64,000 bases of DNA. It comes from Pseudomonadales bacterium (GTDB lineage: Bacteria > Pseudomonadota > Gammaproteobacteria > Pseudomonadales > Ketobacteraceae). Position 1 is the stretch's first letter. The number at the start of each line of letters is the position of its first letter. The stretch lies in assembly GCA_002708905.1 (NCBI GenBank), contig PAPM01000039.1, positions 186,001 to 250,000 on the forward strand. Reading direction: 5' to 3'. The notes beneath the pieces are model-generated. The model was given only the letters and a program-made list of their open reading frames with translations. It made no database searches and was not told the DNA's origin. Positions 1-64,000 of the stretch are shown piece by piece. The position numbers and the translations under genes are program-made.

Positions 1-547
1 CCCACTCTTCTTGTCTGAAGTAATCGCCCTCATATGCCTCCGCTGTACAACGACCTTCCCAGGCAGCAGTTCGCAGAGCAAGGGGGCCTTTACCTTCTAA
101 AATCTGTCCCAAAGGAATCACTTTAGCTACAACCCCCATGCGCAACTTGTTCACAAAAATATTCGGCGGTAGCCTTTGATAGATAAACTCCCAACTGGAG
201 GAAAAGAAAACTACCGGCGTGTAAGGATCACCTGAAAAATTGGCTGCCTCATCCTGACTCAAAATGTTCACACCGGATAAGCCTGCTGCCGACCCAAACT
301 CTCTCATAAGCTGAAGCACCGGCGGTTCCAGATCGAGCCCCTCACTGAGCGCCTGGCCAAAATCCGAAAATCCCAGGCGCTTACCCTCCCACGTCAGCGA
401 TGATGGCCAATAAAACAATCCTTGATTTGGCTGCTGAAGAAAGACAGCCAGAACGTTTGCTCTGGCTCCCTCAGGCAGGGTTGTAGCGCACCCTGCCAAG
501 AAGCAACCCACGAACACTGCCAGCTTGAAGCAACATCGTTTACTCAT
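1..547 (-). CDS. Predicted outer-membrane lipoprotein, cut by the left edge (N-terminal part only)
   Basis: An open frame runs leftward from an ATG at 547 to the window edge without a stop, giving about 182 residues. The N-terminus is a typical lipoprotein signal: two positively charged residues, a hydrophobic stretch, then a lipobox L-A-G-C with the lipidated cysteine at residue 20. The body (I see no repeats or catalytic motif) contains W-, F- and P-rich stretches typical of a globular periplasmic domain. I do not recognise the family. It is transcribed away from the YeeE/YedE pair at 691, with about 140 bases between the divergent starts. The C-terminus lies outside the window, so length and function cannot be judged. 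Confidence 0.75.
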   Translation of the reverse strand, partial: MSKRCCFKLAVFVGCFLAGCATTLPEGARANVLAVFLQQPNQGLFYWPSSLTWEGKRLGFSDFGQALSEGLDLEPPVLQLMREFGSAAGLSGVNILSQDEAANFSGDPYTPVVFFSSSWEFIYQRLPPNIFVNKLRMGVVAKVIPLGQILEGKGPLALRTAAWEGRCTAEAYEGDYFRQEEW

Positions 548-690
548 AATTCTAATTTGTTAAAAGATCGTCCAGGTCGGGACATCATCAGCCAGTTACC
601 TAATAAACACCACTAATCAGTTTAGTTCACCAATACCACGACAAGTGCGATAATCCCGCCCCCAGCCATACGACACAGCAGTATAGATTC

Positions 691-1158
691 GTGATTGAAA
701 CTCTCTTTCCCAATGGGATAGCCCATTACCTGGTCGGCGGCCTGTTCATCGGGCTTGGTGTCGCCGTGCTTTTTGCCTTTACTGGTCGCCAGGGTGGCGC
801 CTCCACCTTTTTCAGCGCCAGCTGGTCATGGTTGATCAATACGCCGTTCTTCCAACAACCCGCATTGCTGAACAGCCGCAATTGGCGTCTTATTTACAGC
901 GCCGGATTTGTATTGGGTGGAGTCATTTACTGCCTGCTGGACCTGCCTCAGGTCGCAAGCCACATGCCCGCCTGGAAACTACTGCTTGGCGGTATCCTCA
1001 TAGGTTACGGCGGTCGACTGGGTGGCGGCTGCACCTCCGGCCATGGCATCTGTGGCATGGCTTCGCTCAACCCTGGCTCTATCAGTGTAGTGGTTACGTT
1101 CATGGCGACGGGATTTGCCACCGCCTGGCTAATGAAACTGCTGGGAATGGTGGTCTGA
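691..1158 (+). CDS. YeeE/YedE-family membrane protein (PmpA-like half)
   Basis: A 155-residue hydrophobic protein with about four membrane segments. It carries the family signature of small residues around a cysteine: G-G-R-L-G-G-G-C-T-S-G-H-G near residues 107-119, like the sulfur-conducting cysteine motifs of TsuA/YeeE proteins. The family moves thiosulfate or other sulfur compounds across the inner membrane. The start is a GTG with a weak ribosome site, chosen because the protein then begins like its relatives. The stop is two bases before the ATG of the next gene, a second half of the same fold. Such pairs (PmpA/PmpB) often sit beside rhodanese or ArsR/BigR genes; none is visible here. 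The sulfur substrate is inferred from the family. Confidence 0.85.
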   Translation: MIETLFPNGIAHYLVGGLFIGLGVAVLFAFTGRQGGASTFFSASWSWLINTPFFQQPALLNSRNWRLIYSAGFVLGGVIYCLLDLPQVASHMPAWKLLLGGILIGYGGRLGGGCTSGHGICGMASLNPGSISVVVTFMATGFATAWLMKLLGMVV

Positions 1159-1160
1159 TC

Positions 1161-1592
1161 ATGAAAGCGTATCTCGGTTTCATTGCCACCCTGGTAGCGG
1201 GTACCCTGTTTGGTTTTGGGCTGTCCTGGTCCACCATGATTCGTCCGGAAGTAGTAATATCCTTCCTAACCTTTGATGACCTTGGGCTGCTGTTTGTTTT
1301 GGGTGCTGCCACCGGCCTCAACTTACTGGTATTTCAGATACTCCCAAGAATACGTAAAGCTTCCTTGTCAGGCAGTCCATTTGAGACAAGGCCTTTCAAG
1401 GCCGATCGCCGCAGTCTTCTCGGCGGTGCACTGTTTGGCATAGGCTGGGGTATTTGCGGTGTTTGCCCGGCGCCGGCACTGGCTGGATTGGGCGCCGGTA
1501 ATTTCGATTTACTGATAGCGGTAGCGGGAATTTTTATTGGTGCATTGCTGCATGGGTTGCAGGAAGGTAAACGTCAGTATGGCGAGCAATAA
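1161..1592 (+). CDS. DUF6691/YeeE-YedE family membrane protein (PmpB-like half)
   Basis: A 143-residue hydrophobic protein with about four membrane segments and a cysteine-containing loop G-I-C-G-V-C-P-A-P near residues 104-112, the second half of the two-gene sulfur transporter-like pair. The open frame continues upstream to 828, but that extension overlaps the preceding gene in another frame and does not look like this family. The ATG at 1161, two bases after the upstream stop, is the natural coupled start. The two proteins probably form one inner-membrane channel. It converges on the CdiI-like gene at 1616. Confidence 0.85.
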   Translation: MKAYLGFIATLVAGTLFGFGLSWSTMIRPEVVISFLTFDDLGLLFVLGAATGLNLLVFQILPRIRKASLSGSPFETRPFKADRRSLLGGALFGIGWGICGVCPAPALAGLGAGNFDLLIAVAGIFIGALLHGLQEGKRQYGEQ

Positions 1593-1615
1593 ACGTGGAA
1601 CTATGTTTGTTCTCA

Positions 1616-2005
1616 CTAGCCTTTGTACTCAAATGTTGACAGCTTAGGCATTATTTCATCTTTAACCGTTTCCAGCATAATCGCCAGTTCATCTTTCACT
1701 TCGACCATCATATTGTTTGAATCCGGATCTTCGTCCCATATATCATCAGGCAAACCCAGAATGGCTGAAAGTAAATCACCGCGATAGTAGTCCGTTTCAA
1801 TCAGGGGATCCATCTGCAACGTTGCTAATGCAATTGGGAGAATATGAGCCAAACCTATCTTCTGACTAATTAACAACCTTAGATCACTTGGTGTCAGTTC
1901 AGACAATGGAATTTTACGCAGTTGCAAACAACGGGTCATTAGCGAGGTCGAACCTGCCTGCTCAGGCCATATGCTATTCTCAATTTGCTCCAGAGACTTA
2001 TCCAT
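1616..2005 (-). CDS. CdiI-type immunity protein family (orphan)
   Basis: A 129-residue acidic, soluble protein beginning MDKSLEQIEN. The pattern 'slEqIEn..Wpep..s..l...c..lRk.pL.e.t..DLR.lI.Q.IGL..LiPlAl..L..dpL.e.dyY.GDLL' matches the contact-dependent growth inhibition immunity family known as CdiI_2. The start is the ATG at 2005, which shares one base with the upstream GST stop (TAATG), so translation is coupled; an ATG 33 bases further upstream lies inside the GST gene and is less likely. No CdiA/Rhs toxin or secretion gene is in the window, so it is an orphan. Family assignment is from memory of the motif pattern; function is inference. Confidence 0.65.
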   Translation of the reverse strand: MDKSLEQIENSIWPEQAGSTSLMTRCLQLRKIPLSELTPSDLRLLISQKIGLAHILPIALATLQMDPLIETDYYRGDLLSAILGLPDDIWDEDPDSNNMMVEVKDELAIMLETVKDEIMPKLSTFEYKG

Positions 2006-2736
2006 TATCGATGCTTCTGATAAATCTCTTTTGCCCAAACCAGATACGGCTCCATCGCTTTAATTTCTGATTGCAACGGTTCCGGCAGTGTTTGCGGCCA
2101 ATCGAGGCCATACTGGGGCGGCATAAACAGGGGTGCCAACAAGGCTGCCGCGGTTAAATCCGCCCGGCTGAAACGATTACCCACCAGATACTTATTTTCA
2201 TCCAGCGCATCATTCAGTCGTTCCAGCGCCATTAAAACGGTCTGCCGCGATTTGGCTGCAGTGGCCTCATTGATGTTCATCAGTTTGCGCATGGTGCGGG
2301 ATAGTTTTGGATACATGAGCTTCAAAAAAGGTTTGGCCCAAAAGGGGCCATCTTTGGCAAAAAGCCCGATCACCAGGTTGGGATGATTGAGCAAGGTGTG
2401 GTACAGGTAGCATCGCAATGGTACACCGATTTCTTTATCCAGATAGCGCTCCCATTCCAGGGCGGCCTGTGCTTCCTGCGAATTCACGGGCGTGAGTTTC
2501 TTATCGGGAAAGTGTTCGTCCAGATAGGTAATAATCTGCCCTGAGCCTTGAATGGAACGCCCGTCGTGAATCAACACTGGCACCGATGATTTTGCTGCCA
2601 GCTTTTTGGTTGTCTTTACATGCAATCCGGGTAACAGACTTTTGGTGGAGTAATCCAGTCCTTTGTAATCAAGGGCCCAACGGGCCTTTTCGCAAAAATG
2701 TGAAATCGGAAATTGATATAGTACCAGCGTCGACAT
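2005..2736 (-). CDS. Glutathione S-transferase family protein
   Basis: A 243-residue two-domain GST. The N-terminal thioredoxin-like domain begins with beta-strand L-V-L-Y-Q-F and the P-I-S-H-F-C-E-K-A-R-W loop holding the likely catalytic Ser or Cys, followed by the cis-proline segment S-S-V-P-V-L and the G-S-G-Q-I-I glutathione-binding turn. The C-terminal helical domain contains the N-capping box region 'sRADLTAAAL'. It probably conjugates or reduces small electrophiles in the cytoplasm; the substrate cannot be told. Downstream and translationally coupled is the CdiI-like gene. Confidence 0.85.
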   Translation of the reverse strand: MSTLVLYQFPISHFCEKARWALDYKGLDYSTKSLLPGLHVKTTKKLAAKSSVPVLIHDGRSIQGSGQIITYLDEHFPDKKLTPVNSQEAQAALEWERYLDKEIGVPLRCYLYHTLLNHPNLVIGLFAKDGPFWAKPFLKLMYPKLSRTMRKLMNINEATAAKSRQTVLMALERLNDALDENKYLVGNRFSRADLTAAALLAPLFMPPQYGLDWPQTLPEPLQSEIKAMEPYLVWAKEIYQKHR

Positions 2737-2915
2737 AGGAATCTCTTATTATTGTTCAGTCTACGTACATTATAGATTCTGTTTTACCATAGTCGCCAAA
2801 GAAAAGCCTACTGAGTTTGGGAAAATTGGACTACTTCCGCCAGTTTAGAGGCAGTGTTCAAATCCAGTCTCATGACACGTATTCTATAGAAGTCTAATCG
2901 CTTAAGGATTTCACC

Positions 2916-3176
2916 ATGAAGAAGCTACTGATCGTCACTCACGCCCCCTCTGACAACACCCTGAAATTACGCGAAGCCGTCATCGAAGGGGCGCAACATC
3001 CAGACATCAGCGAAGTGGAGATTTCTGCGATTGCGCCGTTGGACGCCACCGCCGAGGACGTGCTGGCCTGCGACGCCATCATTCTGGGTACCACCGAGAA
3101 CCTGGGCTACATGAGCGGGGCACTAAAAGATTTTATTTCCTTATATACATTTAATATTAATAATTTGTTGTTTTGA
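2916..3176 (+). pseudogene. 5' fragment of a host flavodoxin-family gene, interrupted by an integrated island
   Basis: The first 72-73 codons (2916 to about 3134) encode the start of a small flavodoxin/NAD(P)H-oxidoreductase-like protein: M-K-K-L-L-I-V-T-H-A-P-S-D-N-T phosphate-binding loop, then I-I-L-G-T-T-E-N-L-G-Y-M-S-G-A-L-K-D-F. After codon 73 the sequence switches abruptly to AT-rich DNA and reads 13 unrelated residues before a stop at 3176. The missing C-terminal half continues in the same sense at 22059, about 18.9 kb away. A ribosome site (AAGGA) precedes the ATG. A complete homologue lies at 21417. The truncated product would lack half of the FMN fold and is almost certainly inactive. 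Confidence 0.9.
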
Positions 3177-3192
3177 ATCTAGGATAGGGCAC

Positions 3193-3214
3193 TATACGGA
3201 TATACATATTCACA
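3193..3214. other. Candidate recombinase-site motifs at the left island end
   Basis: Between the left junction and ginA lie TATACGGATAT (3193-3203) and, adjoining it, ACATATTCACA (3204-3214). Both have partners at the right end: ATATTCGTATA at 22041-22051 is the inverted form of the first (10 of 11 bases) and ACATATTC at 22032-22039 is a direct copy of part of the second. Shared motifs at the two ends of a site-specific island are candidates for recombinase binding arms. Low-complexity AT-rich sequence makes chance matches possible. Confidence 0.35.
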
Positions 3215-3226
3215 AGGAAAAACGGT

Positions 3227-4426
3227 ATGTCTGCCCGCGTAGTGAAACTGACTGGATTAAAGTACCGGGACACCTATTTTGATACGCTTTGGGTGATACT
3301 TGACCAGCATTCCTCCCCTCCAATCCTGCCACTTATGTATACCACCCAGTTATCACGTTTCGGGGTGGTGTATGACGCCAAAGAGTTATCCGTAGAAACA
3401 GCCCGTAAGCGAATCAAATCGCTCGAGCCGAGAGAAGTCTCCGACTCAACAATCCGTGCTTACGTATACTGCTTAGCTAAATTCTTCACCTATTTGGAGC
3501 ATTGCAAGGAGACACACCAAACACCAGGCATGCATGCCTCGTCCTCTTGTAGTGAGAAATTTGTCAATCACTATCTCAACCATGTTCTTGCCCAAAATCT
3601 TAATTCTTCCCTATCACTTAACACGCATCGTTCGGCGCTGATGTCATATTTCACCTGGTTAGCCTTTATGGAAATTAGGCCGAGTTTAAACTTGCGCATC
3701 TATCGCAAAACTCGCCAGGCTATGGCGGAAAAAAGCATCAAACAGAATTACATTCAATATGTTTCTAAATTCTGGCGATTCGCTTTATTGAACGCCTGTG
3801 AAACTCTTGCAGAAAAATTAATGATGAGGATGGGGTATGAAGTTGGACTCAGAACGTCCGAACTCAGAGGCTTGCGTGTTTCAGGGAAAAACAATCTAAA
3901 TAAGTTATTCACGCGGCTAAGTGATAGAGACTGCGATCACATTAATTGCTTTCGATATTGGCTTGAAGGGCGATATACCAAAGGCTCAAAGTCCCGCTGG
4001 GTTTATTTCGACCGAAACTTGTTAATCGACATGAAGCGTTATTTTGATACTGAGAGGCAATGGCTTATTGACGAAACAGGCAGGGACGATAACAGTTTTT
4101 TCCTTAGGACAGATCAACGTTTCAAAGGAACCGCAATTGGTGAAGAGCAAGCCAGTAGAGTTTTTCGCAAAAGAGCGGAACAAGCCGGATTAAACCCAGA
4201 GCTAAGCTTCCATGATTTGCGCCACACTTTTGCTACGGAGCTTTTTCAAGCAGAAATTGAAGGATCTGAGGGTAGGGAAACTCGTTCCGAATCTGCTGCG
4301 CTCATCGCAGTCTCACAGCGACTTGGACATAAAATAGGAAAGGATGGAAACGCTCCACCGGTCACAACCCGCTATATCCGCATGCGCCTGCAAATGATGG
4401 AATTGGAAGAGGTAACCAATGAATAG
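3227..4426 (+). CDS. ginA: Tyrosine recombinase GinA-like
   Basis: A 399-residue phage-integrase-fold protein. The catalytic set is visible: Arg209 in G-L-R-T-S-E-L, His329-x-x-Arg332-His333 in H-D-L-R-H-T-F-A-T, His368 in L-G-H-K, and Tyr383 in T-T-R-Y-I-R as the likely nucleophile. The N-terminal 160 residues form the expected DNA-binding SAM-like arm domain. The ATG at 3227 follows an AAGGA ribosome site. The gene overlaps ginB by eight bases. It is the first of the trio and the one with the most canonical active site, so I infer that it carries out strand exchange with GinC. The symbol follows the GInt operon convention and is given by position and architecture. Confidence 0.85.
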   Translation: MSARVVKLTGLKYRDTYFDTLWVILDQHSSPPILPLMYTTQLSRFGVVYDAKELSVETARKRIKSLEPREVSDSTIRAYVYCLAKFFTYLEHCKETHQTPGMHASSSCSEKFVNHYLNHVLAQNLNSSLSLNTHRSALMSYFTWLAFMEIRPSLNLRIYRKTRQAMAEKSIKQNYIQYVSKFWRFALLNACETLAEKLMMRMGYEVGLRTSELRGLRVSGKNNLNKLFTRLSDRDCDHINCFRYWLEGRYTKGSKSRWVYFDRNLLIDMKRYFDTERQWLIDETGRDDNSFFLRTDQRFKGTAIGEEQASRVFRKRAEQAGLNPELSFHDLRHTFATELFQAEIEGSEGRETRSESAALIAVSQRLGHKIGKDGNAPPVTTRYIRMRLQMMELEEVTNE

Positions 4427-6506
4427 AGACCTCGATTCTTTCATTGAAAAAGAGAGCGACTTTGCTTCAGAAGGTCTAGCCTCCCCGTTTGACACAATTA
4501 TCGCTACTCAATCTCATGATGCAATAATTAAAGCCAACAGAATCATCTACAAAACTAACTCTGGCACAAATTACGCCATTCACATCACATCAAGGACAAT
4601 CTATCACCAAGCAATATATTTTGCATTGGCGTCAGGCTTTCAGAGCGAGTGGTTTTATAGCTTAAGCAATATTTCTAAACCTATCTATTATCATGAGGCA
4701 AGAAAGTTCACCGAATGGCTCAACAGCAACACTTCGTCCGACAATAAATATCAGTGGTTAAAAGAATACGAATGTTTCGTACTAAACGAGCTTGGCAATA
4801 AAACAAGCCGTTTAGGCTACATCAATCAAATTCTCCGGGAGGGTTTAGGAAGCCCACAACTTTCACAATCTGATTTCAATTATTTGAATAGACTCCTTCG
4901 GCATTCCAAGCCAGTAAAGACGGTGGAACCTCAACCCGTAACACTATCCGAATGGTTCTCATTACCTTGGCTACGATCAATAATAGGGGAAAACACATAT
5001 CTTCAACTCGAAAGCCCTAGCAGACTATTTTTGAGCTTCCGAACAACAATTGCAGTCACACTGCAACATTTATTGAATATACGAAGAGATTGGCAGGCCT
5101 TCTCAGCACAGACCTTTGATACGGGTTATAAAGATTGGCAATACGACTGGAACCGAAAACTTATAGAGCGTACCGGCAATTTCGATTCATCGGGAAAACC
5201 TTCAGATGAACTAACTCATTTATTGTGCCTCGATCTCATTAAACCGTCCCAACAAAGCGTGTTACAAGAAATAATATCCAAATCAAAACTGAAGGAAGCG
5301 CCACTACAAAGAAGGTATGTGCGAAAGGGTAGGTCTATTTGCCCATGGCAGAAACCACTTTTCTTCCATCCTGACTACCAAACCGGTTATTCGCCCCTGG
5401 AAGAACAACTTCTAGCTTGGTTGGCAGCCTGTGAAGCTATTCAGCCTTCAGATATTCCGAAGCTTCGATCTACTGATTATGCCTTGGAATTTAACAGTTC
5501 AGGTCGCCTAATTGCTATTGAATGTAGCTACTATAAAGGACGGTCAGGTACAAATAAGAATCCACGGATATTGATAGCAAGCGATCCTTGGACAAAAGCG
5601 TTACATGATTATTTACAAGGTCTGCCGCATTCAGTTCACATATTTAAAACACCGGTAGAACAGACCGTTAAGATGCCGGGCTTGGGAAAGAATTCGAATA
5701 GACACAACTCGCTTGGTTTTTTACTACGGATATGGAAACAACCCCATATTCAGCAAAAAATTAATATGGAATTAACACGTGTCAATGCTCCCCCTCTATT
5801 TCTAACTGCGATAATGGCGCTAGAAAATGGGGACGAGTCACTCCAGCAATTTAAAAAACGGACGGGGAATGGTGCAGAAAACTACAAAAGCCTAGTTGCC
5901 AAACGCCTACCTACACACGTTTTCTCGCTCAGTCACTTGAAGAATACTGCAGTCCACGCTGGTTCCGACGCATACCGCGACTCAGACCTTATCAACCATC
6001 ACTCACACACATCGACAACTGAAAAGAATTCGTACCTGACAGACGCAAACAAAGACTTTGTGAATCGCGCAGGTCGTGTTACACGGTTAGTTTTACATGA
6101 TCTACAAAACACCGTATACCAGCCATCCGTTTTGGCAATTCAACAGGCAGTTTATGATCGAGATTTACGTACTCGCATAGTCGAAACGACCGGGACAACA
6201 GATATAGAAATCCACGCACTTGATCAACCGATTGACAACACCCCTCTTACCGATGAAATTTTGGTTCCAGACAATACTGATAATGCCCTTGTCTTTATTC
6301 ACTACATCAGAGAATCCGAACGGATGCTATCTAAACTTTTATCAGTGCGACCAGACTGGGTTGAGAGAACCTTAATCGTACAAGTAGAGTGGATGTCCCG
6401 CACATTGTCGCGTATGCGCTTTGCAAAAGCCGCTGAAGATCTCTATAAAAAACTCCAGCCCTACTTACCTCCCGTATTCGACCATTTCCTGGAGACCGTT
6501 GAATGA
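4419..6506 (+). CDS. ginB: GinB-like large recombinase-family protein, degenerate active site
   Basis: A 695-residue protein, second of the overlapping trio. The C-terminal third has the layout of a tyrosine recombinase, but the conserved positions are altered: the box-I Arg is replaced by Gln342 (A-I-Q-P-S-D-I-P-K-L-R), and the box-II region reads S-L-S-H-L-K-N-T-A-V-H instead of HxLRH. A following H-H-S-H-T-S-T-T-E-K-N-S-Y-L segment resembles the His/Tyr end of the fold. It may be a structural or regulatory partner rather than a catalyst; this is inference from the motifs. It overlaps ginC by the four bases ATGA. All four gin proteins are reported as essential for movement in studied GInts. 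Confidence 0.75.
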   Translation: MNRDLDSFIEKESDFASEGLASPFDTIIATQSHDAIIKANRIIYKTNSGTNYAIHITSRTIYHQAIYFALASGFQSEWFYSLSNISKPIYYHEARKFTEWLNSNTSSDNKYQWLKEYECFVLNELGNKTSRLGYINQILREGLGSPQLSQSDFNYLNRLLRHSKPVKTVEPQPVTLSEWFSLPWLRSIIGENTYLQLESPSRLFLSFRTTIAVTLQHLLNIRRDWQAFSAQTFDTGYKDWQYDWNRKLIERTGNFDSSGKPSDELTHLLCLDLIKPSQQSVLQEIISKSKLKEAPLQRRYVRKGRSICPWQKPLFFHPDYQTGYSPLEEQLLAWLAACEAIQPSDIPKLRSTDYALEFNSSGRLIAIECSYYKGRSGTNKNPRILIASDPWTKALHDYLQGLPHSVHIFKTPVEQTVKMPGLGKNSNRHNSLGFLLRIWKQPHIQQKINMELTRVNAPPLFLTAIMALENGDESLQQFKKRTGNGAENYKSLVAKRLPTHVFSLSHLKNTAVHAGSDAYRDSDLINHHSHTSTTEKNSYLTDANKDFVNRAGRVTRLVLHDLQNTVYQPSVLAIQQAVYDRDLRTRIVETTGTTDIEIHALDQPIDNTPLTDEILVPDNTDNALVFIHYIRESERMLSKLLSVRPDWVERTLIVQVEWMSRTLSRMRFAKAAEDLYKKLQPYLPPVFDHFLETVE

Positions 6507-9199
6507 GCACATTCAGCTCAACCATTGATGTGGTACAGGATGATCTCGCCGATCTTCAAGCCCTCCTAGATGCATTACCTGGTTCCAATGACAATACCTT
6601 TTCAGATAATTCATGGAGATTCAAAACCTCTAAGGGTTATGAAACCATTATCGACTTCGAGAGCTTTTCCACTTTATCCAATGACTATCCTGAATGGTCT
6701 CAAAGTCGTGGTGTCGATTTGATATTTGTCACCAAAAGGGTTTGGCTCTCGCTGATAGAATCCGCTACCGAGAACTTATACGCAACCAGGTTATCTGGGT
6801 TGGGGCGATTATGGACTGCTTTCGCTCGGAATGGCATAGATAAACTCACAAGGGATAACATTACAGAAGTAATTGTTTTCATTCTCACCCATCAGTGGCA
6901 CCAAGGTCGCGCTATAAAAAGCAACACAGTAAAAACATATGTTCATTTTTATCAAACGTTACCGCTTCAGCAGCTAAAGTGGGCTCTGGAAGAGATAGGT
7001 ATTGCGTGGATTAGTAGAGATATTACAGAGGCCGTCGTCAAGAAGTATTTGAAACAGATCATTCCTGAGTTAACTGATGAAGCACTAACCTACCGAGATT
7101 GGTTTGAAGGCGGCAGTTTTAACCTACTCACATTAGATTATGGGCGATTTTACGTAGAGCACTGCCTCAACTTCTTTAACAAACATGTCCTAATCGCTAC
7201 AGCCCTGGCAAGGACGTATCGAGCAATACCTGAGATTGCAGCCAGACTAAACTACGACCACAAGACAGTAAGTTATTTGGCTCCTCGAATACTTCAAGAC
7301 TATTCGCTGGAGGAGCTACAAAGCCAACTCAATAATTGGTCAAAAAACACAATACAAAGAGTCCATGAACATGTCCGTAGCCACTATACAAATGCTTATC
7401 GCGAAGCGCTATTCGCGGAACTTCTAATCAGCGACTCAGGAATAAACTGCTTGTTAACCACATGCGGTATAAAAAACTCGCACGAAAATATAGATCGCAT
7501 GCGGGTTATTATATGGGATTATCTACAACACAATAACAAACAGGAAACCAAACAGCTTTTGGAACAATGCGACACTCCGGTATCGTGGAAACTTTTTTCC
7601 CGACACATCAATGATACTTATCAACATTGCTGCCTAGAGGCTTGTAATCCACCTGATCGAACCGACTACGAGAATATAGGCTTATTCGAGCCAAACTCTA
7701 TAAAAGATGCAGCAAGAAGCTATCCGCGGCAACTTATTAAACTCGTAGAGGCGGCTGGTCTAACCAGTTTTGTCGCATTAACAGGGTGGCGCAAAAGTGA
7801 ATTCGGATTTCCTTTTTCAGCAATTAAGCAATCAGTCAACATCGATAAACTTGACGAGTATGCTTTTCCGTTCCGATTCGAAGTGGATTGGCATATCTAT
7901 AAAACCCACGGCAAAATTCGACAGCTTCGAGAAATCACTTTCAGCACCGCTGTTATAGCAAAACAGTTGCAAACATTAATCGGAGTCGATAATGATCGTC
8001 CTTGCTTATACGACACCACGCCAAGCAAACGTAATCTCCACGAATCTGGCTATAAGGTGAGCTATGCGGTTATCGGACTGTGGGAACATTATGTGCAACA
8101 TTACCCAGGCTTCAAAATGATTGACGACTATCAATGCTGGCAAAAGATAGTTGAATATGAAGCCGAAGGTCATCCGCTGACAATTAATCAGCAATGTCAG
8201 AAAGCACGTCTTCTCAGTTTACGCTCAGAAGATGAGTGGAACGATATTAAGATCGACGGCAATCTCAAAGAAGCATGGTTAAAATGCCGAGAGGAATGGC
8301 CTCGGTTGGAGTTTTCTTCATACGGAAGACACCTGCGAGCAAAAAAAGACTGGTTAGCCAGATATCGCAACAATAGTTTGCGATCAGATTGGTCTGAGTT
8401 GCTAGACAAACACCTATCACAGGAGACAAAGGATTGGATCACCTCACTAACCGATGATGAATGCCGTTCCCCAGTGGTCGCAAAGACAGTATTGAATGAA
8501 TTGCTAACAGATACGCTGTATCCGAGCCCTCACGCCTTTCGGCATATGTGGGCGGAAGCGATATACAGACGATTTGATGGTGACGCAGGCTGGATGATTA
8601 GAAGCCAGTTTAAGCACATTAGCCGCACCATGTGGTTGGCTTATATTAGAGACAAAAGCAATCGCCGAGGCCATCAGCGAGCTAAAACTCAAGTCATTAG
8701 CTCCTTGGTACAGAATTATTTAAACAACAAAACAGAGGGTTACGCAGGCCAGCTACACGTTTGGTTACGTCGGCTTTTCAAAAAAACATCCGTAATGACA
8801 GCGCAAGAACAATTGCAATTCGCTAATCGGATAGCTACCAAAGAGATCGAAGATATAAAAGCCAACCCCTGGGGCTACTGCCTACTGAAGCGTCGTACCC
8901 GACAGAAGGCAAAGTGCGCTGAGATGGGTGAGCCAATGAGACACAATGCATCCCCTGAACTGTGCCTGGGATGCATTCACAATCTGATGCAGACCGACAA
9001 TGTAGAGTGGTCCATACTGCACATTCACACACATGTAGAAGCATTAAAGAACCCTGTCGTTCCAGACGTTTTTAAAGCCTCTTCTTACGAATTGGTTAAA
9101 AACGTTACACGTCATGTCCGAACATTGAACTCCAACCATGAAGCGCTGCCAGAACTAGATACAGTGTTGAATAACTATAAGCTACAGAGGGCGAAATAA
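6503..9199 (+). CDS. ginC: GinC-like very large tyrosine recombinase
   Basis: An 898-residue protein with a recombinase catalytic domain embedded in its second half: Arg430 in T-G-W-R-K-S-E-F, His677-x-x-Arg680-His681 in H-A-F-R-H-M-W-A, and Tyr714 in M-W-L-A-Y-I-R. A long insertion of about 240 residues separates box I from box II, and an extra C-terminal region contains cysteines (S-P-E-L-C-L-G-C-I-H, and further upstream K-C-A-E-M) that could bind metal. The stop overlaps the ginD start by one base (TAATG), so the four genes form a tightly coupled operon. Confidence 0.8.
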   Translation: MSTFSSTIDVVQDDLADLQALLDALPGSNDNTFSDNSWRFKTSKGYETIIDFESFSTLSNDYPEWSQSRGVDLIFVTKRVWLSLIESATENLYATRLSGLGRLWTAFARNGIDKLTRDNITEVIVFILTHQWHQGRAIKSNTVKTYVHFYQTLPLQQLKWALEEIGIAWISRDITEAVVKKYLKQIIPELTDEALTYRDWFEGGSFNLLTLDYGRFYVEHCLNFFNKHVLIATALARTYRAIPEIAARLNYDHKTVSYLAPRILQDYSLEELQSQLNNWSKNTIQRVHEHVRSHYTNAYREALFAELLISDSGINCLLTTCGIKNSHENIDRMRVIIWDYLQHNNKQETKQLLEQCDTPVSWKLFSRHINDTYQHCCLEACNPPDRTDYENIGLFEPNSIKDAARSYPRQLIKLVEAAGLTSFVALTGWRKSEFGFPFSAIKQSVNIDKLDEYAFPFRFEVDWHIYKTHGKIRQLREITFSTAVIAKQLQTLIGVDNDRPCLYDTTPSKRNLHESGYKVSYAVIGLWEHYVQHYPGFKMIDDYQCWQKIVEYEAEGHPLTINQQCQKARLLSLRSEDEWNDIKIDGNLKEAWLKCREEWPRLEFSSYGRHLRAKKDWLARYRNNSLRSDWSELLDKHLSQETKDWITSLTDDECRSPVVAKTVLNELLTDTLYPSPHAFRHMWAEAIYRRFDGDAGWMIRSQFKHISRTMWLAYIRDKSNRRGHQRAKTQVISSLVQNYLNNKTEGYAGQLHVWLRRLFKKTSVMTAQEQLQFANRIATKEIEDIKANPWGYCLLKRRTRQKAKCAEMGEPMRHNASPELCLGCIHNLMQTDNVEWSILHIHTHVEALKNPVVPDVFKASSYELVKNVTRHVRTLNSNHEALPELDTVLNNYKLQRAK

Positions 9200-9714
9200 T
9201 GGTTATGGAATACCTGAAAAACAAAGCAAAGAGCAAACCAGCAACAAACGAAACGAAGCTCCCAGACTGGGTATCCAAATCTAATTCAAGCTTCAAAGCA
9301 TGGCAGTACGTTGAAGAGCTTAAAAAAGAGAAGAGCCTCTATATCAAACGGCACCACAAAGCGACTGACTTTCTGACTAAGAAAACTCACCAGATCAAAG
9401 GTTCAGATATCGCTAAAGCACTGTGTATTAGCAGGGCTTCGCTAATGAACACCTCTAGTTATTCAGAAAGTTTCCGGCAGTACCTTGAAAAGGTCAACAG
9501 AGAGCTCGAAGAGGCAAAAAACGCAAAGCTTAAAAATACTAGCCAGTCGGCTTCTCGTGGATCTATCAGAAACAGAAAGGACGAACTGATGACGATGAAC
9601 ACCGACCTAAAGAAACGGCTATCAGCGTTAGAAAATCAGAAGACCGAAGAGCTGGTACGTTACGCGTTTGACCAGCTTCCACTTAACATTAAGAGAAAAC
9701 TCGGGCTATCTTGA
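9199..9714 (+). CDS. ginD: GinD-like small coiled-coil/HTH protein
   Basis: A 171-residue charged protein. Residues 70-95 (K-G-S-D-I-A-K-A-L-C-I-S-R-A-S-L) look like a helix-turn-helix. The flanking regions are lysine/glutamate-rich and likely coiled-coil, including a heptad-like stretch after residue 125. It resembles the small accessory proteins (TnpC/DUF6262 type) that accompany multi-recombinase elements, and sits where GinD sits in GInt operons. The gene begins at the ATG that shares a base with the ginC stop; a second in-frame ATG at 9205 is also possible. Its role in DNA binding or recombination directionality is inference. Confidence 0.7.
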   Translation: MVMEYLKNKAKSKPATNETKLPDWVSKSNSSFKAWQYVEELKKEKSLYIKRHHKATDFLTKKTHQIKGSDIAKALCISRASLMNTSSYSESFRQYLEKVNRELEEAKNAKLKNTSQSASRGSIRNRKDELMTMNTDLKKRLSALENQKTEELVRYAFDQLPLNIKRKLGLS

Positions 9715-9742
9715 GGTGCATAGAATTGCCCAATTCATGCTT

Positions 9743-9758
9743 TACAAATTAACTGAAC
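9743..9758. repeat. Left copy of imperfect direct repeat flanking the IS481-like element
   Basis: TACAAATTAACTGAAC lies directly before the left inverted repeat of the insertion sequence, and TACAAATTAACCGAAT is at 11032-11047 just after its right end: 14 of 16 positions agree. It could be an aged target duplication or a pre-existing repeat. Confidence 0.55.
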
Positions 9759-9795
9759 TAGTCACGACAAAATCTGACACTATCCTTTGAAAAAA

Positions 9796-9858
9796 GGTGA
9801 GTTACCAACTTTGATTAACGGTGCGACCCAATCAATCAAAGCAAAAAGGTAACTCACC
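9796..9858 (+). promoter_or_regulatory. Long hairpin covering the transposase ribosome binding site
   Basis: GGTGAGTTACC (9796-9806) pairs perfectly with GGTAACTCACC (9848-9858), and inside it CTTTGATT (9809-9816) pairs with AATCAAAG (9834-9841). The right arm contains the AAGG ribosome site and ends at the base before the transposase ATG at 9859. A transcript that reads in from outside would fold this structure and hide the start, a known way insertion sequences avoid activation by outside promoters. The folding is seen in the sequence; the regulatory role is inferred. Confidence 0.65.
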
Positions 9859-10893
9859 ATGAATCAATATAACCAAAGAATCATTAATAACAAACTCGGA
9901 TTACTGAATTTAGCTGAAGAGTTAGGAAACATCTCCAAGGCTTGCCAGGTAATGGGTGTATCACGAGATACGTTTTATCGATACAAAGAGGCCCATGAAT
10001 CTGGGGGTGTCGAAGGTCTTTTAGACAAAAATAGACGCAAACCCAATACTAAAAATCGAGTCGACCCAACGATCGAAAGCGTGGTTGTGAAATACGCAAC
10101 TGATTTTCCAGCACATGGCCAACACCGAGCAAGCAATGAACTACGTAAGCTCGGTGTGTTTGTATCCGGTGGCGGCATACGTTCTATTTGGCTCCGCCAT
10201 GATCTTGAAACCTTTAAAAAGCGCTTAAGTGCGTTGGAGAAGTTGGTAGCCGAGGAAGGTCTTATACTGACTGAAGACCAACTCACAGCACTCGAGAGGA
10301 AGCAGGAAGAAAAGCAAGCTCAAGGTGAAATAGAAACGGAACATCCTGGTTATCTTGGCTCTCAAGATACTTTCTATGTAGGTACTTTCAAAGGGGTTGG
10401 CCGTGTTTACCAACAAACGTTTGTCGACACCTACAGCAAAGTCGCTCATGGCAAAGTTTACACTACCAAGACACCGATCACCGCTGCAGATTTATTAAAT
10501 GATCGAGTTTTACCATTTTATGAGGAGCATGATCTCCCGGTGCTTCGCATTCTGACGGATCGGGGAACCGAGTATTGCGGCAAAGTGGAGAAACACGATT
10601 ACCAGTTGTTTCTCGCTATTAATGGCATTGAGCATACCAAAACTAAAGTCAGACATCCTCAGACCAATGGAATCTGCGAGCGATTTCATAAAACTGTACT
10701 CGATGAGTTTTACAAAATAGCATTGCGAAAAAAGATTTATCACTCACTGGATGAATTACAGGTTGATCTCGATGATTGGCTTAATCAATATAATTTCGAG
10801 CGAACTCACCAAGGCAAAATGTGTTGTGGTAGAACGCCAATTCAAACCCTCGTTGAGGGGAAACAAATTTGGAAGGAAAAGTGCTTAAACTAA
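9859..10893 (+). CDS. IS481-family transposase
   Basis: A 344-residue DDE transposase. Residues 1-60 form a helix-turn-helix (I-S-K-A-C-Q-V-M-G-V-S-R-D-T-F-Y-R-Y), followed by a second winged-helix-like region, then an rve integrase core. The acidic residues fit: D in F-V-D-T-Y-S-K-V, D in L-T-D-R-G-T-E-Y-C-G and E in N-G-I-C-E-R-F-H-K-T. The C-terminal Y-N-F-E-R-T-H-Q-G-K segment is the usual IS481 ending. The frame is intact, so it may be active. Translation is probably limited by the hairpin directly upstream. Confidence 0.92.
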   Translation: MNQYNQRIINNKLGLLNLAEELGNISKACQVMGVSRDTFYRYKEAHESGGVEGLLDKNRRKPNTKNRVDPTIESVVVKYATDFPAHGQHRASNELRKLGVFVSGGGIRSIWLRHDLETFKKRLSALEKLVAEEGLILTEDQLTALERKQEEKQAQGEIETEHPGYLGSQDTFYVGTFKGVGRVYQQTFVDTYSKVAHGKVYTTKTPITAADLLNDRVLPFYEEHDLPVLRILTDRGTEYCGKVEKHDYQLFLAINGIEHTKTKVRHPQTNGICERFHKTVLDEFYKIALRKKIYHSLDELQVDLDDWLNQYNFERTHQGKMCCGRTPIQTLVEGKQIWKEKCLN

Positions 10894-11031
10894 ACTTGAT
10901 CTTTCAATACAGCCGCTGAAGCGGTATAAAGTGATGGCGCAGAGCAAATCACTTTGTACCGGTGAAGTGGCCAACAAGCAAAGCGCGTTAGTCTTCAAAA
11001 GTTGGTAACTGTCAGATCAAGTTGTGACTAC

Positions 11032-11047
11032 TACAAATTAACCGAAT
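11032..11047. repeat. Right copy of imperfect direct repeat flanking the IS481-like element
   Basis: TACAAATTAACCGAAT, one base after the right inverted repeat, matching 9743-9758 at 14 of 16 positions. Its last base is the first base of the stop-proximal end of the TrlF-like gene. Confidence 0.5.
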
Positions 11048-14000
11048 CACTCGTTTATCGGCCAATATTTGGCATCTCGTTTATCAAAGGCAGGGCGAGT
11101 TCCTTCCAGCACATCTACGATCTTAATATTAAGATCGGAATTCTCAATTGATCCAGACGTGTAAATCACCTCATTTCCGTCGTCCTTTAACATTTTGGCG
11201 TGGATTATCTGCTCAGCGTCACATACAACTGCTAGGTTAGGATTGTGAGTTACGAGAACTATCTGCCGTCTTTTCTTTGCCTCTTTAACGCAAGGAACCA
11301 GTATTTTATAAACAGTTTGATTGTCCAAGTTCTCTTCTGGCTGATCTATGATCAGAGGGATATCGTTCTGATCTAGAATCAAATAAAATATGAGAAGAAG
11401 ATTTCCACGCTCACCGGGGGATAGTTGTTCCAGTTCCTTTCCATCCCACTTCAAATTATAGATTGGATTAAGATAATCGAGTGAAAATATCGTGTTAAAA
11501 ATATCTTCTTTTGTTGATCCTTTCTTTAATTGGTTATCAATTGAATGTGCCTCTCCATTGTATATCTCTAGCTCCTTCATAAGATCACGGAGAAATCTAC
11601 GAACTCCAATAGCACAATCAAAATTTGTTTTATTTACAAGACTGTAAATTTTCTCTGCACCGACATCTGCACCATAAAAATTACCAGTTCTGGCATGATT
11701 TATGTGCATTAGGAACTTTTTAGAAAAATCACGCTCTTCTACCGCAACATCAAATTTTATTCTGATATTTTGCATACTGGCCAATGGGTGCGAATCCAAA
11801 TAATGTTGTACTGAACCGTAATATTTTGAATAATGCTCGCGAAGATGTAATTTCTCCCTGTATATTTCCATAGATTTTCGAAATCTTTTCCTTAAAAGAT
11901 TGGCTCTGATTATAGGGTACTCTGTATCTACCTTATGAATTTGTGATTCAAGATATTTTATTGTTCCAGCCGATTCTTCATTACCAATAATGAGATTTTT
12001 TCTTTCCTCCCATTTTTGTTGATTAGAAAGGTATTGCTGGTATCGCTTTTGAGGGGCGCTAAGTTCCGTTGTTAATTTTTCTATTTGGGATTCAATTTTG
12101 GCTTTCTGGATTTTCAAACCGTCCTGATTTTGCTCTGACAGTAAGGACGCTATTTTAAGCCTTTCGGATCGAATTTCTGCCAGCTTGTCCGCAACACCTT
12201 CAGTCTTAAATTCAATAGAAACAATATCGTCATTCAGGCCTATCAAGTTGAGTTCATCTTGTATTTCCTCGATTGAGGTCTTTACAAACCTGTCAATATT
12301 ATCGATTTGCTTTAGTATTCTTTCGGCGGCGGCTTCCTTTTTTGCAAGTTTACTATTATTTTCTGATTCAGATTTAAATTTATCGTTAACAATGGCAAGC
12401 TCAGACTTTAGTGCATCGAGCTTGATGGCATTTTGGTGAGAGAGAGATTTTGTTTCTTCATCTTCTTCTGGAATAGGTACAGGCTTTGGCTTTACCTCTT
12501 CACTTTCGTGAGCAGCAAGCTCACTTTTTCTCTCGGTTAGTGAAGCATTTAGCTCGCGCTTGTGTTCCTTCGAGAGCTTAATCTCAATCTCAATTATCTC
12601 TCGGTTAATAGCTCTAAGCTCACCGATAAGTTGGTCAATAGAATTCTCTATTTCTTTATCGCGATGCTTTAAGAGGCTGTCGAGGTTGTCGAAGCCTAAC
12701 TTATCCGCTTCATCGATCCTTGAGAATATGACCTCTTTTAGCTCTTTATAAAATGGGCCTTCCTCATCAAGACCAACTTCTGAGCATATTTCCTCAAGAT
12801 AACTTTGTGGAATATACTTCACTTTTTCCTTTAGTTGGTCATCGTGCATGGCAGACAGACTCGAAATTTCTCGCGTGCTTGAGTCACACCAAGTGATTTT
12901 ACCAAGAAAATGCTGTGCCTTTCCTCCTCGCGTTGAGCAAAATTTTTCAGAGGTTAGAAAGCTGAACGATTTGTATTTTCTGGTGTTTCCAAGAAGGCCA
13001 GTAATGTCTGCAAAAGCACTTTTACCGCTTCCCTTGTTACCTATAATCGCAACCAGCTCATTATTAAGAGGGATCTTAAAATTAAACCATTTTTCTTTGA
13101 GCTGACTATCTGGCTTTTTAGTTACCTCAACCGCGTCAATAACTTTAGTTTTATTATTTTGAACACGCTTAATGCTTTCAGGTAAATCTCCCACAAACAC
13201 TCTTTCGCTGGGTTCGTTTAGAATTTGTTTCAAACCATTAAATGTTGTGTCTGCTTTGATCCATGTAAAGCAGTTTCCGATTCGATCTTTCTCGTTGGAG
13301 GTGGAAAAGCTGTGTGCGTCGCTACAATCTAACAGTAGATTGTTGACCGATTGCTCCGTAAGTTTTTTATGGGCTGATTGGTATTTTTCTGGTGATTCTG
13401 AGGCGACAAATACAACATCTGCCTTGTTAATGATGTCCTTTTTCGTGGAAATAGAACTATCTGTCCACTTCAAGCTATCCCATTCAGTCTTACCAACGGC
13501 AATCAAATACTTCCCCTTTAGGAAACTATTGCCTTCAAGTTTTTGAAAAAGTTGGCATTCGTCAACGTTGATATTTCTGAACCCTTCAGCAAGATCAGAA
13601 CCATATTTAGAAAGCTGCTCTTCTGGAACGCTAGCTTTTATACTGGCACCGAGGCTCTCTAGGCTTTCTTTTGTAATCACTCCTGACCAAGAAGCTCCAT
13701 TAGCACCAGCTTCTAGTTTATAGTCCTGCTGAATAGCGTTCAGAAATTGACTTTTTATTAACTCCGGTGATAGTTCGTTTGAAAATATGACATGTAAATT
13801 AATTCGTTTGAAGCTTCCAAAATCTACGCCCGAAAACTTAGCTATCCTAAACTCGACAACAGGCAGTAATAGTTTAATGTTACGCAGTCGATTATTCTCC
13901 GTCTTTTCTCGGAGCAATCTTTCATATCCATCAATAAAAAGATAGTCGTTAATTCCTAATACCTTTACTTCTTCAGGTAAATTTTCGAGATCTTTAATGT

Positions 14001-14112
14001 AGTTTTCCCACACATCTTCATCGCTGCCAAAATGGTGTTCAATGGAGCTTGGAGTGTGAACATGTAAGTCCCATTTTCTCCATTCAGATCCTCTTGAATA
14101 AGTGCCATCCAT
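11047..14112 (-). CDS. TrlF-like PHP-domain/SMC-type ATPase
   Basis: A 1021-residue protein with an N-terminal PHP phosphoesterase domain (metal motif D-L-H-V-H-T at residues 15-20, later D-C-S-D-A-H-S-F) fused to an ABC/SMC-like ATPase. Walker A is G-N-K-G-S-G-K-S at 358-365, followed by a long coiled coil (roughly 470-800). The signature L-S-P-G-E-R-G and Walker B L-I-I-D-Q-P-E-E-N sit near the C-terminus. Proteins of this plan are often named TrlF family and occur in defence islands; nucleic-acid sensing and cleavage is the usual expectation but is unproven here. It is the last gene of the leftward defence operon, 16 bases after the GIY-YIG gene. The stop abuts the IS481-side repeat. Confidence 0.75.
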   Translation of the reverse strand: MDGTYSRGSEWRKWDLHVHTPSSIEHHFGSDEDVWENYIKDLENLPEEVKVLGINDYLFIDGYERLLREKTENNRLRNIKLLLPVVEFRIAKFSGVDFGSFKRINLHVIFSNELSPELIKSQFLNAIQQDYKLEAGANGASWSGVITKESLESLGASIKASVPEEQLSKYGSDLAEGFRNINVDECQLFQKLEGNSFLKGKYLIAVGKTEWDSLKWTDSSISTKKDIINKADVVFVASESPEKYQSAHKKLTEQSVNNLLLDCSDAHSFSTSNEKDRIGNCFTWIKADTTFNGLKQILNEPSERVFVGDLPESIKRVQNNKTKVIDAVEVTKKPDSQLKEKWFNFKIPLNNELVAIIGNKGSGKSAFADITGLLGNTRKYKSFSFLTSEKFCSTRGGKAQHFLGKITWCDSSTREISSLSAMHDDQLKEKVKYIPQSYLEEICSEVGLDEEGPFYKELKEVIFSRIDEADKLGFDNLDSLLKHRDKEIENSIDQLIGELRAINREIIEIEIKLSKEHKRELNASLTERKSELAAHESEEVKPKPVPIPEEDEETKSLSHQNAIKLDALKSELAIVNDKFKSESENNSKLAKKEAAAERILKQIDNIDRFVKTSIEEIQDELNLIGLNDDIVSIEFKTEGVADKLAEIRSERLKIASLLSEQNQDGLKIQKAKIESQIEKLTTELSAPQKRYQQYLSNQQKWEERKNLIIGNEESAGTIKYLESQIHKVDTEYPIIRANLLRKRFRKSMEIYREKLHLREHYSKYYGSVQHYLDSHPLASMQNIRIKFDVAVEERDFSKKFLMHINHARTGNFYGADVGAEKIYSLVNKTNFDCAIGVRRFLRDLMKELEIYNGEAHSIDNQLKKGSTKEDIFNTIFSLDYLNPIYNLKWDGKELEQLSPGERGNLLLIFYLILDQNDIPLIIDQPEENLDNQTVYKILVPCVKEAKKRRQIVLVTHNPNLAVVCDAEQIIHAKMLKDDGNEVIYTSGSIENSDLNIKIVDVLEGTRPAFDKRDAKYWPINE

Positions 14113-14128
14113 TACATTGTCCTCGGTC

Positions 14129-15349
14129 TTATTTTTTGGCTATCTTAATGAGCTTGACTTCGTTTTGGTCATATTTGTACTCGCTTAATGTTCCATCCTT
14201 AATCTTCTCCACAACCTCATCAACGATAAACAGCGGCACTAAAAACCATTCTCTGGGTATCACTGGCTTGCCAAAGCGGTCATTAATTTGAATATCAAGT
14301 TTGGCGGACTCAAAAAAGCGGTGCAGGATGTTTTCGAGTTTTGTTCGGCTGATATTGTACAACTCATAAGTTGCTACAATTTCCACGTCAGCCATTAAAT
14401 AGGTTGGGTCTTGTTTGGCGTTGGCTATGCGTGTTTTAACGCTGCCGCCAGTTACACCTATTTTATGGATCAAGTTTCGGTTTTCGGCGATGGTTGGGTG
14501 GTCTAACTTGCTGCGAAGCACATAGATTGTTCCGCTGGCGGTGTCTTCTTCGCCAGCAATACTGTCGAATAATGGGCCAGCAGAAAGGGAAATAATGCGT
14601 CTGCTCGCATCATCTACATACAGCGCTTTTTGCATGGATCGAAGAAGCAAATCGCTCTCGGTTTTGTTATCGAAGATAACGCGAAGCCTGTAATCATTCT
14701 TATCAAAGCCGTGAATACGCTCTTTGCTGATTTCAGCGATATAGGCTTTTTGTCCGTTGACGATGAACCAATCTCCTTGATTGATTTCTGCCATTGTCGC
14801 TTGGCCTTTCTGGTTTTTGAGTATCTTGGCTTCGAGTAAACCACGGGTGAGTTGATCTTGTACTTGATCGAACAACGGTTTGAATTTGTCGAAGTCGGCG
14901 CAAGTCGTTCGGCTGGCAATTTCCTCTGCGGCTCGTACCTCTGCACGAGGTTTAACGTGCTTCAGAAAGGTCACGTCATGTTCTTTGGGAGCATCTACAC
15001 CCAACTCGGCAAGCAGCTCTGCATCGCTTTTGTATTCCTTTGTTGGCTCGGCAATGGCATGTTCTGAGGCAAGTAAACCTTGATGGTCTAACTCTGCTAC
15101 CAGATTATTACATTCATCCAGTGAACGAATGCGGTCTAGGCGCGTGGCGTATATGCGCTCAAAAATGTCTTTGTCTTCGCCGTGCTGTGGATGGTGCCCA
15201 TGCTCTTCAACAAAGCGCTGTATCTCTTCAAAGCCTGCGATGATGCGCTCTTCTTTAGGGGTATGGGTAACTTTTTTAGCTGGGGCAATATCAACACCCA
15301 ACTCCTCAAGTAACGCTTTATTGGATTTACGCTCTTTGGTATCAGCCAT
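14129..15349 (-). CDS. GIY-YIG nuclease-family protein (T5orf172-like C-terminus)
   Basis: A 406-residue protein. The N-terminal half is acidic and contains a duplicated short motif (L-L-E-E-L-G-V-D-I-A-P near residue 14 and L-L-A-E-L-G-V-D-A-P near residue 113), probably helical adaptor segments. The C-terminal part from about residue 265 has the GIY-YIG variant fold: I-Y-V-L-R-S, then H-K-I-G-V-T-G-G-S-V-K-T-R-I and a later E-N-I-L-H-R-F-F with the likely catalytic Glu. The ATG overlaps the helicase stop by eight bases. It is probably the nuclease component of the methyltransferase/helicase system; that assignment comes from context. Confidence 0.75.
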   Translation of the reverse strand: MADTKERKSNKALLEELGVDIAPAKKVTHTPKEERIIAGFEEIQRFVEEHGHHPQHGEDKDIFERIYATRLDRIRSLDECNNLVAELDHQGLLASEHAIAEPTKEYKSDAELLAELGVDAPKEHDVTFLKHVKPRAEVRAAEEIASRTTCADFDKFKPLFDQVQDQLTRGLLEAKILKNQKGQATMAEINQGDWFIVNGQKAYIAEISKERIHGFDKNDYRLRVIFDNKTESDLLLRSMQKALYVDDASRRIISLSAGPLFDSIAGEEDTASGTIYVLRSKLDHPTIAENRNLIHKIGVTGGSVKTRIANAKQDPTYLMADVEIVATYELYNISRTKLENILHRFFESAKLDIQINDRFGKPVIPREWFLVPLFIVDEVVEKIKDGTLSEYKYDQNEVKLIKIAKK

Positions 15350-17393
15350 TATTTTCCTCCGCTACTTTGCGAGCAAGGAAAGCAATGCCCTCAGCCATGC
15401 GTTTTTCCCACGGGTCGGGCGATGTTAATTCCGGCAATCTTCCACGTTCTTTTTTGAACTTAATAGCGCGGTCTACCAAATCTCTCGCCTCTTCCTCTGT
15501 CATCGTTACTTTCTTGGCTGCGATAACGGCGGCTACCTGCTTCAGACTTTCCTCGCTCATGGATTTCGCCAAGATCGCGTAGGCTTCGCTGAAGGGGTTA
15601 ATGCGGTCGATTAAATCTATATCTAGGTCGCGCACATCCATCGCATATTTTCTCACGCCGTCCACAAAGGCGGTGCTGCCACCACGTTCGGCATCATTGC
15701 CTTGATTGACAATCTCTTTTGCTTTTTGGGTAAGGTTTAAGGCGGCTATAGCGTGTTGACGGATGGCTTCTTGGTCTTCGTCATCCAGCTCTGGGTATTT
15801 GTCTTTAACAATCTTGCCCATGCGAACCTGTGTTAATTCTTCAGGAATCATTTCTTCATCGAAGAGGCCGCGTTCCAGCGCGGTTTTATCCTGCACGAAG
15901 GCGGTAATTACCTCGTTTAAATCCTCCTGACAGATACGCTGTGCATCTGGGCTTTTGGGTTCGGCAAGCCCTTTGATCTCAATTTGAAATTGCCCTGTAG
16001 CTTCATTGAAGCCTACATTGTTGCCGTTGGGGTCGTAGCCATTCTCGCCGTAGTCAAAGCCCTCTACTGGAGCGCTTTGTGCGTTCTTGGGCGTGAAGTT
16101 AAATCGTGGGGCGAGTACCTGCTCCATGAGCAAGCTAGCGGCAATGGCTTTTAAGGTATCGTTCACTGCATCGGTAACGGCTTCTTCCGAAGCGTCCGGC
16201 TCTGCGATCAGGTTGGTAAAACGCGCATGAGTTTTGCCTTTGGCATCACGTGTGGCGCGACCAATGATCTGAATAATTTCAGTGAGGCTGGAGCGATAAC
16301 CTACGGTTAAAGCGTGTTCACACCATATCCAGTCGAAGCCTTCTTTCGCCATGCCAAGCGCGATGATAATGTCTACATGATCGCGATTGTGTTTTGCTTC
16401 TGGCAATTTTAGCGAGGCAGATACTTTGTCGCGTTTGCTTGGGTCATCATCTACCAAGTCGGCAATTTTTATGGTTCGCCCATCGGCTGCTTGTACCAAG
16501 TGAAAGCCCGTGGCTGGGTCTGTGCCAAGCCAGTTACCCAGCTCTTCGATGATATGTTCCACTTCCTTGATTTTATCTTTCGTGCTTTCACGGGAATTCA
16601 CGTTGGGGATGTGGATAATGGTTTTTTCGTTTGGGTTTAATACGCTGAGAATGTCATCCGCATATGAACCAGAATAAAAGTAGTAGCCAATATCTAAAGT
16701 TTTTAAATACTCGTAACCGTTAAGCTGCTCGTAGTAGGTATAAGTCACCGTATCGAAATTAGCCTCATCTTGTGGGGATAGAACGGCTTCAGCATCACCT
16801 CTGAAATATGAGCCAGTCATGGCGATGATATGCACTTTATTACGGGCAATAAATTGTCCTAATTGTGCGCCTAAGCGATTGTCTGGATTTGCGCTAACGT
16901 GGTGGAATTCATCAACAGCGATCAAGCAGTCATCAAAAGCAGGTACGCCAAACTTATCAACAGCAAAGCGGAATGTGGCGTGAGTGCAAACCAATACTTG
17001 GCCGTCGCTTTCCAAGAACGCATTAACAGAATTAACCTTGCCGCCATCCTCTCCGGGGGCATTGCACAAATTCCATTTCGGGGCTACTTCCCAATCCCAA
17101 TAGAAACCGTATTGGCTTAACGGCTCGTTATTGAAACTCGCACCAATGGATTTTTCAGGTACAACAATGATGGCTTTTTTAATGTTTTGGTTATGCAGCT
17201 TATCCAGCGCAATAAACATCAATGCGCGGCTTTTTCCAGACGCAGGCGGCGACTTAATCAGAAGATATTGTTCGCCCCGTTTTTCGTAGGCTCGTCCCTG
17301 CATGACGCGCATACCCAGCTCATTGGATTTTTTCGAGCTGCCGTTACAGGCATAATTTACTGAAACAGAGGGGATGGATTTATGTTCCGTCAT
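15342..17393 (-). CDS. DEAD/DEAH-box (superfamily 2) helicase of a restriction-like system
   Basis: A 683-residue SF2 helicase. Walker A S-P-P-A-S-G-K-S is at residues 48-55, motif II reads V-D-E-F-H-H, motif III-like M-T-G-S-Y, and motif VI I-I-G-R-A-T-R-D. The C-terminal 200 residues are helical and charged and have no motif I recognise. It starts two bases after the methyltransferase stop and overlaps the GIY-YIG gene, so all are co-transcribed. Such helicases translocate on DNA in Type I/III-like restriction systems; here it probably serves the adjacent methyltransferase and nuclease. Confidence 0.82.
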   Translation of the reverse strand: MTEHKSIPSVSVNYACNGSSKKSNELGMRVMQGRAYEKRGEQYLLIKSPPASGKSRALMFIALDKLHNQNIKKAIIVVPEKSIGASFNNEPLSQYGFYWDWEVAPKWNLCNAPGEDGGKVNSVNAFLESDGQVLVCTHATFRFAVDKFGVPAFDDCLIAVDEFHHVSANPDNRLGAQLGQFIARNKVHIIAMTGSYFRGDAEAVLSPQDEANFDTVTYTYYEQLNGYEYLKTLDIGYYFYSGSYADDILSVLNPNEKTIIHIPNVNSRESTKDKIKEVEHIIEELGNWLGTDPATGFHLVQAADGRTIKIADLVDDDPSKRDKVSASLKLPEAKHNRDHVDIIIALGMAKEGFDWIWCEHALTVGYRSSLTEIIQIIGRATRDAKGKTHARFTNLIAEPDASEEAVTDAVNDTLKAIAASLLMEQVLAPRFNFTPKNAQSAPVEGFDYGENGYDPNGNNVGFNEATGQFQIEIKGLAEPKSPDAQRICQEDLNEVITAFVQDKTALERGLFDEEMIPEELTQVRMGKIVKDKYPELDDEDQEAIRQHAIAALNLTQKAKEIVNQGNDAERGGSTAFVDGVRKYAMDVRDLDIDLIDRINPFSEAYAILAKSMSEESLKQVAAVIAAKKVTMTEEEARDLVDRAIKFKKERGRLPELTSPDPWEKRMAEGIAFLARKVAEENNG

Positions 17394-17395
17394 TT

Positions 17396-20171
17396 TCAGG
17401 ATACCTTCTTCTTGCCATTCGTTTTATTTGATGGCGTTGTCATTTTTGTATAGAGGTCGAAGAGCTTTTCTAGGCGCTCTGTATCATTCTTAAAGCGACG
17501 GCCAATGTAGATGCGTTCCAACACTTCGTCATTGCGCTCATGGGCATGACGCAAGTCTGCTGGCATTTTATCAGGGTTATAAAGGTCTGCTATTGTTGCA
17601 GGGAAGTGCGCTTCACGCGCTAGAAGAATATCCTCAGCGCAACGCGTTAGGTCTTCCTTGTTTTTTTCAGTAAGTTTGGGAACGGGAAATGTGTTCCATC
17701 CCATCGTGTTTGAATATCGAAAATCAGTTTTTAGCTTTCCACAAACTGTAGCGATCCAAACCAAATGAATACGCGAAGCTATTAACGACATGTTCCATAG
17801 AGGGGCATCAAAAAGGGCGAAGCAAAGATTAGTAACAGTTGACTTATTATCAATCAAACCAACGGGAAGATACTCTCGATTTTCAGACGAAACACAGGGC
17901 ATGGCAATTGAATGAACCTTGCCAATATTCATTTCACGCATTTGATGTGACCGAGAAGCCATATCGTTCGCACTTTTATCGGGGCTAGATAGCCTTATGG
18001 CTCGAACGGCATGTATTCTCTTCTGAATAGCGAGTACATTTTCGGCTTCCTCAAGATTTTCGTCTTCTATCCACAAACAGTAGCGTTGCAATCCCCTTAT
18101 AAATTCCGCTGAACCATAAATTTGACGAATAAATTTAGCTCTCTGTTCTTGTGTAAGCTGTAAAGCCGAAAGCTCTTGCCTGGATAAAAGAAGATTGCCG
18201 CCATCAACGGGTTTATTCCCAAACTTCATTTCTGATAATTGCGTCATTGGTTTTGACGATTTTCTAACAATTACGTTTGCACCTGAAACTAAATATGAAT
18301 TTATATTTCCTACAGATTTTTCTATAGTTTCATTCTCATCGGACATAGAAAAAAGACGACGATTCATTCCTGCTTGATTAGAGATTCCTATGATTGCAAC
18401 TGTAACACCTGCATTATGGCTGGCTAGATTAGCCCACTTAAAAGAGGTATGAGCAAAGCTAATTTCATGCCCTGTGTCAAAAATAAGAGGCCATATAATT
18501 GGAACTTGTTGCCCTTGGCAAATTGAGTTGGTACTTACAAAAGCACTCGCAGAATTAGTGTGTTCACCATATTCGGCTGCCTTCATAAACCACCCAGACA
18601 CATAGTCAAGTGATTTCCAACTTTTTGTTTTACCCTTAAAAATCTTTTCCAAATCAGATTTTTGTTCTTTCGATTGCCATGTACTTCCTAGATACGGTGG
18701 ATTGCCACAGATGTAGGTTTCACCACCTTCGTTTTCAAAATCTACTTCGGCTTGATTTGTAGGAGTGCTGAAAAGATCATCTCCAACTAATTTGACCGTC
18801 TTCCCCGTTGGGGGGCAAACAGATAGCCAATCAATTTCCAAAGCATTGCCAGAAGTAATCCAATTTTCTGTATCTAGCGGAAGAAACTCAGCAAGGGCGA
18901 GCTTTTGCCCTCGGTACAATACGTCGCATTGATATTCAGCAATAATTAAAGCCAATCGTGCAATTTCAGCCGGAAAGTCGCGCAACTCAATACCACGAAA
19001 GTTAGTTAACGGAATATCTGTTGGGCGGTCTTTCTCGCCCCGAAGCTCGTTAATCTTTGCCTCGATTTCTCGCATTTGCTTATAAGCAATAACCAGAAAA
19101 TTTCCCGAACCACAGGCAGGATCAAACACGCGAATATTGGACATGCGTTTACGCAGGTTTAATAGCTTTCGTGGGTTATCTTCTGCTTGTTCCAACTGTT
19201 CGCGTAGATCATCCAAAAAGAGCGGATTTAGTACCTTTAAGATGTTGGGAACGCTGGTGTAGTGCATTCCCAATGCGCCACGTTCTTCGTCATCTGCCAC
19301 GGCCTGAATCATTGAGCCAAAAATATCAGGGTTGATTTGCTTCCAGTCCAACGTGCCTACGTGGAAAAGATAAGAACGGGCAATTTTGGTAAAGCGTGGT
19401 ACTTCTGTGCTACCAGAAAATAAGCCACCGTTAACATAGGGAAAGCCATCTGCCCATGAGCGGATGTTTTCTTTTTTGCGGTCTGCGGTTTTGGTATTCA
19501 TTGAGCGGAAGATTTCGCTAATCACCTCATGGGTGTTCGAGGAATCTTTCGCGCTCATCTGTTCGATGGTGGCAGTAAACAAGTTATCGCCATTGAAAAT
19601 GTCGGTGTCTTCCGCGAAGAAGCAGAATATCAGCCGCGCCATAAAGTGGTTCATATCGTGGCGGCGTTCTGACGTACCCCAATCGGGGTTGTTTCTTAGC
19701 AGCTCTACATACAAGCGGTTTAAGCGGCTGGTTGCCCGTATATCAAAGGTGTTGTCACGGATTTGTTTAACGGTGGTAATGCCAGCCAATGGCAGAAAAA
19801 AAACCAAAGTGATTGGGGAAGTCTTTGTAATCGCAAGCAACCGTTTCGCCTGAAGCAAGATCTTCCGCCTCAAGGTTGATGCCATCGGTTGCCAATATGA
19901 ATTTGGCTTTGGCTTTAGTCGTTGCAGGGCTGGCTTTGAGTGCATTCAAAGAGGCGGTGACTTCGCCCTCAGCACACACAGCAATATGGATATTGCTGCG
20001 CTGTAATACTCCGCCCTCAACATCTGAAGCGTTGGTCGCGCCACTTTGCAGTCGCTTGATTGTGGTTGCCTTGTTGCCAAACGCTTCCAAAAAGGCATAG
20101 GGGAAGCTCGCCGCGTCAAATGCTTGCTCGGCTAGGTTACTAATGGCTTCTTCTATCTCTACTGCGTTCAA
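17396..20171 (-). pseudogene. MmeI-like adenine DNA methyltransferase, split by a +1 frameshift in an 8-base homopolymer
   Basis: Two overlapping frames make one protein. Codons from a TTG at 20171 encode residues 1-125, ending N-H-F-G-F-F; the continuation L-P-L-A-G-I-T-T-V-K-Q lies in the next frame and runs to 17396 (about 799 residues more, about 924 in all). The switch falls at a run of eight A on the plus strand (19796-19803, eight T in the mRNA sense); seven would restore the frame. The main frame holds SAM motif D-P-A-C-G-S-G-N-F and catalytic N-P-P-Y. The first frame alone stops after nine extra residues. It may be a true mutation, phase variation, programmed slippage or a sequencing error. 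An internal start such as the one at 19945 could make a truncated enzyme. Confidence 0.85.
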
Positions 20172-20177
20172 CGGTGC

Positions 20178-20375
20178 TTACCCTTTATCATTATTGTCTT
20201 TGCTGCTGGTTTTCTTCTCTTCTATCCAACGTTCTATATCAGTCTGTTTAAAGCGCCAGCTACCGCCCACCTTAAAGCCTGGCAGCTTACCTTCGGCTGC
20301 CAAGCGGTAGGCGGTCTTCTCGGCGAGCTTTAGGTAGTCAGCCACCTCTTTGAGGGTCAATATTTCATCAGTCAT
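20178..20375 (-). CDS. Small helix-turn-helix protein (excisionase/AlpA-like fold)
   Basis: A 65-residue DNA-binding protein: L-T-L-K-E-V-A-D-Y-L-K-L-A-E-K-T-A-Y-R helix-turn-helix followed by the G-S-W-R-F-K-Q-T-D-I-E-R-W-I wing, typical of the MerR-like 'excisionase family' group. It is the first gene of the leftward defence operon; its last codons carry the AAAGGG ribosome site of the methyltransferase start at 20171. It may control the operon, perhaps via the palindrome at 20460, or act as a directionality factor for the island. Both roles are inference. Confidence 0.85.
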   Translation of the reverse strand: MTDEILTLKEVADYLKLAEKTAYRLAAEGKLPGFKVGGSWRFKQTDIERWIEEKKTSSKDNNDKG

Positions 20376-20459
20376 TTATACTGTCCAAACACCCGTTTTG
20401 GTGAGAGAATAGGGGAAAATTGAGGAATTGGCAACCGAACGAAATGCTATTGAAATGCC

Positions 20460-20478
20460 ATTGTCTTATCTAGACAAT
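20460..20478. promoter_or_regulatory. Candidate operator palindrome upstream of the defence operon
   Basis: ATTGTCT-TATCT-AGACAAT, a perfect 7-base inverted repeat with a 5-base spacer, 85 bases upstream of the HTH gene start. Position and symmetry suit a repressor site for the operon's HTH protein or for the Xre-like antitoxin. No protein has been shown to bind it. Confidence 0.45.
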
Positions 20479-20756
20479 GCACAGTTATTGAAAGAGTTTA
20501 GGGAGTGAGAGCACATCTGTGGTGAATTATAAATTATCTCGATTTATGCATGGTTTGCATAATTACGCGCCCGACAGGTAATTCTGAAAAAACATAAAAA
20601 AACAATGGTATACATTAAATTTCCGATTCCGGGACTATACACAACTTAACCTTGAATCGTGCTGCTCATTGAAGCTTTCATATCAAGCCATGCTGGCTGC
20701 ATACGCATAAATTAGTTACATTCAAGCTTTTTCAAACGCCTCAAATCGCGGATAAA

Positions 20757-20778
20757 CTCTACCTCAAACCTTGGTATT
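20757..20778. repeat. Direct repeat, copy 1, downstream of the antitoxin gene
   Basis: A 22-base sequence beginning CTCTACCTCAAACCTT; 20 of 22 bases match 21287-21308. The two copies bracket the 136-residue antitoxin gene, making a unit of about 530 bases. Confidence 0.6.
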
Positions 20779-20796
20779 GGAGTTGCGCAGCCACGA

Positions 20797-21207
20797 CTAA
20801 TAGTAAGCACCGCTATACTGGGTTTCCAGGTACCTGCGTACATCAGTCATTCCAGCAACATCACCCTGAAGCATCCACTCTAAAGCAGACTTTCCTTGAA
20901 ACTGGCTATTCGGCTTATGAACCCAGCCTCTCCATTGCTCCGAGCCTGAAAATATCCCTTGTACGCTCTTATAAATCCCAGCAATGAGAGACAATCGCTG
21001 TAAAGTGCTGGGCGTTATAGTAACCGGTTCATTTTTATCTACCTGCCGATTCCACCCCTCCATTATTTCTGCGCTCTCCACCCCGGCAAGTTGGCAGCTT
21101 TGCTCTGCCGTTAATTCCCACTCATCCGCGATTCGCAAAAACAGCTTTGCCGCAACTCTATTGATTTCGGCATCACTTATAGAGTCGATTGAATTACGCT
21201 TGTTCAT
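20797..21207 (-). CDS. Xre/MbcA/ParS-type antitoxin-like protein, no partner toxin
   Basis: A 136-residue protein. The first 80 residues are helical with a degenerate helix-turn-helix (E-Q-S-C-Q-L-A-G-V-E-S-A-E-I). The C-terminal third has the toxin-binding domain pattern of the DUF2384 family: R-L-S-L-I-A-G-I-Y-K-S-V, then W-R-G-W-V-H-K-P-N-S-Q-F-Q-G-K-S-A-L-E-W-M-L-Q-G-D-V. Partners are normally RES-domain NAD+-degrading toxins encoded next door, but none lies on either side. It may be an orphan that neutralises related toxins or a remnant of a pair. It is flanked by 22-base direct repeats. Confidence 0.75.
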   Translation of the reverse strand: MNKRNSIDSISDAEINRVAAKLFLRIADEWELTAEQSCQLAGVESAEIMEGWNRQVDKNEPVTITPSTLQRLSLIAGIYKSVQGIFSGSEQWRGWVHKPNSQFQGKSALEWMLQGDVAGMTDVRRYLETQYSGAYY

Positions 21208-21286
21208 CTATTCTGCTGCTCATTTATCTCAGAACTTTCCCGAATATACCCGATAAACCATAATGCATTACAGCGAGCTTAGCTTT

Positions 21287-21308
21287 CTCTATCTCAAACC
21301 TTAGTATT
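21287..21308. repeat. Direct repeat, copy 2, upstream of the antitoxin gene
   Basis: A 22-base sequence beginning CTCTATCTCAAACCTT; differs from 20757-20778 at two positions. It lies about 80 bases upstream of the antitoxin start and about 110 bases before the intact flavodoxin gene. Confidence 0.6.
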
Positions 21309-21416
21309 TTGATTTATCAAAGAAGGGTGGTTAAAGTCTAGCGTAGAGGTAGCCCTGCTTCGCGGGTTTCATTTATTGGATGAATTTTCTAACAGCATGA
21401 AGGCTTGGTGCCAATA

Positions 21417-21887
21417 ATGATGAATCGCAAAAAACTCTTAATAATCGCCCATGCCCCATCTGAGAATACCAAGAAGATGGCTGATGCAGTAGTGAAAGGT
21501 GCTACCAACCCTGAAATCGAGGATGTAGAAGTGGTGAGCAAAGCGCCACTCGACACCCAGCCTGACGACATCATTACAGCGCAAGCCGTCATTATCGGTA
21601 CAACCGAAAATCTTGGGTACATGGCAGGGTTGGTTAAAGATGTATTCGACAGATGCTACTATCCATGCTTGGAGAAAACACAGGGCTTTCCGTTCGCCTT
21701 TTATATTCGAGCTGGACACGATGGCACTGGTACACAACGAGCAATTGAAAGCATCACAACTGGATTGCGATGGCGGTTAATACAGGAGCCGCTAGTTTGC
21801 CGAGGAGATTTTCAGGAAGAATTTCTATCTCAGTGTGAAAACCTTGGCTTATCTGTTGCTGCAAGCTTAGACGCTGGCATTATTTGA
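21417..21887 (+). CDS. Intact flavodoxin-family protein carried by the island (homologue of the disrupted host gene)
   Basis: A 156-residue flavodoxin-like NAD(P)H oxidoreductase. The phosphate loop is H-A-P-S-E-N-T-K-K-M near residues 9-18, followed by G-T-T-E-N-L-G-Y-M-A-G-L-V-K-D-V-F-D, the flavin-ring segment R-A-G-H-D-G-T-G-T and the C-terminal L-D-A-G-I-I. It matches the interrupted host protein along its whole length, but the DNA differs at many silent sites and at the insertion core (AAAGATGTATTCGAC here). Starts at 21417 or 21420 are both possible; the former is used. It is the last gene before the right island end and reads in the same direction as the disrupted gene, as expected for a functional replacement. 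Confidence 0.85.
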   Translation: MMNRKKLLIIAHAPSENTKKMADAVVKGATNPEIEDVEVVSKAPLDTQPDDIITAQAVIIGTTENLGYMAGLVKDVFDRCYYPCLEKTQGFPFAFYIRAGHDGTGTQRAIESITTGLRWRLIQEPLVCRGDFQEEFLSQCENLGLSVAASLDAGII

Positions 21888-22058
21888 AGAATCGAACGCG
21901 ACAGGATGCTTAATTGGCAACTGATTCTGTGATTTTTCGTCGTTGAGAAAACGTTGCTGAAAATTGTTGTCGCTCATTTCAGCTAAAATACTGCAAATAA
22001 CAAGTGGCCGAGACATCCGACAACAAAATTCACATATTCCATATTCGTATAATTGCCC
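21888..22058. other. AT-rich non-coding right end of the island
   Basis: 171 bases without a gene, ending where the host flavodoxin resumes. It contains the inverted pair TTGTTGTCG (21965-21973) and CGACAACAA (22019-22027), and close to the junction ACATATTC (22032-22039) and ATATTCGTATA (22041-22051), which have counterparts at the left end. This matches the short AT-rich 3' end of GInts and probably holds the attachment-site arms. Confidence 0.55.
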
Positions 22059-22301
22059 TTTGATCGAATCTATTACCCCTGCCTGGAAATAAAACAGGGC
22101 TTGCCGTTTGCCCTGTATGTGCGTGCCGGACACGACGGCACCGGCACCTGCCGCGCCGTAGACACCATCATAACAGGCTTGCGTTGGAAAGCAGTGCGGG
22201 AACATCTGGTGTGTCGCGGCGAATGGAATGAAGACTTTGTAGACCAATGTCGTGAGCTGGGAACCACTGTGGCCATGAGCCTGGAAGCGGGCATCATTTA
22301 A
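22059..22301 (+). pseudogene. 3' fragment of the interrupted host flavodoxin-family gene
   Basis: From the TTT at 22059 the frame reads F-D-R-I-Y-Y-P-C-L-E-I-K-Q-G, includes R-A-G-H-D-G-T-G-T-C-R-A, and ends S-L-E-A-G-I-I before the stop at 22299-22301. Joined to the 5' piece at 2916-3134 it restores a protein of about 153 residues, the size of the island copy. Codon choice is GC-rich like the 5' piece and unlike the island copy. Its last eight bases overlap the convergent anti-sigma gene. Confidence 0.9.
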
Positions 22302-22908
22302 CCGCTTCCACCATCAACACATCCTTTTCCACCCAGATCTTCACTTGCAATCCACGACTGTACATCAACAAGGGCATCTCACCTTTATCAATATCGGGCA
22401 GATCTTTAAACGTTTTCGGGTCATATTGAGTTTCATACAGCGTAACCAACTCTTGATCCGAATTCTGATAACGTAATTGTGCCGCCGTTATACCCTGGAT
22501 TGAGCAATAACGTCCGCCGAGCAACTCCCGATCACCACCGAACAATGCAGACTCGGTCGGCATAAAGTCCAGCGCTGTAAAATAGTGCTGTACTGCCACC
22601 ATGGACTCAGTTTTCAGTTCCAGCGGACGCATCTTCAGATGATTCTTTGCCACCTCCGCCGCGATACGTTCCGGCATGGAATAAAAAACGCCATCAAGTG
22701 ACTGGTGGAGCCCGCCCCCAAACAGCACCAACAGCATCACCATGGCGACAGAGGTCAGTAAAGCACGACGGCTGAGCCGCTTATTATTTCCAGTAAACGG
22801 GTCAGCCTTTGCCATCCCCATCAACCGGTTCAATTCAGCTAACTGATCGACATTAAGTTGTTCCGCCTCGTAATGTGCCTGGAAGGCATCTTTCAATGAT
22901 AGTTTCAC
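22294..22908 (-). CDS. Membrane-anchored anti-sigma factor-like protein
   Basis: A 204-residue protein from a GTG at 22908 that has a strong AAGGAGG ribosome site lying in the end of the sigma-factor gene. The cytoplasmic N-terminus (about 60 residues, L-K-D-A-F-Q-A-H-Y-E-A-E) has no zinc-finger cysteines. One membrane helix follows at about 62-82 (A-L-L-T-S-V-A-M-V-M-L-L-V-L-F), then a periplasmic domain with a single cysteine (R-Y-C-S-I-Q). Its position directly after an ECF sigma gene indicates a cognate anti-sigma. It differs from the multi-pass NrsF/DUF1109 anti-sigmas known at other bufferin loci. Confidence 0.75.
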   Translation of the reverse strand: MKLSLKDAFQAHYEAEQLNVDQLAELNRLMGMAKADPFTGNNKRLSRRALLTSVAMVMLLVLFGGGLHQSLDGVFYSMPERIAAEVAKNHLKMRPLELKTESMVAVQHYFTALDFMPTESALFGGDRELLGGRYCSIQGITAAQLRYQNSDQELVTLYETQYDPKTFKDLPDIDKGEMPLLMYSRGLQVKIWVEKDVLMVEAVK

Positions 22909-22909
22909 T

Positions 22910-23395
22910 CTATGCCTCCTTTGCCACAACAGGATTTAATAACAACGTTAACTTTTTTCGCAAGCGATGGATACGGGATAACACCGTACCACGGGGTTGG
23001 GATAGTTCATCCCCAATATCCTGAGCGGTCATACCTTCCACCGCCCACAAATATACCAGCTCACTTTCACTATCCGTCAACGATTTCCAAATAGTGTCCA
23101 GTTCCTGCTGATTAATGAGAAGTTGCTCCAGCGGCGCGGTACTCAAGTCCAATGTCGCATGATCGGCAACATCCTCTTCCCGAAAAGCCTGCTGGCGACG
23201 GTACTGATCGATATATTGATTGCGGGCGATGCGCCGCAGATAGGCCTTTACATCCTGGGCTCGTTGAGCTGGCATGGCCAAATATTTTTCCACCGCCGTG
23301 TGCAGCAAATCGTAGGCCTGATCTGATTGTTTGGTGAGGGAATAACAGTAACGATACAAACCATTCCAGTCCTCAGGCTGCAACATGGAAACCAT
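22910..23395 (-). CDS. ECF-type RNA polymerase sigma factor (bufferin operon)
   Basis: A 161-residue ECF sigma. Region 2 includes L-Y-R-Y-C-Y-S-L-T-K-Q-S-D-Q-A-Y-D-L-L and V-K-A-Y-L-R-R-I-A-R-N-Q-Y-I-D. Region 4 has the helix-turn-helix E-G-M-T-A-Q-D-I-G-D-E-L-S-Q-P-R-G-T-V-L-S-R-I-H-R. The ATG at 23395 has an AAGGAT ribosome site; upstream in-frame codons fall inside bufC. It overlaps bufC by 23 bases and is followed by the anti-sigma gene. It probably activates the bufferin promoter upstream of 25238 in response to metal stress; that is inference from known bufferin loci. Confidence 0.88.
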   Translation of the reverse strand: MVSMLQPEDWNGLYRYCYSLTKQSDQAYDLLHTAVEKYLAMPAQRAQDVKAYLRRIARNQYIDQYRRQQAFREEDVADHATLDLSTAPLEQLLINQQELDTIWKSLTDSESELVYLWAVEGMTAQDIGDELSQPRGTVLSRIHRLRKKLTLLLNPVVAKEA

Positions 23396-24131
23396 CGATC
23401 CATCCTTTATGCAGCAACGATATGAGTGCTGCCTCACTAAAATCTAAAGAGCTCATGAGTTGCCCCACGGTTTTCTTTTCCTGCAATGCTTTCAGCAATG
23501 ATGTTTCCGGTTGGTCTACAGCATTTGCTTTCGGTTTATAGCGATCTCTTGCCACCACCAAATCCGTCCTGACCATCGGACATGTAAACGTTTGCTTGAA
23601 CATCCCGGTTTGATGCTGCTGCCACAATTGATGAACGTCGTGGTTTAAGCATAGCGGGATCACATCTGCCGCCAACTGGAACACCACCTGACTCTGTTGC
23701 TCTGCCGGAAGGGCATTCAATACTTGCACATCAAGAGCGCTTCTTTCTTTGGCGTAATAACTTTGCACCAATGCATATTCCAACCTGCAAAGATCGGCCA
23801 AATAAGGCGTTTTATCCCCTACTGTTTCAATGCCTTCCAGAAACGTTGCAAAGTGTTCTCCGTATGCATCCAGATCACAGCTTGTGGCAGGGTGGCATCG
23901 ATCATAGCGCACACACAATTGATCAAAGCAACCCGCACCTACCACCTGCTTTGTAACGGGGTACTGCTTTCCCATAACCGCGAGCAACGTTTGTTGCCGA
24001 TTGTTCTGGTAGATGACTATCCTCTGACTGACATCCAGCATGCCACCGGAGCGCAAACGCATCGACAGTTGGTGAGACTGGTCACGAACAACTGCGTCAC
24101 GAAAGGATGCCAATGTTGCTTCTATCGCCAT
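23373..24131 (-). CDS. bufC: BufC/HvfC-type (DUF2063) partner of the MNIO enzyme
   Basis: A 252-residue protein. The N-terminal DUF2063 domain contains L-D-V-S-Q-R-I-V-I-Y-Q-N-N-R-Q-Q-T-L-L and K-Q-Y-P-V-T-K-Q-V-V-G, and Y-L-A-D-L-C-R-L-E-Y-A lies further on. In bufferin-type RiPP systems this protein partners the DUF692 oxidase and helps present the precursor peptide. The ATG at 24131 overlaps the end of bufB by ten bases; codons further upstream lie within bufB. It overlaps the sigma-factor start at its 3' end, which makes the operon continuous. Confidence 0.85.
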   Translation of the reverse strand: MAIEATLASFRDAVVRDQSHQLSMRLRSGGMLDVSQRIVIYQNNRQQTLLAVMGKQYPVTKQVVGAGCFDQLCVRYDRCHPATSCDLDAYGEHFATFLEGIETVGDKTPYLADLCRLEYALVQSYYAKERSALDVQVLNALPAEQQSQVVFQLAADVIPLCLNHDVHQLWQQHQTGMFKQTFTCPMVRTDLVVARDRYKPKANAVDQPETSLLKALQEKKTVGQLMSSLDFSEAALISLLHKGWIDGFHVAA

Positions 24132-24943
24132 AAATGCTCTGCCTTGATTCGCTCTGCTTCCAGTATTTTCCATTCTGGCAAGTTATGATCCCATTCAATC
24201 AAGGTGGGAACGTGTCCGTAACGTTGAATGGCATAGTGATACCAACGCCACACATCATCCGTAACCGGGGTACCATGTGTATCCAGCAGATAACCTGACT
24301 TTCGGTCATGACCGGACAAATGGATTTCCGCCACCAACTGCTGCGGTATACGTTGCAGGTATTCCGTCACGTCAAAACCGTGGTTAACGGCATTCACATA
24401 CACGTTATTAACATCCAGCAGCAACTTGCAACCCGATCGCTGACTAACCTCAACCAGAAATTCAGCCTCATCAAGTGCACTGGATTGGTATTCAAAATAG
24501 GAGGACACATTTTCAATCAGCATTTCCTCGCCCAGAAAATCCTGTACCTGTTCAACGCGCATTGCTAAGTGTCGCGCGCTCTCTTGCGTGTAAGGCAGAG
24601 GACACAGGTCGAATAAGTAGTCATTTTCATAACGACTGAAGCAGGCATGCTCGGAATAGTGCGCCGCCTGGCAATCCTGCATCAATGTTTTGATCCTCGC
24701 TAAATAGGCCATATCCAGTGGATCTACCCCCCCTAAATTCAGATTCACACCGTGAAATGCGAGGGGATAGCGTTCCGCCATCCCCAGAATTGCACTTCGA
24801 TCCAAACCACCTTCCGACAGCCAATTATCCACCAGCACCTCAAACCAAGGCACCGCGGGTTGTTGCGCAAGAATGTCTGACAGATGCTCATGGCGCAGGC
24901 CGACGCCTACGCCAGAGATCGAGCACTGATCTCGCTCGCTCAT
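24122..24943 (-). CDS. bufB: BufB, DUF692 multinuclear non-haem iron oxidase (MNIO)
   Basis: A 273-residue TIM-barrel protein of the DUF692/MNIO family. Visible family segments are G-V-G-L-R-H-E-H at the N-terminus, W-F-E-V-L-V-D-N-W, the metal-site stretches S-E-H-A-C-F-S-R and I-E-N-V-S-S-Y, L-L-D-V-N-N-V-Y-V-N, E-I-H-L-S-G-H and L-I-E-W-D. These supply the His/Asp/Glu ligands of the iron cluster. The enzyme converts cysteines of the precursor BufA to thiooxazole-type groups that bind copper, as shown for bufferins. ATG at 24943, four bases after the bufA stop. Confidence 0.9.
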   Translation of the reverse strand: MSERDQCSISGVGVGLRHEHLSDILAQQPAVPWFEVLVDNWLSEGGLDRSAILGMAERYPLAFHGVNLNLGGVDPLDMAYLARIKTLMQDCQAAHYSEHACFSRYENDYLFDLCPLPYTQESARHLAMRVEQVQDFLGEEMLIENVSSYFEYQSSALDEAEFLVEVSQRSGCKLLLDVNNVYVNAVNHGFDVTEYLQRIPQQLVAEIHLSGHDRKSGYLLDTHGTPVTDDVWRWYHYAIQRYGHVPTLIEWDHNLPEWKILEAERIKAEHLWR

Positions 24944-24947
24944 GCTG

Positions 24948-25238
24948 TTAGCTTTTTGCGGGCTTGATTTTGGCAACAGAGCCGCCTGTGATCTTGTCAC
25001 AGGTGCCCTGGGGCACATACACCCACTCCTGCTTCAAATTGTTACCTGTTGCCTGCCCGGCACAGCTGTGGCTACCATCCAAGGCGCCACAGTCGTTCTT
25101 CCCTGCTTTGGCAATGCCAGCGCATTTCTCCCAGTGCGTCGGCTGGTCCGGCACGGCATGGGCATTCACAGCGGCCAGGGTACCGACCGCCAACAATCCG
25201 GCAAACAGGGACTGCACAGTTTTGCTTTGCTTACTCAT
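24948..25238 (-). CDS. bufA: BufA1-family periplasmic bufferin metallophore precursor (DUF2282)
   Basis: A 96-residue exported peptide. A signal peptide with a likely cut after A-H-A (residue 28) is followed by the bufferin core [14 protein letters not shown], then S-H-S-C-A-G-Q and G-T-C-D-K-I, giving cysteines at 39, 50, 59 and 80. The four-cysteine layout matches the classic DUF2282 pattern. After modification by BufB/BufC it would bind copper in the periplasm and protect against metal stress. The ATG at 25238 is preceded by GGAG; a TTG 12 bases upstream is less likely. First gene of a five-gene leftward operon. Confidence 0.92.
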
Positions 25239-25513
25239 ATTGATCTCCAACAGTGATTTTTGTTACAGGCCATCGACCTGCTTTTTTAAAGACGAACGAA
25301 AACCACTGTTGATTGCAAACTGAGTGAAACTTTTTTAGACGTTGCGGGAAGTACAGGGGGTCACTGAAATGGAGGGGCTATTGATCCAGCATCGGGCAAA
25401 ACAAGGCCTGGGCCGCGGGTTGAATTTCACCGGCATCCACAATCCGCTGCACAGGCGATAAGCTGAGCGCAATTCAGGGTGAATAAGATTCAGATCCATG
25501 AAAACTACACCCC
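25239..25513. other. Bufferin promoter region and a possible degraded coding remnant
   Basis: Bases next to 25238 should hold the ECF-dependent promoter; I could not pick out a convincing -35/-10 pair. Between about 25370 and 25499 the minus strand begins M-D-L-N-L-I-H-P-E-L-R-S-A-Y-R and, in another frame, reads I-V-D-A-G-E-I-Q-P-A-A-Q-A-L-F-C-P-M-L-D-Q before a stop. This looks like a short frameshifted gene relic, but it is too short to be sure. Confidence 0.3.
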
Positions 25514-26122
25514 CTATTGCTCAATGGTCACATAGTTGGGAAGCGCCTCGATGCGTTTAAACCAGGCATCAATTGCCGAATAGCTTGCCAGGTCAAACCC
25601 ACCTTCATGAGCCACGTGGGTGTAGGCATACAGCGCAATGTCCGCAATAGTAAATCTATCACCAACAAAAAATTCGTGGTCTTTGAGGTGACGTTCCATC
25701 ACATCCAAAGCAGCATAACCTTTTGGCCTTTTCTCTTCCAATTGCGTTTTATACTCATCTTCTGCATTCAGGATGGCGATCCAGTATCGCGATGTAGCAA
25801 TAAAAGGCTCATGGCTATACTGTTCGAAGCACATCCATTGCAACACCTGCGCCTGATGTAGTCTTTCCTCTGGCAGCAAGTCAGAATCATATGCAAGATA
25901 CCAAAGGGCCGCATTGGATTCTGGCAAGCAATGCCCATCTCCAGTCTGCAGTACCGGCACTCGACCATTTGCATTTATCTTCAGGAACGCTTCCGTTCGG
26001 GATTCACCTTTCGTGATATCCACCGCAATACGTTCGTAGTCAAACCCCAAAAGAGACATTGCCAAGCGGATCTTGTAGCAATTCCCGGATGTCGCAAACT
26101 CATATAACTTGTATGTACTCAT
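25514..26122 (-). CDS. Glutathione S-transferase family protein
   Basis: A 202-residue cytosolic GST. The N-terminal thioredoxin-like domain (Y-K-L-Y-E-F-A-T-S-G-N-C-Y-K-I-R) carries a Ser/Cys near the active site, cis-proline G-R-V-P-V-L, and the P-E-S-N-A-A-L-W-Y glutathione site. The helical domain contains the folding motif F-T-I-A-D-I-A-L-Y-A-Y-T-H. It resembles the small bacterial GSTs of unknown substrate. The ATG overlaps the MOSC gene stop by four bases (ATGA), so the two are one operon. Confidence 0.9.
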   Translation of the reverse strand: MSTYKLYEFATSGNCYKIRLAMSLLGFDYERIAVDITKGESRTEAFLKINANGRVPVLQTGDGHCLPESNAALWYLAYDSDLLPEERLHQAQVLQWMCFEQYSHEPFIATSRYWIAILNAEDEYKTQLEEKRPKGYAALDVMERHLKDHEFFVGDRFTIADIALYAYTHVAHEGGFDLASYSAIDAWFKRIEALPNYVTIEQ

Positions 26123-26673
26123 TGGCTGACTACTTTTTTGATTACCGAACCCACACTCACTTTGCCTGGCTTTATCACCTTGGCATTAACTCCACGCAAG
26201 TTGAGCGCCTTTCCCTTCTCTGAATTCACGAACAGTGCAGCATCCCGACCAAAACGATTAATGAATTTCTTACAGCCAAGGTGCGGCTCTGCGGTTATTT
26301 CAATCACCGCATTACCTAGCTCAAGCCTTGTACCCGGTGGCAGATTTTCTTTACTCAAATCCATGTCTACATAAAACTGGTCACCCGCCAGCGCCCATTG
26401 CGACTTCGAATCAGCAATAAGAGAGATTGCCCTGGAATTCATTATGTTCAGTTGCATATCCGGATGGGCAGATCCGTCTGCCGTTTTGCGATAACCTCGA
26501 GCCAGCCAATTATCCCCTATTAATCCAAGCTCCAGATCCAGCTCAGCTGTCTGCAGTTCCTTGCGCTTACCTACTGCAGGCCGGCACACGATCAACTCCA
26601 ATACACCCTGGTCTTTTGGTGCTTGCTTTATAAAAGACAGCCCTTTTTCCAGTTCATCCCTAGTCTTAAACAT
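26119..26673 (-). CDS. MOSC-domain protein
   Basis: A 184-residue MOSC (molybdenum-cofactor sulfurase C-terminal) domain protein. Visible segments are L-I-G-D-N-W-L-A-R-G-Y-R, a later D-L-S-K-E-N-L-P-P-G-T-R-L and H-L-G-C-K-K-F-I-N-R-F-G with the conserved cysteine of the MOSC site. Such stand-alone domains are linked to sulfur carriage or metal-sulfur reduction, but specific reactions are mostly unknown. The start is taken as the ATG at 26673 (GGGAAAG upstream) rather than an upstream TTG. Co-transcribed with the GST. Confidence 0.85.
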   Translation of the reverse strand: MFKTRDELEKGLSFIKQAPKDQGVLELIVCRPAVGKRKELQTAELDLELGLIGDNWLARGYRKTADGSAHPDMQLNIMNSRAISLIADSKSQWALAGDQFYVDMDLSKENLPPGTRLELGNAVIEITAEPHLGCKKFINRFGRDAALFVNSEKGKALNLRGVNAKVIKPGKVSVGSVIKKVVSQ

Positions 26674-26981
26674 ACTTCTTTCCCAATTTGGAAATAAATC
26701 AAAGTTGGTCAATACGCTATCGCCTTAGTTCGAAATTGTCGTAAACAGAACATTTCTATACACATTTAAATTACTCCCTAGAGAGCCCGTTAAATCTTGT
26801 CGCAATCATAACAATTACACAATAAAAAAATACAGCACCTAAATTGCTCAAGTTTATAAATTCCATTTTAAATAAACAGCTTACGATCTTTTCTGACTTG
26901 GTGTATTGCTTGCTTTATACCCTTAGTGTTCAACAAAACCATTGAGCTATCGATTTTTTACAGACCAGTCAGGAGACAATC

Positions 26982-27266
26982 ATGGCAAAAGCCAAACTTA
27001 CGTTTAAGGATATTGATGTAACGGTCACCGTACCAGTGGGTGTTCGCGTCGTCGAACTATCCGACAAACTCGGATCAGGAATCGTTTATGGATGTCGGGA
27101 AGGAGACTGCGGAACCTGCCTGATGAAGGTGGAGTCCGGTTGGGAAAACCTTTCTTCAGCATCCGTAATTGAAGACAAAATCCTGCGGGAGAATGCTGCA
27201 GGCCGACACCACAGACTGGCCTGCCAAGCGCAGGTGCTCGGTGACGTAACCGTCAGCCCGGCTTAA
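26982..27266 (+). CDS. Plant-type [2Fe-2S] ferredoxin
   Basis: A 94-residue ferredoxin with the cluster ligands in Y-G-C-R-E-G-D-C-G-T-C (Cys39, 44, 47) and the last cysteine in R-L-A-C-Q-A (near residue 82). A ribosome site (AGGAG) precedes the ATG by about nine bases. It is followed, 30 bases on, by a second ferredoxin gene; together they form a small rightward operon. An electron-transfer partner cannot be named from the neighbours. Confidence 0.92.
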   Translation: MAKAKLTFKDIDVTVTVPVGVRVVELSDKLGSGIVYGCREGDCGTCLMKVESGWENLSSASVIEDKILRENAAGRHHRLACQAQVLGDVTVSPA

Positions 27267-27296
27267 AACTACTTTACTATTAATGAGGAGAGAATC

Positions 27297-27653
27297 ATGG
27301 CCAACATTACTTTCAGCAGTCCAAACTACAAGGACAAAACACTTTATGCGGTAGCCGGAAGCCACACTGAGTCCATACTGCAAATTGCACGAGAGCACAA
27401 AATACCCATCGACTTCAAATGTCAGGACGGCGAATGTGGTACCTGCCTGGTAAAAGTAACCCCACTGGGTAAGAAAGAACGTATGGCGGGCCCTCTTACC
27501 GACAAAGAGCGGACCGTGTTACTCGAGGTGGGTAAAATCACCAAGGATCAAATTGATAAAATGCTGGTGGACGATTTCCCCTGCACCTGGCGTCTGGCTT
27601 GCCAGATGATCATGCGGGATGAAGATCTACTGGTGGAATATGATGTTGAATAA
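27297..27653 (+). CDS. [2Fe-2S] ferredoxin resembling Shethna protein II (FeSII/FdxD type)
   Basis: A 118-residue ferredoxin. Ligand cysteines are in F-K-C-Q-D-G-E-C-G-T-C and R-L-A-C-Q. Features shared with the Azotobacter FeSII protein are the opening strand I-T-F-S-S-P, A-V-A-G-S, the insertion P-L-T-D-K-E-R-T-V-L-L-E-V-G-K and the ending D-E-D-L-L-V-E. FeSII protects nitrogenase from oxygen by forming a complex. No nif gene is visible here, so another partner is possible. The resemblance is from memory of the FeSII sequence, not an alignment. Strong GAGGAG ribosome site. Confidence 0.8.
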   Translation: MANITFSSPNYKDKTLYAVAGSHTESILQIAREHKIPIDFKCQDGECGTCLVKVTPLGKKERMAGPLTDKERTVLLEVGKITKDQIDKMLVDDFPCTWRLACQMIMRDEDLLVEYDVE

Positions 27654-28230
27654 TCAGTTTATAGACTGACAGCAACACACCCCGTCTGCCGGGAGAAAAC
27701 TCTGCTCAGATGTCAGGTTTCACTCGCTTGTCCCTGAGGTAAAGTTTGGCATCATATTCAACGACCCTGACACTGGTTAGTTTTTTTCCCCCGGCAGATA
27801 TCACTGAGTGACTCACCGGTTTCCGGTGAGTAGACAATACCGTGCATGGAACATCGCAAGTGGCCGGTCTGTGGGTCAAAGATTTGCTCATCCTCTCCAC
27901 CCAGCGGACGTGGCATATGGACACAGAGATTATGAAACGCTTTGACTAAACCCTGCTAACGCAGCACCACAACGGAATCTGACTCTCCCTGATAGAGCAC
28001 ATCAATCCGCCGACATGAACCTTCAGCGAGCTGATCCAACTCACAGACAAATATCCAACCTGACGCTGCATCCGACCCTACACTCATACTCGCACCCCGA
28101 AGAAACACTGCATTACAACGTTATATTATCCTACTTGCCATAGATCAACTATTCCGCAGCTAGCGCTCTGATCGATACTCATTTCAAGATATAATTACGG
28201 GAAGTATAGCTATATGATCAATCGAATCAG
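27654..28230. other. 577-base gap with palindromes, no credible gene
   Basis: A short leftward open frame (27706-27924) looks like chance sequence or a relic. Two neat palindromes stand out: TCACTGAGTGA (27801-27811) and CTCACCGG-TTT-CCGGTGAG (27812-27830), back to back after a T-rich block. They could be an operator pair or a terminator for the leftward strand. The last 100 bases before 28231 are AT-rich and may hold the promoter of the cytochrome gene. Nothing else is supported. Confidence 0.4.
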
Positions 28231-28572
28231 ATGAATCAAACAATCCTATCGATTACCGCCTCTGTGCTTTTTCTTTTTAGCATCACCTCGATACCCGCCT
28301 ATGCAACAGAAAGCGGGCCAGAGAGAAAAAGGAAATCCGCCGTCCAGCGCCATCTCGACATATGTATGTCCTGTCATTGGGTTGGGGCATTGGATGCGCC
28401 CCGCTTCGGCAGCAAGAAAGAATGGGCGCCCCGCATTGCCAAAGGTATAGAGACTCTGTATGAGCATGCTATTCACGGCTTTAACTCCATGCCGCCCAAA
28501 GGCACCTGTGAGGTTTGCTCTGAAGAAGACGTAAAAGAATTGGTTGATTATATTGTTAAGAAATCACAATAG
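28231..28572 (+). CDS. Small periplasmic class I cytochrome c
   Basis: A 113-residue exported haem protein. A signal peptide ends about residue 25 (A-Y-A), then one haem motif C-M-S-C-H at about residues 45-49 and the distal methionine in M-P-P-K-G near residue 91. C-E-V-C near residue 95 is an extra cysteine pair as in c5-type cytochromes. Expected to shuttle electrons in the periplasm. No oxidase or dehydrogenase is adjacent. It converges on the aldehyde dehydrogenase gene, with a hairpin between. Confidence 0.88.
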   Translation: MNQTILSITASVLFLFSITSIPAYATESGPERKRKSAVQRHLDICMSCHWVGALDAPRFGSKKEWAPRIAKGIETLYEHAIHGFNSMPPKGTCEVCSEEDVKELVDYIVKKSQ

Positions 28573-28581
28573 AACTTGAGA

Positions 28582-28621
28582 GGATATAGCCTGAAGCCAC
28601 TCGGGTCGTCAGGCTATATCC
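28582..28621. terminator. Inverted repeat between convergent genes, possible bidirectional terminator
   Basis: GGATATAGCCTGA (28582-28594) pairs perfectly with TCAGGCTATATCC (28609-28621), 14-base loop. It lies between the cytochrome stop (28572) and the dehydrogenase stop (28630). No run of T follows on either strand, so classic rho-independent termination is not certain. Confidence 0.5.
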
Positions 28622-28629
28622 CGATGGAA

Positions 28630-30060
28630 TCATTTGATCATTTTCTTAACCAGTTCCAAACGATCACCCATCAATGGAATTTTTTTCGCATAGGGGGCAT
28701 AGCGCATGGGCAGGTCAAATTTGGTGGTGGCCTTGAGCAGACTGCGCTGGTGGGAGAACACGTCAAATGAGTTCTTACCGTGATAGGAACCCATGCCACT
28801 CTCGCCCACGCCACCAAATGGCAGGTTCGGGTTGGCCACGTGCATTACCGTGTTATTGACACAACCGCCACCGAACTGCACGCGATCCAGAATCTGGCGT
28901 TCTACCACTTCACTTTCCGTGAACAGGTACAACGCCAATGGATGTTCAGGCAATTTCTTGATATTGGTCACCAGCTCGTCCACGCTGTTGTAAGTAATCA
29001 GCGGCAGAACCGGTCCGAAGATTTCCTCCTGCATCACCGCATCTTCCATAGTCACATCCTTGAGAATGGTGGGCGCGATGAATTTCTGGCTGCGCTCGGT
29101 CTGGCCTCCGATCAGGACTTTCGCCTTGTCGATCAGCGCAGCCACACGATCAAAATGTCGCTCATTGATCATTCGGCCCAGGTCAGGGCTCTTGATGGGA
29201 TCATTTCCGTAAAATTCACGCACGGCGCTGGCCAGTTCGCGCTCAAAGGCTTCCTTCACATCCGCATGGACATGTACGTGGTCCGGCGCCACACAGGTCT
29301 GGCCCACGTTCAGCATTTTACCGGCCAGGGTACGGCGCGCAGCGATTTTCAAATTGGCATCACTGTGAATGATAGCTGGACTCTTGCCCCCCAACTCCAA
29401 CGTCACCTTGGTCAGGTGCTTGGCTGCTGCGGCCATCACAATCCGGCCAACGCGGGGGCTGCCGGTAAAGAAAATGTGATCAAAACGCTGCTCCAGCAAC
29501 TCGTTGGTCACTTCCGTGCTGCCCTTGAACACACTGATGTAATCTTCGCTGAAGTTTTCCTTGATCATCTTCTCGACGACATCCGCCACTGTGGGGTTGA
29601 GGGAGGAAGGCTTCAATACAGCAGTGTTACCGGCGGAGATAGAACCGATCAGGGGCTGTAACAACAAAAGGAAAGGATAGTTGTAGGGGCCAATGATGAA
29701 AGTTACGCCCTGGGGAGTGGACTCGATGTAACTGCGACCCGGCTGTGCCCACATGGTGGTGGCCACCTTTTTAGTCTTCATCCATCCTTTCAGGTGCTTG
29801 ATGGTGTGCTTGAGATCTTCGACGGCAGTACTGATCTCAATGTAGGCCTCGAATGGAGGACGGCCAATATCCGCTTTCAGTGCATCCTGGATTTCACCCT
29901 GATATTTAACGATTGATGCGCGCAGCTTGTTCAGCTGCTGGATACGGAAATCGTAGCTTCGCGTTACCCCGGTTTCAAAGAATGCACGCTGACGCGATAC
30001 CGCGTCCGCCGCCCACCCTTGCGCCTGGGTTAAATTTTCAGATTCCAGAACAGCACCCAT
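28630..30060 (-). CDS. Coniferyl-type aldehyde dehydrogenase
   Basis: A 476-residue NAD(P)-dependent aldehyde dehydrogenase lacking a membrane anchor. Catalytic residues are visible: Glu in L-E-L-G-G-K-S-P, Cys in N-V-G-Q-T-C-V-A-P, and the F-F-T-G-S-P-R-V-G cofactor turn. The C-terminus L-P-F-G-G-V-G-E-S-G-M-G-S-Y-H-G is the usual one. Class-3-like features and length match coniferyl aldehyde dehydrogenases (CalB-type), which also act on fatty and aromatic aldehydes; the true substrate is unknown. ATG at 30060. It could serve alkane- or aromatic-derived aldehydes. Confidence 0.88.
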   Translation of the reverse strand: MGAVLESENLTQAQGWAADAVSRQRAFFETGVTRSYDFRIQQLNKLRASIVKYQGEIQDALKADIGRPPFEAYIEISTAVEDLKHTIKHLKGWMKTKKVATTMWAQPGRSYIESTPQGVTFIIGPYNYPFLLLLQPLIGSISAGNTAVLKPSSLNPTVADVVEKMIKENFSEDYISVFKGSTEVTNELLEQRFDHIFFTGSPRVGRIVMAAAAKHLTKVTLELGGKSPAIIHSDANLKIAARRTLAGKMLNVGQTCVAPDHVHVHADVKEAFERELASAVREFYGNDPIKSPDLGRMINERHFDRVAALIDKAKVLIGGQTERSQKFIAPTILKDVTMEDAVMQEEIFGPVLPLITYNSVDELVTNIKKLPEHPLALYLFTESEVVERQILDRVQFGGGCVNNTVMHVANPNLPFGGVGESGMGSYHGKNSFDVFSHQRSLLKATTKFDLPMRYAPYAKKIPLMGDRLELVKKMIK

Positions 30061-30409
30061 GGCTGGCCTCCCTGTATGATTATTGTGTGGATTGATACCG
30101 GGGACATTTCTAGAGCTTTTGCACTAATCTGACAATGGCAAGAACGATGGTACGACCTGACTCAATAAGTCACCCACTACCGTGCTCCCATTTCTCTGTA
30201 CACCATTTCGCTGCCCACCATTTGATCAACTGACCTAATACATTCAGGCTCACAAGAGCAAAACACCGGATTTGCCAACCAATTCCTCCATCAAGTTCGC
30301 GAAACCCTGTCCCGCTCTCTAGACTTAAATGACAACCATATGCATTCAGGACATATTTGCGGCGCCGGACCCGTTGGACTAGGACTCACTGGACAAAAGG
30401 GAATTCATT
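30061..30409. other. 349-base intergenic region between divergent genes
   Basis: It lies between the divergent dehydrogenase and chemoreceptor genes. I see no open frame or strong hairpin. Promoters for both directions should be here, but no convincing sigma-70 or sigma-28 sequence could be picked out by eye. The last 20 bases carry the AAGGGA ribosome site of the chemoreceptor. Confidence 0.45.
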
Positions 30410-32827
30410 ATGTTGGCGAAACTCAAAACACTGCTCAATGGCACCACACTGCAGCAAGCCGAACACCGCATTGCGCAATTAGAAGCGGTGCTTCAAGCCG
30501 TAGACCAAAGCCAAGCCCGTATCGAATTCGATCTGGACGGCCACATCCTGGACGCCAATCAAGGGTTTCTGGATCTGATGGGTTACCAGCTGGATGAGAT
30601 TCAGGGCCAACACCATCGCCTCTTCGTCAGCGATGACGACGCCAACAGCCCTGAGTACAAAACCTTCTGGAACAACTTAAGGCGCGGGGAATGCCAGTCC
30701 GGCGAGTTCAAACGGCGGACCAAAAACAACTCTGAGGTTTGGATTCAGGCCGCCTACAATCCGGTCCTGGATCAGGCAGGGCAGGTCAGTCACTTTGTTA
30801 AGTTTGCCGTGGACATAACGGACCAGAAGCGCGAACGGCAGTCCCTGCTGAGCCAGTTCGAAGCGTTAAACCGCTCCCAAGCGGTCATTCAGTTTGATAT
30901 TGACGGCAACATTCTGGAAGCCAACCAGAATTTCCTGAATGCAATGGGCTACTCACTGAACGAAATCCAGGGCCAACACCATCGCCTGTTTGTCGGTCGG
31001 GAATACGCAGAAAGCCCACAATATCGTGAATTCTGGCACCGACTGCGTCTGGGCGAGTTTCAGTCGGGCACCTTCCAGCGTTTTGGCAAGCACGGTAAGG
31101 AAATCTGGATTCAGGCCACGTATAACCCCATCCTTGATGAAAACGGCAAGCCCTGCCGGATCATAAAATTCGCCACCGACGTGACGGAACAAACCCTGAA
31201 AAACGCCGACTACTCCGGCCAGATTGACGCAATATCACGCTCACAGGCGGTCATTGAATTCGATCTGGACGGCACCATCCGCCACGCCAATGACAACTTC
31301 CTGCAAACGCTGGGCTACACGCTGAACGAAGTAAAAGGCAAGCATCACAGCCTTTTTGTCGAGTCCGGGGAACGCAATTCCGCTGAATACAAGGCGTTCT
31401 GGAAAGCGCTTAACGAGGGCAACCATTTCACCGGTGAATATAAAAGGATTGGAAAAGGTGGTCGCGAGGTATGGATACAGGCTTCCTACAATCCGATCCT
31501 GAATTTGAACGGCAAACCGGTAAAGGTGGTGAAGTACGCCACCGACATCACGGAAGACAAACTGCGCAACGCTGATTACCAGGGTCAGCTCAATGCAATT
31601 TCGCGCTCCCAGGCGGTCATTGAATTCGAGTTGGACGGCACCATTCGCCACGCCAATGACAACTTCCTGCAGACGATGGGCTACACACTGGATGAGGTAA
31701 AAGGAAAACATCACCGGTTATTCGTGGACGAGGCCTACGCGCAATCGGCAGCGTATCAGGCGTTCTGGAAGTCACTTAACGCCGGTGAGTTCTTCAGTGA
31801 AGAGTACGAGCGACTTGGTAAAGGTGGCCGCCGTGTCTGGATCCAGGCTTCCTACAATCCAATTTTTGATGCCTCCGGCAAGCCCTACAAAGTGGTGAAA
31901 TACGCCACCGACGTGACTGAACGCAAGCAGGCAGTAAACGAAATCAGCCGCTGCCTGCTCGCCCTGGCAGAAGGCGATTTGAGTAAGCGGGTTACCGGTA
32001 AGTATCAGGGCGAGTTCGATCAGCTTAAACAGGCCCTCAACTCAACCTTTGATCGCCTGCAGAATCTGGTGGCCAGTATACAAGACGCCGCCAACGACAT
32101 TCAGGTGGCCGCCAACGAAATCCAGAGCGGCAACCTTGACCTGAGCCGCCGCACCGAAAGTCAGGCGGCATCACTGGAAGAAACTGCGTCCAGCATGGAG
32201 CAAATGACGGCACAACTGAATACCAGTACCGGTAATGCCAACAGCGCCAACCAGACCGCGCACAAAGCGCAAGAGTCTGCCACTCGGGGAAAATCCGTGG
32301 TGAACGCCACTATCAATGCCATGCAGGCCATTGCCAGCTCCAGTAAGCAAATTGCCGATATCATTGGCACCATTGACGAGATCGCATTTCAAACCAACTT
32401 ACTGGCCCTGAACGCAGCGGTGGAAGCAGCCCGCGCCGGTGACCAGGGCCGGGGGTTTGCGGTGGTAGCAGGAGAGGTCCGCAACCTGGCGCAACGCTCC
32501 GCCGTTGCCGCCAAAGAAATCGGTCAGCTGATCAAAGACAGCGTGGATAAAGTGGAGACGGGCACCGAAATGGTGTTTAAATCCGGTGAAACCCTGGAGG
32601 AAATCATCGGCCAGGTGGTCAAGGTCACCGAACAGGTTTCCGAAATCGCTGCCTCGGCATCCGAACAACTGGTCGGCGTACAGCAGGTTAACCAGGCCAT
32701 CAGCAGCATTGATGAAACCACGCAACAGAATTCGGCGCTCATGGAAGAAGCCACTGCGGCCACCACTTCCATGGTGAATCAGGTGGACAAAATGCACCAG
32801 GAGCTCAGTTTCTTTAAACAGGGTTAG
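30410..32827 (+). CDS. Soluble methyl-accepting chemotaxis protein with four tandem PAS domains
   Basis: An 805-residue cytoplasmic receptor without membrane segments. Four PAS repeats of about 120 residues (roughly 20-135, 143-258, 265-380, 387-502) each start near Q-A-x-I-E-F-D-L-D-G and end with F-A/K-Y-A-T-D-V/I-T-E. Repeats 3 and 4 are almost identical in places (H-A-N-D-N-F-L-Q-T). A HAMP-like linker follows ([10 protein letters not shown], about 515-565), then the signalling domain with the hairpin tip [26 protein letters not shown] with haem or FAD is likely, as in Aer2-type sensors; the ligand is unknown. Confidence 0.93.
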
Positions 32828-32925
32828 GGCAGCCAGGGACAGCCACCCGGCAAGATCATTGGTGATATGACGGCAGTTCCGCTAGAATTGGCTGACTCAT
32901 TCTCAGCAGTTCCCTGTTAAGTCCT

Positions 32926-35154
32926 ATGCAAGCAGCCAAATCCCTGTTTACCTATCCGCGTTATTGGGCGGAATGCTACGGCACGGCCCCGTTTCTCCCC
33001 ATGTCCCGCAAGGAAATGGACGCACTGGGCTGGGATAGCTGCGACATCATCATTATCAGTGGTGACGCCTATGTGGATCACCCCAGCTTTGGCATGGCGG
33101 TTATCGGTAGGTTGTTGGAATCCCAAGGATTTCGGGTTGGCATCATCGCCCAGCCCGACTGGAACAGCGCTGAGCCTTTCCGGGCTTTAGGCAAGCCCAA
33201 TCTGTTTTACGCGGTGTCCGCCGGCAATATGGATTCCATGATCAACCGCTACACCGCCGATCTGAAAATTCGTCACGATGACGCCTATACCCCCAACAAT
33301 GAAGGGGGCAAACGACCGGATCGCGCCGTGCTGGTGTATTCACAACGCTGCCGGGAAGCCTATAAAGATGTCCCCGTTTTAATTGGGGGCATCGAAGCCA
33401 GTTTGCGCAGAATCGCCCACTACGATTATTGGAGTAACAAAGTTCGCCGCTCAATACTGATGGATTCCAAGGCGGATCTGCTGGTGTACGGCAATGCTGA
33501 GCGGGCGGTGGTGGAGATCGCCCATCGGGTCGCTTCCGGCCAGACCATGAAAGACATCCGGGATGTGCGCGGCACCGCCTGTCTCATTAACGAATTGCCT
33601 GCGGACTGGGAAGTGAAGGATTCCACCCGCATCGACACCCCCGGGCGCGTGGACCCCCATTACAACCCCTATCACTGGGAACAAACCAATGCGGCCCTGG
33701 AAGCGCCCTGTGCCACCGGTGACAACAGTGCCGGCACGGAAGCCCAGGTTGTGCACATCCGCCCTGCCGCCGGCAGCAAAAAACAGTATGTGCTCTTGCC
33801 CTCCTATGAGAAGGTCAGCAAAGATCCCGTGCTCTATGCCCACACCTCACGGGTGCTGCACCTGGAAACCAATCCATCCAACGCCCGCACGCTGGTGCAG
33901 AAGCACGCCGATCGTTTTCTGTGGATGAATCCACCGCCGGTGCCGCTTTCCACCGAAGAGCTGGACGATGTCTTTGAATTACCGTTCCAACGGGTACCAC
34001 ATCCTGCCTATGGCGACGCCCGCATTCCCGCCTATGAAATGATTCGCTTCTCAGTGAATATCATGCGCGGTTGTTTTGGTGGCTGTTCTTTCTGTTCCAT
34101 CACCGAACATGAAGGGCGGGTGATCCAGAGCCGGTCCGAAGACTCCATCATTCGCGAAGTGGAAAAAATCCGCGACATGACGCCAGGCTTCACCGGCACC
34201 ATTTCCGACCTGGGTGGCCCCACCGCCAACATGTACATGTTGAATTGCGTAAGTGAAGAGATTCACCAGAACTGTCGACGGCTGTCCTGCGTGTTTCCCA
34301 CCATCTGCAAAAACCTGGTGACGGATCACAGCCCCACCACCCGCCTGTATCGACGGGCGCGGCAATTACCCGGCATCAAGCGCATCATGATTGCCTCCGG
34401 CTTGCGTTACGATCTGGCCGTACTGGACCCGGAGTATGTGAAAGAACTGGTAACCCATCATGTGGGCGGTTATCTGAAAATCGCTCCTGAGCACACAGAA
34501 GATGCGCCGCTTTCCAAAATGATGAAGCCGGGTATGGGCGCCTATGACCAGTTCAAGGAAATGTTTGATCGCTTTTCGAAAGAAGCGGGCAAAGAGCAGT
34601 ACCTGATTCCCTATTTTATTGCCGCCCACCCGGGCACTACTGATGAGGACATGTTGAGCCTGGCGTTCTGGTTGAAGAACAACGGCTTCCGCGCGGACCA
34701 GGTACAAACCTTTTATCCATCCCCCATGGCCATGGCCACCGCCATGTACCACACGGAAAAAGATCCCATTCACCGCATCAATTACAAAACCGAGAAAGTC
34801 TTTATTCCCAAAGGGGAAAAACAGCGCCGACTGCATAAGGCATTTTTGCGTTACCACGATCCGGATAATTGGCCCATGTTGCGGGAAGCGTTAAAGCGCA
34901 TGGGCAAAGCGCATCTGATCGGCTATGGCAAAAAGCACCTGGTGCCACCAACGCAACCAGCCAACCACCCTACGGCGAAGCTTAATAAATCCGAACCGGA
35001 GAAACGGCGCAAACCCAATCCCGGAGGCACCAAAGCCAAAGCGGGCAAGGGCAAGATTCTGACCCAGCATACCGGATTACCACCTCGCAGTGGCACGACG
35101 GCCAAGAAAGCACAAAGTCGTCGTAATGCCAAGCCTGCCGGTCGCCGCAAGTAA
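32926..35154 (+). CDS. ygiQ: YgiQ family radical SAM protein
   Basis: A 742-residue radical SAM enzyme with a UPF0313 N-terminal domain. The [4Fe-4S] motif is C-F-G-G-C-S-F-C in [12 protein letters not shown], near residue 385. The C-terminus of about 70 residues is lysine/proline-rich and probably unstructured. The family is widespread in proteobacteria but its reaction is not firmly known. The ATG at 32926 begins with the conserved F-T-Y-P-R-Y-W segment; the gene stands alone. Confidence 0.93.
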
Positions 35155-35231
35155 TTACATTAGGTAGCCAAATCCAGTAGTATCTGGTCAACACCCAATC
35201 AGTACATAACAATAACGACGAGATACTACTT

Positions 35232-36152
35232 ATGCACACCGCACTTAAGCAGCGGTTGGCATGGGGCTTGATAATCTGCACGGCATTAATCAATACAACC
35301 GGTTGCTATCAACCCCTGGAAGTAACGCCACTCCCACAACCTGTTTTTGATGAAACGACACTGCAGCATTTGCAGCAAAGCATGGCCAGCAATGTGTCCG
35401 CTATTCTGGCTCAGAACCAACTGCTACAGCCTGACGCCAGCGACAGGCTCAGCCGTTCTCCCTACCGACCACTTACCTTTCTGGATTGGCCTGACTGCTG
35501 GCAGGACGATCATTGCCGATACAGCATCAGTGAGACGGGTATTCCCGTCCAGACCTTTCCAGCCAACCCGGACGTCTACGCCTGGTGGCAAAACCGTTTG
35601 CAGGCACCGGATCAGGCAGCGGTTTGCGGCGTACGATTTGCCGGACCCGATCAGGTGCAATATGAACTGGCCAGCTTCAATAACCGATATGAGCTTGAGA
35701 GCACACCCGGGTTCATGCTGACCCACTACCAGCAATGCGGCAGTTGTTCCACCCTGCAGGATCTGGCCGTGTATGGCTCACTGGACCTCACAGTGATGGC
35801 AAAAACCTGCAGCAAACGCATGGGGTTCAGCAACAAGAAACTCTGCATGGAAGACATCGGGTTCACGCCCGCCTGCGCGGAAAGTTGGGCTTATAACGCG
35901 GAACAGACTGCGCAATCCTGCTTCATTTTATGCGTTCAGGAATATGGATTGATTCCACTCTTGTTGGGAACGGAATCCAGCCCCAACACCAACGAGGGCA
36001 GACTCAACCAGTGTTTGCAGTGCGATGAAATGATGGCGGGTCCGGGCTTTCAGTATTCCGCCGGGCGCACCCGGCGAAACTCCGGAATCGCCTCTGAAAT
36101 CGATCGCCCGGAAGATCAGGTGTATGAGGTAGAGCATCGTTATTTTGATTAA
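35232..36152 (+). CDS. Unrecognised lipoprotein, cysteine-rich
   Basis: A 306-residue protein. The signal ends at a lipobox T-T-G-C (Cys25), so it is probably lipid-anchored in the outer membrane. The mature part carries many cysteines, notably C-G-S-C near residue 172 and a C-terminal C-L-Q-C-D-E, which suggests disulfides or metal binding. I do not recognise the family. An AACGACGAG stretch before the ATG gives a moderate ribosome site. The next gene, on the opposite strand, is also an unrecognised exported protein. Confidence 0.75.
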   Translation: MHTALKQRLAWGLIICTALINTTGCYQPLEVTPLPQPVFDETTLQHLQQSMASNVSAILAQNQLLQPDASDRLSRSPYRPLTFLDWPDCWQDDHCRYSISETGIPVQTFPANPDVYAWWQNRLQAPDQAAVCGVRFAGPDQVQYELASFNNRYELESTPGFMLTHYQQCGSCSTLQDLAVYGSLDLTVMAKTCSKRMGFSNKKLCMEDIGFTPACAESWAYNAEQTAQSCFILCVQEYGLIPLLLGTESSPNTNEGRLNQCLQCDEMMAGPGFQYSAGRTRRNSGIASEIDRPEDQVYEVEHRYFD

Positions 36153-36180
36153 ACCAAGAAACTGGCGTCTACCCATACCC

Positions 36181-37278
36181 TTATTCAAGTTCCGTTAACT
36201 GCTTTGCTGCAGCAATACTCTCCCTGCGCCAAGTTTCAATACGTTCACGCAGTTCGCTCACATACTGCAACGTTTTTTCAGAAATATCCACGTCACTGCG
36301 ATCCAGCCGTTTGCGCAGTATGACTTCCGGTTGTAAATCCTGTGGAATCAGCCCATGCCCTTGCTCGTTCAACAGGCGCTCGCTCAATTTTCCATAACGC
36401 CTGACCGGCAATCGATCCGTACGACACTGAACATCATGTTGGCGCACGTTCGACAACAATTCTTCATCCCGCAACAGGGGGCAGTTAACACTTTCATTCC
36501 AGGCATTATCGACATACTCGGACCAATGAAATTCGCCGGCCACCTGCCACTGGTTTCGCAGGCAGACAACATAAGGCGGGGGCGATTCACCGGTCAGCGG
36601 ATCAGGATGAATGGCCAGAATCCGGTTCCAAAATCTGAGCCCGTGGAAATTGGCGGTCAGGTCCGCATAGGAAAAGACACCGGTGGTTTGAGCGCCGAAA
36701 TAAACCGCCTCGGACCACTCGCCAAACAGCAGTCCACTCTCGATGGATCGGTGCAGCTGATCCGTCACCGCAAAATAGCTGAATCCTTCGGTAAAGAAAT
36801 GGCCCAGTTTGTCAGTCCCCAGTTCAACATTATCGACATTGATCACTGAGGCCATACGCTCTGACAAAACCAGCGACGGCGACTCCTGCCAGATAAAATC
36901 CTTGTAAATGGAATCCTGCAATGCAACTGAACGGCGAGCGACCCTGTCATTCTCTTCGGCAAACGATTCCACCTGCCCGACCAGGGTACGGGCCAGCTGT
37001 TCCACCAACTTCTCGTAAAGTCGATCTTCGTTACAGCCGGGCTTAAGCCATTTGGGCCCGGTTTTATGGCGCGCATCCATGACCCGGCCGTTGGCCCGTT
37101 TCACGGCAAGATGCAAACGCCGGTTGACTTCCTGATCGAGCACCGCAGCACTGTCTGCCATTGCCCGCGGAGAGCCATCCGGAATGGTGAATTGGTCCAC
37201 TTCGGCCGCGCCACCCTGAGTGACATACACCAGCAGCAGTAAGGACCACAAAAACATTGAGTAAGAACGGTTATGCAC
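36181..37278 (-). CDS. Unrecognised exported protein
   Basis: A 365-residue protein with an N-terminal signal peptide (L-W-S-L-L-L-L-V-Y-V, likely cut after G-G-A-A near residue 25). The mature part is helical and charged. A notable segment is E-L-G-T-D-K-L-G-H-F-F-T-E-G-F-S-Y-F near residues 150-167, reminiscent of membrane-associated D-K-x-G-H proteins of unknown function. No catalytic motif is clear. It lies 3 bases from the DHH phosphoesterase stop-to-start and may be co-transcribed with it. Confidence 0.75.
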   Translation of the reverse strand: MHNRSYSMFLWSLLLLVYVTQGGAAEVDQFTIPDGSPRAMADSAAVLDQEVNRRLHLAVKRANGRVMDARHKTGPKWLKPGCNEDRLYEKLVEQLARTLVGQVESFAEENDRVARRSVALQDSIYKDFIWQESPSLVLSERMASVINVDNVELGTDKLGHFFTEGFSYFAVTDQLHRSIESGLLFGEWSEAVYFGAQTTGVFSYADLTANFHGLRFWNRILAIHPDPLTGESPPPYVVCLRNQWQVAGEFHWSEYVDNAWNESVNCPLLRDEELLSNVRQHDVQCRTDRLPVRRYGKLSERLLNEQGHGLIPQDLQPEVILRKRLDRSDVDISEKTLQYVSELRERIETWRRESIAAAKQLTELE

Positions 37279-37281
37279 TGG

Positions 37282-38151
37282 TTATGAACCTGAATCTGAA
37301 TCCGGTTCGATCACCAGGTTTTCCTGTCCCAGCCAGGTGACAAAGCCAGCTGCGTTTTTATGGCCACCCCCCCCGAACTGCTGAGCTATCTTTGCCACGT
37401 CCTCGCCGTCCTGAGCTGAACGCAACGACCAGCTACGCCGCAATCCCTTATCACTGTAACCCGCCGCAAAGGGTTGTCCCTCGGCCAACTCACCCACCAG
37501 CTCACTGACAATGGCCCGCGGACAATTGACGATGGGAACACGATAACCCGCCAGGGTTCCCATTTCTGCGGCCCGTTTGCCCTGCTCGATCATCTGCTTG
37601 CGATAGCGGTTGATGGCATTGCCATCGTTGACCAGGCTTTGGAACGCCTGTTCATCCTCGACCGCTTCATGCCAACGGGCAAAGCTGAACGGCTGGGACA
37701 TCAATCCCGCATTCAGGTCATGGCTTTCGGGAATGCGCCACCACCACATGTCCCGATCCTGCACGCAGGCGATTAATCTGGGTGGCGGTGTAGTGTGAAA
37801 ATACTCCCAGGTGATCATGGCACCGGAGCGATCCATATCAAAGTTCAGTTCCAGATTGTCGAACTGTTGGTCCAGACCAGCCAACTCGTTGACCGCCGTA
37901 ACGTGATGATCCAGCACAATGACTTTGTCCGCCTGCTGGCACAACTGTTCCATCCCGGCCCGCTTGTAGGCGTAATCCAGCAAATACACCACCCTGCCTG
38001 TGGCATCCGGCGGCGCATCCCCGTGAGCAGCCGGCAGATAATCCGCCTCGATGTTGTGGTTCAAATGAAAGTGCACCCAGGCACTGTAAGCACTGCCGAA
38101 TCCATCCAGGCAGTTGGCGTGAAAAATTATCAGAGGGAACGGTTCAGTCAT
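37282..38151 (-). CDS. DHH-family phosphoesterase
   Basis: A 289-residue protein with DHH-superfamily motifs: H-A-N-C-L-D-G-F-G near residue 10 (first metal-binding Asp), V-L-D-H-H-V-T near residue 79 (the DHH motif) and the DHHA1-type G-G-G-H-K-N-A-A-G near the C-terminus, where the substrate backbone binds. Family members hydrolyse phosphodiesters or linear nucleotides such as pApA and nanoRNA; this short form could act on such substrates. The upstream FAX-type GST (38193) reads the same way. Confidence 0.88.
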   Translation of the reverse strand: MTEPFPLIIFHANCLDGFGSAYSAWVHFHLNHNIEADYLPAAHGDAPPDATGRVVYLLDYAYKRAGMEQLCQQADKVIVLDHHVTAVNELAGLDQQFDNLELNFDMDRSGAMITWEYFHTTPPPRLIACVQDRDMWWWRIPESHDLNAGLMSQPFSFARWHEAVEDEQAFQSLVNDGNAINRYRKQMIEQGKRAAEMGTLAGYRVPIVNCPRAIVSELVGELAEGQPFAAGYSDKGLRRSWSLRSAQDGEDVAKIAQQFGGGGHKNAAGFVTWLGQENLVIEPDSDSGS

Positions 38152-38192
38152 ACTGCATCTTCAACGGCTGAGTAAAAGGGGCGCGCACTATA

Positions 38193-38900
38193 TCACGCGC
38201 CGAAAATTTCGGTCAGTGCACGATCGGTAAAACTCACCAGATTGGGCCATTTGTTTACCGTTTCCTTTAACGGCGTTTCGATGGGCGGTTTGAGGATATT
38301 GGCCAGATAACTCACAGCCACCACATCCAACTTCACCGGCTGCTCTCCGCCAAACCATTGTTGGTCGCCCAGGTACTGCCCCAGGGCGTTCACGTGTTTG
38401 GTACCAATGGAATAGACCTCTGCCCGATTGTGACGGCCCATGCCCTGCCCCACGAGATCCCCCTGGATTTTTTTGCGGATCTGGTTGGTGATCACCGGTC
38501 GGATCAATTTGGGGATACCGGCAAACATGGTTTCCCTGACCTGCTCCCAGTTGGCGTCATCCATCCACCGGCTGTACAACATGACGAAGTAGAGGCTTTC
38601 TTCGCACATAGAACGCATGGCGTGCTGCACGGCCTTTTGCTCATCCGTTAACGGCGCGTCCAGATCAATAGCCTGATGGGAATGCAGATACTCATAAATC
38701 TGCTCTGAATCCCCCATCATCTGCTTGTCGATTTTCACATAGGGAATCTTGCTTTTCGGCCCTTTGCGGGGATCATTCTGTTCAACCACTTTGAAGGGCA
38801 ATTGCCCCAATTTCAAATACCCTTCCAGCTTCATGCAAAAAGGCGAGGGATTAGGCAGTCCCCAGGCCCGACTGAATTGATACACGGTGATATCGAACAT
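38193..38900 (-). CDS. FAX/metaxin-type glutathione S-transferase-like protein
   Basis: A 235-residue protein of the GST-like group typified by F-S-R-A-W-G-L-P-N-P-S-P-F-C-M-K-L-E near the N-terminus and K-S-K-I-P-Y-V-K-I followed by G-D-S-E-Q-I-Y-E-Y-L. The C-terminal helical part ends W-P-N-L-V-S-F-T-D-R. Bacterial members are of unknown function; the fold is probably not a classical detoxifying GST. It is divergent from hrpB with about 60-100 bases between. Confidence 0.85.
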   Translation of the reverse strand: MFDITVYQFSRAWGLPNPSPFCMKLEGYLKLGQLPFKVVEQNDPRKGPKSKIPYVKIDKQMMGDSEQIYEYLHSHQAIDLDAPLTDEQKAVQHAMRSMCEESLYFVMLYSRWMDDANWEQVRETMFAGIPKLIRPVITNQIRKKIQGDLVGQGMGRHNRAEVYSIGTKHVNALGQYLGDQQWFGGEQPVKLDVVAVSYLANILKPPIETPLKETVNKWPNLVSFTDRALTEIFGA

Positions 38901-39006
38901 AGTGTTTCCTTATTTCACTACGACTTTTTTGGATCATACCGCAGGCTGTACAGTTTTGTGAGTGGTCTCTAAACTTGTGTCTCATTTTTGCCCCGGGCTC
39001 CGTATT

Positions 39007-41460
39007 GTGCTCCCTATTGAACAGGTTTTGACAGAACTGCTCCAGGCCAACCAGCAACATTCCTGTGTCGTGCTGCAGGCGCCACCCGGTGCCGGCAAAA
39101 CCACACGGGTGCCACTGGCGTTACTTGAGTCTCCGTGGCTGCACGGCAAAATTATACTGATACAACCACGGCGCCTGGCCGTGTACAGTGCCGCTCATCG
39201 ACTGGCGCAGCAGCTGGGTGAAACACCAGGGCACCGTGTTGGCTACCGCACCCGTTATGACCGCTGCGTCAGTGAACACAACCGGATTGAAGTGGTTACC
39301 GACGGTATCTTTTTGGCACAGATTCAAAGAGACCCGGAACTCAGGGGCATCGCCATGGTGCTGTTCGATGAGTTCCATGAACGCTCCGTCAATGTGGACC
39401 TGGGGCTGGCCTTTGCCCTGGAAGCGCAACAACTGCGGGAGCCGGACACGCCGCTGCGCTTGCTGGTAATGTCCGCCACGCTGGACGGCGAGCGCCTGAG
39501 CCAATGGCTGGATGCTCCGCTGATCCAATCGCTGGGGCGGAGTTATCCCGTGGCCACCCACTACCGGCCCATCCCCCGGGATCGCTATCCTGACCAGGCT
39601 ATTTGCGATGTGATTGAAGAAGCACTGCGCCGCGAACACGGCAGCCTGCTGGTGTTCCTACCCGGCATGCGGGAAATCAGGTCAGTACAACGGCGGCTGG
39701 AAGAATCCGGCCTGCCGGATGACCTCCGGCTTTACCCGCTGCACGCCTCGCTGCCCAAAGAACAACAACAGGCAGCGCTCTCCCCGGCAACCGCAGGCAC
39801 GCGCAAACTGGTGCTGGCCACCAATGTGGCGGAAACCAGTATCACCATCGAAGACGTACGGGTGGTGATTGACAGTGGACAGGTGCGGGTAGCCCGTTAC
39901 GATGAACGGCGGGGACTGAATGGTCTGCACACCGAGATGGTGTCGGCGGCTTCGGCAGAACAACGCCGCGGCCGCGCCGGCCGCACCCAGCCCGGAGTTT
40001 GCTACCGGCTTTGGGCTGAAAGTCGTCATGCCTCCCTGAAAGCCTTCAACGATCCGGAGATACTCACCACCGACCTGCAACCCATCGCCCTGGAGCTGGC
40101 CCAATGGGGCGTGCACGACCTGAACGACCTCACCCTGCTGGACCGCCCCCCGACAGACCGACTGCAACGGGCGCGAGAATCCCTGCGCCAACTGGGCGCC
40201 CTGCGGGATGACGACACCATCTCGCCTTTTGGTCGCCAACTGGGCCAGCTGGGTCTGCCTCCCCGGCTGGCCGCCCTGGTGCTGAACAGTCAAGGCAGCG
40301 CAGTACAAGAAGAGGCCATCCGCTGCGCCGCCATTCTCAGTGAAGGGGATCCAATGCGACAATCAGCGGACCAGTTTCAAGCGGATATTCACCTGCGGCT
40401 CGGACAGCTTGAATCCGGGGGTCCGCAACGAATCAAAAACCTGGTCAAGCAGATCCGGCAACGGCTCCCCAAAGTCGCTTCTCCCCCGCAACAGCTCACC
40501 CTGTCTCAGGCCCTGGCCAAGGCGTTCCCTGACCGCATTGCCCAGCAGCGCGAAGGTCACGCCCAGCGCTACCTGATGAGTAACGGCAAAGGAGTTCAGT
40601 TACAGCGCAACGACAAACTGTCCGCACACCGCTATCTGGTTATCCTGGAAGCGGGCGGCAGCGACACAGAAGCACGGGTGGAGCTGGCCTGCCCTATTAC
40701 CCTGGACGAGTTGAAGCAGGCATTACCGAATTTGCTGGAGAGCCGACCTGCTGTTTACTGGGATGCGGACCGGCAAGCGGTCACGGCCCAGCAGCAACAA
40801 CGACTGGCCGGCCTGGTGTTACACCAGCAGCCGCTGCCAAAGCCCTGGCCACCGGAGGCACAGGCACGGCTGTTGGCAGCCCTGGTCGATGCCCGGCTGG
40901 AGCCTTTACCCTGGGATAACAGCAGCCGGCAATTCTGTTCGCGCCTGAACTGGATCGCGCTGCAGCAGCCGGGTGCCTGGCCGGACTTCAGTATGAATAC
41001 CCTGTGTCAGGAAGCACAGCAGTGGCTGCTGCCGTTTCTGGAGAACCGATACAGCTTCGGGGAACTGGCGGAGGTCCCCCTGCTGGATGCCCTCAAGAAC
41101 CGACTGGGCTGGGAGCGGTTGGCGCAACTGGATCAACAGGCGCCGGCCTGCTGGACCCTGGCCACCGGCACCCACCGGATTCACTATGAGCACAATACCC
41201 CGACACTCAGAGTCCGCCTGCAGGAGTGCTATGGCCTGCAAAACCACCCCACCCTCCCCGGCGGCTGTCCGCTCACCCTGGAGCTGTTGTCCCCGGCGCA
41301 ACGCCCCATCCAGATTACCCGTAACCTAATTGCTTTTTGGTCCGGCAGCTATGCCGAGGTCGCCAAAGAGATGCGTGGCCGTTACCCCAAGCATTTCTGG
41401 CCGGATGACCCCGCCTCTGCCAAACCGACCACACGCACCAAGCGCTCAATGGGAGGTTAG
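39007..41460 (+). CDS. hrpB: ATP-dependent RNA helicase HrpB
   Basis: An 817-residue DEAH-box helicase. Walker A is A-P-P-G-A-G-K-T-T, motif II D-E-F-H-E-R, motif III S-A-T-L-D-G, and motif VI Q-R-R-G-R-A-G-R. A C-terminal HrpB domain ends with the usual R-Y-P-K-H-F-W-P-D-D-P segment. Known HrpB proteins begin L-P-I-E-x-V-L, so the GTG at 39007 is preferred over the frame's upstream GTG at 38962, although neither has a strong ribosome site. The protein probably helps ribosome or RNA metabolism; its precise role is not established. Confidence 0.92.
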   Translation: MLPIEQVLTELLQANQQHSCVVLQAPPGAGKTTRVPLALLESPWLHGKIILIQPRRLAVYSAAHRLAQQLGETPGHRVGYRTRYDRCVSEHNRIEVVTDGIFLAQIQRDPELRGIAMVLFDEFHERSVNVDLGLAFALEAQQLREPDTPLRLLVMSATLDGERLSQWLDAPLIQSLGRSYPVATHYRPIPRDRYPDQAICDVIEEALRREHGSLLVFLPGMREIRSVQRRLEESGLPDDLRLYPLHASLPKEQQQAALSPATAGTRKLVLATNVAETSITIEDVRVVIDSGQVRVARYDERRGLNGLHTEMVSAASAEQRRGRAGRTQPGVCYRLWAESRHASLKAFNDPEILTTDLQPIALELAQWGVHDLNDLTLLDRPPTDRLQRARESLRQLGALRDDDTISPFGRQLGQLGLPPRLAALVLNSQGSAVQEEAIRCAAILSEGDPMRQSADQFQADIHLRLGQLESGGPQRIKNLVKQIRQRLPKVASPPQQLTLSQALAKAFPDRIAQQREGHAQRYLMSNGKGVQLQRNDKLSAHRYLVILEAGGSDTEARVELACPITLDELKQALPNLLESRPAVYWDADRQAVTAQQQQRLAGLVLHQQPLPKPWPPEAQARLLAALVDARLEPLPWDNSSRQFCSRLNWIALQQPGAWPDFSMNTLCQEAQQWLLPFLENRYSFGELAEVPLLDALKNRLGWERLAQLDQQAPACWTLATGTHRIHYEHNTPTLRVRLQECYGLQNHPTLPGGCPLTLELLSPAQRPIQITRNLIAFWSGSYAEVAKEMRGRYPKHFWPDDPASAKPTTRTKRSMGG

Positions 41461-41552
41461 GAGATGGTTACGTCAACTGATTGTTGCGTGACCGATGGGG
41501 AGTGTGTACTGTAGTGCCTATAACAATAAAAAAATCCATTTGGGGTATTTCG

Positions 41553-42641
41553 ATGTTCTCCCTGCTGCGGAAGAATACGATGAGTGATTTTTCCTTAAAA
41601 CGCCTGGCCCATTGTGGCGATCCACTGGCAGACTCCGTAGCCTTACGGATTGATCGTCGGCGCCCCTCCCAAATGATGGATGAAGTGATTTACCTCGCCA
41701 AGACCGAGATCAACGTCTATCAGGAATTCATCGACCAGCTCAACACCCTGCCCGAATGGCTTGATTGGGATCAGATCGAACACGCCCGCCGCCTGCAGGC
41801 CGCCTTCAATCACGCCCGTTCCATTGCCGTCTTCTCCGGCAGCCTGTTGGAAGGCTACTGCCAAAACCGCGCGGCGGTGGCGCTGGTTACCCGGGGACAC
41901 CTGCACCATGAAGTTATTCGGCGCATCCACGAAACCAATTACCTGCTGCACAGTCTGAACCAGCCCGCCAGTTTACGGTCCGGCAAGCCCGGGTTTCGCG
42001 CGCTGGCAGAATTGCGGCTGTCCAATGCCATGATCCGAAAAAGTCTGCTGTCGAGAGGCTGGCCGGAACACTACAAAAGCGCGCCGCTATCGCAACTGGA
42101 TCTGGCGTTCGACATGCTTGAATTCGGGTTTATTGCCACGTTGGGGATGGAACGTCTGGGCATTCAATTGAGTCTTGAGGACAAAACCGCCATTCATCAT
42201 TTCTGGCGTTATTGCTCCTGGCTTTACGGACTGGAACCCGACCTGATTACCGACGGGCCGGAACATGAGAAAACCTTGTACGATCAACTGAGCCAACGTC
42301 AGAAACGGATTTCCAAAGAGCATGAGTTGTTAGCCCACACTACATTGCGCTGCGTTACGGAGCAGGCGCTGTTGAACCTACCCAGAGAGCTGCTGCTGAG
42401 CTTCAGTCGGATTTGTCTGGGTTCGGAAAAAGCCGATGCGCTGAAAATAGAGCAACCTGCAGGCTGGCAACGCAGAGCGCATTTCTATGTGACCGCCAAT
42501 CGAGGGGCCACCTTCGTGCATTACAACATTCCCGGAATGAGCGGTTTGAACCGGCGCATTCATCACTATCTGTCCCGCAATATTACCGTGCCGCCTCAGG
42601 TGCAGGAACGCCGCCCGGGCTCGCTGCAAAAAATAGCCTAG
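41553..42641 (+). CDS. MpaB/DUF2236-type oxygenase-like protein
   Basis: A 362-residue protein. The pattern W-P-E-H-Y-K-S-A-P-L-S-Q-L-D-L-A-F-D-M-L-E-F-G-F, followed by G-I-Q-L-S-L-E-D-K-T-A-I-H-H-F-W-R-Y-C-S-W-L-Y-G-L-E-P-D-L-I, matches the DUF2236 family that includes latex-clearing protein and MpaB. Those members bind haem b and oxidise polyisoprenoids or terpenoids. Haem ligands could not be fixed by eye. The ATG at 41553 has a GGGG stretch upstream and is preferred over the TTG at 41481. It converges on a diguanylate cyclase with nine bases between. Confidence 0.75.
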   Translation: MFSLLRKNTMSDFSLKRLAHCGDPLADSVALRIDRRRPSQMMDEVIYLAKTEINVYQEFIDQLNTLPEWLDWDQIEHARRLQAAFNHARSIAVFSGSLLEGYCQNRAAVALVTRGHLHHEVIRRIHETNYLLHSLNQPASLRSGKPGFRALAELRLSNAMIRKSLLSRGWPEHYKSAPLSQLDLAFDMLEFGFIATLGMERLGIQLSLEDKTAIHHFWRYCSWLYGLEPDLITDGPEHEKTLYDQLSQRQKRISKEHELLAHTTLRCVTEQALLNLPRELLLSFSRICLGSEKADALKIEQPAGWQRRAHFYVTANRGATFVHYNIPGMSGLNRRIHHYLSRNITVPPQVQERRPGSLQKIA

Positions 42642-42650
42642 CAGGCGGAC

Positions 42651-44558
42651 TTAACCAGCCAACGAGGATGCTTCCACCGAACAGTTACGGCCCCGGTGCT
42701 TGGCCTCATACAGCGCTTTATCGGCCGCTTCGATTAGGTGAGGAGCATCTGTTCCCATGGCAAGTACTTTGCCGACAACACCCAGGCTTGCGCTGATGGG
42801 AATACGCTCCCCCTTATAAATAAAATTCAATACATGGATCTTTTCACGGACACGCTCCGCCACCGAATAGGCTTCGGTCTCATCGGTATCCGGCAACACA
42901 ATGGCAAACTCCTCCCCTCCAAACCGTGCCACCAGATCTGTGCTGCGACAAGCCACTTCCTTGAGTGTATTCGCCACCAGGCGTAAACAATCATCCCCCA
43001 CCAAATGGCCATATTGATCGTTAAACTGCTTGAAATGATCGATATCCACCAGCAACAGTGAAAGCGGCTGCTGTGTACGAATCGCGCGCTCGATTTCCCG
43101 TGTCAATGTTTCATCGAAATAACGACGATTATGAACTTTGGTAAGGGGGTCCGTAACGCTTAATTTCGCCAATTCCCGGTTCGCAATTTCCAGGTTGGTC
43201 ATGGTGCGCTCCAATTCCTGGGTACGCTCATTGACTCGGTTTTCCAGCTCTTCGTTGGTCCGAACTTGCATTTGCAACATGGCATGCTGGGCTTGCAGCT
43301 TTTCTTCCCGCTCCTTGTTCATCAGCACCTGAAGATCCAGCGCTTGGGCCTGGACCACCTCTCGGTGCAGCCGTTCACGGTTAATACGCTCAGCTAGGGC
43401 AAAAGAGAGCAACAGCATCTCCACCACAAACCCGATCAACTGTCCGTTCTCGGTCAGCATGGAATAGGCGAGCACGCCCTCCATCATCAACACCGCCATA
43501 AAGGTAAGCGCTATCAATCCTCCCCAGGCAATTGTGAAATAGCGGGCAGACACATTGCCTTTAACCCATAAACTGATCGATGTGGCGAGAGCAACTATGC
43601 AGGACACCAGTGCGGCCAGTTCGTTAACCCGAACCAGATAGTCGTTACCCAGCAACAGCACCATGGCGGACACCAGCCAATAGACGACAAAGAACGTATT
43701 GAAATGCAGCATCCAGCCGCCATACTGCTTCAGTTCGAGAAAATTTCGGATATACAGCGCGGCGGCAAAAAAGCTCAGATAAATCGAAAGGGCAAAACCG
43801 TACAACCTTAACCATTGGCTGTTCCCCCAAATGAGATGGTCGCCCACACCGGTGAGCCCCGCCTCATACATCATGACGGAAAAGGCATAGAACGTATAAA
43901 ACAGATAACTGTTGTCACGGGTAAAAATATACAACGACAGGTTGTACAGCATCATGGCGGCCAGCACACCGAAGGCCAATCCATACCACACATAACGTTC
44001 CAACTGATGTTGGTCGAGCGCTTCCTGCTCCCAGATATACATGGGGAGAAATATATTAAAACGGGAACCGGCGCGCAGATAGATTTGTTGCCGTTGCCCA
44101 GGCTCCAGGGACAAGGTAAACAGCCAACTGGTATTACTGGTGGAACGATCCGACTTCGACGTATTCAATCCTGACTCCACCATGGCGATGGTGCCACCGG
44201 TTTCATCCAGTACAAACAAATCCAGGATGGCCAGGTTTATCCAGCGTACTTCCAACTGGCGCTGAATGCGGTGTCCGCTTTTATTTTCAACTTCGAATCG
44301 AAACCAGACCGGAGTGGAGCTTTTGCCAACATTAATCGACGTTTTTTCAAGCGCCCGCCAACCGGTATCCGGCAGCTGCTGCGGTTGAGAAATATCCGCA
44401 TCCTCCGGTTCCACCCAATAACGAACTTCCGAAGGATGAACCCGGATCTCCTCGTCAGCAGCGAGATTCAAAATATCATTATGTAGAGCAGCATTCGACA
44501 GGCTGCAGACAATTAACGCCAGCAGGCCACAGCTCCACACACAACAATGTTTCAGCAC
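42651..44558 (-). CDS. 7TMR-DISM diguanylate cyclase (first of two)
   Basis: A 635-residue membrane sensor. Signal peptide, extracellular 7TMR-DISMED2 beta-domain (about 40-190), seven membrane helices (about 195-400), a coiled coil (to about 465), then GGDEF. The active motif is F-G-G-E-E-F, and R-S-T-D five residues upstream is an inhibitory I-site. It should make c-di-GMP in response to an external ligand of the DISM domain, often a carbohydrate. It is transcribed toward the oxygenase gene and away from the M61 peptidase. Confidence 0.92.
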   Translation of the reverse strand: MLKHCCVWSCGLLALIVCSLSNAALHNDILNLAADEEIRVHPSEVRYWVEPEDADISQPQQLPDTGWRALEKTSINVGKSSTPVWFRFEVENKSGHRIQRQLEVRWINLAILDLFVLDETGGTIAMVESGLNTSKSDRSTSNTSWLFTLSLEPGQRQQIYLRAGSRFNIFLPMYIWEQEALDQHQLERYVWYGLAFGVLAAMMLYNLSLYIFTRDNSYLFYTFYAFSVMMYEAGLTGVGDHLIWGNSQWLRLYGFALSIYLSFFAAALYIRNFLELKQYGGWMLHFNTFFVVYWLVSAMVLLLGNDYLVRVNELAALVSCIVALATSISLWVKGNVSARYFTIAWGGLIALTFMAVLMMEGVLAYSMLTENGQLIGFVVEMLLLSFALAERINRERLHREVVQAQALDLQVLMNKEREEKLQAQHAMLQMQVRTNEELENRVNERTQELERTMTNLEIANRELAKLSVTDPLTKVHNRRYFDETLTREIERAIRTQQPLSLLLVDIDHFKQFNDQYGHLVGDDCLRLVANTLKEVACRSTDLVARFGGEEFAIVLPDTDETEAYSVAERVREKIHVLNFIYKGERIPISASLGVVGKVLAMGTDAPHLIEAADKALYEAKHRGRNCSVEASSLAG

Positions 44559-44761
44559 AAAAAATCACTCAATTAGACAGATCTGAATTAAAGTATAGTT
44601 TGGAACACCAGTGTTACTTTTACTGCCTGTTGTGATTCTGTAACCCAGAACTCACAGAAGGGATTTTTTTGTCAAAGCTAATCAACTATGGGAAAGTAAC
44701 CCTCAGCATGACAGTATATTGTTATTAATTATCCCTAACCAAACTGAATTAATTTGGCCGC

Positions 44762-46570
44762 ATGAATCATTCAACCGAACTGCACTATAGTATTACCCCA
44801 ATCGATCCCTATGCCCATTTATTTCAGGTGCAACTGGATATACCTTTTGCCATACCAGCAGGTCAACGCCTGCGCCTGCCCAGCTGGATTCCCGGCAGTT
44901 ACATGATTCGGGACTTTGCCAGGAACATCGTGGTTATGAATGGGGCATGTGATGGACAGAGCATAACGCCGGAGAAGGTGGACAAGCAATGCTGGAGCTT
45001 GCCGCAATGCAATGGTCCGGTCACCATCAGCTACCAGGTGTATGCCTGGGACATGTCGGTGCGGGCAGCCCACCTGGATCAAAACCATGCTTATTTCAAC
45101 GGCACCAGTGTCTTTCTGGAACTGGAGGGCCATGGCGACAAGCCCTGCACCCTGGATATCCATAACGCCACCATTGCGGAAGCCCGCCACTGGAAAGTGG
45201 GCACCTCCCTCCCCACAGCAGGTGCGGAACGCTACGGCTTTGGCCGCTACCGTGCTGAAAACTATGCCGACCTGATCGATCATCCAGTGGAAATTGCAGA
45301 CTTCAGCAAAGTCAGTTTTGATGCCTGCGGCATTCCCCATGACTTTATTCTGACCGGCCTGCACAACGCTGACCTTGAGCGGCTGGCAGAGGATCTCAAG
45401 GTGATTTGTGAATACCAGATCAAACTATTCGGCGAACCCGCACCATTTGAGCGTTACGTGTTTATCACCTGGGCTGTAGGAAACGGCTACGGCGGTCTGG
45501 AACATCGCGCTTCCACCAGCCTGATCTGTAATCGGGACGATTTACCCTGCCGTAATGAACGCGGCAACATCAGCGATGGCTACAAAACCTTCCTGGGTTT
45601 GTGCAGCCATGAGTATTTTCACAGCTGGAATGTGAAGCGTATTCAACCGGATATACCCTACGATCTCAGCCAGGAGAACCACACCCCCCTGTTGTGGGCG
45701 TTCGAAGGCATCACCTCGTATTACGATGATCTCACACTGGTGCGCACCGGCTTGATTACAGCGGAGGAGTATCTGGAACTGGTGGGGAAAACCATCACCC
45801 GGATTCTGCGCAACCCGGGCCGCTTCAAGCAATCCACCGCCGCTTCCAGCTTCGACACCTGGACCAAGTTTTACAAGCAGGATGAAAATGCGGCCAATGC
45901 CATCGTCAGCTACTACACCAAAGGTGCCCTGATTGCGCTGGGTCTTGATCTTACCTTGCGTCGGCTGAGCCACAACAGCGTCAGCCTGGACGATGTGATG
46001 CGGCAATTATGGCAACGTCATGGTCGGACCCAGCGGGCTGTCGCCGAATTCGACATCCAGAATCTTTGCCGTGAACTGATGGAAAGCCAGGGCCAGAGCG
46101 CATTGGTTGAACTGGATGCGTTTCTTGAGAATGCCATTTACGGTACCGCCGACCCGGACTTCCACAGCCTGTTTGCCGCCGTCGGCGTTAGCTACCATAC
46201 CCGGCCCGCCAGCTCGGCCAGTGATACCGGCGGCAAACCGGCACCAAGCACAAGCCCCCGCATAGAACTGGGTATCCTCACCGGTGCGGACAGCAGTGGC
46301 GCCAAAGTGCAACGGGTCCTCAACGGCAGCAGTGCCCATCAAGCCGGTATTTCAGCTGGAGACGTGCTGATTGCCCTGGATCGCATCAAGCTGGACAACA
46401 GCAATCTGGAGAAGCTGCTGGGCCGTTACCAGGCAGGGGACAAGGTTGAAATAGTCGGTTTTCGCCGGGATGAGCTGATGACGTTCAGTCTCACCCTGGC
46501 CGCCGGCGGCGAGGATACGGCCTACCTGCAGATTGAGGATGAGAGCCAACTGAAAGGCTGGCTCAGTTAG
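44762..46570 (+). CDS. M61-family glycyl aminopeptidase with PDZ domain
   Basis: A 602-residue protein. Zinc motif H-E-Y-F-H at residues 283-287, followed by S-W-N-V-K-R-I-Q-P as in M61 peptidases; the third ligand Glu lies in the A-F-E-G-I-T-S-Y-Y segment. An N-terminal beta domain (P-S-W-I-P-G-S-Y-M-I-R-D-F) precedes it and a C-terminal PDZ domain (about 515-590, G-A-K-V-Q-R-V-L-N-G-S-S-A-H-Q-A-G-I) follows. It cleaves small N-terminal glycine or alanine residues from peptides; the cellular role is not known. Its last four bases overlap the convergent M23 gene. Confidence 0.92.
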   Translation: MNHSTELHYSITPIDPYAHLFQVQLDIPFAIPAGQRLRLPSWIPGSYMIRDFARNIVVMNGACDGQSITPEKVDKQCWSLPQCNGPVTISYQVYAWDMSVRAAHLDQNHAYFNGTSVFLELEGHGDKPCTLDIHNATIAEARHWKVGTSLPTAGAERYGFGRYRAENYADLIDHPVEIADFSKVSFDACGIPHDFILTGLHNADLERLAEDLKVICEYQIKLFGEPAPFERYVFITWAVGNGYGGLEHRASTSLICNRDDLPCRNERGNISDGYKTFLGLCSHEYFHSWNVKRIQPDIPYDLSQENHTPLLWAFEGITSYYDDLTLVRTGLITAEEYLELVGKTITRILRNPGRFKQSTAASSFDTWTKFYKQDENAANAIVSYYTKGALIALGLDLTLRRLSHNSVSLDDVMRQLWQRHGRTQRAVAEFDIQNLCRELMESQGQSALVELDAFLENAIYGTADPDFHSLFAAVGVSYHTRPASSASDTGGKPAPSTSPRIELGILTGADSSGAKVQRVLNGSSAHQAGISAGDVLIALDRIKLDNSNLEKLLGRYQAGDKVEIVGFRRDELMTFSLTLAAGGEDTAYLQIEDESQLKGWLS

Positions 46571-47406
46571 GAATCCGGCATCAATAGCTGAGGGTCCAGA
46601 CGTTCCTGATACCAGTTCAGGCGCCAGCATAAATGGGGGCCGGTGGCACGCCCGGTGGCCCCCACCAGCCCGATCGCCTGCCCCTGCTTCACCTTCTGCC
46701 CTGACTTCACCAGCAACTTGCTCATGTGCAGGTAGCTGGTGTTGATACCGTGGCCATGGTCAATCACCATAGTGCCACCGGAAAAGAACATGTCCTTGTG
46801 AGCCAGCGTCACCACACCATCGGCCGGGGCCAGAATTTCAGTGCCCTCCGGCACCGCAATATCGACACCAAAATGCGGCCGTCGTGGCTCGCCGTTATAA
46901 ATCCGCTGACTGCCATAAACACCGGTGATCGGTCCCTTTACGGGCCATTCAAACCGCTGGAGGAACCCAAGCAGTCCACTGTCGGTATCCCGCGCCTGCT
47001 TTACCTCGCCGGCTTCCGCCTGGATGCGTTTCAGGTGTTTGGGATCAGGGTTTACTGTGCGGGCAGGAACCCCTTCTATACGCTGGAGATTGTATTCGCG
47101 TTTCTCAATGGTGAATGGCAGCGACTTTTGCTCCCCACTGGCAAGGATCAGTTTGAGACTCTGCTGCAACGGCTCATCGCGCCCGAATCCCAGCACAAAT
47201 TCACCTTGGTCGGTGAGCGGTAAACGGCGACCGGCATAATAGATTTCCGCACCGGATGGCACATGCCCAATGACCATCCCCCCCTGCGTCAACTCACCCT
47301 GCAATGACAGATCCTGAAGCGTCAGCGACTGGGCCCACACTGAACCAGTCAAGGCATAGAATCCAATCAGTAACGTTCGCAGCAGGGCGACGCCAAATTT
47401 TTTCAA
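46567..47406 (-). CDS. M23 (LytM-type) peptidoglycan peptidase, unusual third zinc ligand
   Basis: A 279-residue exported protein with a signal peptide (to about residue 25), a beta domain and a C-terminal M23 domain. Zinc ligands His178 and Asp182 are in P-H-F-G-V-D. The final motif, usually H-L-H, reads H-L-C-W (His258, Cys260), so the third ligand would be cysteine. That could still bind zinc or weaken activity, as in some LytM activators. The start is a TTG overlapping the MltB stop (TTGA), so the two are translationally coupled, consistent with a joint role in cell-wall hydrolysis. Confidence 0.88.
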   Translation of the reverse strand: MKKFGVALLRTLLIGFYALTGSVWAQSLTLQDLSLQGELTQGGMVIGHVPSGAEIYYAGRRLPLTDQGEFVLGFGRDEPLQQSLKLILASGEQKSLPFTIEKREYNLQRIEGVPARTVNPDPKHLKRIQAEAGEVKQARDTDSGLLGFLQRFEWPVKGPITGVYGSQRIYNGEPRRPHFGVDIAVPEGTEILAPADGVVTLAHKDMFFSGGTMVIDHGHGINTSYLHMSKLLVKSGQKVKQGQAIGLVGATGRATGPHLCWRLNWYQERLDPQLLMPDS

Positions 47407-48707
47407 GGTTGCTCTCCACTGTCTGAGTCGGAAGCCTGGTCGGTGTCAGCGGCCTGTTTTGAATTTGAGGCCGCTTTTAACAGGTTTAAGGTTTCATCGG
47501 ACAGGTAGCCGTCTGCCACCCAGCCCTGAGACTTCTGCAAGTCCCGCAGGGCGCGTTTTGTGCGCGTCCCGAATATGCCATCTACAGCACCTATGTCGTA
47601 ACCTGCCTGCGTCAACGCCTTCTGGACCCATTGGACCGTTTCCACAGTAAGTCGTTCATCATCAGGCGGCATCACCGCAAGCTCGCCGGCACCGTTAATC
47701 CGGTCGGCCAGATGCCCTACCGCCAGCGCGTAAAATTCGGATCGATTCCACCCCATGATGACATCAAAATTCTGGTACACCATAAACGCCGGCCCCCGAT
47801 GGCCGCTGGGAATAATAACGGAAGCCGACAGCTCCAGATTGGGCACGGGATTGCCTGCCACATCCCGAATGCCCAGCTGACGCCATTCCGACAACGGCTT
47901 GCGTACATCCCGTCCGGCCAGGGCGTAATCGAATTTTTCCGGCAGCTGCACTTCCCGCCCCCAACGCAGATTACGCTCCCAGCCTAATTTATTCAGGAAA
48001 TGAGCGGCGGAGGTGAAGGCATCGGGCAAGCTGTTCCATAAATCCGCTTTTTTATCGCCATCCGCATCCAGGGCATAGCGCCGATAGGCGCTGGGCATAA
48101 ACTGCATGTTGCCCATGGCACCAGCCCAGGACCCCAGCATGGTAGTGTGATCCGCCACCCCGTCTTCCACCAGGCGTAGCGCCTCCATCAGTTCCACCGT
48201 AAAGAACTCGCTACGGCGGGGATCACAGGCCAGCGTGGTCAGTGAATCAAGCACATTCATCTTGCCTAGATAGGAGCCGAAGTTGGTTTCTAGCCCCCAA
48301 AAGGCCACCAGATACTGGGGCGGTATGCCGTATTCACGGGTCAACTGCAGCAACAGGTCATAGTGCTGCTTCAGCATCTGCCGACCTTTCTGGATGCGCT
48401 GCTCGTTAACCCGTTGCAATAAATAATTATGGAAGGTTTCGGTGAACTCGGGCTGTTTGCGGTCCAGCTCAATGACCCGCGCCACATAACTGACAGCCCC
48501 CAGTTGAGTGTCCACCACCTCCGGCGCAATCTTCTCGTCCAGCGCCCGCTGCTTAAGCTCTGCCACACATTGACTGAAATGAGCATCCGCTGCAGGCTCA
48601 ACGCCCTGCTCACCAGCCCAACTCAATCCACTGCAAGCCAAGCTGGCCCAACCCAGAACAGCCCCGCCCAACAGGCACCGGCCTATTTTGCAATCATATG
48701 ATTTCAT
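47403..48707 (-). CDS. MltB-family lytic murein transglycosylase with peptidoglycan-binding domain
   Basis: A 434-residue protein: signal peptide (cut after about residue 31, possibly via W-A-G), an SLT-like domain with catalytic Glu140 in W-G-L-E-T-N-F-G-S, M-G-N-M-Q-F-M-P-S-A-Y downstream, and a C-terminal PG_binding_1 domain (about 350-410, V-Q-K-A-L-T-Q-A-G-Y-D-I-G-A-V-D-G-I-F-G). It should cleave the glycan backbone and make anhydromuropeptides. Co-transcribed with the M23 gene; both may assist septation or sacculus remodelling. Confidence 0.92.
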   Translation of the reverse strand: MKSYDCKIGRCLLGGAVLGWASLACSGLSWAGEQGVEPAADAHFSQCVAELKQRALDEKIAPEVVDTQLGAVSYVARVIELDRKQPEFTETFHNYLLQRVNEQRIQKGRQMLKQHYDLLLQLTREYGIPPQYLVAFWGLETNFGSYLGKMNVLDSLTTLACDPRRSEFFTVELMEALRLVEDGVADHTTMLGSWAGAMGNMQFMPSAYRRYALDADGDKKADLWNSLPDAFTSAAHFLNKLGWERNLRWGREVQLPEKFDYALAGRDVRKPLSEWRQLGIRDVAGNPVPNLELSASVIIPSGHRGPAFMVYQNFDVIMGWNRSEFYALAVGHLADRINGAGELAVMPPDDERLTVETVQWVQKALTQAGYDIGAVDGIFGTRTKRALRDLQKSQGWVADGYLSDETLNLLKAASNSKQAADTDQASDSDSGEQP

Positions 48708-48838
48708 TCAGGTATTCCTACACCCTGCGATTCCATCTTCAGATCCTAACAAAGTTAACAATCCACCGACAGCGGGTAACGAGAAAAGAGAGTCTACAAT
48801 GAATATTGAGCAACCAAAATCAAGGTCGGTCCTTATCC

Positions 48839-50740
48839 ATGTCGCTGCTGCGCATTCTGTCATGGTTTATCCTGCTTCTGTCAGCGGGCGCACATGCCAA
48901 TAACATTGAACTCACACCGGATGTTGGTACCACTGCGCTAGTCCCCCTGGCCGAGGTGTATGTGGATGAGCATGATACCCTGACACTGAATCAGATCACC
49001 ACGTCCGCCACCTTCGTTCCCGGTGAGCAGGAAACTCTGAGCCTGGGCTTTACCAAGGCCCGGGTGTGGCTGCGTTTCCGCCTGCATAACCCGCTGCCGA
49101 CGCCGCAGTATCGCATCCTGTATATGAATTATTTTCTGCTGGATGAGGTTGTGCTCTTTTCAGAACAAGACGGGGAATTCACCCCAGAGTACAGTGGACG
49201 ACGATACCTGGCGGAGCATAACCGGAGCCCGATCCCCACCCGTTTTTTCCACTTTGAAATCACCGTTCCTGCCGCTGCCACGCAGACGTATTATCTGGCC
49301 CTGAAAAGTGAAGACGGCATTTCCACCGCGGCCACCTTGATGCAGCGGGAGCAATTTCAGCGCCTTATGATCACCGATACCATCGGCATCACCCTGTTCA
49401 GTGGCCTGATTCTGGCAAACCTGTGTTTTGCCTTGTTTATGTTGATTAAACTCAGGGAAAGGGAGTTGCTGTATTATTTTGGTTTTCTGCTTTCCCACCA
49501 TGTGTTCACCATTACCATGCTGGAAGGGGTGCCCGCCAGCCTGTTCAACATGGAAAACCTGTTCTGGAACCGCACCGGCATCATCTTCATGGTGAATGTC
49601 GCAGTGGTGATGTCGGTATTGTTTTATCGCAACTTCCTCAAATTCAAGGAGCGCTATCCCCGCTTCTACTCCCAGTCGCAGGTGCTGCTGGTGATCGCAC
49701 TGATCAGCACCGTGCAATGCCTGTTGCTGCCCCATTTCATTGGCTCCGCCGTCTCCACCATCCTGTGCATGATCGTCGGCACCGGCATCATGTTCAGCTG
49801 TGTGCAATGCGCGTTGGCCGGGGACCGCAGTGCCATGCTGTTCCTGTTGTCCTGGTCGTCGGGAATCACCGGCGCCACCATTTTCTGCCTCAAACTCTGG
49901 GACATTCTGCCCAGCAACATTTTTACCGACAACGCCTGGCAAATCGGCGCTACCCTGGAAGCTATCCTGTTTTCCTTTACTATTGCCGACCGTGTTACCA
50001 CCGAACGCCGTATGCGCCTGCAAACTCAAACGGAACTGGTGAAGCGGGAACGGACCTTGCGTCTGACCCAGGAAAAACTACTGGCCGCAGAAACAGCGGC
50101 CAAGGAAGAACTGGAACGGCAGGTGGAAGAACGCACCCGCGACATCACCCGGATTCTGGGCGAACTGGAAATTCAGAACCTGAAGTTAAAAGAGCTTTCC
50201 ATCAATGACGGGCTGACCCGGGTACGCAATCGCCGCTTTTTCAACGATGCCTATCCCGAGCTATGGCGGGCAGCACAGCGCCGGGGCAAATGGATCAGTA
50301 TCATCATGTTGGACATTGACCATTTCAAATCCATCAACGACACCTACGGGCATCTCACCGGCGACCAATGCCTGGTGGCCGTGGCTGAGTGTCTGCGCAA
50401 TCACGTCAGCCGTCCCAATGATCTTATCTGCAGATATGGTGGCGAGGAATTTGTCATGGTGCTGTTCGACACCGATGCCGAGGCGGCCACACGTCTGGCG
50501 GAAAGTCTCCGTCAAGCATTGGCCAATTGTATTCTGGAAACCGAATCGGGCCCACTGCAACTCACCGCCAGCCTGGGGATCGCCGCCTGTATTCCGACAC
50601 CGGCGCTTTCTGCCACCGATCTATTGGCAAACAGCGATCATGCACTCTACCAGTCCAAGGCTGACGGCCGAAATCGAGTCACATTAGCGCAATCGGACCT
50701 GCGCGCCGCTCAATCCGGGTCCGTATCCAGCAACCGCTGA
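48839..50740 (+). CDS. 7TMR-DISM diguanylate cyclase (second of two)
   Basis: A 633-residue membrane sensor with the same plan as the protein at 42651: signal peptide, DISM beta-domain (about 25-170), seven helices (about 180-380), coiled coil and GGDEF. The motif is Y-G-G-E-E-F and R-P-N-D five residues upstream is an I-site. The ATG at 48839 is preferred; a TTG at 48806 is also possible, and a short unrelated frame starts at 48799. It overlaps the 3' end of the leftward TPR-like gene by 31 bases. A relative of, but not a copy of, the first cyclase. Confidence 0.9.
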   Translation: MSLLRILSWFILLLSAGAHANNIELTPDVGTTALVPLAEVYVDEHDTLTLNQITTSATFVPGEQETLSLGFTKARVWLRFRLHNPLPTPQYRILYMNYFLLDEVVLFSEQDGEFTPEYSGRRYLAEHNRSPIPTRFFHFEITVPAAATQTYYLALKSEDGISTAATLMQREQFQRLMITDTIGITLFSGLILANLCFALFMLIKLRERELLYYFGFLLSHHVFTITMLEGVPASLFNMENLFWNRTGIIFMVNVAVVMSVLFYRNFLKFKERYPRFYSQSQVLLVIALISTVQCLLLPHFIGSAVSTILCMIVGTGIMFSCVQCALAGDRSAMLFLLSWSSGITGATIFCLKLWDILPSNIFTDNAWQIGATLEAILFSFTIADRVTTERRMRLQTQTELVKRERTLRLTQEKLLAAETAAKEELERQVEERTRDITRILGELEIQNLKLKELSINDGLTRVRNRRFFNDAYPELWRAAQRRGKWISIIMLDIDHFKSINDTYGHLTGDQCLVAVAECLRNHVSRPNDLICRYGGEEFVMVLFDTDAEAATRLAESLRQALANCILETESGPLQLTASLGIAACIPTPALSATDLLANSDHALYQSKADGRNRVTLAQSDLRAAQSGSVSSNR

Positions 50741-51210
50741 GCCATCTCCAGCACGACACTGCCTCCCACCTGATCCTGCGGATCCAGTTCCCGCAATTTC
50801 AGCAGCACCGCCATGGCAGCGTCCACATTGCCCTTGCGCAACTGCACGAAGCCGGTGGCTTTCATGCTGTATAAGTACAAGCGACTGGCACCCGTCACAT
50901 TGCACCAGCGGGAGCCCGGCTCCAGTTCCCGCCAATCCACAGCAAAACCTTCATGCAAGGCGCTCAGCACCAGCACCTGGTTGATTCTCTGTAATGATTC
51001 ATCAAAGCGGTTGGAATAGGCGTACATCTTGTAGAGCGCCACCAGTACTTCCAACTTTTCCGGCATCAGCCGGTGTGCATCCAGCAACAGATTCTCGGTG
51101 CGCTGCCAGTCGTTGCAGATGTCCAGCGGCTCCCGCAGCAACTTCTGCAATTGGATATCCACAACGCCTTCAGATAACGGCATATCATCAAACAGATCTT
51201 TTATCTGCAT
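50710..51210 (-). CDS. TPR-like small helical protein
   Basis: A 166-residue soluble protein with at least two degenerate tetratricopeptide-type helical pairs (R-T-E-N-L-L-L-D-A-H-R-L-M-P-E-K-L-E-V and L-Y-S-M-K-A-T-G-F-V-Q-L-R-K-G-N-V-D-A-A). Probably a scaffold or chaperone-like protein. ATG at 51210. The gene lies 14 bases after the helical protein gene at 51225 in the same direction, so the two may function together. Exact role unknown. Confidence 0.7.
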   Translation of the reverse strand: MQIKDLFDDMPLSEGVVDIQLQKLLREPLDICNDWQRTENLLLDAHRLMPEKLEVLVALYKMYAYSNRFDESLQRINQVLVLSALHEGFAVDWRELEPGSRWCNVTGASRLYLYSMKATGFVQLRKGNVDAAMAVLLKLRELDPQDQVGGSVVLEMAQRLLDTDPD

Positions 51211-51224
51211 GTTTTGCTTATCCT

Positions 51225-51659
51225 CTACTCGGCCTCCTCCTCTTCCAGCTGCTGCAGCAACTCTGCCGGCAACAGGAATAGGCCATTCTGACGAATACGC
51301 GCTTTGAAACCCTTCATCACCGGACGCGAAATCATGGTTTCCGCCAGCACCCGTTTTTCATACACCCGGTCTTTGTCGGCCTCCGACAACAGGCCGCGGA
51401 CGTCTGCAATCAGCTCATGCATATCCGGCCCGATCAACTCACCCGCTTCCTGCTTCACCTGATCATAAAGGGCCGCCATCACCTTCTTTTCCAGAGTCTT
51501 CATTTTGCATTTGCCGTCGAGGATTTTGAGCATCACGGTGGTGGCGCAATCCACATCGGTTGCTGACAGCGATTGCGACCGCACCCAATGACCCAGCCAT
51601 TGTTCCAGTGTGGACAAAGGATGAGCTTCAGATGGAGATGATCGGAGATGTATGAACAT
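51225..51659 (-). CDS. Small helical protein of unknown function
   Basis: A 144-residue, mostly helical soluble protein with a leucine/glutamate-rich C-terminus (L-L-P-A-E-L-L-Q-Q-L-E-E-E-E-A-E). No family recognised, no catalytic motif and no signal peptide. It is just upstream of the TPR-like gene and probably cotranscribed. The ATG at 51659 lacks a strong ribosome site; an ATG further in is possible. Confidence 0.6.
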   Translation of the reverse strand: MFIHLRSSPSEAHPLSTLEQWLGHWVRSQSLSATDVDCATTVMLKILDGKCKMKTLEKKVMAALYDQVKQEAGELIGPDMHELIADVRGLLSEADKDRVYEKRVLAETMISRPVMKGFKARIRQNGLFLLPAELLQQLEEEEAE

Positions 51660-51813
51660 GTGCTAATCGGCCCCCAAGCGCGCTTCAGGCATCACCTAGC
51701 AAGGGCTGCACCAATACTATCTCATTGAATTTTAAGATTATTTACAATCAGGCCTGAGGAGGGGGTCAGCCAAAAGCCGACACCCGGAGTGAATTTGTAG
51801 GATACAACACAGC

Positions 51814-53133
51814 CTAGGATGCCCCCCACTGCTGCACACGTTGCACGCTTTCCCGATAAGGTTTCAGTGAAGCGGACAGCAGAATCAGTGCGCTAACCGT
51901 GGCAAGCACGCTGATAATCAACAATGAATAACGCAACGCTTTGTCGTCCTGAAATACATAGTCTGTCAGGATCGCCACGGCGGTGGGGCCCACGCCCAGG
52001 CCGATGATAGTCACCACAAACAGATACATGGCAGACGCCTGCCCGCGCATGGGATTGGGCATGATCTCCTGGATCGCCGCCGGGGCCACGCCAAAGGGCA
52101 TGGCCAGGGAAAAACAGCCCACACCAACCGCAGCGATGGCCACGGTGAGATTATCCACGGCATAACCGGCGAAGGATGGCAGCGCAATGGCACAGGCAAT
52201 CAAGCCAACCCGCATCGGCGCATCCTTGTGGCCGCGGCTGGTGAGCCAGTCCGAAACACGGCCACCAACGATAATGCCCAGCGAGCCAAAAATCCCGATC
52301 AGCAGACCGTAAATGTATCCCACTTCAGAAGCATCAAGCCCGTAAGTACGAATAAAAAACGCCGGCACCCAGGACGCGGCACCATAGGCACAAAAGGCAA
52401 CACAGGCAAAGCTCAGATTGTGCAGCAATACGGTTTTGCGGTTCAGCTTGATATAGGCCATCACTTCAGCAAAAGACACTTCGACCCCGGCACCGGCGCC
52501 CTGTCGCGGCGGCTCTTTCAGCAAAAAAAGGAGCAGGCAAAACATCACCCCGGCCGCCCCCAGCATCAGGAAGATGGATTGCCAGGGACGAATGGTGCCG
52601 ATGATGGGCAGCACCATATCGCCCTGAGCTGAGGCAAAGTGAATAACCAAACCACCCAGCAGGAACGCCATCCCGGAGCCGACATAAATGCCCATGGAAT
52701 AGACGCTGATGGCCGTTGCCCTTTGATGTGGCGGAAAACTGTCGGCGATGAGGGAATAGGCCGCCGGTGACAGGGCCGCCTCACCGGCGCCCACCCCCAC
52801 CCGGGCAAACAGGAAATGCCAGTAATTCTTCGCCAATCCACAGAGAGCCGTCATCGCACTCCAGACCAGCACGCCCGCCGCAATCAATCCCCGGCGGCTT
52901 TTTCGATCCGCCAGGCGCCCCAAAGGGATGCCGCAGAGCGTATAAAACAATGCAAAGGAAAAACCCATCAACAGGCTCATCTGAGTATCAGAGATTGCCA
53001 GGTCCCGACGAATCGGCCCCACCAGCAGATTAAGGATCTGGCGATCAATGAACGACAGGACATAGGCCAACATCAGAATGGCAACCGTGACCCAGGCGCG
53101 GGCGGTAGTCGGATATTTCACAGGGCTGTTCAA
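51814..53133 (-). CDS. MFS transporter
   Basis: A 439-residue major facilitator with about twelve membrane helices. The loop 2-3 signature is present (P-L-G-R-L-A-D-R-K-S-R-R) and the central loop is short. It resembles the spinster/hexuronate-type MFS group, with the helix-1 pattern A-Y-V-L-S-F-I-D-R-Q-I-L-N. Substrate unknown. It stands alone, 680 bases from any gene it could share transcription with on its 3' side. Confidence 0.9.
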   Translation of the reverse strand: MNSPVKYPTTARAWVTVAILMLAYVLSFIDRQILNLLVGPIRRDLAISDTQMSLLMGFSFALFYTLCGIPLGRLADRKSRRGLIAAGVLVWSAMTALCGLAKNYWHFLFARVGVGAGEAALSPAAYSLIADSFPPHQRATAISVYSMGIYVGSGMAFLLGGLVIHFASAQGDMVLPIIGTIRPWQSIFLMLGAAGVMFCLLLFLLKEPPRQGAGAGVEVSFAEVMAYIKLNRKTVLLHNLSFACVAFCAYGAASWVPAFFIRTYGLDASEVGYIYGLLIGIFGSLGIIVGGRVSDWLTSRGHKDAPMRVGLIACAIALPSFAGYAVDNLTVAIAAVGVGCFSLAMPFGVAPAAIQEIMPNPMRGQASAMYLFVVTIIGLGVGPTAVAILTDYVFQDDKALRYSLLIISVLATVSALILLSASLKPYRESVQRVQQWGAS

Positions 53134-53292
53134 GAGGCACCTCAGAGAGAACGATGGTTAGTAAAGAGAGTGGTCGAGCCTTCCCGAGTCTGCAAACCCG
53201 GTTTTCCGGTACTTGCCAAAAAATGACCTAAAACAACCTGTTCAGCGCTGTATTACAAAATAGGCCTGTGCGCTTGGTATTATTGGACCAGG

Positions 53293-53622
53293 TTATCGGA
53301 CCAGGGGAGCCTGCATCTTCAGGCGCTCCGCATGGACCTCCAGATCCGGTTGCTTGCAGTTGTAGCCATCCGGATAGATCACCTGAATGATTTGATCGGT
53401 ACCAATGGAACCACGCAGGATATCAAGCATGGCGGGGGCCTCATGCTGTGACATATGAGTGAGCTTTCGTCGTACCCCGGACACCATGGTATAAAACAGA
53501 TCGCCGCCCTTGGCGACTTCAATGGACTTAATGGCTTCGGGGAAACATTTCACCTCCGCCATCGCGGGCAAGACCACACTTAGCCCCACCAACATCAGGG
53601 TCAAGCAGCCAATGCGTGTCAT
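53293..53622 (-). CDS. Small exported protein, unrecognised
   Basis: A 109-residue protein from the ATG at 53622, which has an ideal GGGAGG ribosome site five to eight bases upstream (the frame extends to an upstream ATG at 53643, less likely). A clean signal peptide is cut near A-M-A (residue 23). The mature domain has two cysteines (V-K-C-F and Y-N-C-K-Q) likely bonded. Family not recognised. Confidence 0.75.
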   Translation of the reverse strand: MTRIGCLTLMLVGLSVVLPAMAEVKCFPEAIKSIEVAKGGDLFYTMVSGVRRKLTHMSQHEAPAMLDILRGSIGTDQIIQVIYPDGYNCKQPDLEVHAERLKMQAPLVR

Positions 53623-53762
53623 ATTCCCTCCCATAAATATCAAAATTAATTATGGCATTTAATGTGCTTACGCTATTTTTACTAAAGAGCGCCTTAAAAG
53701 CCATACACAGCAAAACCATGCTAAGCGCACTATCACAATAAAAACAGGAATCACCTGGTAAC

Positions 53763-54275
53763 ATGAAACGGAATTATGATGGGGAGCGTCCCCCCATTGT
53801 GCTTGACATTGAAGCATCTGGCTTTGGCAACGGAAGTTATCCTATCGAAGTGGGGTTCGCTGCGGACAGCAGCACTCGCTACTGCAGTCTGATCAAACCT
53901 TTCCCGAACTGGACCCACTGGAGTGAGACCGCTGAAGAGGCCCACGGAATCAGCCGTGAGGAACTTTTGCTGCGCGGCCGTAATCCAAGGGACGTGGTGC
54001 TGGAACTCAATCGTCGCCTCAAGGGCAAGCAGATCTACAGCGACGGCTGGGTGGTAGATCACCCGTGGCTGATGAAACTGTTCTTTGCGGTCAACATTGA
54101 ACCCACCTTCCAGCTCTCGCCCATTGAATTGATCATGACGGAAGATCAGATCGAAATTTGGGATGAAGTCCATGAGGAAGTATTGGCCTGCAACGAGTTA
54201 CAGCGCCATCGCGCCAGTGTGGATGCCTGGGTGATCCAGCAAACCTGGATCCGCAGCCACTATATGACGCAGTGA
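53763..54275 (+). CDS. DEDD-type 3'-5' exonuclease-like protein
   Basis: A 170-residue compact RNase T/exonuclease-fold protein. The metal-binding D-x-E of ExoI is present as D-I-E-A-S-G-F-G (about residues 15-22). The second Asp lies in S-D-G-W-V-V-D-H-P-W, and the H-R-A-S-V-D-A segment near residue 152 supplies the final His and Asp. It should trim 3' ends of nucleic acid, substrate unknown. The ATG at 53763 is the only sensible start; the gene stands alone. Confidence 0.82.
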   Translation: MKRNYDGERPPIVLDIEASGFGNGSYPIEVGFAADSSTRYCSLIKPFPNWTHWSETAEEAHGISREELLLRGRNPRDVVLELNRRLKGKQIYSDGWVVDHPWLMKLFFAVNIEPTFQLSPIELIMTEDQIEIWDEVHEEVLACNELQRHRASVDAWVIQQTWIRSHYMTQ

Positions 54276-54466
54276 AGTCGCACCAAGTTGAAGCAAGTAG
54301 TCGCCCGGGGCGTTATGTTGAAGCAGCTAATCTGTTCAGTCTTCACAGAAAACCGGTTTTGCAGCGCTTTTATCGAATTTCATATTGGCATCACATTTGC
54401 TTTAGAAACATCAGTGAGCCAATTTCACACCCTCTTTGCAGCCGACTCTGCTGTACTTTGGGATCG

Positions 54467-54496
54467 CACACGCCGGGTTGGGGAACCCGGCGTGTG
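54467..54496. other. Strong hairpin between exonuclease and sigma-factor genes
   Basis: CACACGCCGGGTT (54467-54479), loop GGGG, then AACCCGGCGTGTG (54484-54496), a perfect 13-base stem. No T run follows on either strand, so it may not be an intrinsic terminator; it may instead be a regulatory structure or end of the exonuclease transcript. Confidence 0.5.
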
Positions 54497-54592
54497 TTCG
54501 ACCCGCTATCCTCAAATCCGCTTTGCCTCTGCACACCCCCATGTGTATGATTCCGCTCACAATCATTTCAGCTAGTGTGCTCCGGGAAGGAC

Positions 54593-55213
54593 ATGACGGA
54601 CTCCATCGACAGTATTGATCAGGATCGCCTGCGCCAACAGGACCACAAGGCCTTTGAAGCCCTGGTCAGTCAGTTGCATATTCCCATGGTCTCCGTGGCC
54701 AGAGCCATCATCGGAGACAGCCTGGCGGAGGAAGTGGTCCAAGAAGCCTGGGTGTCAGCCTACCGCAACCTGCCCAGATTTGAAGGCCGCTCTTCCATAA
54801 AGACCTGGTTGTTCACCATCGTCAGCAATGAAGCCAAATCCAGGTTGCGCAAGGAAAAACGCATGGTTGCACTGGAAGACATCACCCAGGACGGCTCCGT
54901 GGATTACCTGAGTGCCGATCGCTTTCAGCGGTTTGGTGGCCATTGGAAAGTGCCACCACCGGACTGGCATCTGGATTCTCCAGACCAATTGCTGGAAGAG
55001 CGGCATTTACAGAAGTGTATTGACCACACGGTTTCGATACTGCCGCCACAGCAGCGGGCGGTATTCATCCTGCGGGATATCGAGCAGCAGGCGCTGGCGG
55101 AAATCTGTAATATTCTTGAGGTAACGGAGTCATATGTAAGGGTGCTGTTACATCGCGCCCGTTTGAAACTTATGCAAGTAATTGATCGTTATCAGGAAAC
55201 GGGCGAATGCTGA
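54593..55213 (+). CDS. ECF-type RNA polymerase sigma factor (second)
   Basis: A 206-residue ECF sigma factor. Region 2: L-A-E-E-V-V-Q-E-A-W-V-S-A-Y-R-N-L-P-R-F-E-G-R-S-S-I-K-T-W-L. Region 4: P-P-Q-Q-R-A-V-F-I-L-R-D-I-E-Q-Q-A-L-A-E-I-C-N-I-L-E-V-T-E-S-Y-V-R-V-L-L-H-R-A-R. The start at 54593 has a GGGAAGGAC ribosome site. It overlaps the zinc-finger anti-sigma by seven bases, so both are co-translated. The regulon is not visible nearby. Confidence 0.9.
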   Translation: MTDSIDSIDQDRLRQQDHKAFEALVSQLHIPMVSVARAIIGDSLAEEVVQEAWVSAYRNLPRFEGRSSIKTWLFTIVSNEAKSRLRKEKRMVALEDITQDGSVDYLSADRFQRFGGHWKVPPPDWHLDSPDQLLEERHLQKCIDHTVSILPPQQRAVFILRDIEQQALAEICNILEVTESYVRVLLHRARLKLMQVIDRYQETGEC

Positions 55214-55446
55214 ACTGCAGAGACGTGGCTCACGAAGCCAGTGACTATATTGACCACAATCTCAGCTGGTGGCGCCGCCTGATGTTTCACCTGCATTTGT
55301 TCATCTGTGTGAAGTGCCGCAGGTTTGTCTCCCATGTCCACATCACCCGGGACTTTCTGCGGCAGCGCGGACCACTGAAAGCGTCGGACGCTGAGGTGCA
55401 ACAGGTGATGACCAACATTGATAACGACAAGCCGCACCAGGATTAA
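55207..55446 (+). CDS. Zinc-finger anti-sigma-like protein
   Basis: A 79-residue protein with the zf-HC2 arrangement: a Cys4 in M-L-N-C-R-D-V and the H-x3-C-x2-C motif in H-L-F-I-C-V-K-C, which would bind one zinc and clamp the sigma factor. There is no membrane segment, so release may depend on redox or zinc. Overlaps the sigma-factor gene and the tail of the leftward gene at 55443. Confidence 0.8.
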   Translation: MLNCRDVAHEASDYIDHNLSWWRRLMFHLHLFICVKCRRFVSHVHITRDFLRQRGPLKASDAEVQQVMTNIDNDKPHQD

Positions 55447-55805
55447 TCTGACGGCTCGTCATTCTTGCGCCCCGGCAGCGGCCGCCGGTTGGAGCGTTTA
55501 TCATCCCAATTGAGCTGCTCCGGATCGTACCAATCGATGGCTTCCAGCACCTTGCTTTGCGTTGCCGCAGACAGGGTGACCCAGAGTTCCTCAAACGCTT
55601 CCAATCCAGCCTGCCGGCGACTGGCCACCTTGCTCCCCAACCGCGACAGGATGGTGGGCAAATTCAGGGCCTCACCCAGTTTCCCGGGCACCGTGTATAT
55701 CTGGCCCAAATACTTACGCTTGTGAGTCCGCTGCTCCAACACCTGCTGCAGCGCCAACGCCGCCGCCAGGGCGGTTTCCTCATCAAACTCCAATGGGATG
55801 CTCAT
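55443..55805 (-). CDS. Conserved-looking hypothetical soluble protein
   Basis: A 120-residue protein beginning M-S-I-P-L-E-F-D-E-E-T-A-L-A-A-A-L-A-L. It is helical and ends in a charged, arginine-rich tail (K-R-S-N-R-R-P-L-P-G-R-K). No domain recognised. The start at 55805 is chosen because the frame upstream (to 55856) reads into a region without conserved-looking sequence. Convergent with the anti-sigma gene, overlapping four bases. Confidence 0.55.
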   Translation of the reverse strand: MSIPLEFDEETALAAALALQQVLEQRTHKRKYLGQIYTVPGKLGEALNLPTILSRLGSKVASRRQAGLEAFEELWVTLSAATQSKVLEAIDWYDPEQLNWDDKRSNRRPLPGRKNDEPSD

Positions 55806-55876
55806 GCTCGAATCAGTATCAGTCAGACGGTCAAACCCCAGAGCATAGCAAGTCACTGAATCGATCTCCAGAGCCC

Positions 55877-58555
55877 TTACAGCAGATTCATTTCCCGTGC
55901 CTTGGCCACTGCCTCAGTGCGGTTACTGACGTTTAACTTGGCGTAAACATTTTTAAGATGCCATTTGGTGGTGGTCAGGGAGATATTGGCTTTCACCGCC
56001 ACATCCTTATTGCGCAAACCTGACTGCAACAAATTCAATACTTCTTTTTCCTTATCGGTGAGGGGCTCCACCACAAACCGGTTTACCTGATCCTGATCTT
56101 CATGCTGCAACAGCTCCTGGAACATCATCAGGTACAACTCCGGCAGCGGCCGCAGCGCATTCAACTGCACTGCGCGCATCAACAACGCAGCGCTGCCCGG
56201 AGCCTCATCAAACAATGTGCGGTTAAAGCACACCAGGGTGCCGAATTTCAAGGTGGCTTTGACCTCCTGCAAAGCTTCCTCTTCACGTCCTTGTTGCCAG
56301 AAAATCACCGCGCGGTTCATGCGCCCCACCACCGCCCGGGACACGCAATTGTTCTGTTCCGCTGTATTGATAAGATCGCTTACCAACGCTTCTGCCTGAT
56401 CGAATTTTTTCATCATGGAAAGATAGATAACGCGGGAAATACCGAGACGATCGCGGCCTTCATCAAAACTGGTGACCGCACGCCAATAACCTTGCTTATG
56501 TTTGGCTGCCAGCTGGTATTCCTGCTGCACCCGGTTCATGGTTTCCATATCACCGTGGGTGCGCGCATACAGCGTCCATTCCAGACACAATTGGGTATTG
56601 AAACGCTCGTAATCCCCATGCAAAAGCACCCGGGACAGATAACTCAGCAGGCGTTTGGCTTCGCCATCGTTACCGCGAATAAATGCCAGCCGCGCCAGCG
56701 CGCAATAACTGGCGGTAATCACTTCCGTTGCGCAGGCGCCGGAAACCAACGGCACCACTTCCCGCAGTAACTTTTCGGCTTCGTCCAGTCGATTCTGTTC
56801 GTAGCGAATCAGAGCCACCGGCGTTGCCAGATTGACCCACTCCAGGGTATAGGGCCGATCGCTCACCGAACGAAACGCCTCCTCTGCCAGCTGCACAGCG
56901 GCCATCATATTACCTTGGGCCCGCTCCGCCAGCACCAACACCTGATCCGCAAAGCTGCGCAGGAAATCCTGTCCGGAAATGCGCAGAATATCCCGGGCGC
57001 GATGAGCTTCTGCTACTGCAGTGGCAAAGTCGGCATTGAGTAAATGGTAATAAGCGCGCATGGGGCTGTAGAACAAGCGCACATGGTGTTGTACGTTTTT
57101 CTGATTGGGCAGTCGATAAATATTATTACGGCGAAAATCCGTATCCTTGTGGAACAACTCCAACACATTCAATAAAAACGGCAATGAATCATCGTGGGCG
57201 TAGCGGCCCTGCATCTCACCACGACGATTCAGTTCCTGCACCAACTCGATGTAGTAATTGGCCTGATTAAAGCGCCGATAAAAAATCAGTGCTGTTATCA
57301 AGGGGTACACCAGCTCGCTCTGGTTGATCATCCGTTCTTCCGGCAGTCGATTGATCCATTCAATCAAACGGGTAAATTCTCCGGTTTTAATCCACTCATC
57401 ACTGCAACGCACGATGGCATTTTCCAATGCCTCACCATCATTAATGTCGGCCAGCAACTCCAGCGCCGGCACCCACTCTTTGCGTTGCAACAGGGTGGAG
57501 GCGGCCCGCCGGATCAGGGAATCCATTGCTTCCGGGTAATCCACTTTCAACCGGTGTAGTAAAAACTCTCGAAAAATCGAGTGATAGCGATAGACGTCCG
57601 GCTGGCCATCCAATGGATGCAAAAAAACATGGTTTTCCAACAGATAATCAATGCAGCGTTGCGCGTTGCCGATCTGCAGAACATCATTACAGAGCGCCGC
57701 ATCCAGGGTTTCCAGACAGGCGGTTTTAATTAGAAAACTGCGAATAAAATCCGGCTGCTGCTCCAGTACGGAATCTGCAAAGTACTGCAAAACTTCCGGA
57801 CTCTTGCTCTCCTGCGCCATGTGATCGGTCTGACCGGAACCACCGCTTTTCAGCGACAGCGCCAACAATTTAATTCCGGCCACCCAGCCTTCGGTCCAGT
57901 CCAGCAGATCCTGCATAAACGCTTTGTCTGCCGTTTCCAAACCCACCGAATCAAACCAGCGTTGCAGGGAATCCATATCCCACTTCAAATCATTGGCGTC
58001 AATGCTGAGAAGCCTGTCTTCCAACTTCAATTTGCTCAGTTGCAGTGGTGGATGATTGCGGGACGCCACCACAAAATGAATATGGTCCGGCAAAGTGAAC
58101 ACCACCTGTGACAGGGTGTGATGAATACTGTCATCCCGAATCAACTGGTAATCATCCAGCACCACAAACAGCGGCTCCTGCAAACGGCCCAACCCCAGGG
58201 CGAGGGATTCGGTTACGGCCTCAACGGAAAATTCCACGTTGTCATTAATCTGATTAAGATAATAGGCGTCAAAATGCTTGCAGCTTTGTTTGATCACTTT
58301 GATCAGAGAGGCGAAGAAAGGTGCTGGAGCATTGTGGCGGGCGTCCAGATTCAACACGGCAAAGCGCGATGCCTGTCGACCGGAGTGCATCCATTGGCGC
58401 AGCAACGTCGACTTGCCGGAGCCCGCCGGTGCCAGCAGAACCGTAAGCGGAAAGTCCTCCGCCCGGTTGATCAGATCGATCAGTTGCGGTCGTAGTAAAT
58501 GATTGGCTGCCTGGGCGCTGCGGGCCGCGGGCTGTCCACCACCAGCCTGGGACAT
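55877..58555 (-). CDS. MalT-like (LAL) LuxR-family transcriptional regulator
   Basis: An 892-residue ATP-binding regulator. Walker A A-P-A-G-S-G-K-S-T at 42-50, D-D-Y-Q Walker-B-like region following, a long helical repeat section (about 420-800), and a C-terminal LuxR HTH (about 830-890: L-T-D-K-E-K-E-V-L-N-L-L-Q-S-G, N-K-D-V-A, T-T-K-W-H-L-K-N-V-Y-A-K-L). It resembles AlkS/MalT-type activators. The ATG at 58555 follows an AGGA ribosome site. The 230-base spacer to the divergent diheme lipoprotein contains a CCCCTACCTAGGGG palindrome, so it may control that gene. Confidence 0.9.
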   Translation of the reverse strand: MSQAGGGQPAARSAQAANHLLRPQLIDLINRAEDFPLTVLLAPAGSGKSTLLRQWMHSGRQASRFAVLNLDARHNAPAPFFASLIKVIKQSCKHFDAYYLNQINDNVEFSVEAVTESLALGLGRLQEPLFVVLDDYQLIRDDSIHHTLSQVVFTLPDHIHFVVASRNHPPLQLSKLKLEDRLLSIDANDLKWDMDSLQRWFDSVGLETADKAFMQDLLDWTEGWVAGIKLLALSLKSGGSGQTDHMAQESKSPEVLQYFADSVLEQQPDFIRSFLIKTACLETLDAALCNDVLQIGNAQRCIDYLLENHVFLHPLDGQPDVYRYHSIFREFLLHRLKVDYPEAMDSLIRRAASTLLQRKEWVPALELLADINDGEALENAIVRCSDEWIKTGEFTRLIEWINRLPEERMINQSELVYPLITALIFYRRFNQANYYIELVQELNRRGEMQGRYAHDDSLPFLLNVLELFHKDTDFRRNNIYRLPNQKNVQHHVRLFYSPMRAYYHLLNADFATAVAEAHRARDILRISGQDFLRSFADQVLVLAERAQGNMMAAVQLAEEAFRSVSDRPYTLEWVNLATPVALIRYEQNRLDEAEKLLREVVPLVSGACATEVITASYCALARLAFIRGNDGEAKRLLSYLSRVLLHGDYERFNTQLCLEWTLYARTHGDMETMNRVQQEYQLAAKHKQGYWRAVTSFDEGRDRLGISRVIYLSMMKKFDQAEALVSDLINTAEQNNCVSRAVVGRMNRAVIFWQQGREEEALQEVKATLKFGTLVCFNRTLFDEAPGSAALLMRAVQLNALRPLPELYLMMFQELLQHEDQDQVNRFVVEPLTDKEKEVLNLLQSGLRNKDVAVKANISLTTTKWHLKNVYAKLNVSNRTEAVAKAREMNLL

Positions 58556-58680
58556 GAACAATCCTGCCTTTATAATATTTATAATTGTATTTATATTATT
58601 GTTATTGTTGGCTTTTCTGGTCTGTCTTACATTATATCCCCATTGCTTCCAACGGGTCACATGGTGAGTGACTGACCATT

Positions 58681-58694
58681 CCCCTACCTAGGGG
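58681..58694. promoter_or_regulatory. CCCCTA-CC-TAGGGG palindrome, candidate LuxR-type binding site
   Basis: CCCCTACCTAGGGG followed by GGG at 58695-58697, a symmetrical site 126 bases upstream of the MalT-like regulator and about 92 bases upstream of the diheme lipoprotein start. It is the only strong inverted repeat in the divergent spacer. Binding by the neighbouring regulator is a guess. Confidence 0.5.
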
Positions 58695-58785
58695 GGGTTA
58701 CCTTTTATAGCCGTTTCAGCCAATCTAGCACAGTCAGTAGGTACCGCAAAACCACCACATAATTACAAGAATGAGGAACACCACG

Positions 58786-61098
58786 ATGAAAATTAGAACA
58801 GGACTGCTGGCACTGGCACCGGCAGTTTTATTCCTGACTGCCTGCGAACCGGCCGGTGATTTTCCTGAATCCGATGAACTCTGCCAATTTGATGAACTGC
58901 GTGAAAACGAACGGGCGGCATCCGCAGCCACCTTCCCTGCCCCTGTGATCACCAGCCTGGCCGTTAACGGTGCGGTGGTTTGGGAGGCCGGAGCGGGCTC
59001 ACCTGCCCCCAGCCTGCAACCCGGCGACGTTGTGACTCTGACGGGTAGCGGCCTGGGTAACGGCCCGGATACGGATTTCACCAAAATCATGCTGGGCAAC
59101 ACCCGGGTATTGGAAACCGATCTGGTGATGTTCAAACAGAAGCTGGATATTGCCAATCAGGTGAACTACGAAGTGGAAGACCTGCTGGACAGCTGGGACA
59201 AAGACATCCTCAGCTGGCAGCCCAACCAGATTCAGTTCACCGTCCCGGGCCATGTCAGCAGTGGACCGTTAACGGTGCAAATCCAAAAGCGCACCAGTTA
59301 TAACGACTCCCTCACCAATCCCGGACAGCCCTTCAACGTCATCGATGCCCTTACCAGTCGCATCACCGATGAGAATTTCGAGCATAATTGCGATGTGGTA
59401 TCCCAGCTCAGCGCCAGCAAGGCCACCACCCCCATCGCCGTCAATATCGTCAATCCAGATTTCCAGCAGCTGGTGAATTACGGGGAAGAGATCTTCTGGT
59501 CCTATGATTACAATATCGGCCTGGCCCATGCCATCCGTAACCTGAACTGGAAAAAGATCTTCAATTACGAAACCATCGATCCCATCACCCATGAGGTGGC
59601 GGACCCGGCCAAACTGTTCGGCGCAGTCCCCACCATTCCCGGGCAAGTACCCAGCGCAGCCATCGATGATGTCTATTTTGAGCAGTACCCCCAGCCCAGC
59701 CCGATTCCGGGCTTCCTCACCATTGAGCCCCAGCTTACCAAGGGCAACACCAGCAATTCCGGTTGGACCGGCTACCGCTACGCCCAGGGCAGCCATCCCT
59801 ACACGGGGCGCGGATCCTGGATCGGCTTCAACTGCGCCTCCTGCCATGGCTACCAGATTACTTACGCCAACACCCCCAACACCACCGTGACCAAAGTGTT
59901 CCCCGGCCTGCCTAATCCGGAATGGACGGTGAAATGGGCCATTCTGGGGGATAAAAACGCCGAGACCACCTCCACCTTTGATGGCATTGTCACCAAAGAG
60001 GAAGGGCCCAGCTGGGCACCGGGCTCCGAGAAAATCGACAAGAGCATGCTGCTCTATTACCTGCCCCAGGGTACCGGCGAGCACAACATGATTCGCGTGA
60101 ACGGGGAAGGCAGCCATACGGACAACGACTACCAGTTCTCCCCCCACACCATCCCCAACGTCACCAATTACATGAGTATCCGGCGTTCGCTGTCCCACAC
60201 CGAGTCCTATGTGGGTTTTGAAGGCTCCTACATCCACGCGGAAGAACCGGACGGTGCCACCGGCAGTATGTACCGCTACCCATTGCAGGCGCTGACCGCG
60301 TACATGACCGTGCTGGATCAGAACGATGACGACCTGCGCAACGTGGGCCTGTACCGCTGGCTGAAACACTACGGCAAACTGGCGGCCCAGACCGGCAACG
60401 GCAGCCTGAGCGAAGGGGAGTTCGTGCAAAACGGCTGGCAATCCTACCCTGGTGTAGTGGCGGCGGTGAATCAGGGTAAATCCAGTTATGACGGCGCCTG
60501 TGGCAGCTGTCACCAGGATAACCTGGGTGCCCACACCGATGAGAACATGCTGCCGCTGAACCAGGTGGGCCATTTCTTTGTGCCTTCCCTCTATCAGCAG
60601 GAAACCCAAAGCGTACGGGTCAGCTTCCTGCGCAATATGTACTGGGTCCAGCACCGCGGCCTGCTGACCGATGGTCACATCCGCAACCTGGAGGATCTGG
60701 TGCATCCGGATCGCTGCAACAGCGGCACCGACCTGTACAACCAGTACTACACCCTGCACCCCCCGGTGGTGCCTGAGTTGGGCGGGCCTGATTTCCCCGA
60801 ACCGTACCCGGCCACCAACCGCAAAGGGGACGTGTTCCGGGTACCGAAATCCCAGTCCACCAGCGCCGGGGATACGGCGGAACAACGCAACCGCTTCATC
60901 GAACGCCACAAGTACTTTGTGGAAGTCCCCTGGGATAGTGAGCACTACTACTGGGACTACCAGATGTTCCGCAGCGAATACGGCCCTGATGAATTGGGTA
61001 CCCCCAGTCCCATCGGAATGCCGGCCGCACCGCACCCTTGGTGTGCAAACTCTGCGGCCGAGGTGGAGAACTTGGTGCAATATGTACTTACTTTGTAG
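58786..61098 (+). CDS. Diheme c-type cytochrome lipoprotein
   Basis: A 770-residue exported lipoprotein: lipobox L-T-A-C (Cys20), an N-terminal beta region (roughly 45-175) with G-D-V-V-T-L-T-G-S-G-L-G-N-G resembling an IPT/TIG fold, then a large domain with haem motifs C-A-S-C-H (350-354) and C-G-S-C-H (572-576). The wide spacing recalls diheme oxidases such as MauG and rubber oxygenase RoxA/RoxB, but no further match is claimed. The gene has a GAGGA ribosome site, a rho-independent terminator downstream and a MalT-like regulator upstream. Its high-GC, finely tuned codon use suggests strong expression. Confidence 0.8.
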   Translation: MKIRTGLLALAPAVLFLTACEPAGDFPESDELCQFDELRENERAASAATFPAPVITSLAVNGAVVWEAGAGSPAPSLQPGDVVTLTGSGLGNGPDTDFTKIMLGNTRVLETDLVMFKQKLDIANQVNYEVEDLLDSWDKDILSWQPNQIQFTVPGHVSSGPLTVQIQKRTSYNDSLTNPGQPFNVIDALTSRITDENFEHNCDVVSQLSASKATTPIAVNIVNPDFQQLVNYGEEIFWSYDYNIGLAHAIRNLNWKKIFNYETIDPITHEVADPAKLFGAVPTIPGQVPSAAIDDVYFEQYPQPSPIPGFLTIEPQLTKGNTSNSGWTGYRYAQGSHPYTGRGSWIGFNCASCHGYQITYANTPNTTVTKVFPGLPNPEWTVKWAILGDKNAETTSTFDGIVTKEEGPSWAPGSEKIDKSMLLYYLPQGTGEHNMIRVNGEGSHTDNDYQFSPHTIPNVTNYMSIRRSLSHTESYVGFEGSYIHAEEPDGATGSMYRYPLQALTAYMTVLDQNDDDLRNVGLYRWLKHYGKLAAQTGNGSLSEGEFVQNGWQSYPGVVAAVNQGKSSYDGACGSCHQDNLGAHTDENMLPLNQVGHFFVPSLYQQETQSVRVSFLRNMYWVQHRGLLTDGHIRNLEDLVHPDRCNSGTDLYNQYYTLHPPVVPELGGPDFPEPYPATNRKGDVFRVPKSQSTSAGDTAEQRNRFIERHKYFVEVPWDSEHYYWDYQMFRSEYGPDELGTPSPIGMPAAPHPWCANSAAEVENLVQYVLTL

Positions 61099-61124
61099 AC
61101 ACCACTTAAGCTAGCCGTATCAGG

Positions 61125-61148
61125 AAGGGGCCGAAAGGCCCCTTTTTT
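61125..61148 (+). terminator. Rho-independent terminator of the diheme lipoprotein gene
   Basis: Stem GGGGCC (61127-61132), loop GAAA, stem GGCCCC (61137-61142), followed by six T (61143-61148). About 28 bases after the stop codon. Confidence 0.9.
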
Positions 61149-61202
61149 AGTGCGTTTTTAATACCCCGTAAGAGGTATTTTGCCTATGGCATGGTTGTTG
61201 CC

Positions 61203-61216
61203 TTGATCCAGATCAG
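61203..61216 (+). promoter_or_regulatory. FNR/Anr-type box upstream of truncated haemoglobin
   Basis: TTGATCCAGATCAG matches the consensus TTGAT-N4-ATCAA at nine of ten positions. It lies 78 bases upstream of the haemoglobin ATG, a suitable activator distance. An AATACC/GGTATT inverted repeat lies 30-50 bases further upstream. Confidence 0.6.
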
Positions 61217-61293
61217 TTCAGGAATCGGGTTAACACCGCACTCTTGGGACACCTATACGAAATACTCTCACTGAGTAGCTTGAGGAGATGAGA

Positions 61294-61665
61294 ATGAGCA
61301 CACTGTACGAGAAAATTGGTGGTGAAGCGGCGGTCGACGCTGCCGTTGATCTGTTCTACAAAAAAGTTTTAGCGGACGATCGCATCAACCAGTTCTTTGA
61401 AGGCGTTGATATGGACAAGCAACACCGCATGCAGAAAGGTTTCCTGACCTTCGCCTTCGGCGGTCCCAACAATTACAACGGTCGCAATATGGCAGCCGCC
61501 CACCGCAAGCTGGTGGAAGAAAAAGGTCTGGACGACAGCCACTTTGATGCAGTTATGGAAGATCTGGGCGCCACGCTGGTGGAACTGGGTGTGCCCGATG
61601 AACTGATCGCCGAAGCCGCCGGTATTGCCGAAAGCGTGCGTGACGCGGTGTTAGGACGCGGCTAA
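61294..61665 (+). CDS. Group 1 truncated haemoglobin
   Basis: A 123-residue 2-on-2 globin. Opening M-S-T-L-Y-E-K-I-G-G-E-A-A-V, F-F-E-G-V-D-M-D-K-Q, F-G-G-P-N-N-Y-N-G-R-N-M and the haem-binding H in A-A-A-H-R-K-L are the usual group-1 segments. It probably binds oxygen or nitric oxide. The ATG at 61294 is seven bases after a GAGGAG ribosome site; another ATG six bases earlier is inferior. An FNR-type box upstream suggests oxygen-limited induction. Confidence 0.93.
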   Translation: MSTLYEKIGGEAAVDAAVDLFYKKVLADDRINQFFEGVDMDKQHRMQKGFLTFAFGGPNNYNGRNMAAAHRKLVEEKGLDDSHFDAVMEDLGATLVELGVPDELIAEAAGIAESVRDAVLGRG

Positions 61666-61849
61666 GCCTGTTCCTGCCTTGTGCGAGCCCTGCACCGGGC
61701 TCGCCACCTCCTTTACTACCATCCTCTCCACCCTCCTGATATTGCCCGCCCATACCTTTGTACGGTGATGATTCGTCACAAATTGGTTTTAATGATCTCA
61801 TCGATAAAAACGACAAAAACCAAGCCCCATTTAGAAAGGTATAAATAAT

Positions 61850-62629
61850 ATGATGCGCTATAAAACTGTTGCTGCTGCCATGCTATTGCCCACAATCCTG
61901 TTGGTGGGCTGCGGCGGGGAAACCACCGAAGCCCAACGCGCCACATCCAACAGTGCCAATCTCACCGGCCTCTGGCGCCTGAACTTCGAAACCAGCCAAT
62001 CCGGTCTTAATGCCGAGGCAGGCATCACCTATACCCTGACCGACAACGGGGATGAGGTCAGCATGGTGGCCTGTGCCGAGCGCCAGCCTGCCACTCTGAG
62101 CCGTACCGGCAACACCCTGGAAGGCATGCCCGTCGGTGAGGCCACTGTGACCAGTAACGACAGCCTCCACGCCAACGGCAGCCTGGGGGACAGCGAAGCC
62201 ACCAAAATGTCCACTAAAGCGGTGTTCGATATGGGTAGCCTTGCCGTAAGCGGTGGCGACCTGGGCAGCATTGCCAGCTCCAACATCTGCATCCAGTCGG
62301 ACAACGCCAATATCCTGGGCCAGGCGACCCAGGAACGGATTTCCGCCACCACTCTGCTCAACGGCAAACCCCTGATATTGGAAATCAGCCGCATGGGCAG
62401 CATCCGCAAAGGCACCTACGATGTGAATCGCGACATGGCTGAAGGAGGCGTCCAGATTTTCATGAAATCCGATGCGCTGAAATCCAGAATTAACCGTTCT
62501 GAAATGAATCTGCGCAACGGCTCCCTTACCATTACCGAAGATTCGTTGGTATGGATGAAAGGTAACTTCAGTGCCGAGATGCCCAACGGCCAGTTGGTGG
62601 CAGGTAATTTTGAGTTTGAAAAGCCCTGA
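61850..62629 (+). CDS. Lipoprotein of unknown function
   Basis: A 259-residue lipoprotein with lipobox L-V-G-C (Cys21) and mature sequence beginning C-G-G-E-T-T-E. The remainder is beta-rich (W-R-L-N-F-E-T-S, L-T-D-N-G-D-E-V, I-T-E-D-S-L-V-W-M) with no motif I recognise. The ATG at 61850 is followed immediately by a second ATG in frame. A rho-independent terminator follows the stop. Confidence 0.8.
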   Translation: MMRYKTVAAAMLLPTILLVGCGGETTEAQRATSNSANLTGLWRLNFETSQSGLNAEAGITYTLTDNGDEVSMVACAERQPATLSRTGNTLEGMPVGEATVTSNDSLHANGSLGDSEATKMSTKAVFDMGSLAVSGGDLGSIASSNICIQSDNANILGQATQERISATTLLNGKPLILEISRMGSIRKGTYDVNRDMAEGGVQIFMKSDALKSRINRSEMNLRNGSLTITEDSLVWMKGNFSAEMPNGQLVAGNFEFEKP

Positions 62630-62662
62630 ACCCGATAACGCTAAACCCTATAATGCTGAACA

Positions 62663-62691
62663 ATCCCGGCCCTGGTGCCGGGATTTTTTTT
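62663..62691 (+). terminator. Rho-independent terminator of the lipoprotein gene
   Basis: ATCCCGGC (62663-62670), loop CCTGGT, GCCGGGAT (62677-62684), then a T run to 62691. Confidence 0.9.
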
Positions 62692-62702
62692 GCTGCACCG
62701 AT

Positions 62703-64000
62703 TCAATGAAAATCCCGCGACCGGGTGTCCAGTTCCCCCAGCAGGCAGCTCATATCTTCCAGGTGCCCCGCGATCACATGAATCACATCCCCTTCCCGTT
62801 CCAGCACGCCTTTCACACACAGCAGCCGCGCCTGCAACACCTCGGCACGGAAACGCTCCACCCGATCACGCCATACCACGATATTGCTGTTGCCGGTTTC
62901 ATCTTCCAGGGTCATGAACACCACACCGCTGGCTGTGCCCGGACGTTGGCGGCCGGTGACGATACCGGCAATGCGGACGAAACGCTTGTGGTTCAGTGCC
63001 GCCAGATCCCTGTGGCGTTTGCAGCCCCGCAGGGCGGGATGGCTGCGCAGTAGCGCCATGGGGTGGCGGCCGAGGGTGAGGCCGGTACTCTGGTAATCCT
63101 CCAGCAGGTTTTGCGCTTCGCTCGGTGCCGGCAGTTGTACCGCTGTCTCCAGCTGTTGTTCCTGCAGCAACAGGGGTGATTCCCGTTGCAGGCCCCGGGC
63201 ATCCCAGCGGGCCTGAAAGCGGTGGGCGCTGAAGGATTGCAATGCATTGGCGTGAGCGAGAGCGTCCATGTCTTTCTTGTTAAGGCGACAGCGGCGGGTC
63301 AGATCCGCCAGGGATTGAAACGGCTGCTGTGTGCGTTGCTGCAGCAATAGGTCGGCACCGGCGCGGGACAGGTTGGATACCAGACACAGTCCCAGCCGAA
63401 TGGCCGGCTGTTGTTGCGGATGCCGTTGCATGGCATCGGTTTCCAACCTGTGCTCCCACTGGCTGTATTGCACATCCACCGGACGCACGTCGATATTGTG
63501 GCGTTTCACATCCTGTATCAACTGCGATGGGGAATAAAAACCCATGGGCTGGGCGTTGAGCAAGCTGCAACAGAACGCCGCCGGTTCGTGACATTTCAGC
63601 CAGGCCGACACATACACCAGCAGGGCGAAACTGGCGGCATGGGATTCGGGAAATCCGTATTCACCAAAACCACGGATCTGGGAAATGATGTGCTGGATAA
63701 AATCATCGGAATAGCCGTTTTCACGCATACCCGCGCTGAGCTTGGCTTCATGGGGACCTAATCCGCCCTTGCGCTTCCAGGCGGCCATGGCACGCCGCAG
63801 CTGATCGGCTTCACCACCGCTGAAATTGGCGGCCACCATGGCCAGGGCAATCACCTGTTCCTGAAAAATCGGAATGCCCAGGGTGCGTTCCAGGACGGGC
63901 TTGAGTGCGTCGGATTCGTAATGCACCAGCTGCGGATTCTGACGTCGTTGCAGGTACGGATGCACCATGTCGCCCTGGATCGGGCCGGGCCGCACAATGG
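62703..64000 (-). CDS. dnaE2: Error-prone DNA polymerase III alpha subunit DnaE2, C-terminal part
   Basis: The window holds the last 432 or so residues; the gene continues past the right edge. Segments typical of DnaE2 and DnaE are V-R-P-G-P-I-Q-G-D-M-V-H-P-Y, G-I-P-I-F-Q-E-Q-V-I, G-G-E-A-D-Q-L-R-R-A-M-A and G-F-P-E-S-H-A-A-S-F-A, followed by helix-hairpin-helix and an OB domain (F-V-R-I-A-G-I-V-T-G-R-Q-R-P, F-M-T-L-E-D-E-T-G). DnaE2 is SOS-inducible and works with ImuA/ImuB, which would normally lie beyond the edge. Pattern and length of the C-terminus favour DnaE2 over replicative DnaE. Confidence 0.9.
   Translation of the reverse strand, partial: IVRPGPIQGDMVHPYLQRRQNPQLVHYESDALKPVLERTLGIPIFQEQVIALAMVAANFSGGEADQLRRAMAAWKRKGGLGPHEAKLSAGMRENGYSDDFIQHIISQIRGFGEYGFPESHAASFALLVYVSAWLKCHEPAAFCCSLLNAQPMGFYSPSQLIQDVKRHNIDVRPVDVQYSQWEHRLETDAMQRHPQQQPAIRLGLCLVSNLSRAGADLLLQQRTQQPFQSLADLTRRCRLNKKDMDALAHANALQSFSAHRFQARWDARGLQRESPLLLQEQQLETAVQLPAPSEAQNLLEDYQSTGLTLGRHPMALLRSHPALRGCKRHRDLAALNHKRFVRIAGIVTGRQRPGTASGVVFMTLEDETGNSNIVVWRDRVERFRAEVLQARLLCVKGVLEREGDVIHVIAGHLEDMSCLLGELDTRSRDFH

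Follow-up and report, generated by a model that had tools for sequence, protein, structure and literature searches.

How can a mobile element that cuts an ordinary host gene in two be tolerated at the site it has entered? The question is raised by a stretch of 64,000 nucleotides from a Pseudomonadales genome of the Ketobacteraceae (contig PAPM01000039.1), referred to here as the window, in which a flavodoxin-like gene is interrupted by an island carrying a complete homologue of that gene. An initial annotation, made from the letters alone, had suggested that the island pays for its insertion by restoring the function which it disrupts. We think it probable that a site-specific element splits the flavodoxin-like gene and is tolerated because it brings a complete homologue lacking the matching site. 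The features on which this reading is based are collected in Table 1.

The split gene, the island and the carried copy

The host gene is interrupted after codon 73 and its 3′ fragment is in frame with codon 74, so that no codon has been lost. The cut at codon 73 and the distance of about 18.9 kb between the halves had both been read correctly in the initial annotation. The span given there (2916–22301) marks the outer ends of the gene; the island itself occupies 18.9 kb (3135–22058), including two 6-nt spacers. Structure prediction places the cut inside a helix (residues 70–84), and neither half of the protein should therefore fold by itself.

An island-free relative, the comparison which the initial annotation had recommended, is available in the same genus (genome G002, locus L172). 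Both host pieces match a single unbroken gene there, with 79.9% and 83.7% DNA identity, and abut at position 5744/5745 of the locus. The same GST gene lies upstream of the host gene in both genomes and, in a tree of 136 rows from which L029 and L033 were omitted, the rejoined host gene groups with that of G002 (support 100/93). The window's own genome gave three homologue matches: the two host fragments (E-values 1.5e-22 and 3.8e-33, which exclude chance) and the carried copy. No further close flavodoxin-like homologue was found in this genome, although a family search recovered three distant Flavodoxin_1 proteins. A host copy elsewhere would have spoken against the initial proposal, as would the carried allele in a relative without the island. 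The five genomes of the same genus that were searched each have a single homologue, always with the Phe core described below and in no case the carried allele.

The carried gene is complete, has the same orientation as the host gene and ends 171 bp inside the right end of the island, much as first described. Its protein is 63% identical to the 3′ part of the host protein and 52% identical to the 5′ part. The difference in core sequence also stands: KDVFDR (Val core) in the carried copy versus KDFFDR (Phe core) in the host gene, the two belonging to different clades. The carried protein falls under the cut-offs of Pfam and NCBIfam, and its flavodoxin fold is predicted from its model, which Foldseek matches to 2ark (E 2.5e-10, TM 0.80). 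A promoter scan ahead of the carried gene gave nothing above chance. Since dS is saturated for pairs that include the window's copy, dN/dS was dropped as a measure of selection and constraint could be judged only roughly.

The four operon genes lie directly after the left end and every one overlaps its successor. The restriction-modification enzyme among the cargo is split over two overlapping frames (17396–19945 and 19767–20171).

Table 1. Coordinates of the split gene, the island ends and the island genes in the window
Feature	Position	Strand	Remarks
Host flavodoxin-like gene, 5′ fragment, codons 1–73	2916..3134	+	Ends AAAGATTTT, followed by the island
Left junction: 6-nt spacer ATTTCC and left end TTATATACATTTAATATT	3135..3158		Similar left end in Marinobacter aromaticivorans (L171)
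First recombinase, tyrosine recombinase with full R-H-R-H-Y set, 399 aa	3227..4426	+	Pfam PF00589, E 4.6e-17; motifs by eye on alignment
Second recombinase-like protein, degenerate motifs (HxxK, first Arg absent), 695 aa	4419..6506	+	No match in Pfam/NCBIfam; motifs by eye
Third, large recombinase-like protein (TGWRxSE, HAFRH, KH, Y), 898 aa	6503..9199	+	No match in Pfam/NCBIfam; motifs by eye, 4 homologues
Fourth operon gene, small protein in GinD/Srap position, 171 aa	9199..9714	+	Kept in homologous operons
IS481-family transposase within the island	9859..10893	+	NCBIfam NF033577, 290.5 bits (cut-off 224)
Cargo: SMC/AAA-like ATPase, 1021 aa	11047..14112	-	Pfam SMC_N, E 6e-7 (under cut-off); PADLOC Ppl, E 6e-16
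Cargo: T5orf172/MUG113 domain protein	14129..15349	-	Pfam above cut-offs
Cargo: DEAD/ResIII helicase-like protein	15342..17393	-	Pfam ResIII above cut-off, DEAD slightly below its own
Cargo: MmeI-type restriction-modification enzyme	17396..20171	-	Pfam MmeI domains; PADLOC REase_MTase_IIG, 935 bits
Cargo: small HTH_17 protein	20178..20375	-	Pfam above cut-off
Cargo: Xre/MbcA/ParS antitoxin-like protein	20797..21207	-	Pfam PF09722 above cut-off
Carried intact flavodoxin-like gene, Val-core allele (KDVFDR), 155 aa	21420..21887	+	AlphaFold pLDDT 95; flavodoxin 2ark is the top PDB match
Right end ATATTCGTATAA and 6-nt spacer TTGCCC	22041..22058		Motif also precedes flavodoxin 3′ fragment in L040, L053, L190, L193, L201
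Host flavodoxin-like gene, 3′ fragment, from codon 74	22059..22301	+	Starts TTTGATCG

Related insertions and the origin of the carried copies

A scan of 576 relatives for homologues, from which the best 80 were taken as loci, yielded two loci at which a 3′ fragment stands apart from an intact homologue. One is in Marinobacter aromaticivorans D15-8P (L040). Its 5′ fragment, on a different contig, leads at the same codon into a homologous operon whose proteins are 68, 51, 51 and 64% identical to those of the window. This island, spread over two contigs, has different cargo and its own intact Val-core (KDVFDR) copy, which is inverted and lies 7 kb inside the right end. The other locus (L053), from a gammaproteobacterial MAG, has an intact Val-core copy directly ahead of the right end, as in the window; from the stop codon to the end of the right-end motif there are 174 bp, compared with 165 bp in the window. 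The left half of this island is beyond the contig, and no operon of the window's recombinase lineage was found in that genome.

The right ends of the window, M. aromaticivorans and L053 have ATATTCGTATAA in common. All eight right junctions read have 6 nt between TATAA/TATAG and TTNGA. In M. aromaticivorans (L171) the left end has one extra base, and TTATA is all that the end repeats clearly share. Three left junctions were read, those of the window, of M. aromaticivorans and of a further Marinobacter genome (G426); in each, the 5′ fragment is followed at once by the left end and the gene of the first recombinase, and the core is of the Phe type. A preference for GATCG at the site was considered and set aside as too weak (6 of 7 junctions versus 43 of 91 Phe-core genes, p 0.046, the decayed L196 being omitted). 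Two other candidate islands were rejected, G010 on account of a frameshift and G059 because its second match is weak.

An intact copy accompanies three of the four non-chimeric flavodoxin insertions (the window, M. aromaticivorans and L053; none was found in G426), while elements with homologous operons at other sites have no flavodoxin in the stretches examined (0/5: G334, G158, G308, G375 and plasmid L180). The element in G334 splits rarA, and no second rarA copy occurs within the 57.5 kb examined; this insertion was accordingly rejected as a general case of target-copy carriage. Target carriage is thus not a general property of these operons. The search of related islands for target-gene homologues, also advised in the initial annotation, gave flavodoxin copies in M. 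aromaticivorans and L053, and no rarA copy in the stretch examined around the G334 element. For elements in G493, G484, G257, Methylobacter and Shewanella, a carried flavodoxin was checked by genome-wide searches only. Relatives of the first recombinase were not found among the viral contigs searched; plasmids provided two relatives of this protein and three of the third protein. A class-wide search of 369 genomes at E 1e-25 returned the window's own element alone.

In the tree, the three carried copies fall within a clade of 35 rows (support 100/99) with the core KDVFDR, or KDLFDR in two rows. This clade is apart from the window's host gene and from the host fragment of M. aromaticivorans, which groups with Marinobacter; the fragment of L053 forms a long branch whose placement is uncertain. 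Within the clade, the neighbours of the carried copies are Pseudomaricurvus genes for the window, those of M. daepoensis for M. aromaticivorans and Arenicella genes for L053. A single clade of the three copies is rejected (AU p 0.004); the copy has therefore been acquired at least twice or was exchanged after acquisition.

These affinities bear on an alternative in which the flavodoxin is carried like any other cargo, or remains from an earlier host of the element, and gives no benefit linked to the insertion. Closest relatives in three different lineages are what random capture predicts. The G426 insertion without a detected copy, the varying place and orientation of the copy in the island and the presence of other flavodoxin-family proteins in the window's genome also agree with it. 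Chance capture of the exact target three times is, however, hard to reconcile with the distribution described above, in which the five related elements at other sites have no flavodoxin in the stretches examined, and we consider this alternative unlikely.

Our preferred explanation is that the insertion is tolerated through the carried copy. The four-gene tyrosine-recombinase operon would move the element into a single site, AAAGAT-TTYTTY-GATCG, in the middle of the flavodoxin-like gene, where insertion would break the protein fold inside a helix. Tolerance would come from the complete homologue that it brings, which belongs to another lineage and, with GTATTY instead of TTYTTY at the core, has lost the match to the site. 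The carried protein may thus supply the lost host activity, and selection may keep the copy for this replacement. That the recombinase would refuse the Val core is suggested by the core difference and by the Phe-type cores of the three left junctions. The initial claim of an element that repays its insertion is partly supported, the sequences showing the split, the empty site in a relative, the intact copy, the lack of a second close copy and the recurrence; the restored function is what we infer. Against replacement stand the three distant Flavodoxin_1 proteins, which might cover the function, the split gene of G426 with no intact copy found, and a frameshifted gene in G484, described below.

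Chimeric genes in Marinobacter

Counting fragments, 119 of 124 Marinobacter genomes have a match to the flavodoxin-like gene (108 of 110 among the good ones). Beyond M. aromaticivorans, a flavodoxin 3′ fragment directly preceded by the right end, or by a worn version of this end, occurs in five of them: G426, G437, G484, G375 and the decayed G465. Adding these five to the window, M. aromaticivorans and L053 gives eight genomes, of which three have a separate carried copy. The flavodoxin locus of G375 is interrupted by contig ends. In G426 both split ends are present and no intact copy was found, the contigs breaking there; a new element seems to have inserted into a chimera in this genome.

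A chimeric gene with a host front and a carried-type tail lies at recA in G437 and G465, where it is open, and in G484, where it is frameshifted. All three genomes have the displaced 3′ fragment behind the right end, followed by lon in G437 and G484. In four chimeras (L054, which is the G437 locus, L064, L074 and L077) the changeover from native to carried-type sequence falls at about columns 91–106, some 20–30 codons beyond the start of the 3′ fragment. The tails of these four have 78–100% DNA identity per 15-column block to the carried gene of M. aromaticivorans, versus 50–69% to one native gene (L110). Among 40 Marinobacter scan loci, six have a carried-type tail, 31 a native tail and three were unclassed (L040, L050 and L078 were left out of the chimera count). 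The downstream neighbour lon is displaced in five of the six chimeras versus two of the 31 native-tail loci (Fisher p 0.0003, calculated post hoc and ignoring kinship). By the definition used, the core of the six counted chimeras is of the Phe type, so that they remain targets. Two genomes show the other allele. In G439 the gene between recA and lon has, by eye, a carried-type core with a native tail and native neighbours, and no island. M. daepoensis has a Val-core copy alone, 10 kb from recA, and no native flavodoxin-like gene or fragment was found in it.

We favour the view that the genes with a host front and a carried tail arose by recombination between native and carried genes. An intact native gene, on an excised or island-free chromosome, would recombine with a carried copy of the same orientation. 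One crossover would leave the host front joined to the carried tail, with the right-hand portion of the island, the right end and the 3′ fragment behind them; the left end and the operon would be gone. The predicted loss of the operon agrees with the observation that no recombinase of the window's lineage was found in G437 or G465; G484 has a broken one on another contig.

The chimeras could also be taken to mean that the carried gene is mainly a homology arm or immunity device, with RecA rebuilding the locus and leaving an allele without the site. Carried-type tails and the G439 gene would fit such a role, but the six counted chimeras keep the Phe core, the G426 chimera was seemingly re-entered and rebuilding could be a by-product of any homologous copy; we judge it very unlikely. 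Restoration in the manner of tRNA genes, with the island bringing only the 3′ part and, as it enters, rebuilding the gene at the left end, is resembled by G437, G484 and G465 (a rebuilt gene at recA and a displaced 3′ fragment past the right end), but it is the least probable reading, given that the 5′ fragment runs directly into the left end and first recombinase gene in the window, M. aromaticivorans and G426, that the chimeras switch well past the fragment start and that G437 and G465 have yielded no such recombinase.

A further step can be proposed tentatively, although we regard it as rather doubtful: that the element rewrites its target. It would enter a Phe-core site and bring a site-less Val-core gene, and later recombination would produce chimeras and, in some lineages, an allele which cannot be invaded (G439). 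The carried gene would then be at once a replacement, a homology arm and a vaccine against reinsertion. The Phe-core and Val-core alleles provide a ready test of whether copies are chosen for their invisibility to the recombinase. The results suggest a possible route by which such elements reshape ordinary genes, and chimeric flavodoxin genes beside recA in Marinobacter would mislead gene trees.

Comparison with known elements

The initial annotation had labelled the island GInt-like. Like the GInts (PMC5385486), the element has at its 5′ end an operon made up of three recombinase-like genes plus a small one, followed by cargo, a short AT-rich right end and high site specificity. In GInts the first two proteins have the RHRHY set, and the degenerate one, GinC, which lacks the first Arg, is third; here, comparing by published description and with motifs read by eye, the second protein lacks it and the third looks complete. 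The degenerate protein is second in SEs (PMC10214605), and the gene order intA (RHRY), tfp (no RHRY), large intB (RHRY) and srap is found in the window (399, 695, 898 and 171 aa; motifs by eye). The operon order is therefore SE-like, and the GInt label holds for the presence of the four-gene operon but not for the position of the degenerate recombinase. Comparison with a reference SE did not suffice to name the element: its proteins have no useful similarity to those of the SE on plasmid pAQU1, the sole reference used, apart from a weak match for IntA (hhalign probability 9, E 0.0037). We place it only broadly, among tyrosine-recombinase elements with a four-gene operon of the SE or GInt kind.

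Elements that carry a copy of their target have been described. The RME of V. cholerae S24 is a 32.8-kb island that lies in recA and brings a divergent recA; its mobility was demonstrated, as was UV protection (PMC4405046), and V. parahaemolyticus 090-96 has a similar recA island (PMC4334540). As in these RMEs (about 30 kb), a single gene is entered at a fixed site and both fragments are kept; the codon entered is the same in M. aromaticivorans, and in the other genomes both pieces are present wherever the contigs permit. A complete divergent homologue (23–24% different in RMEs) lies at one end with the integrase toward the other, such a homologue being present in L040 and L053 as well, and the cargo includes a restriction-modification gene, as in the V. 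cholerae RME. The target differs, recA in RMEs versus flavodoxin here. For RMEs the circle, the empty site, insertion into a recA gene on a plasmid and protection of E. coli from UV were tested. A hybrid recA was suspected from PCR in V. parahaemolyticus and attributed to insertion (PMC4334540). SE-6283/Tn6283 and its relatives in bcp carry a bcp gene, for which compensation was proposed and growth data given (PMC5991714, PMC9345347); SE-6283 resembles the present element in its four-gene tyrosine-recombinase operon and has 6-bp spacers, and differs in its target. In the part of the GInt report drawn on here, carried target copies are not reported, save for a remark on a duplicated nrd gene (PMC5385486). 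Islander islands restore a split tRNA gene (PMC4383910); there too a sequence borne by the element lowers the cost of insertion, but it is rebuilt at the junction, whereas here a whole divergent gene lies elsewhere in the island.

With recA RMEs and SE-6283 in bcp already published, the principle is known. We found no report, in the open-licence literature, of flavodoxin as the target of such an island and, in the parts of that literature drawn on, no description of recombinant target genes left behind. The novelty lies in flavodoxin as the target, in the lineage of the recombinases and in the recombinant genes. Carrying a copy of the target is a repeated strategy of recombinase-operon elements, in recA, in bcp and now in flavodoxin, with the copy acquired or exchanged more than once.

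Flavodoxin-like genes with mixed ends

In the Marinobacter genome G426 (L190, L191), the host flavodoxin 3' fragment that follows the right end, the terminal motif of the island, has a tail of the type found in the intact genes borne by islands (carried-type), and lon was not found within 8 kb. It is as if an older chimeric gene, with host front and carried-type tail, had been entered by a new element. In G439 (L198, G439:C110:132000-150000) the order recA-flavodoxin-lon is present without an island, and the flavodoxin gene combines a carried-type core with a native tail. The locus has the appearance of one from which a former island would have been removed through recombination.

A sequence containing CGCTTTGCGACCGG is common to L040, the comparable island of Marinobacter aromaticivorans D15-8P, and to L193, L195, L196 and L201, upstream of right ends; a short reversed part of it, GCGAACATTC, occurs after carried-type tails in L192 and L194.

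Flavodoxin sequence occurring twice in each of two assemblies

The same flavodoxin stretch terminates two contigs of the Marinobacter genome G375 (L184, L201), one including the intact gene front and the other carrying the stretch after an element right end. The pair may reflect a population that is mixed, or else the presence of both a chimera and a fragment. The single assembly G493 (L199, L200) includes two native-type flavodoxin genes, each adjoined by lon, possibly due to contamination.

Restriction genes and related elements

In this genome the MmeI-type restriction-modification gene of the window looks broken, since its reading is divided between frames.

Restriction-modification gene of the window
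Feature	Position	Strand	Remark
MmeI-type restriction-modification gene	17396-20171	-	two overlapping frames

In G334 (L181-L183, G334:C1:2052500-2110000), rarA is split near codon 111, across 24 kb, by a related recombinase element, in which a rarA copy is absent and whose restriction gene trio (938, 685 and 396 aa) looks by eye the same as that of the window. A sister element is borne by the conjugative plasmid NZ_CP152381.1 of Marinobacter sp. SBY-1 (L180), where it adjoins integron integrase and class A beta-lactamase genes and qnrVC1.
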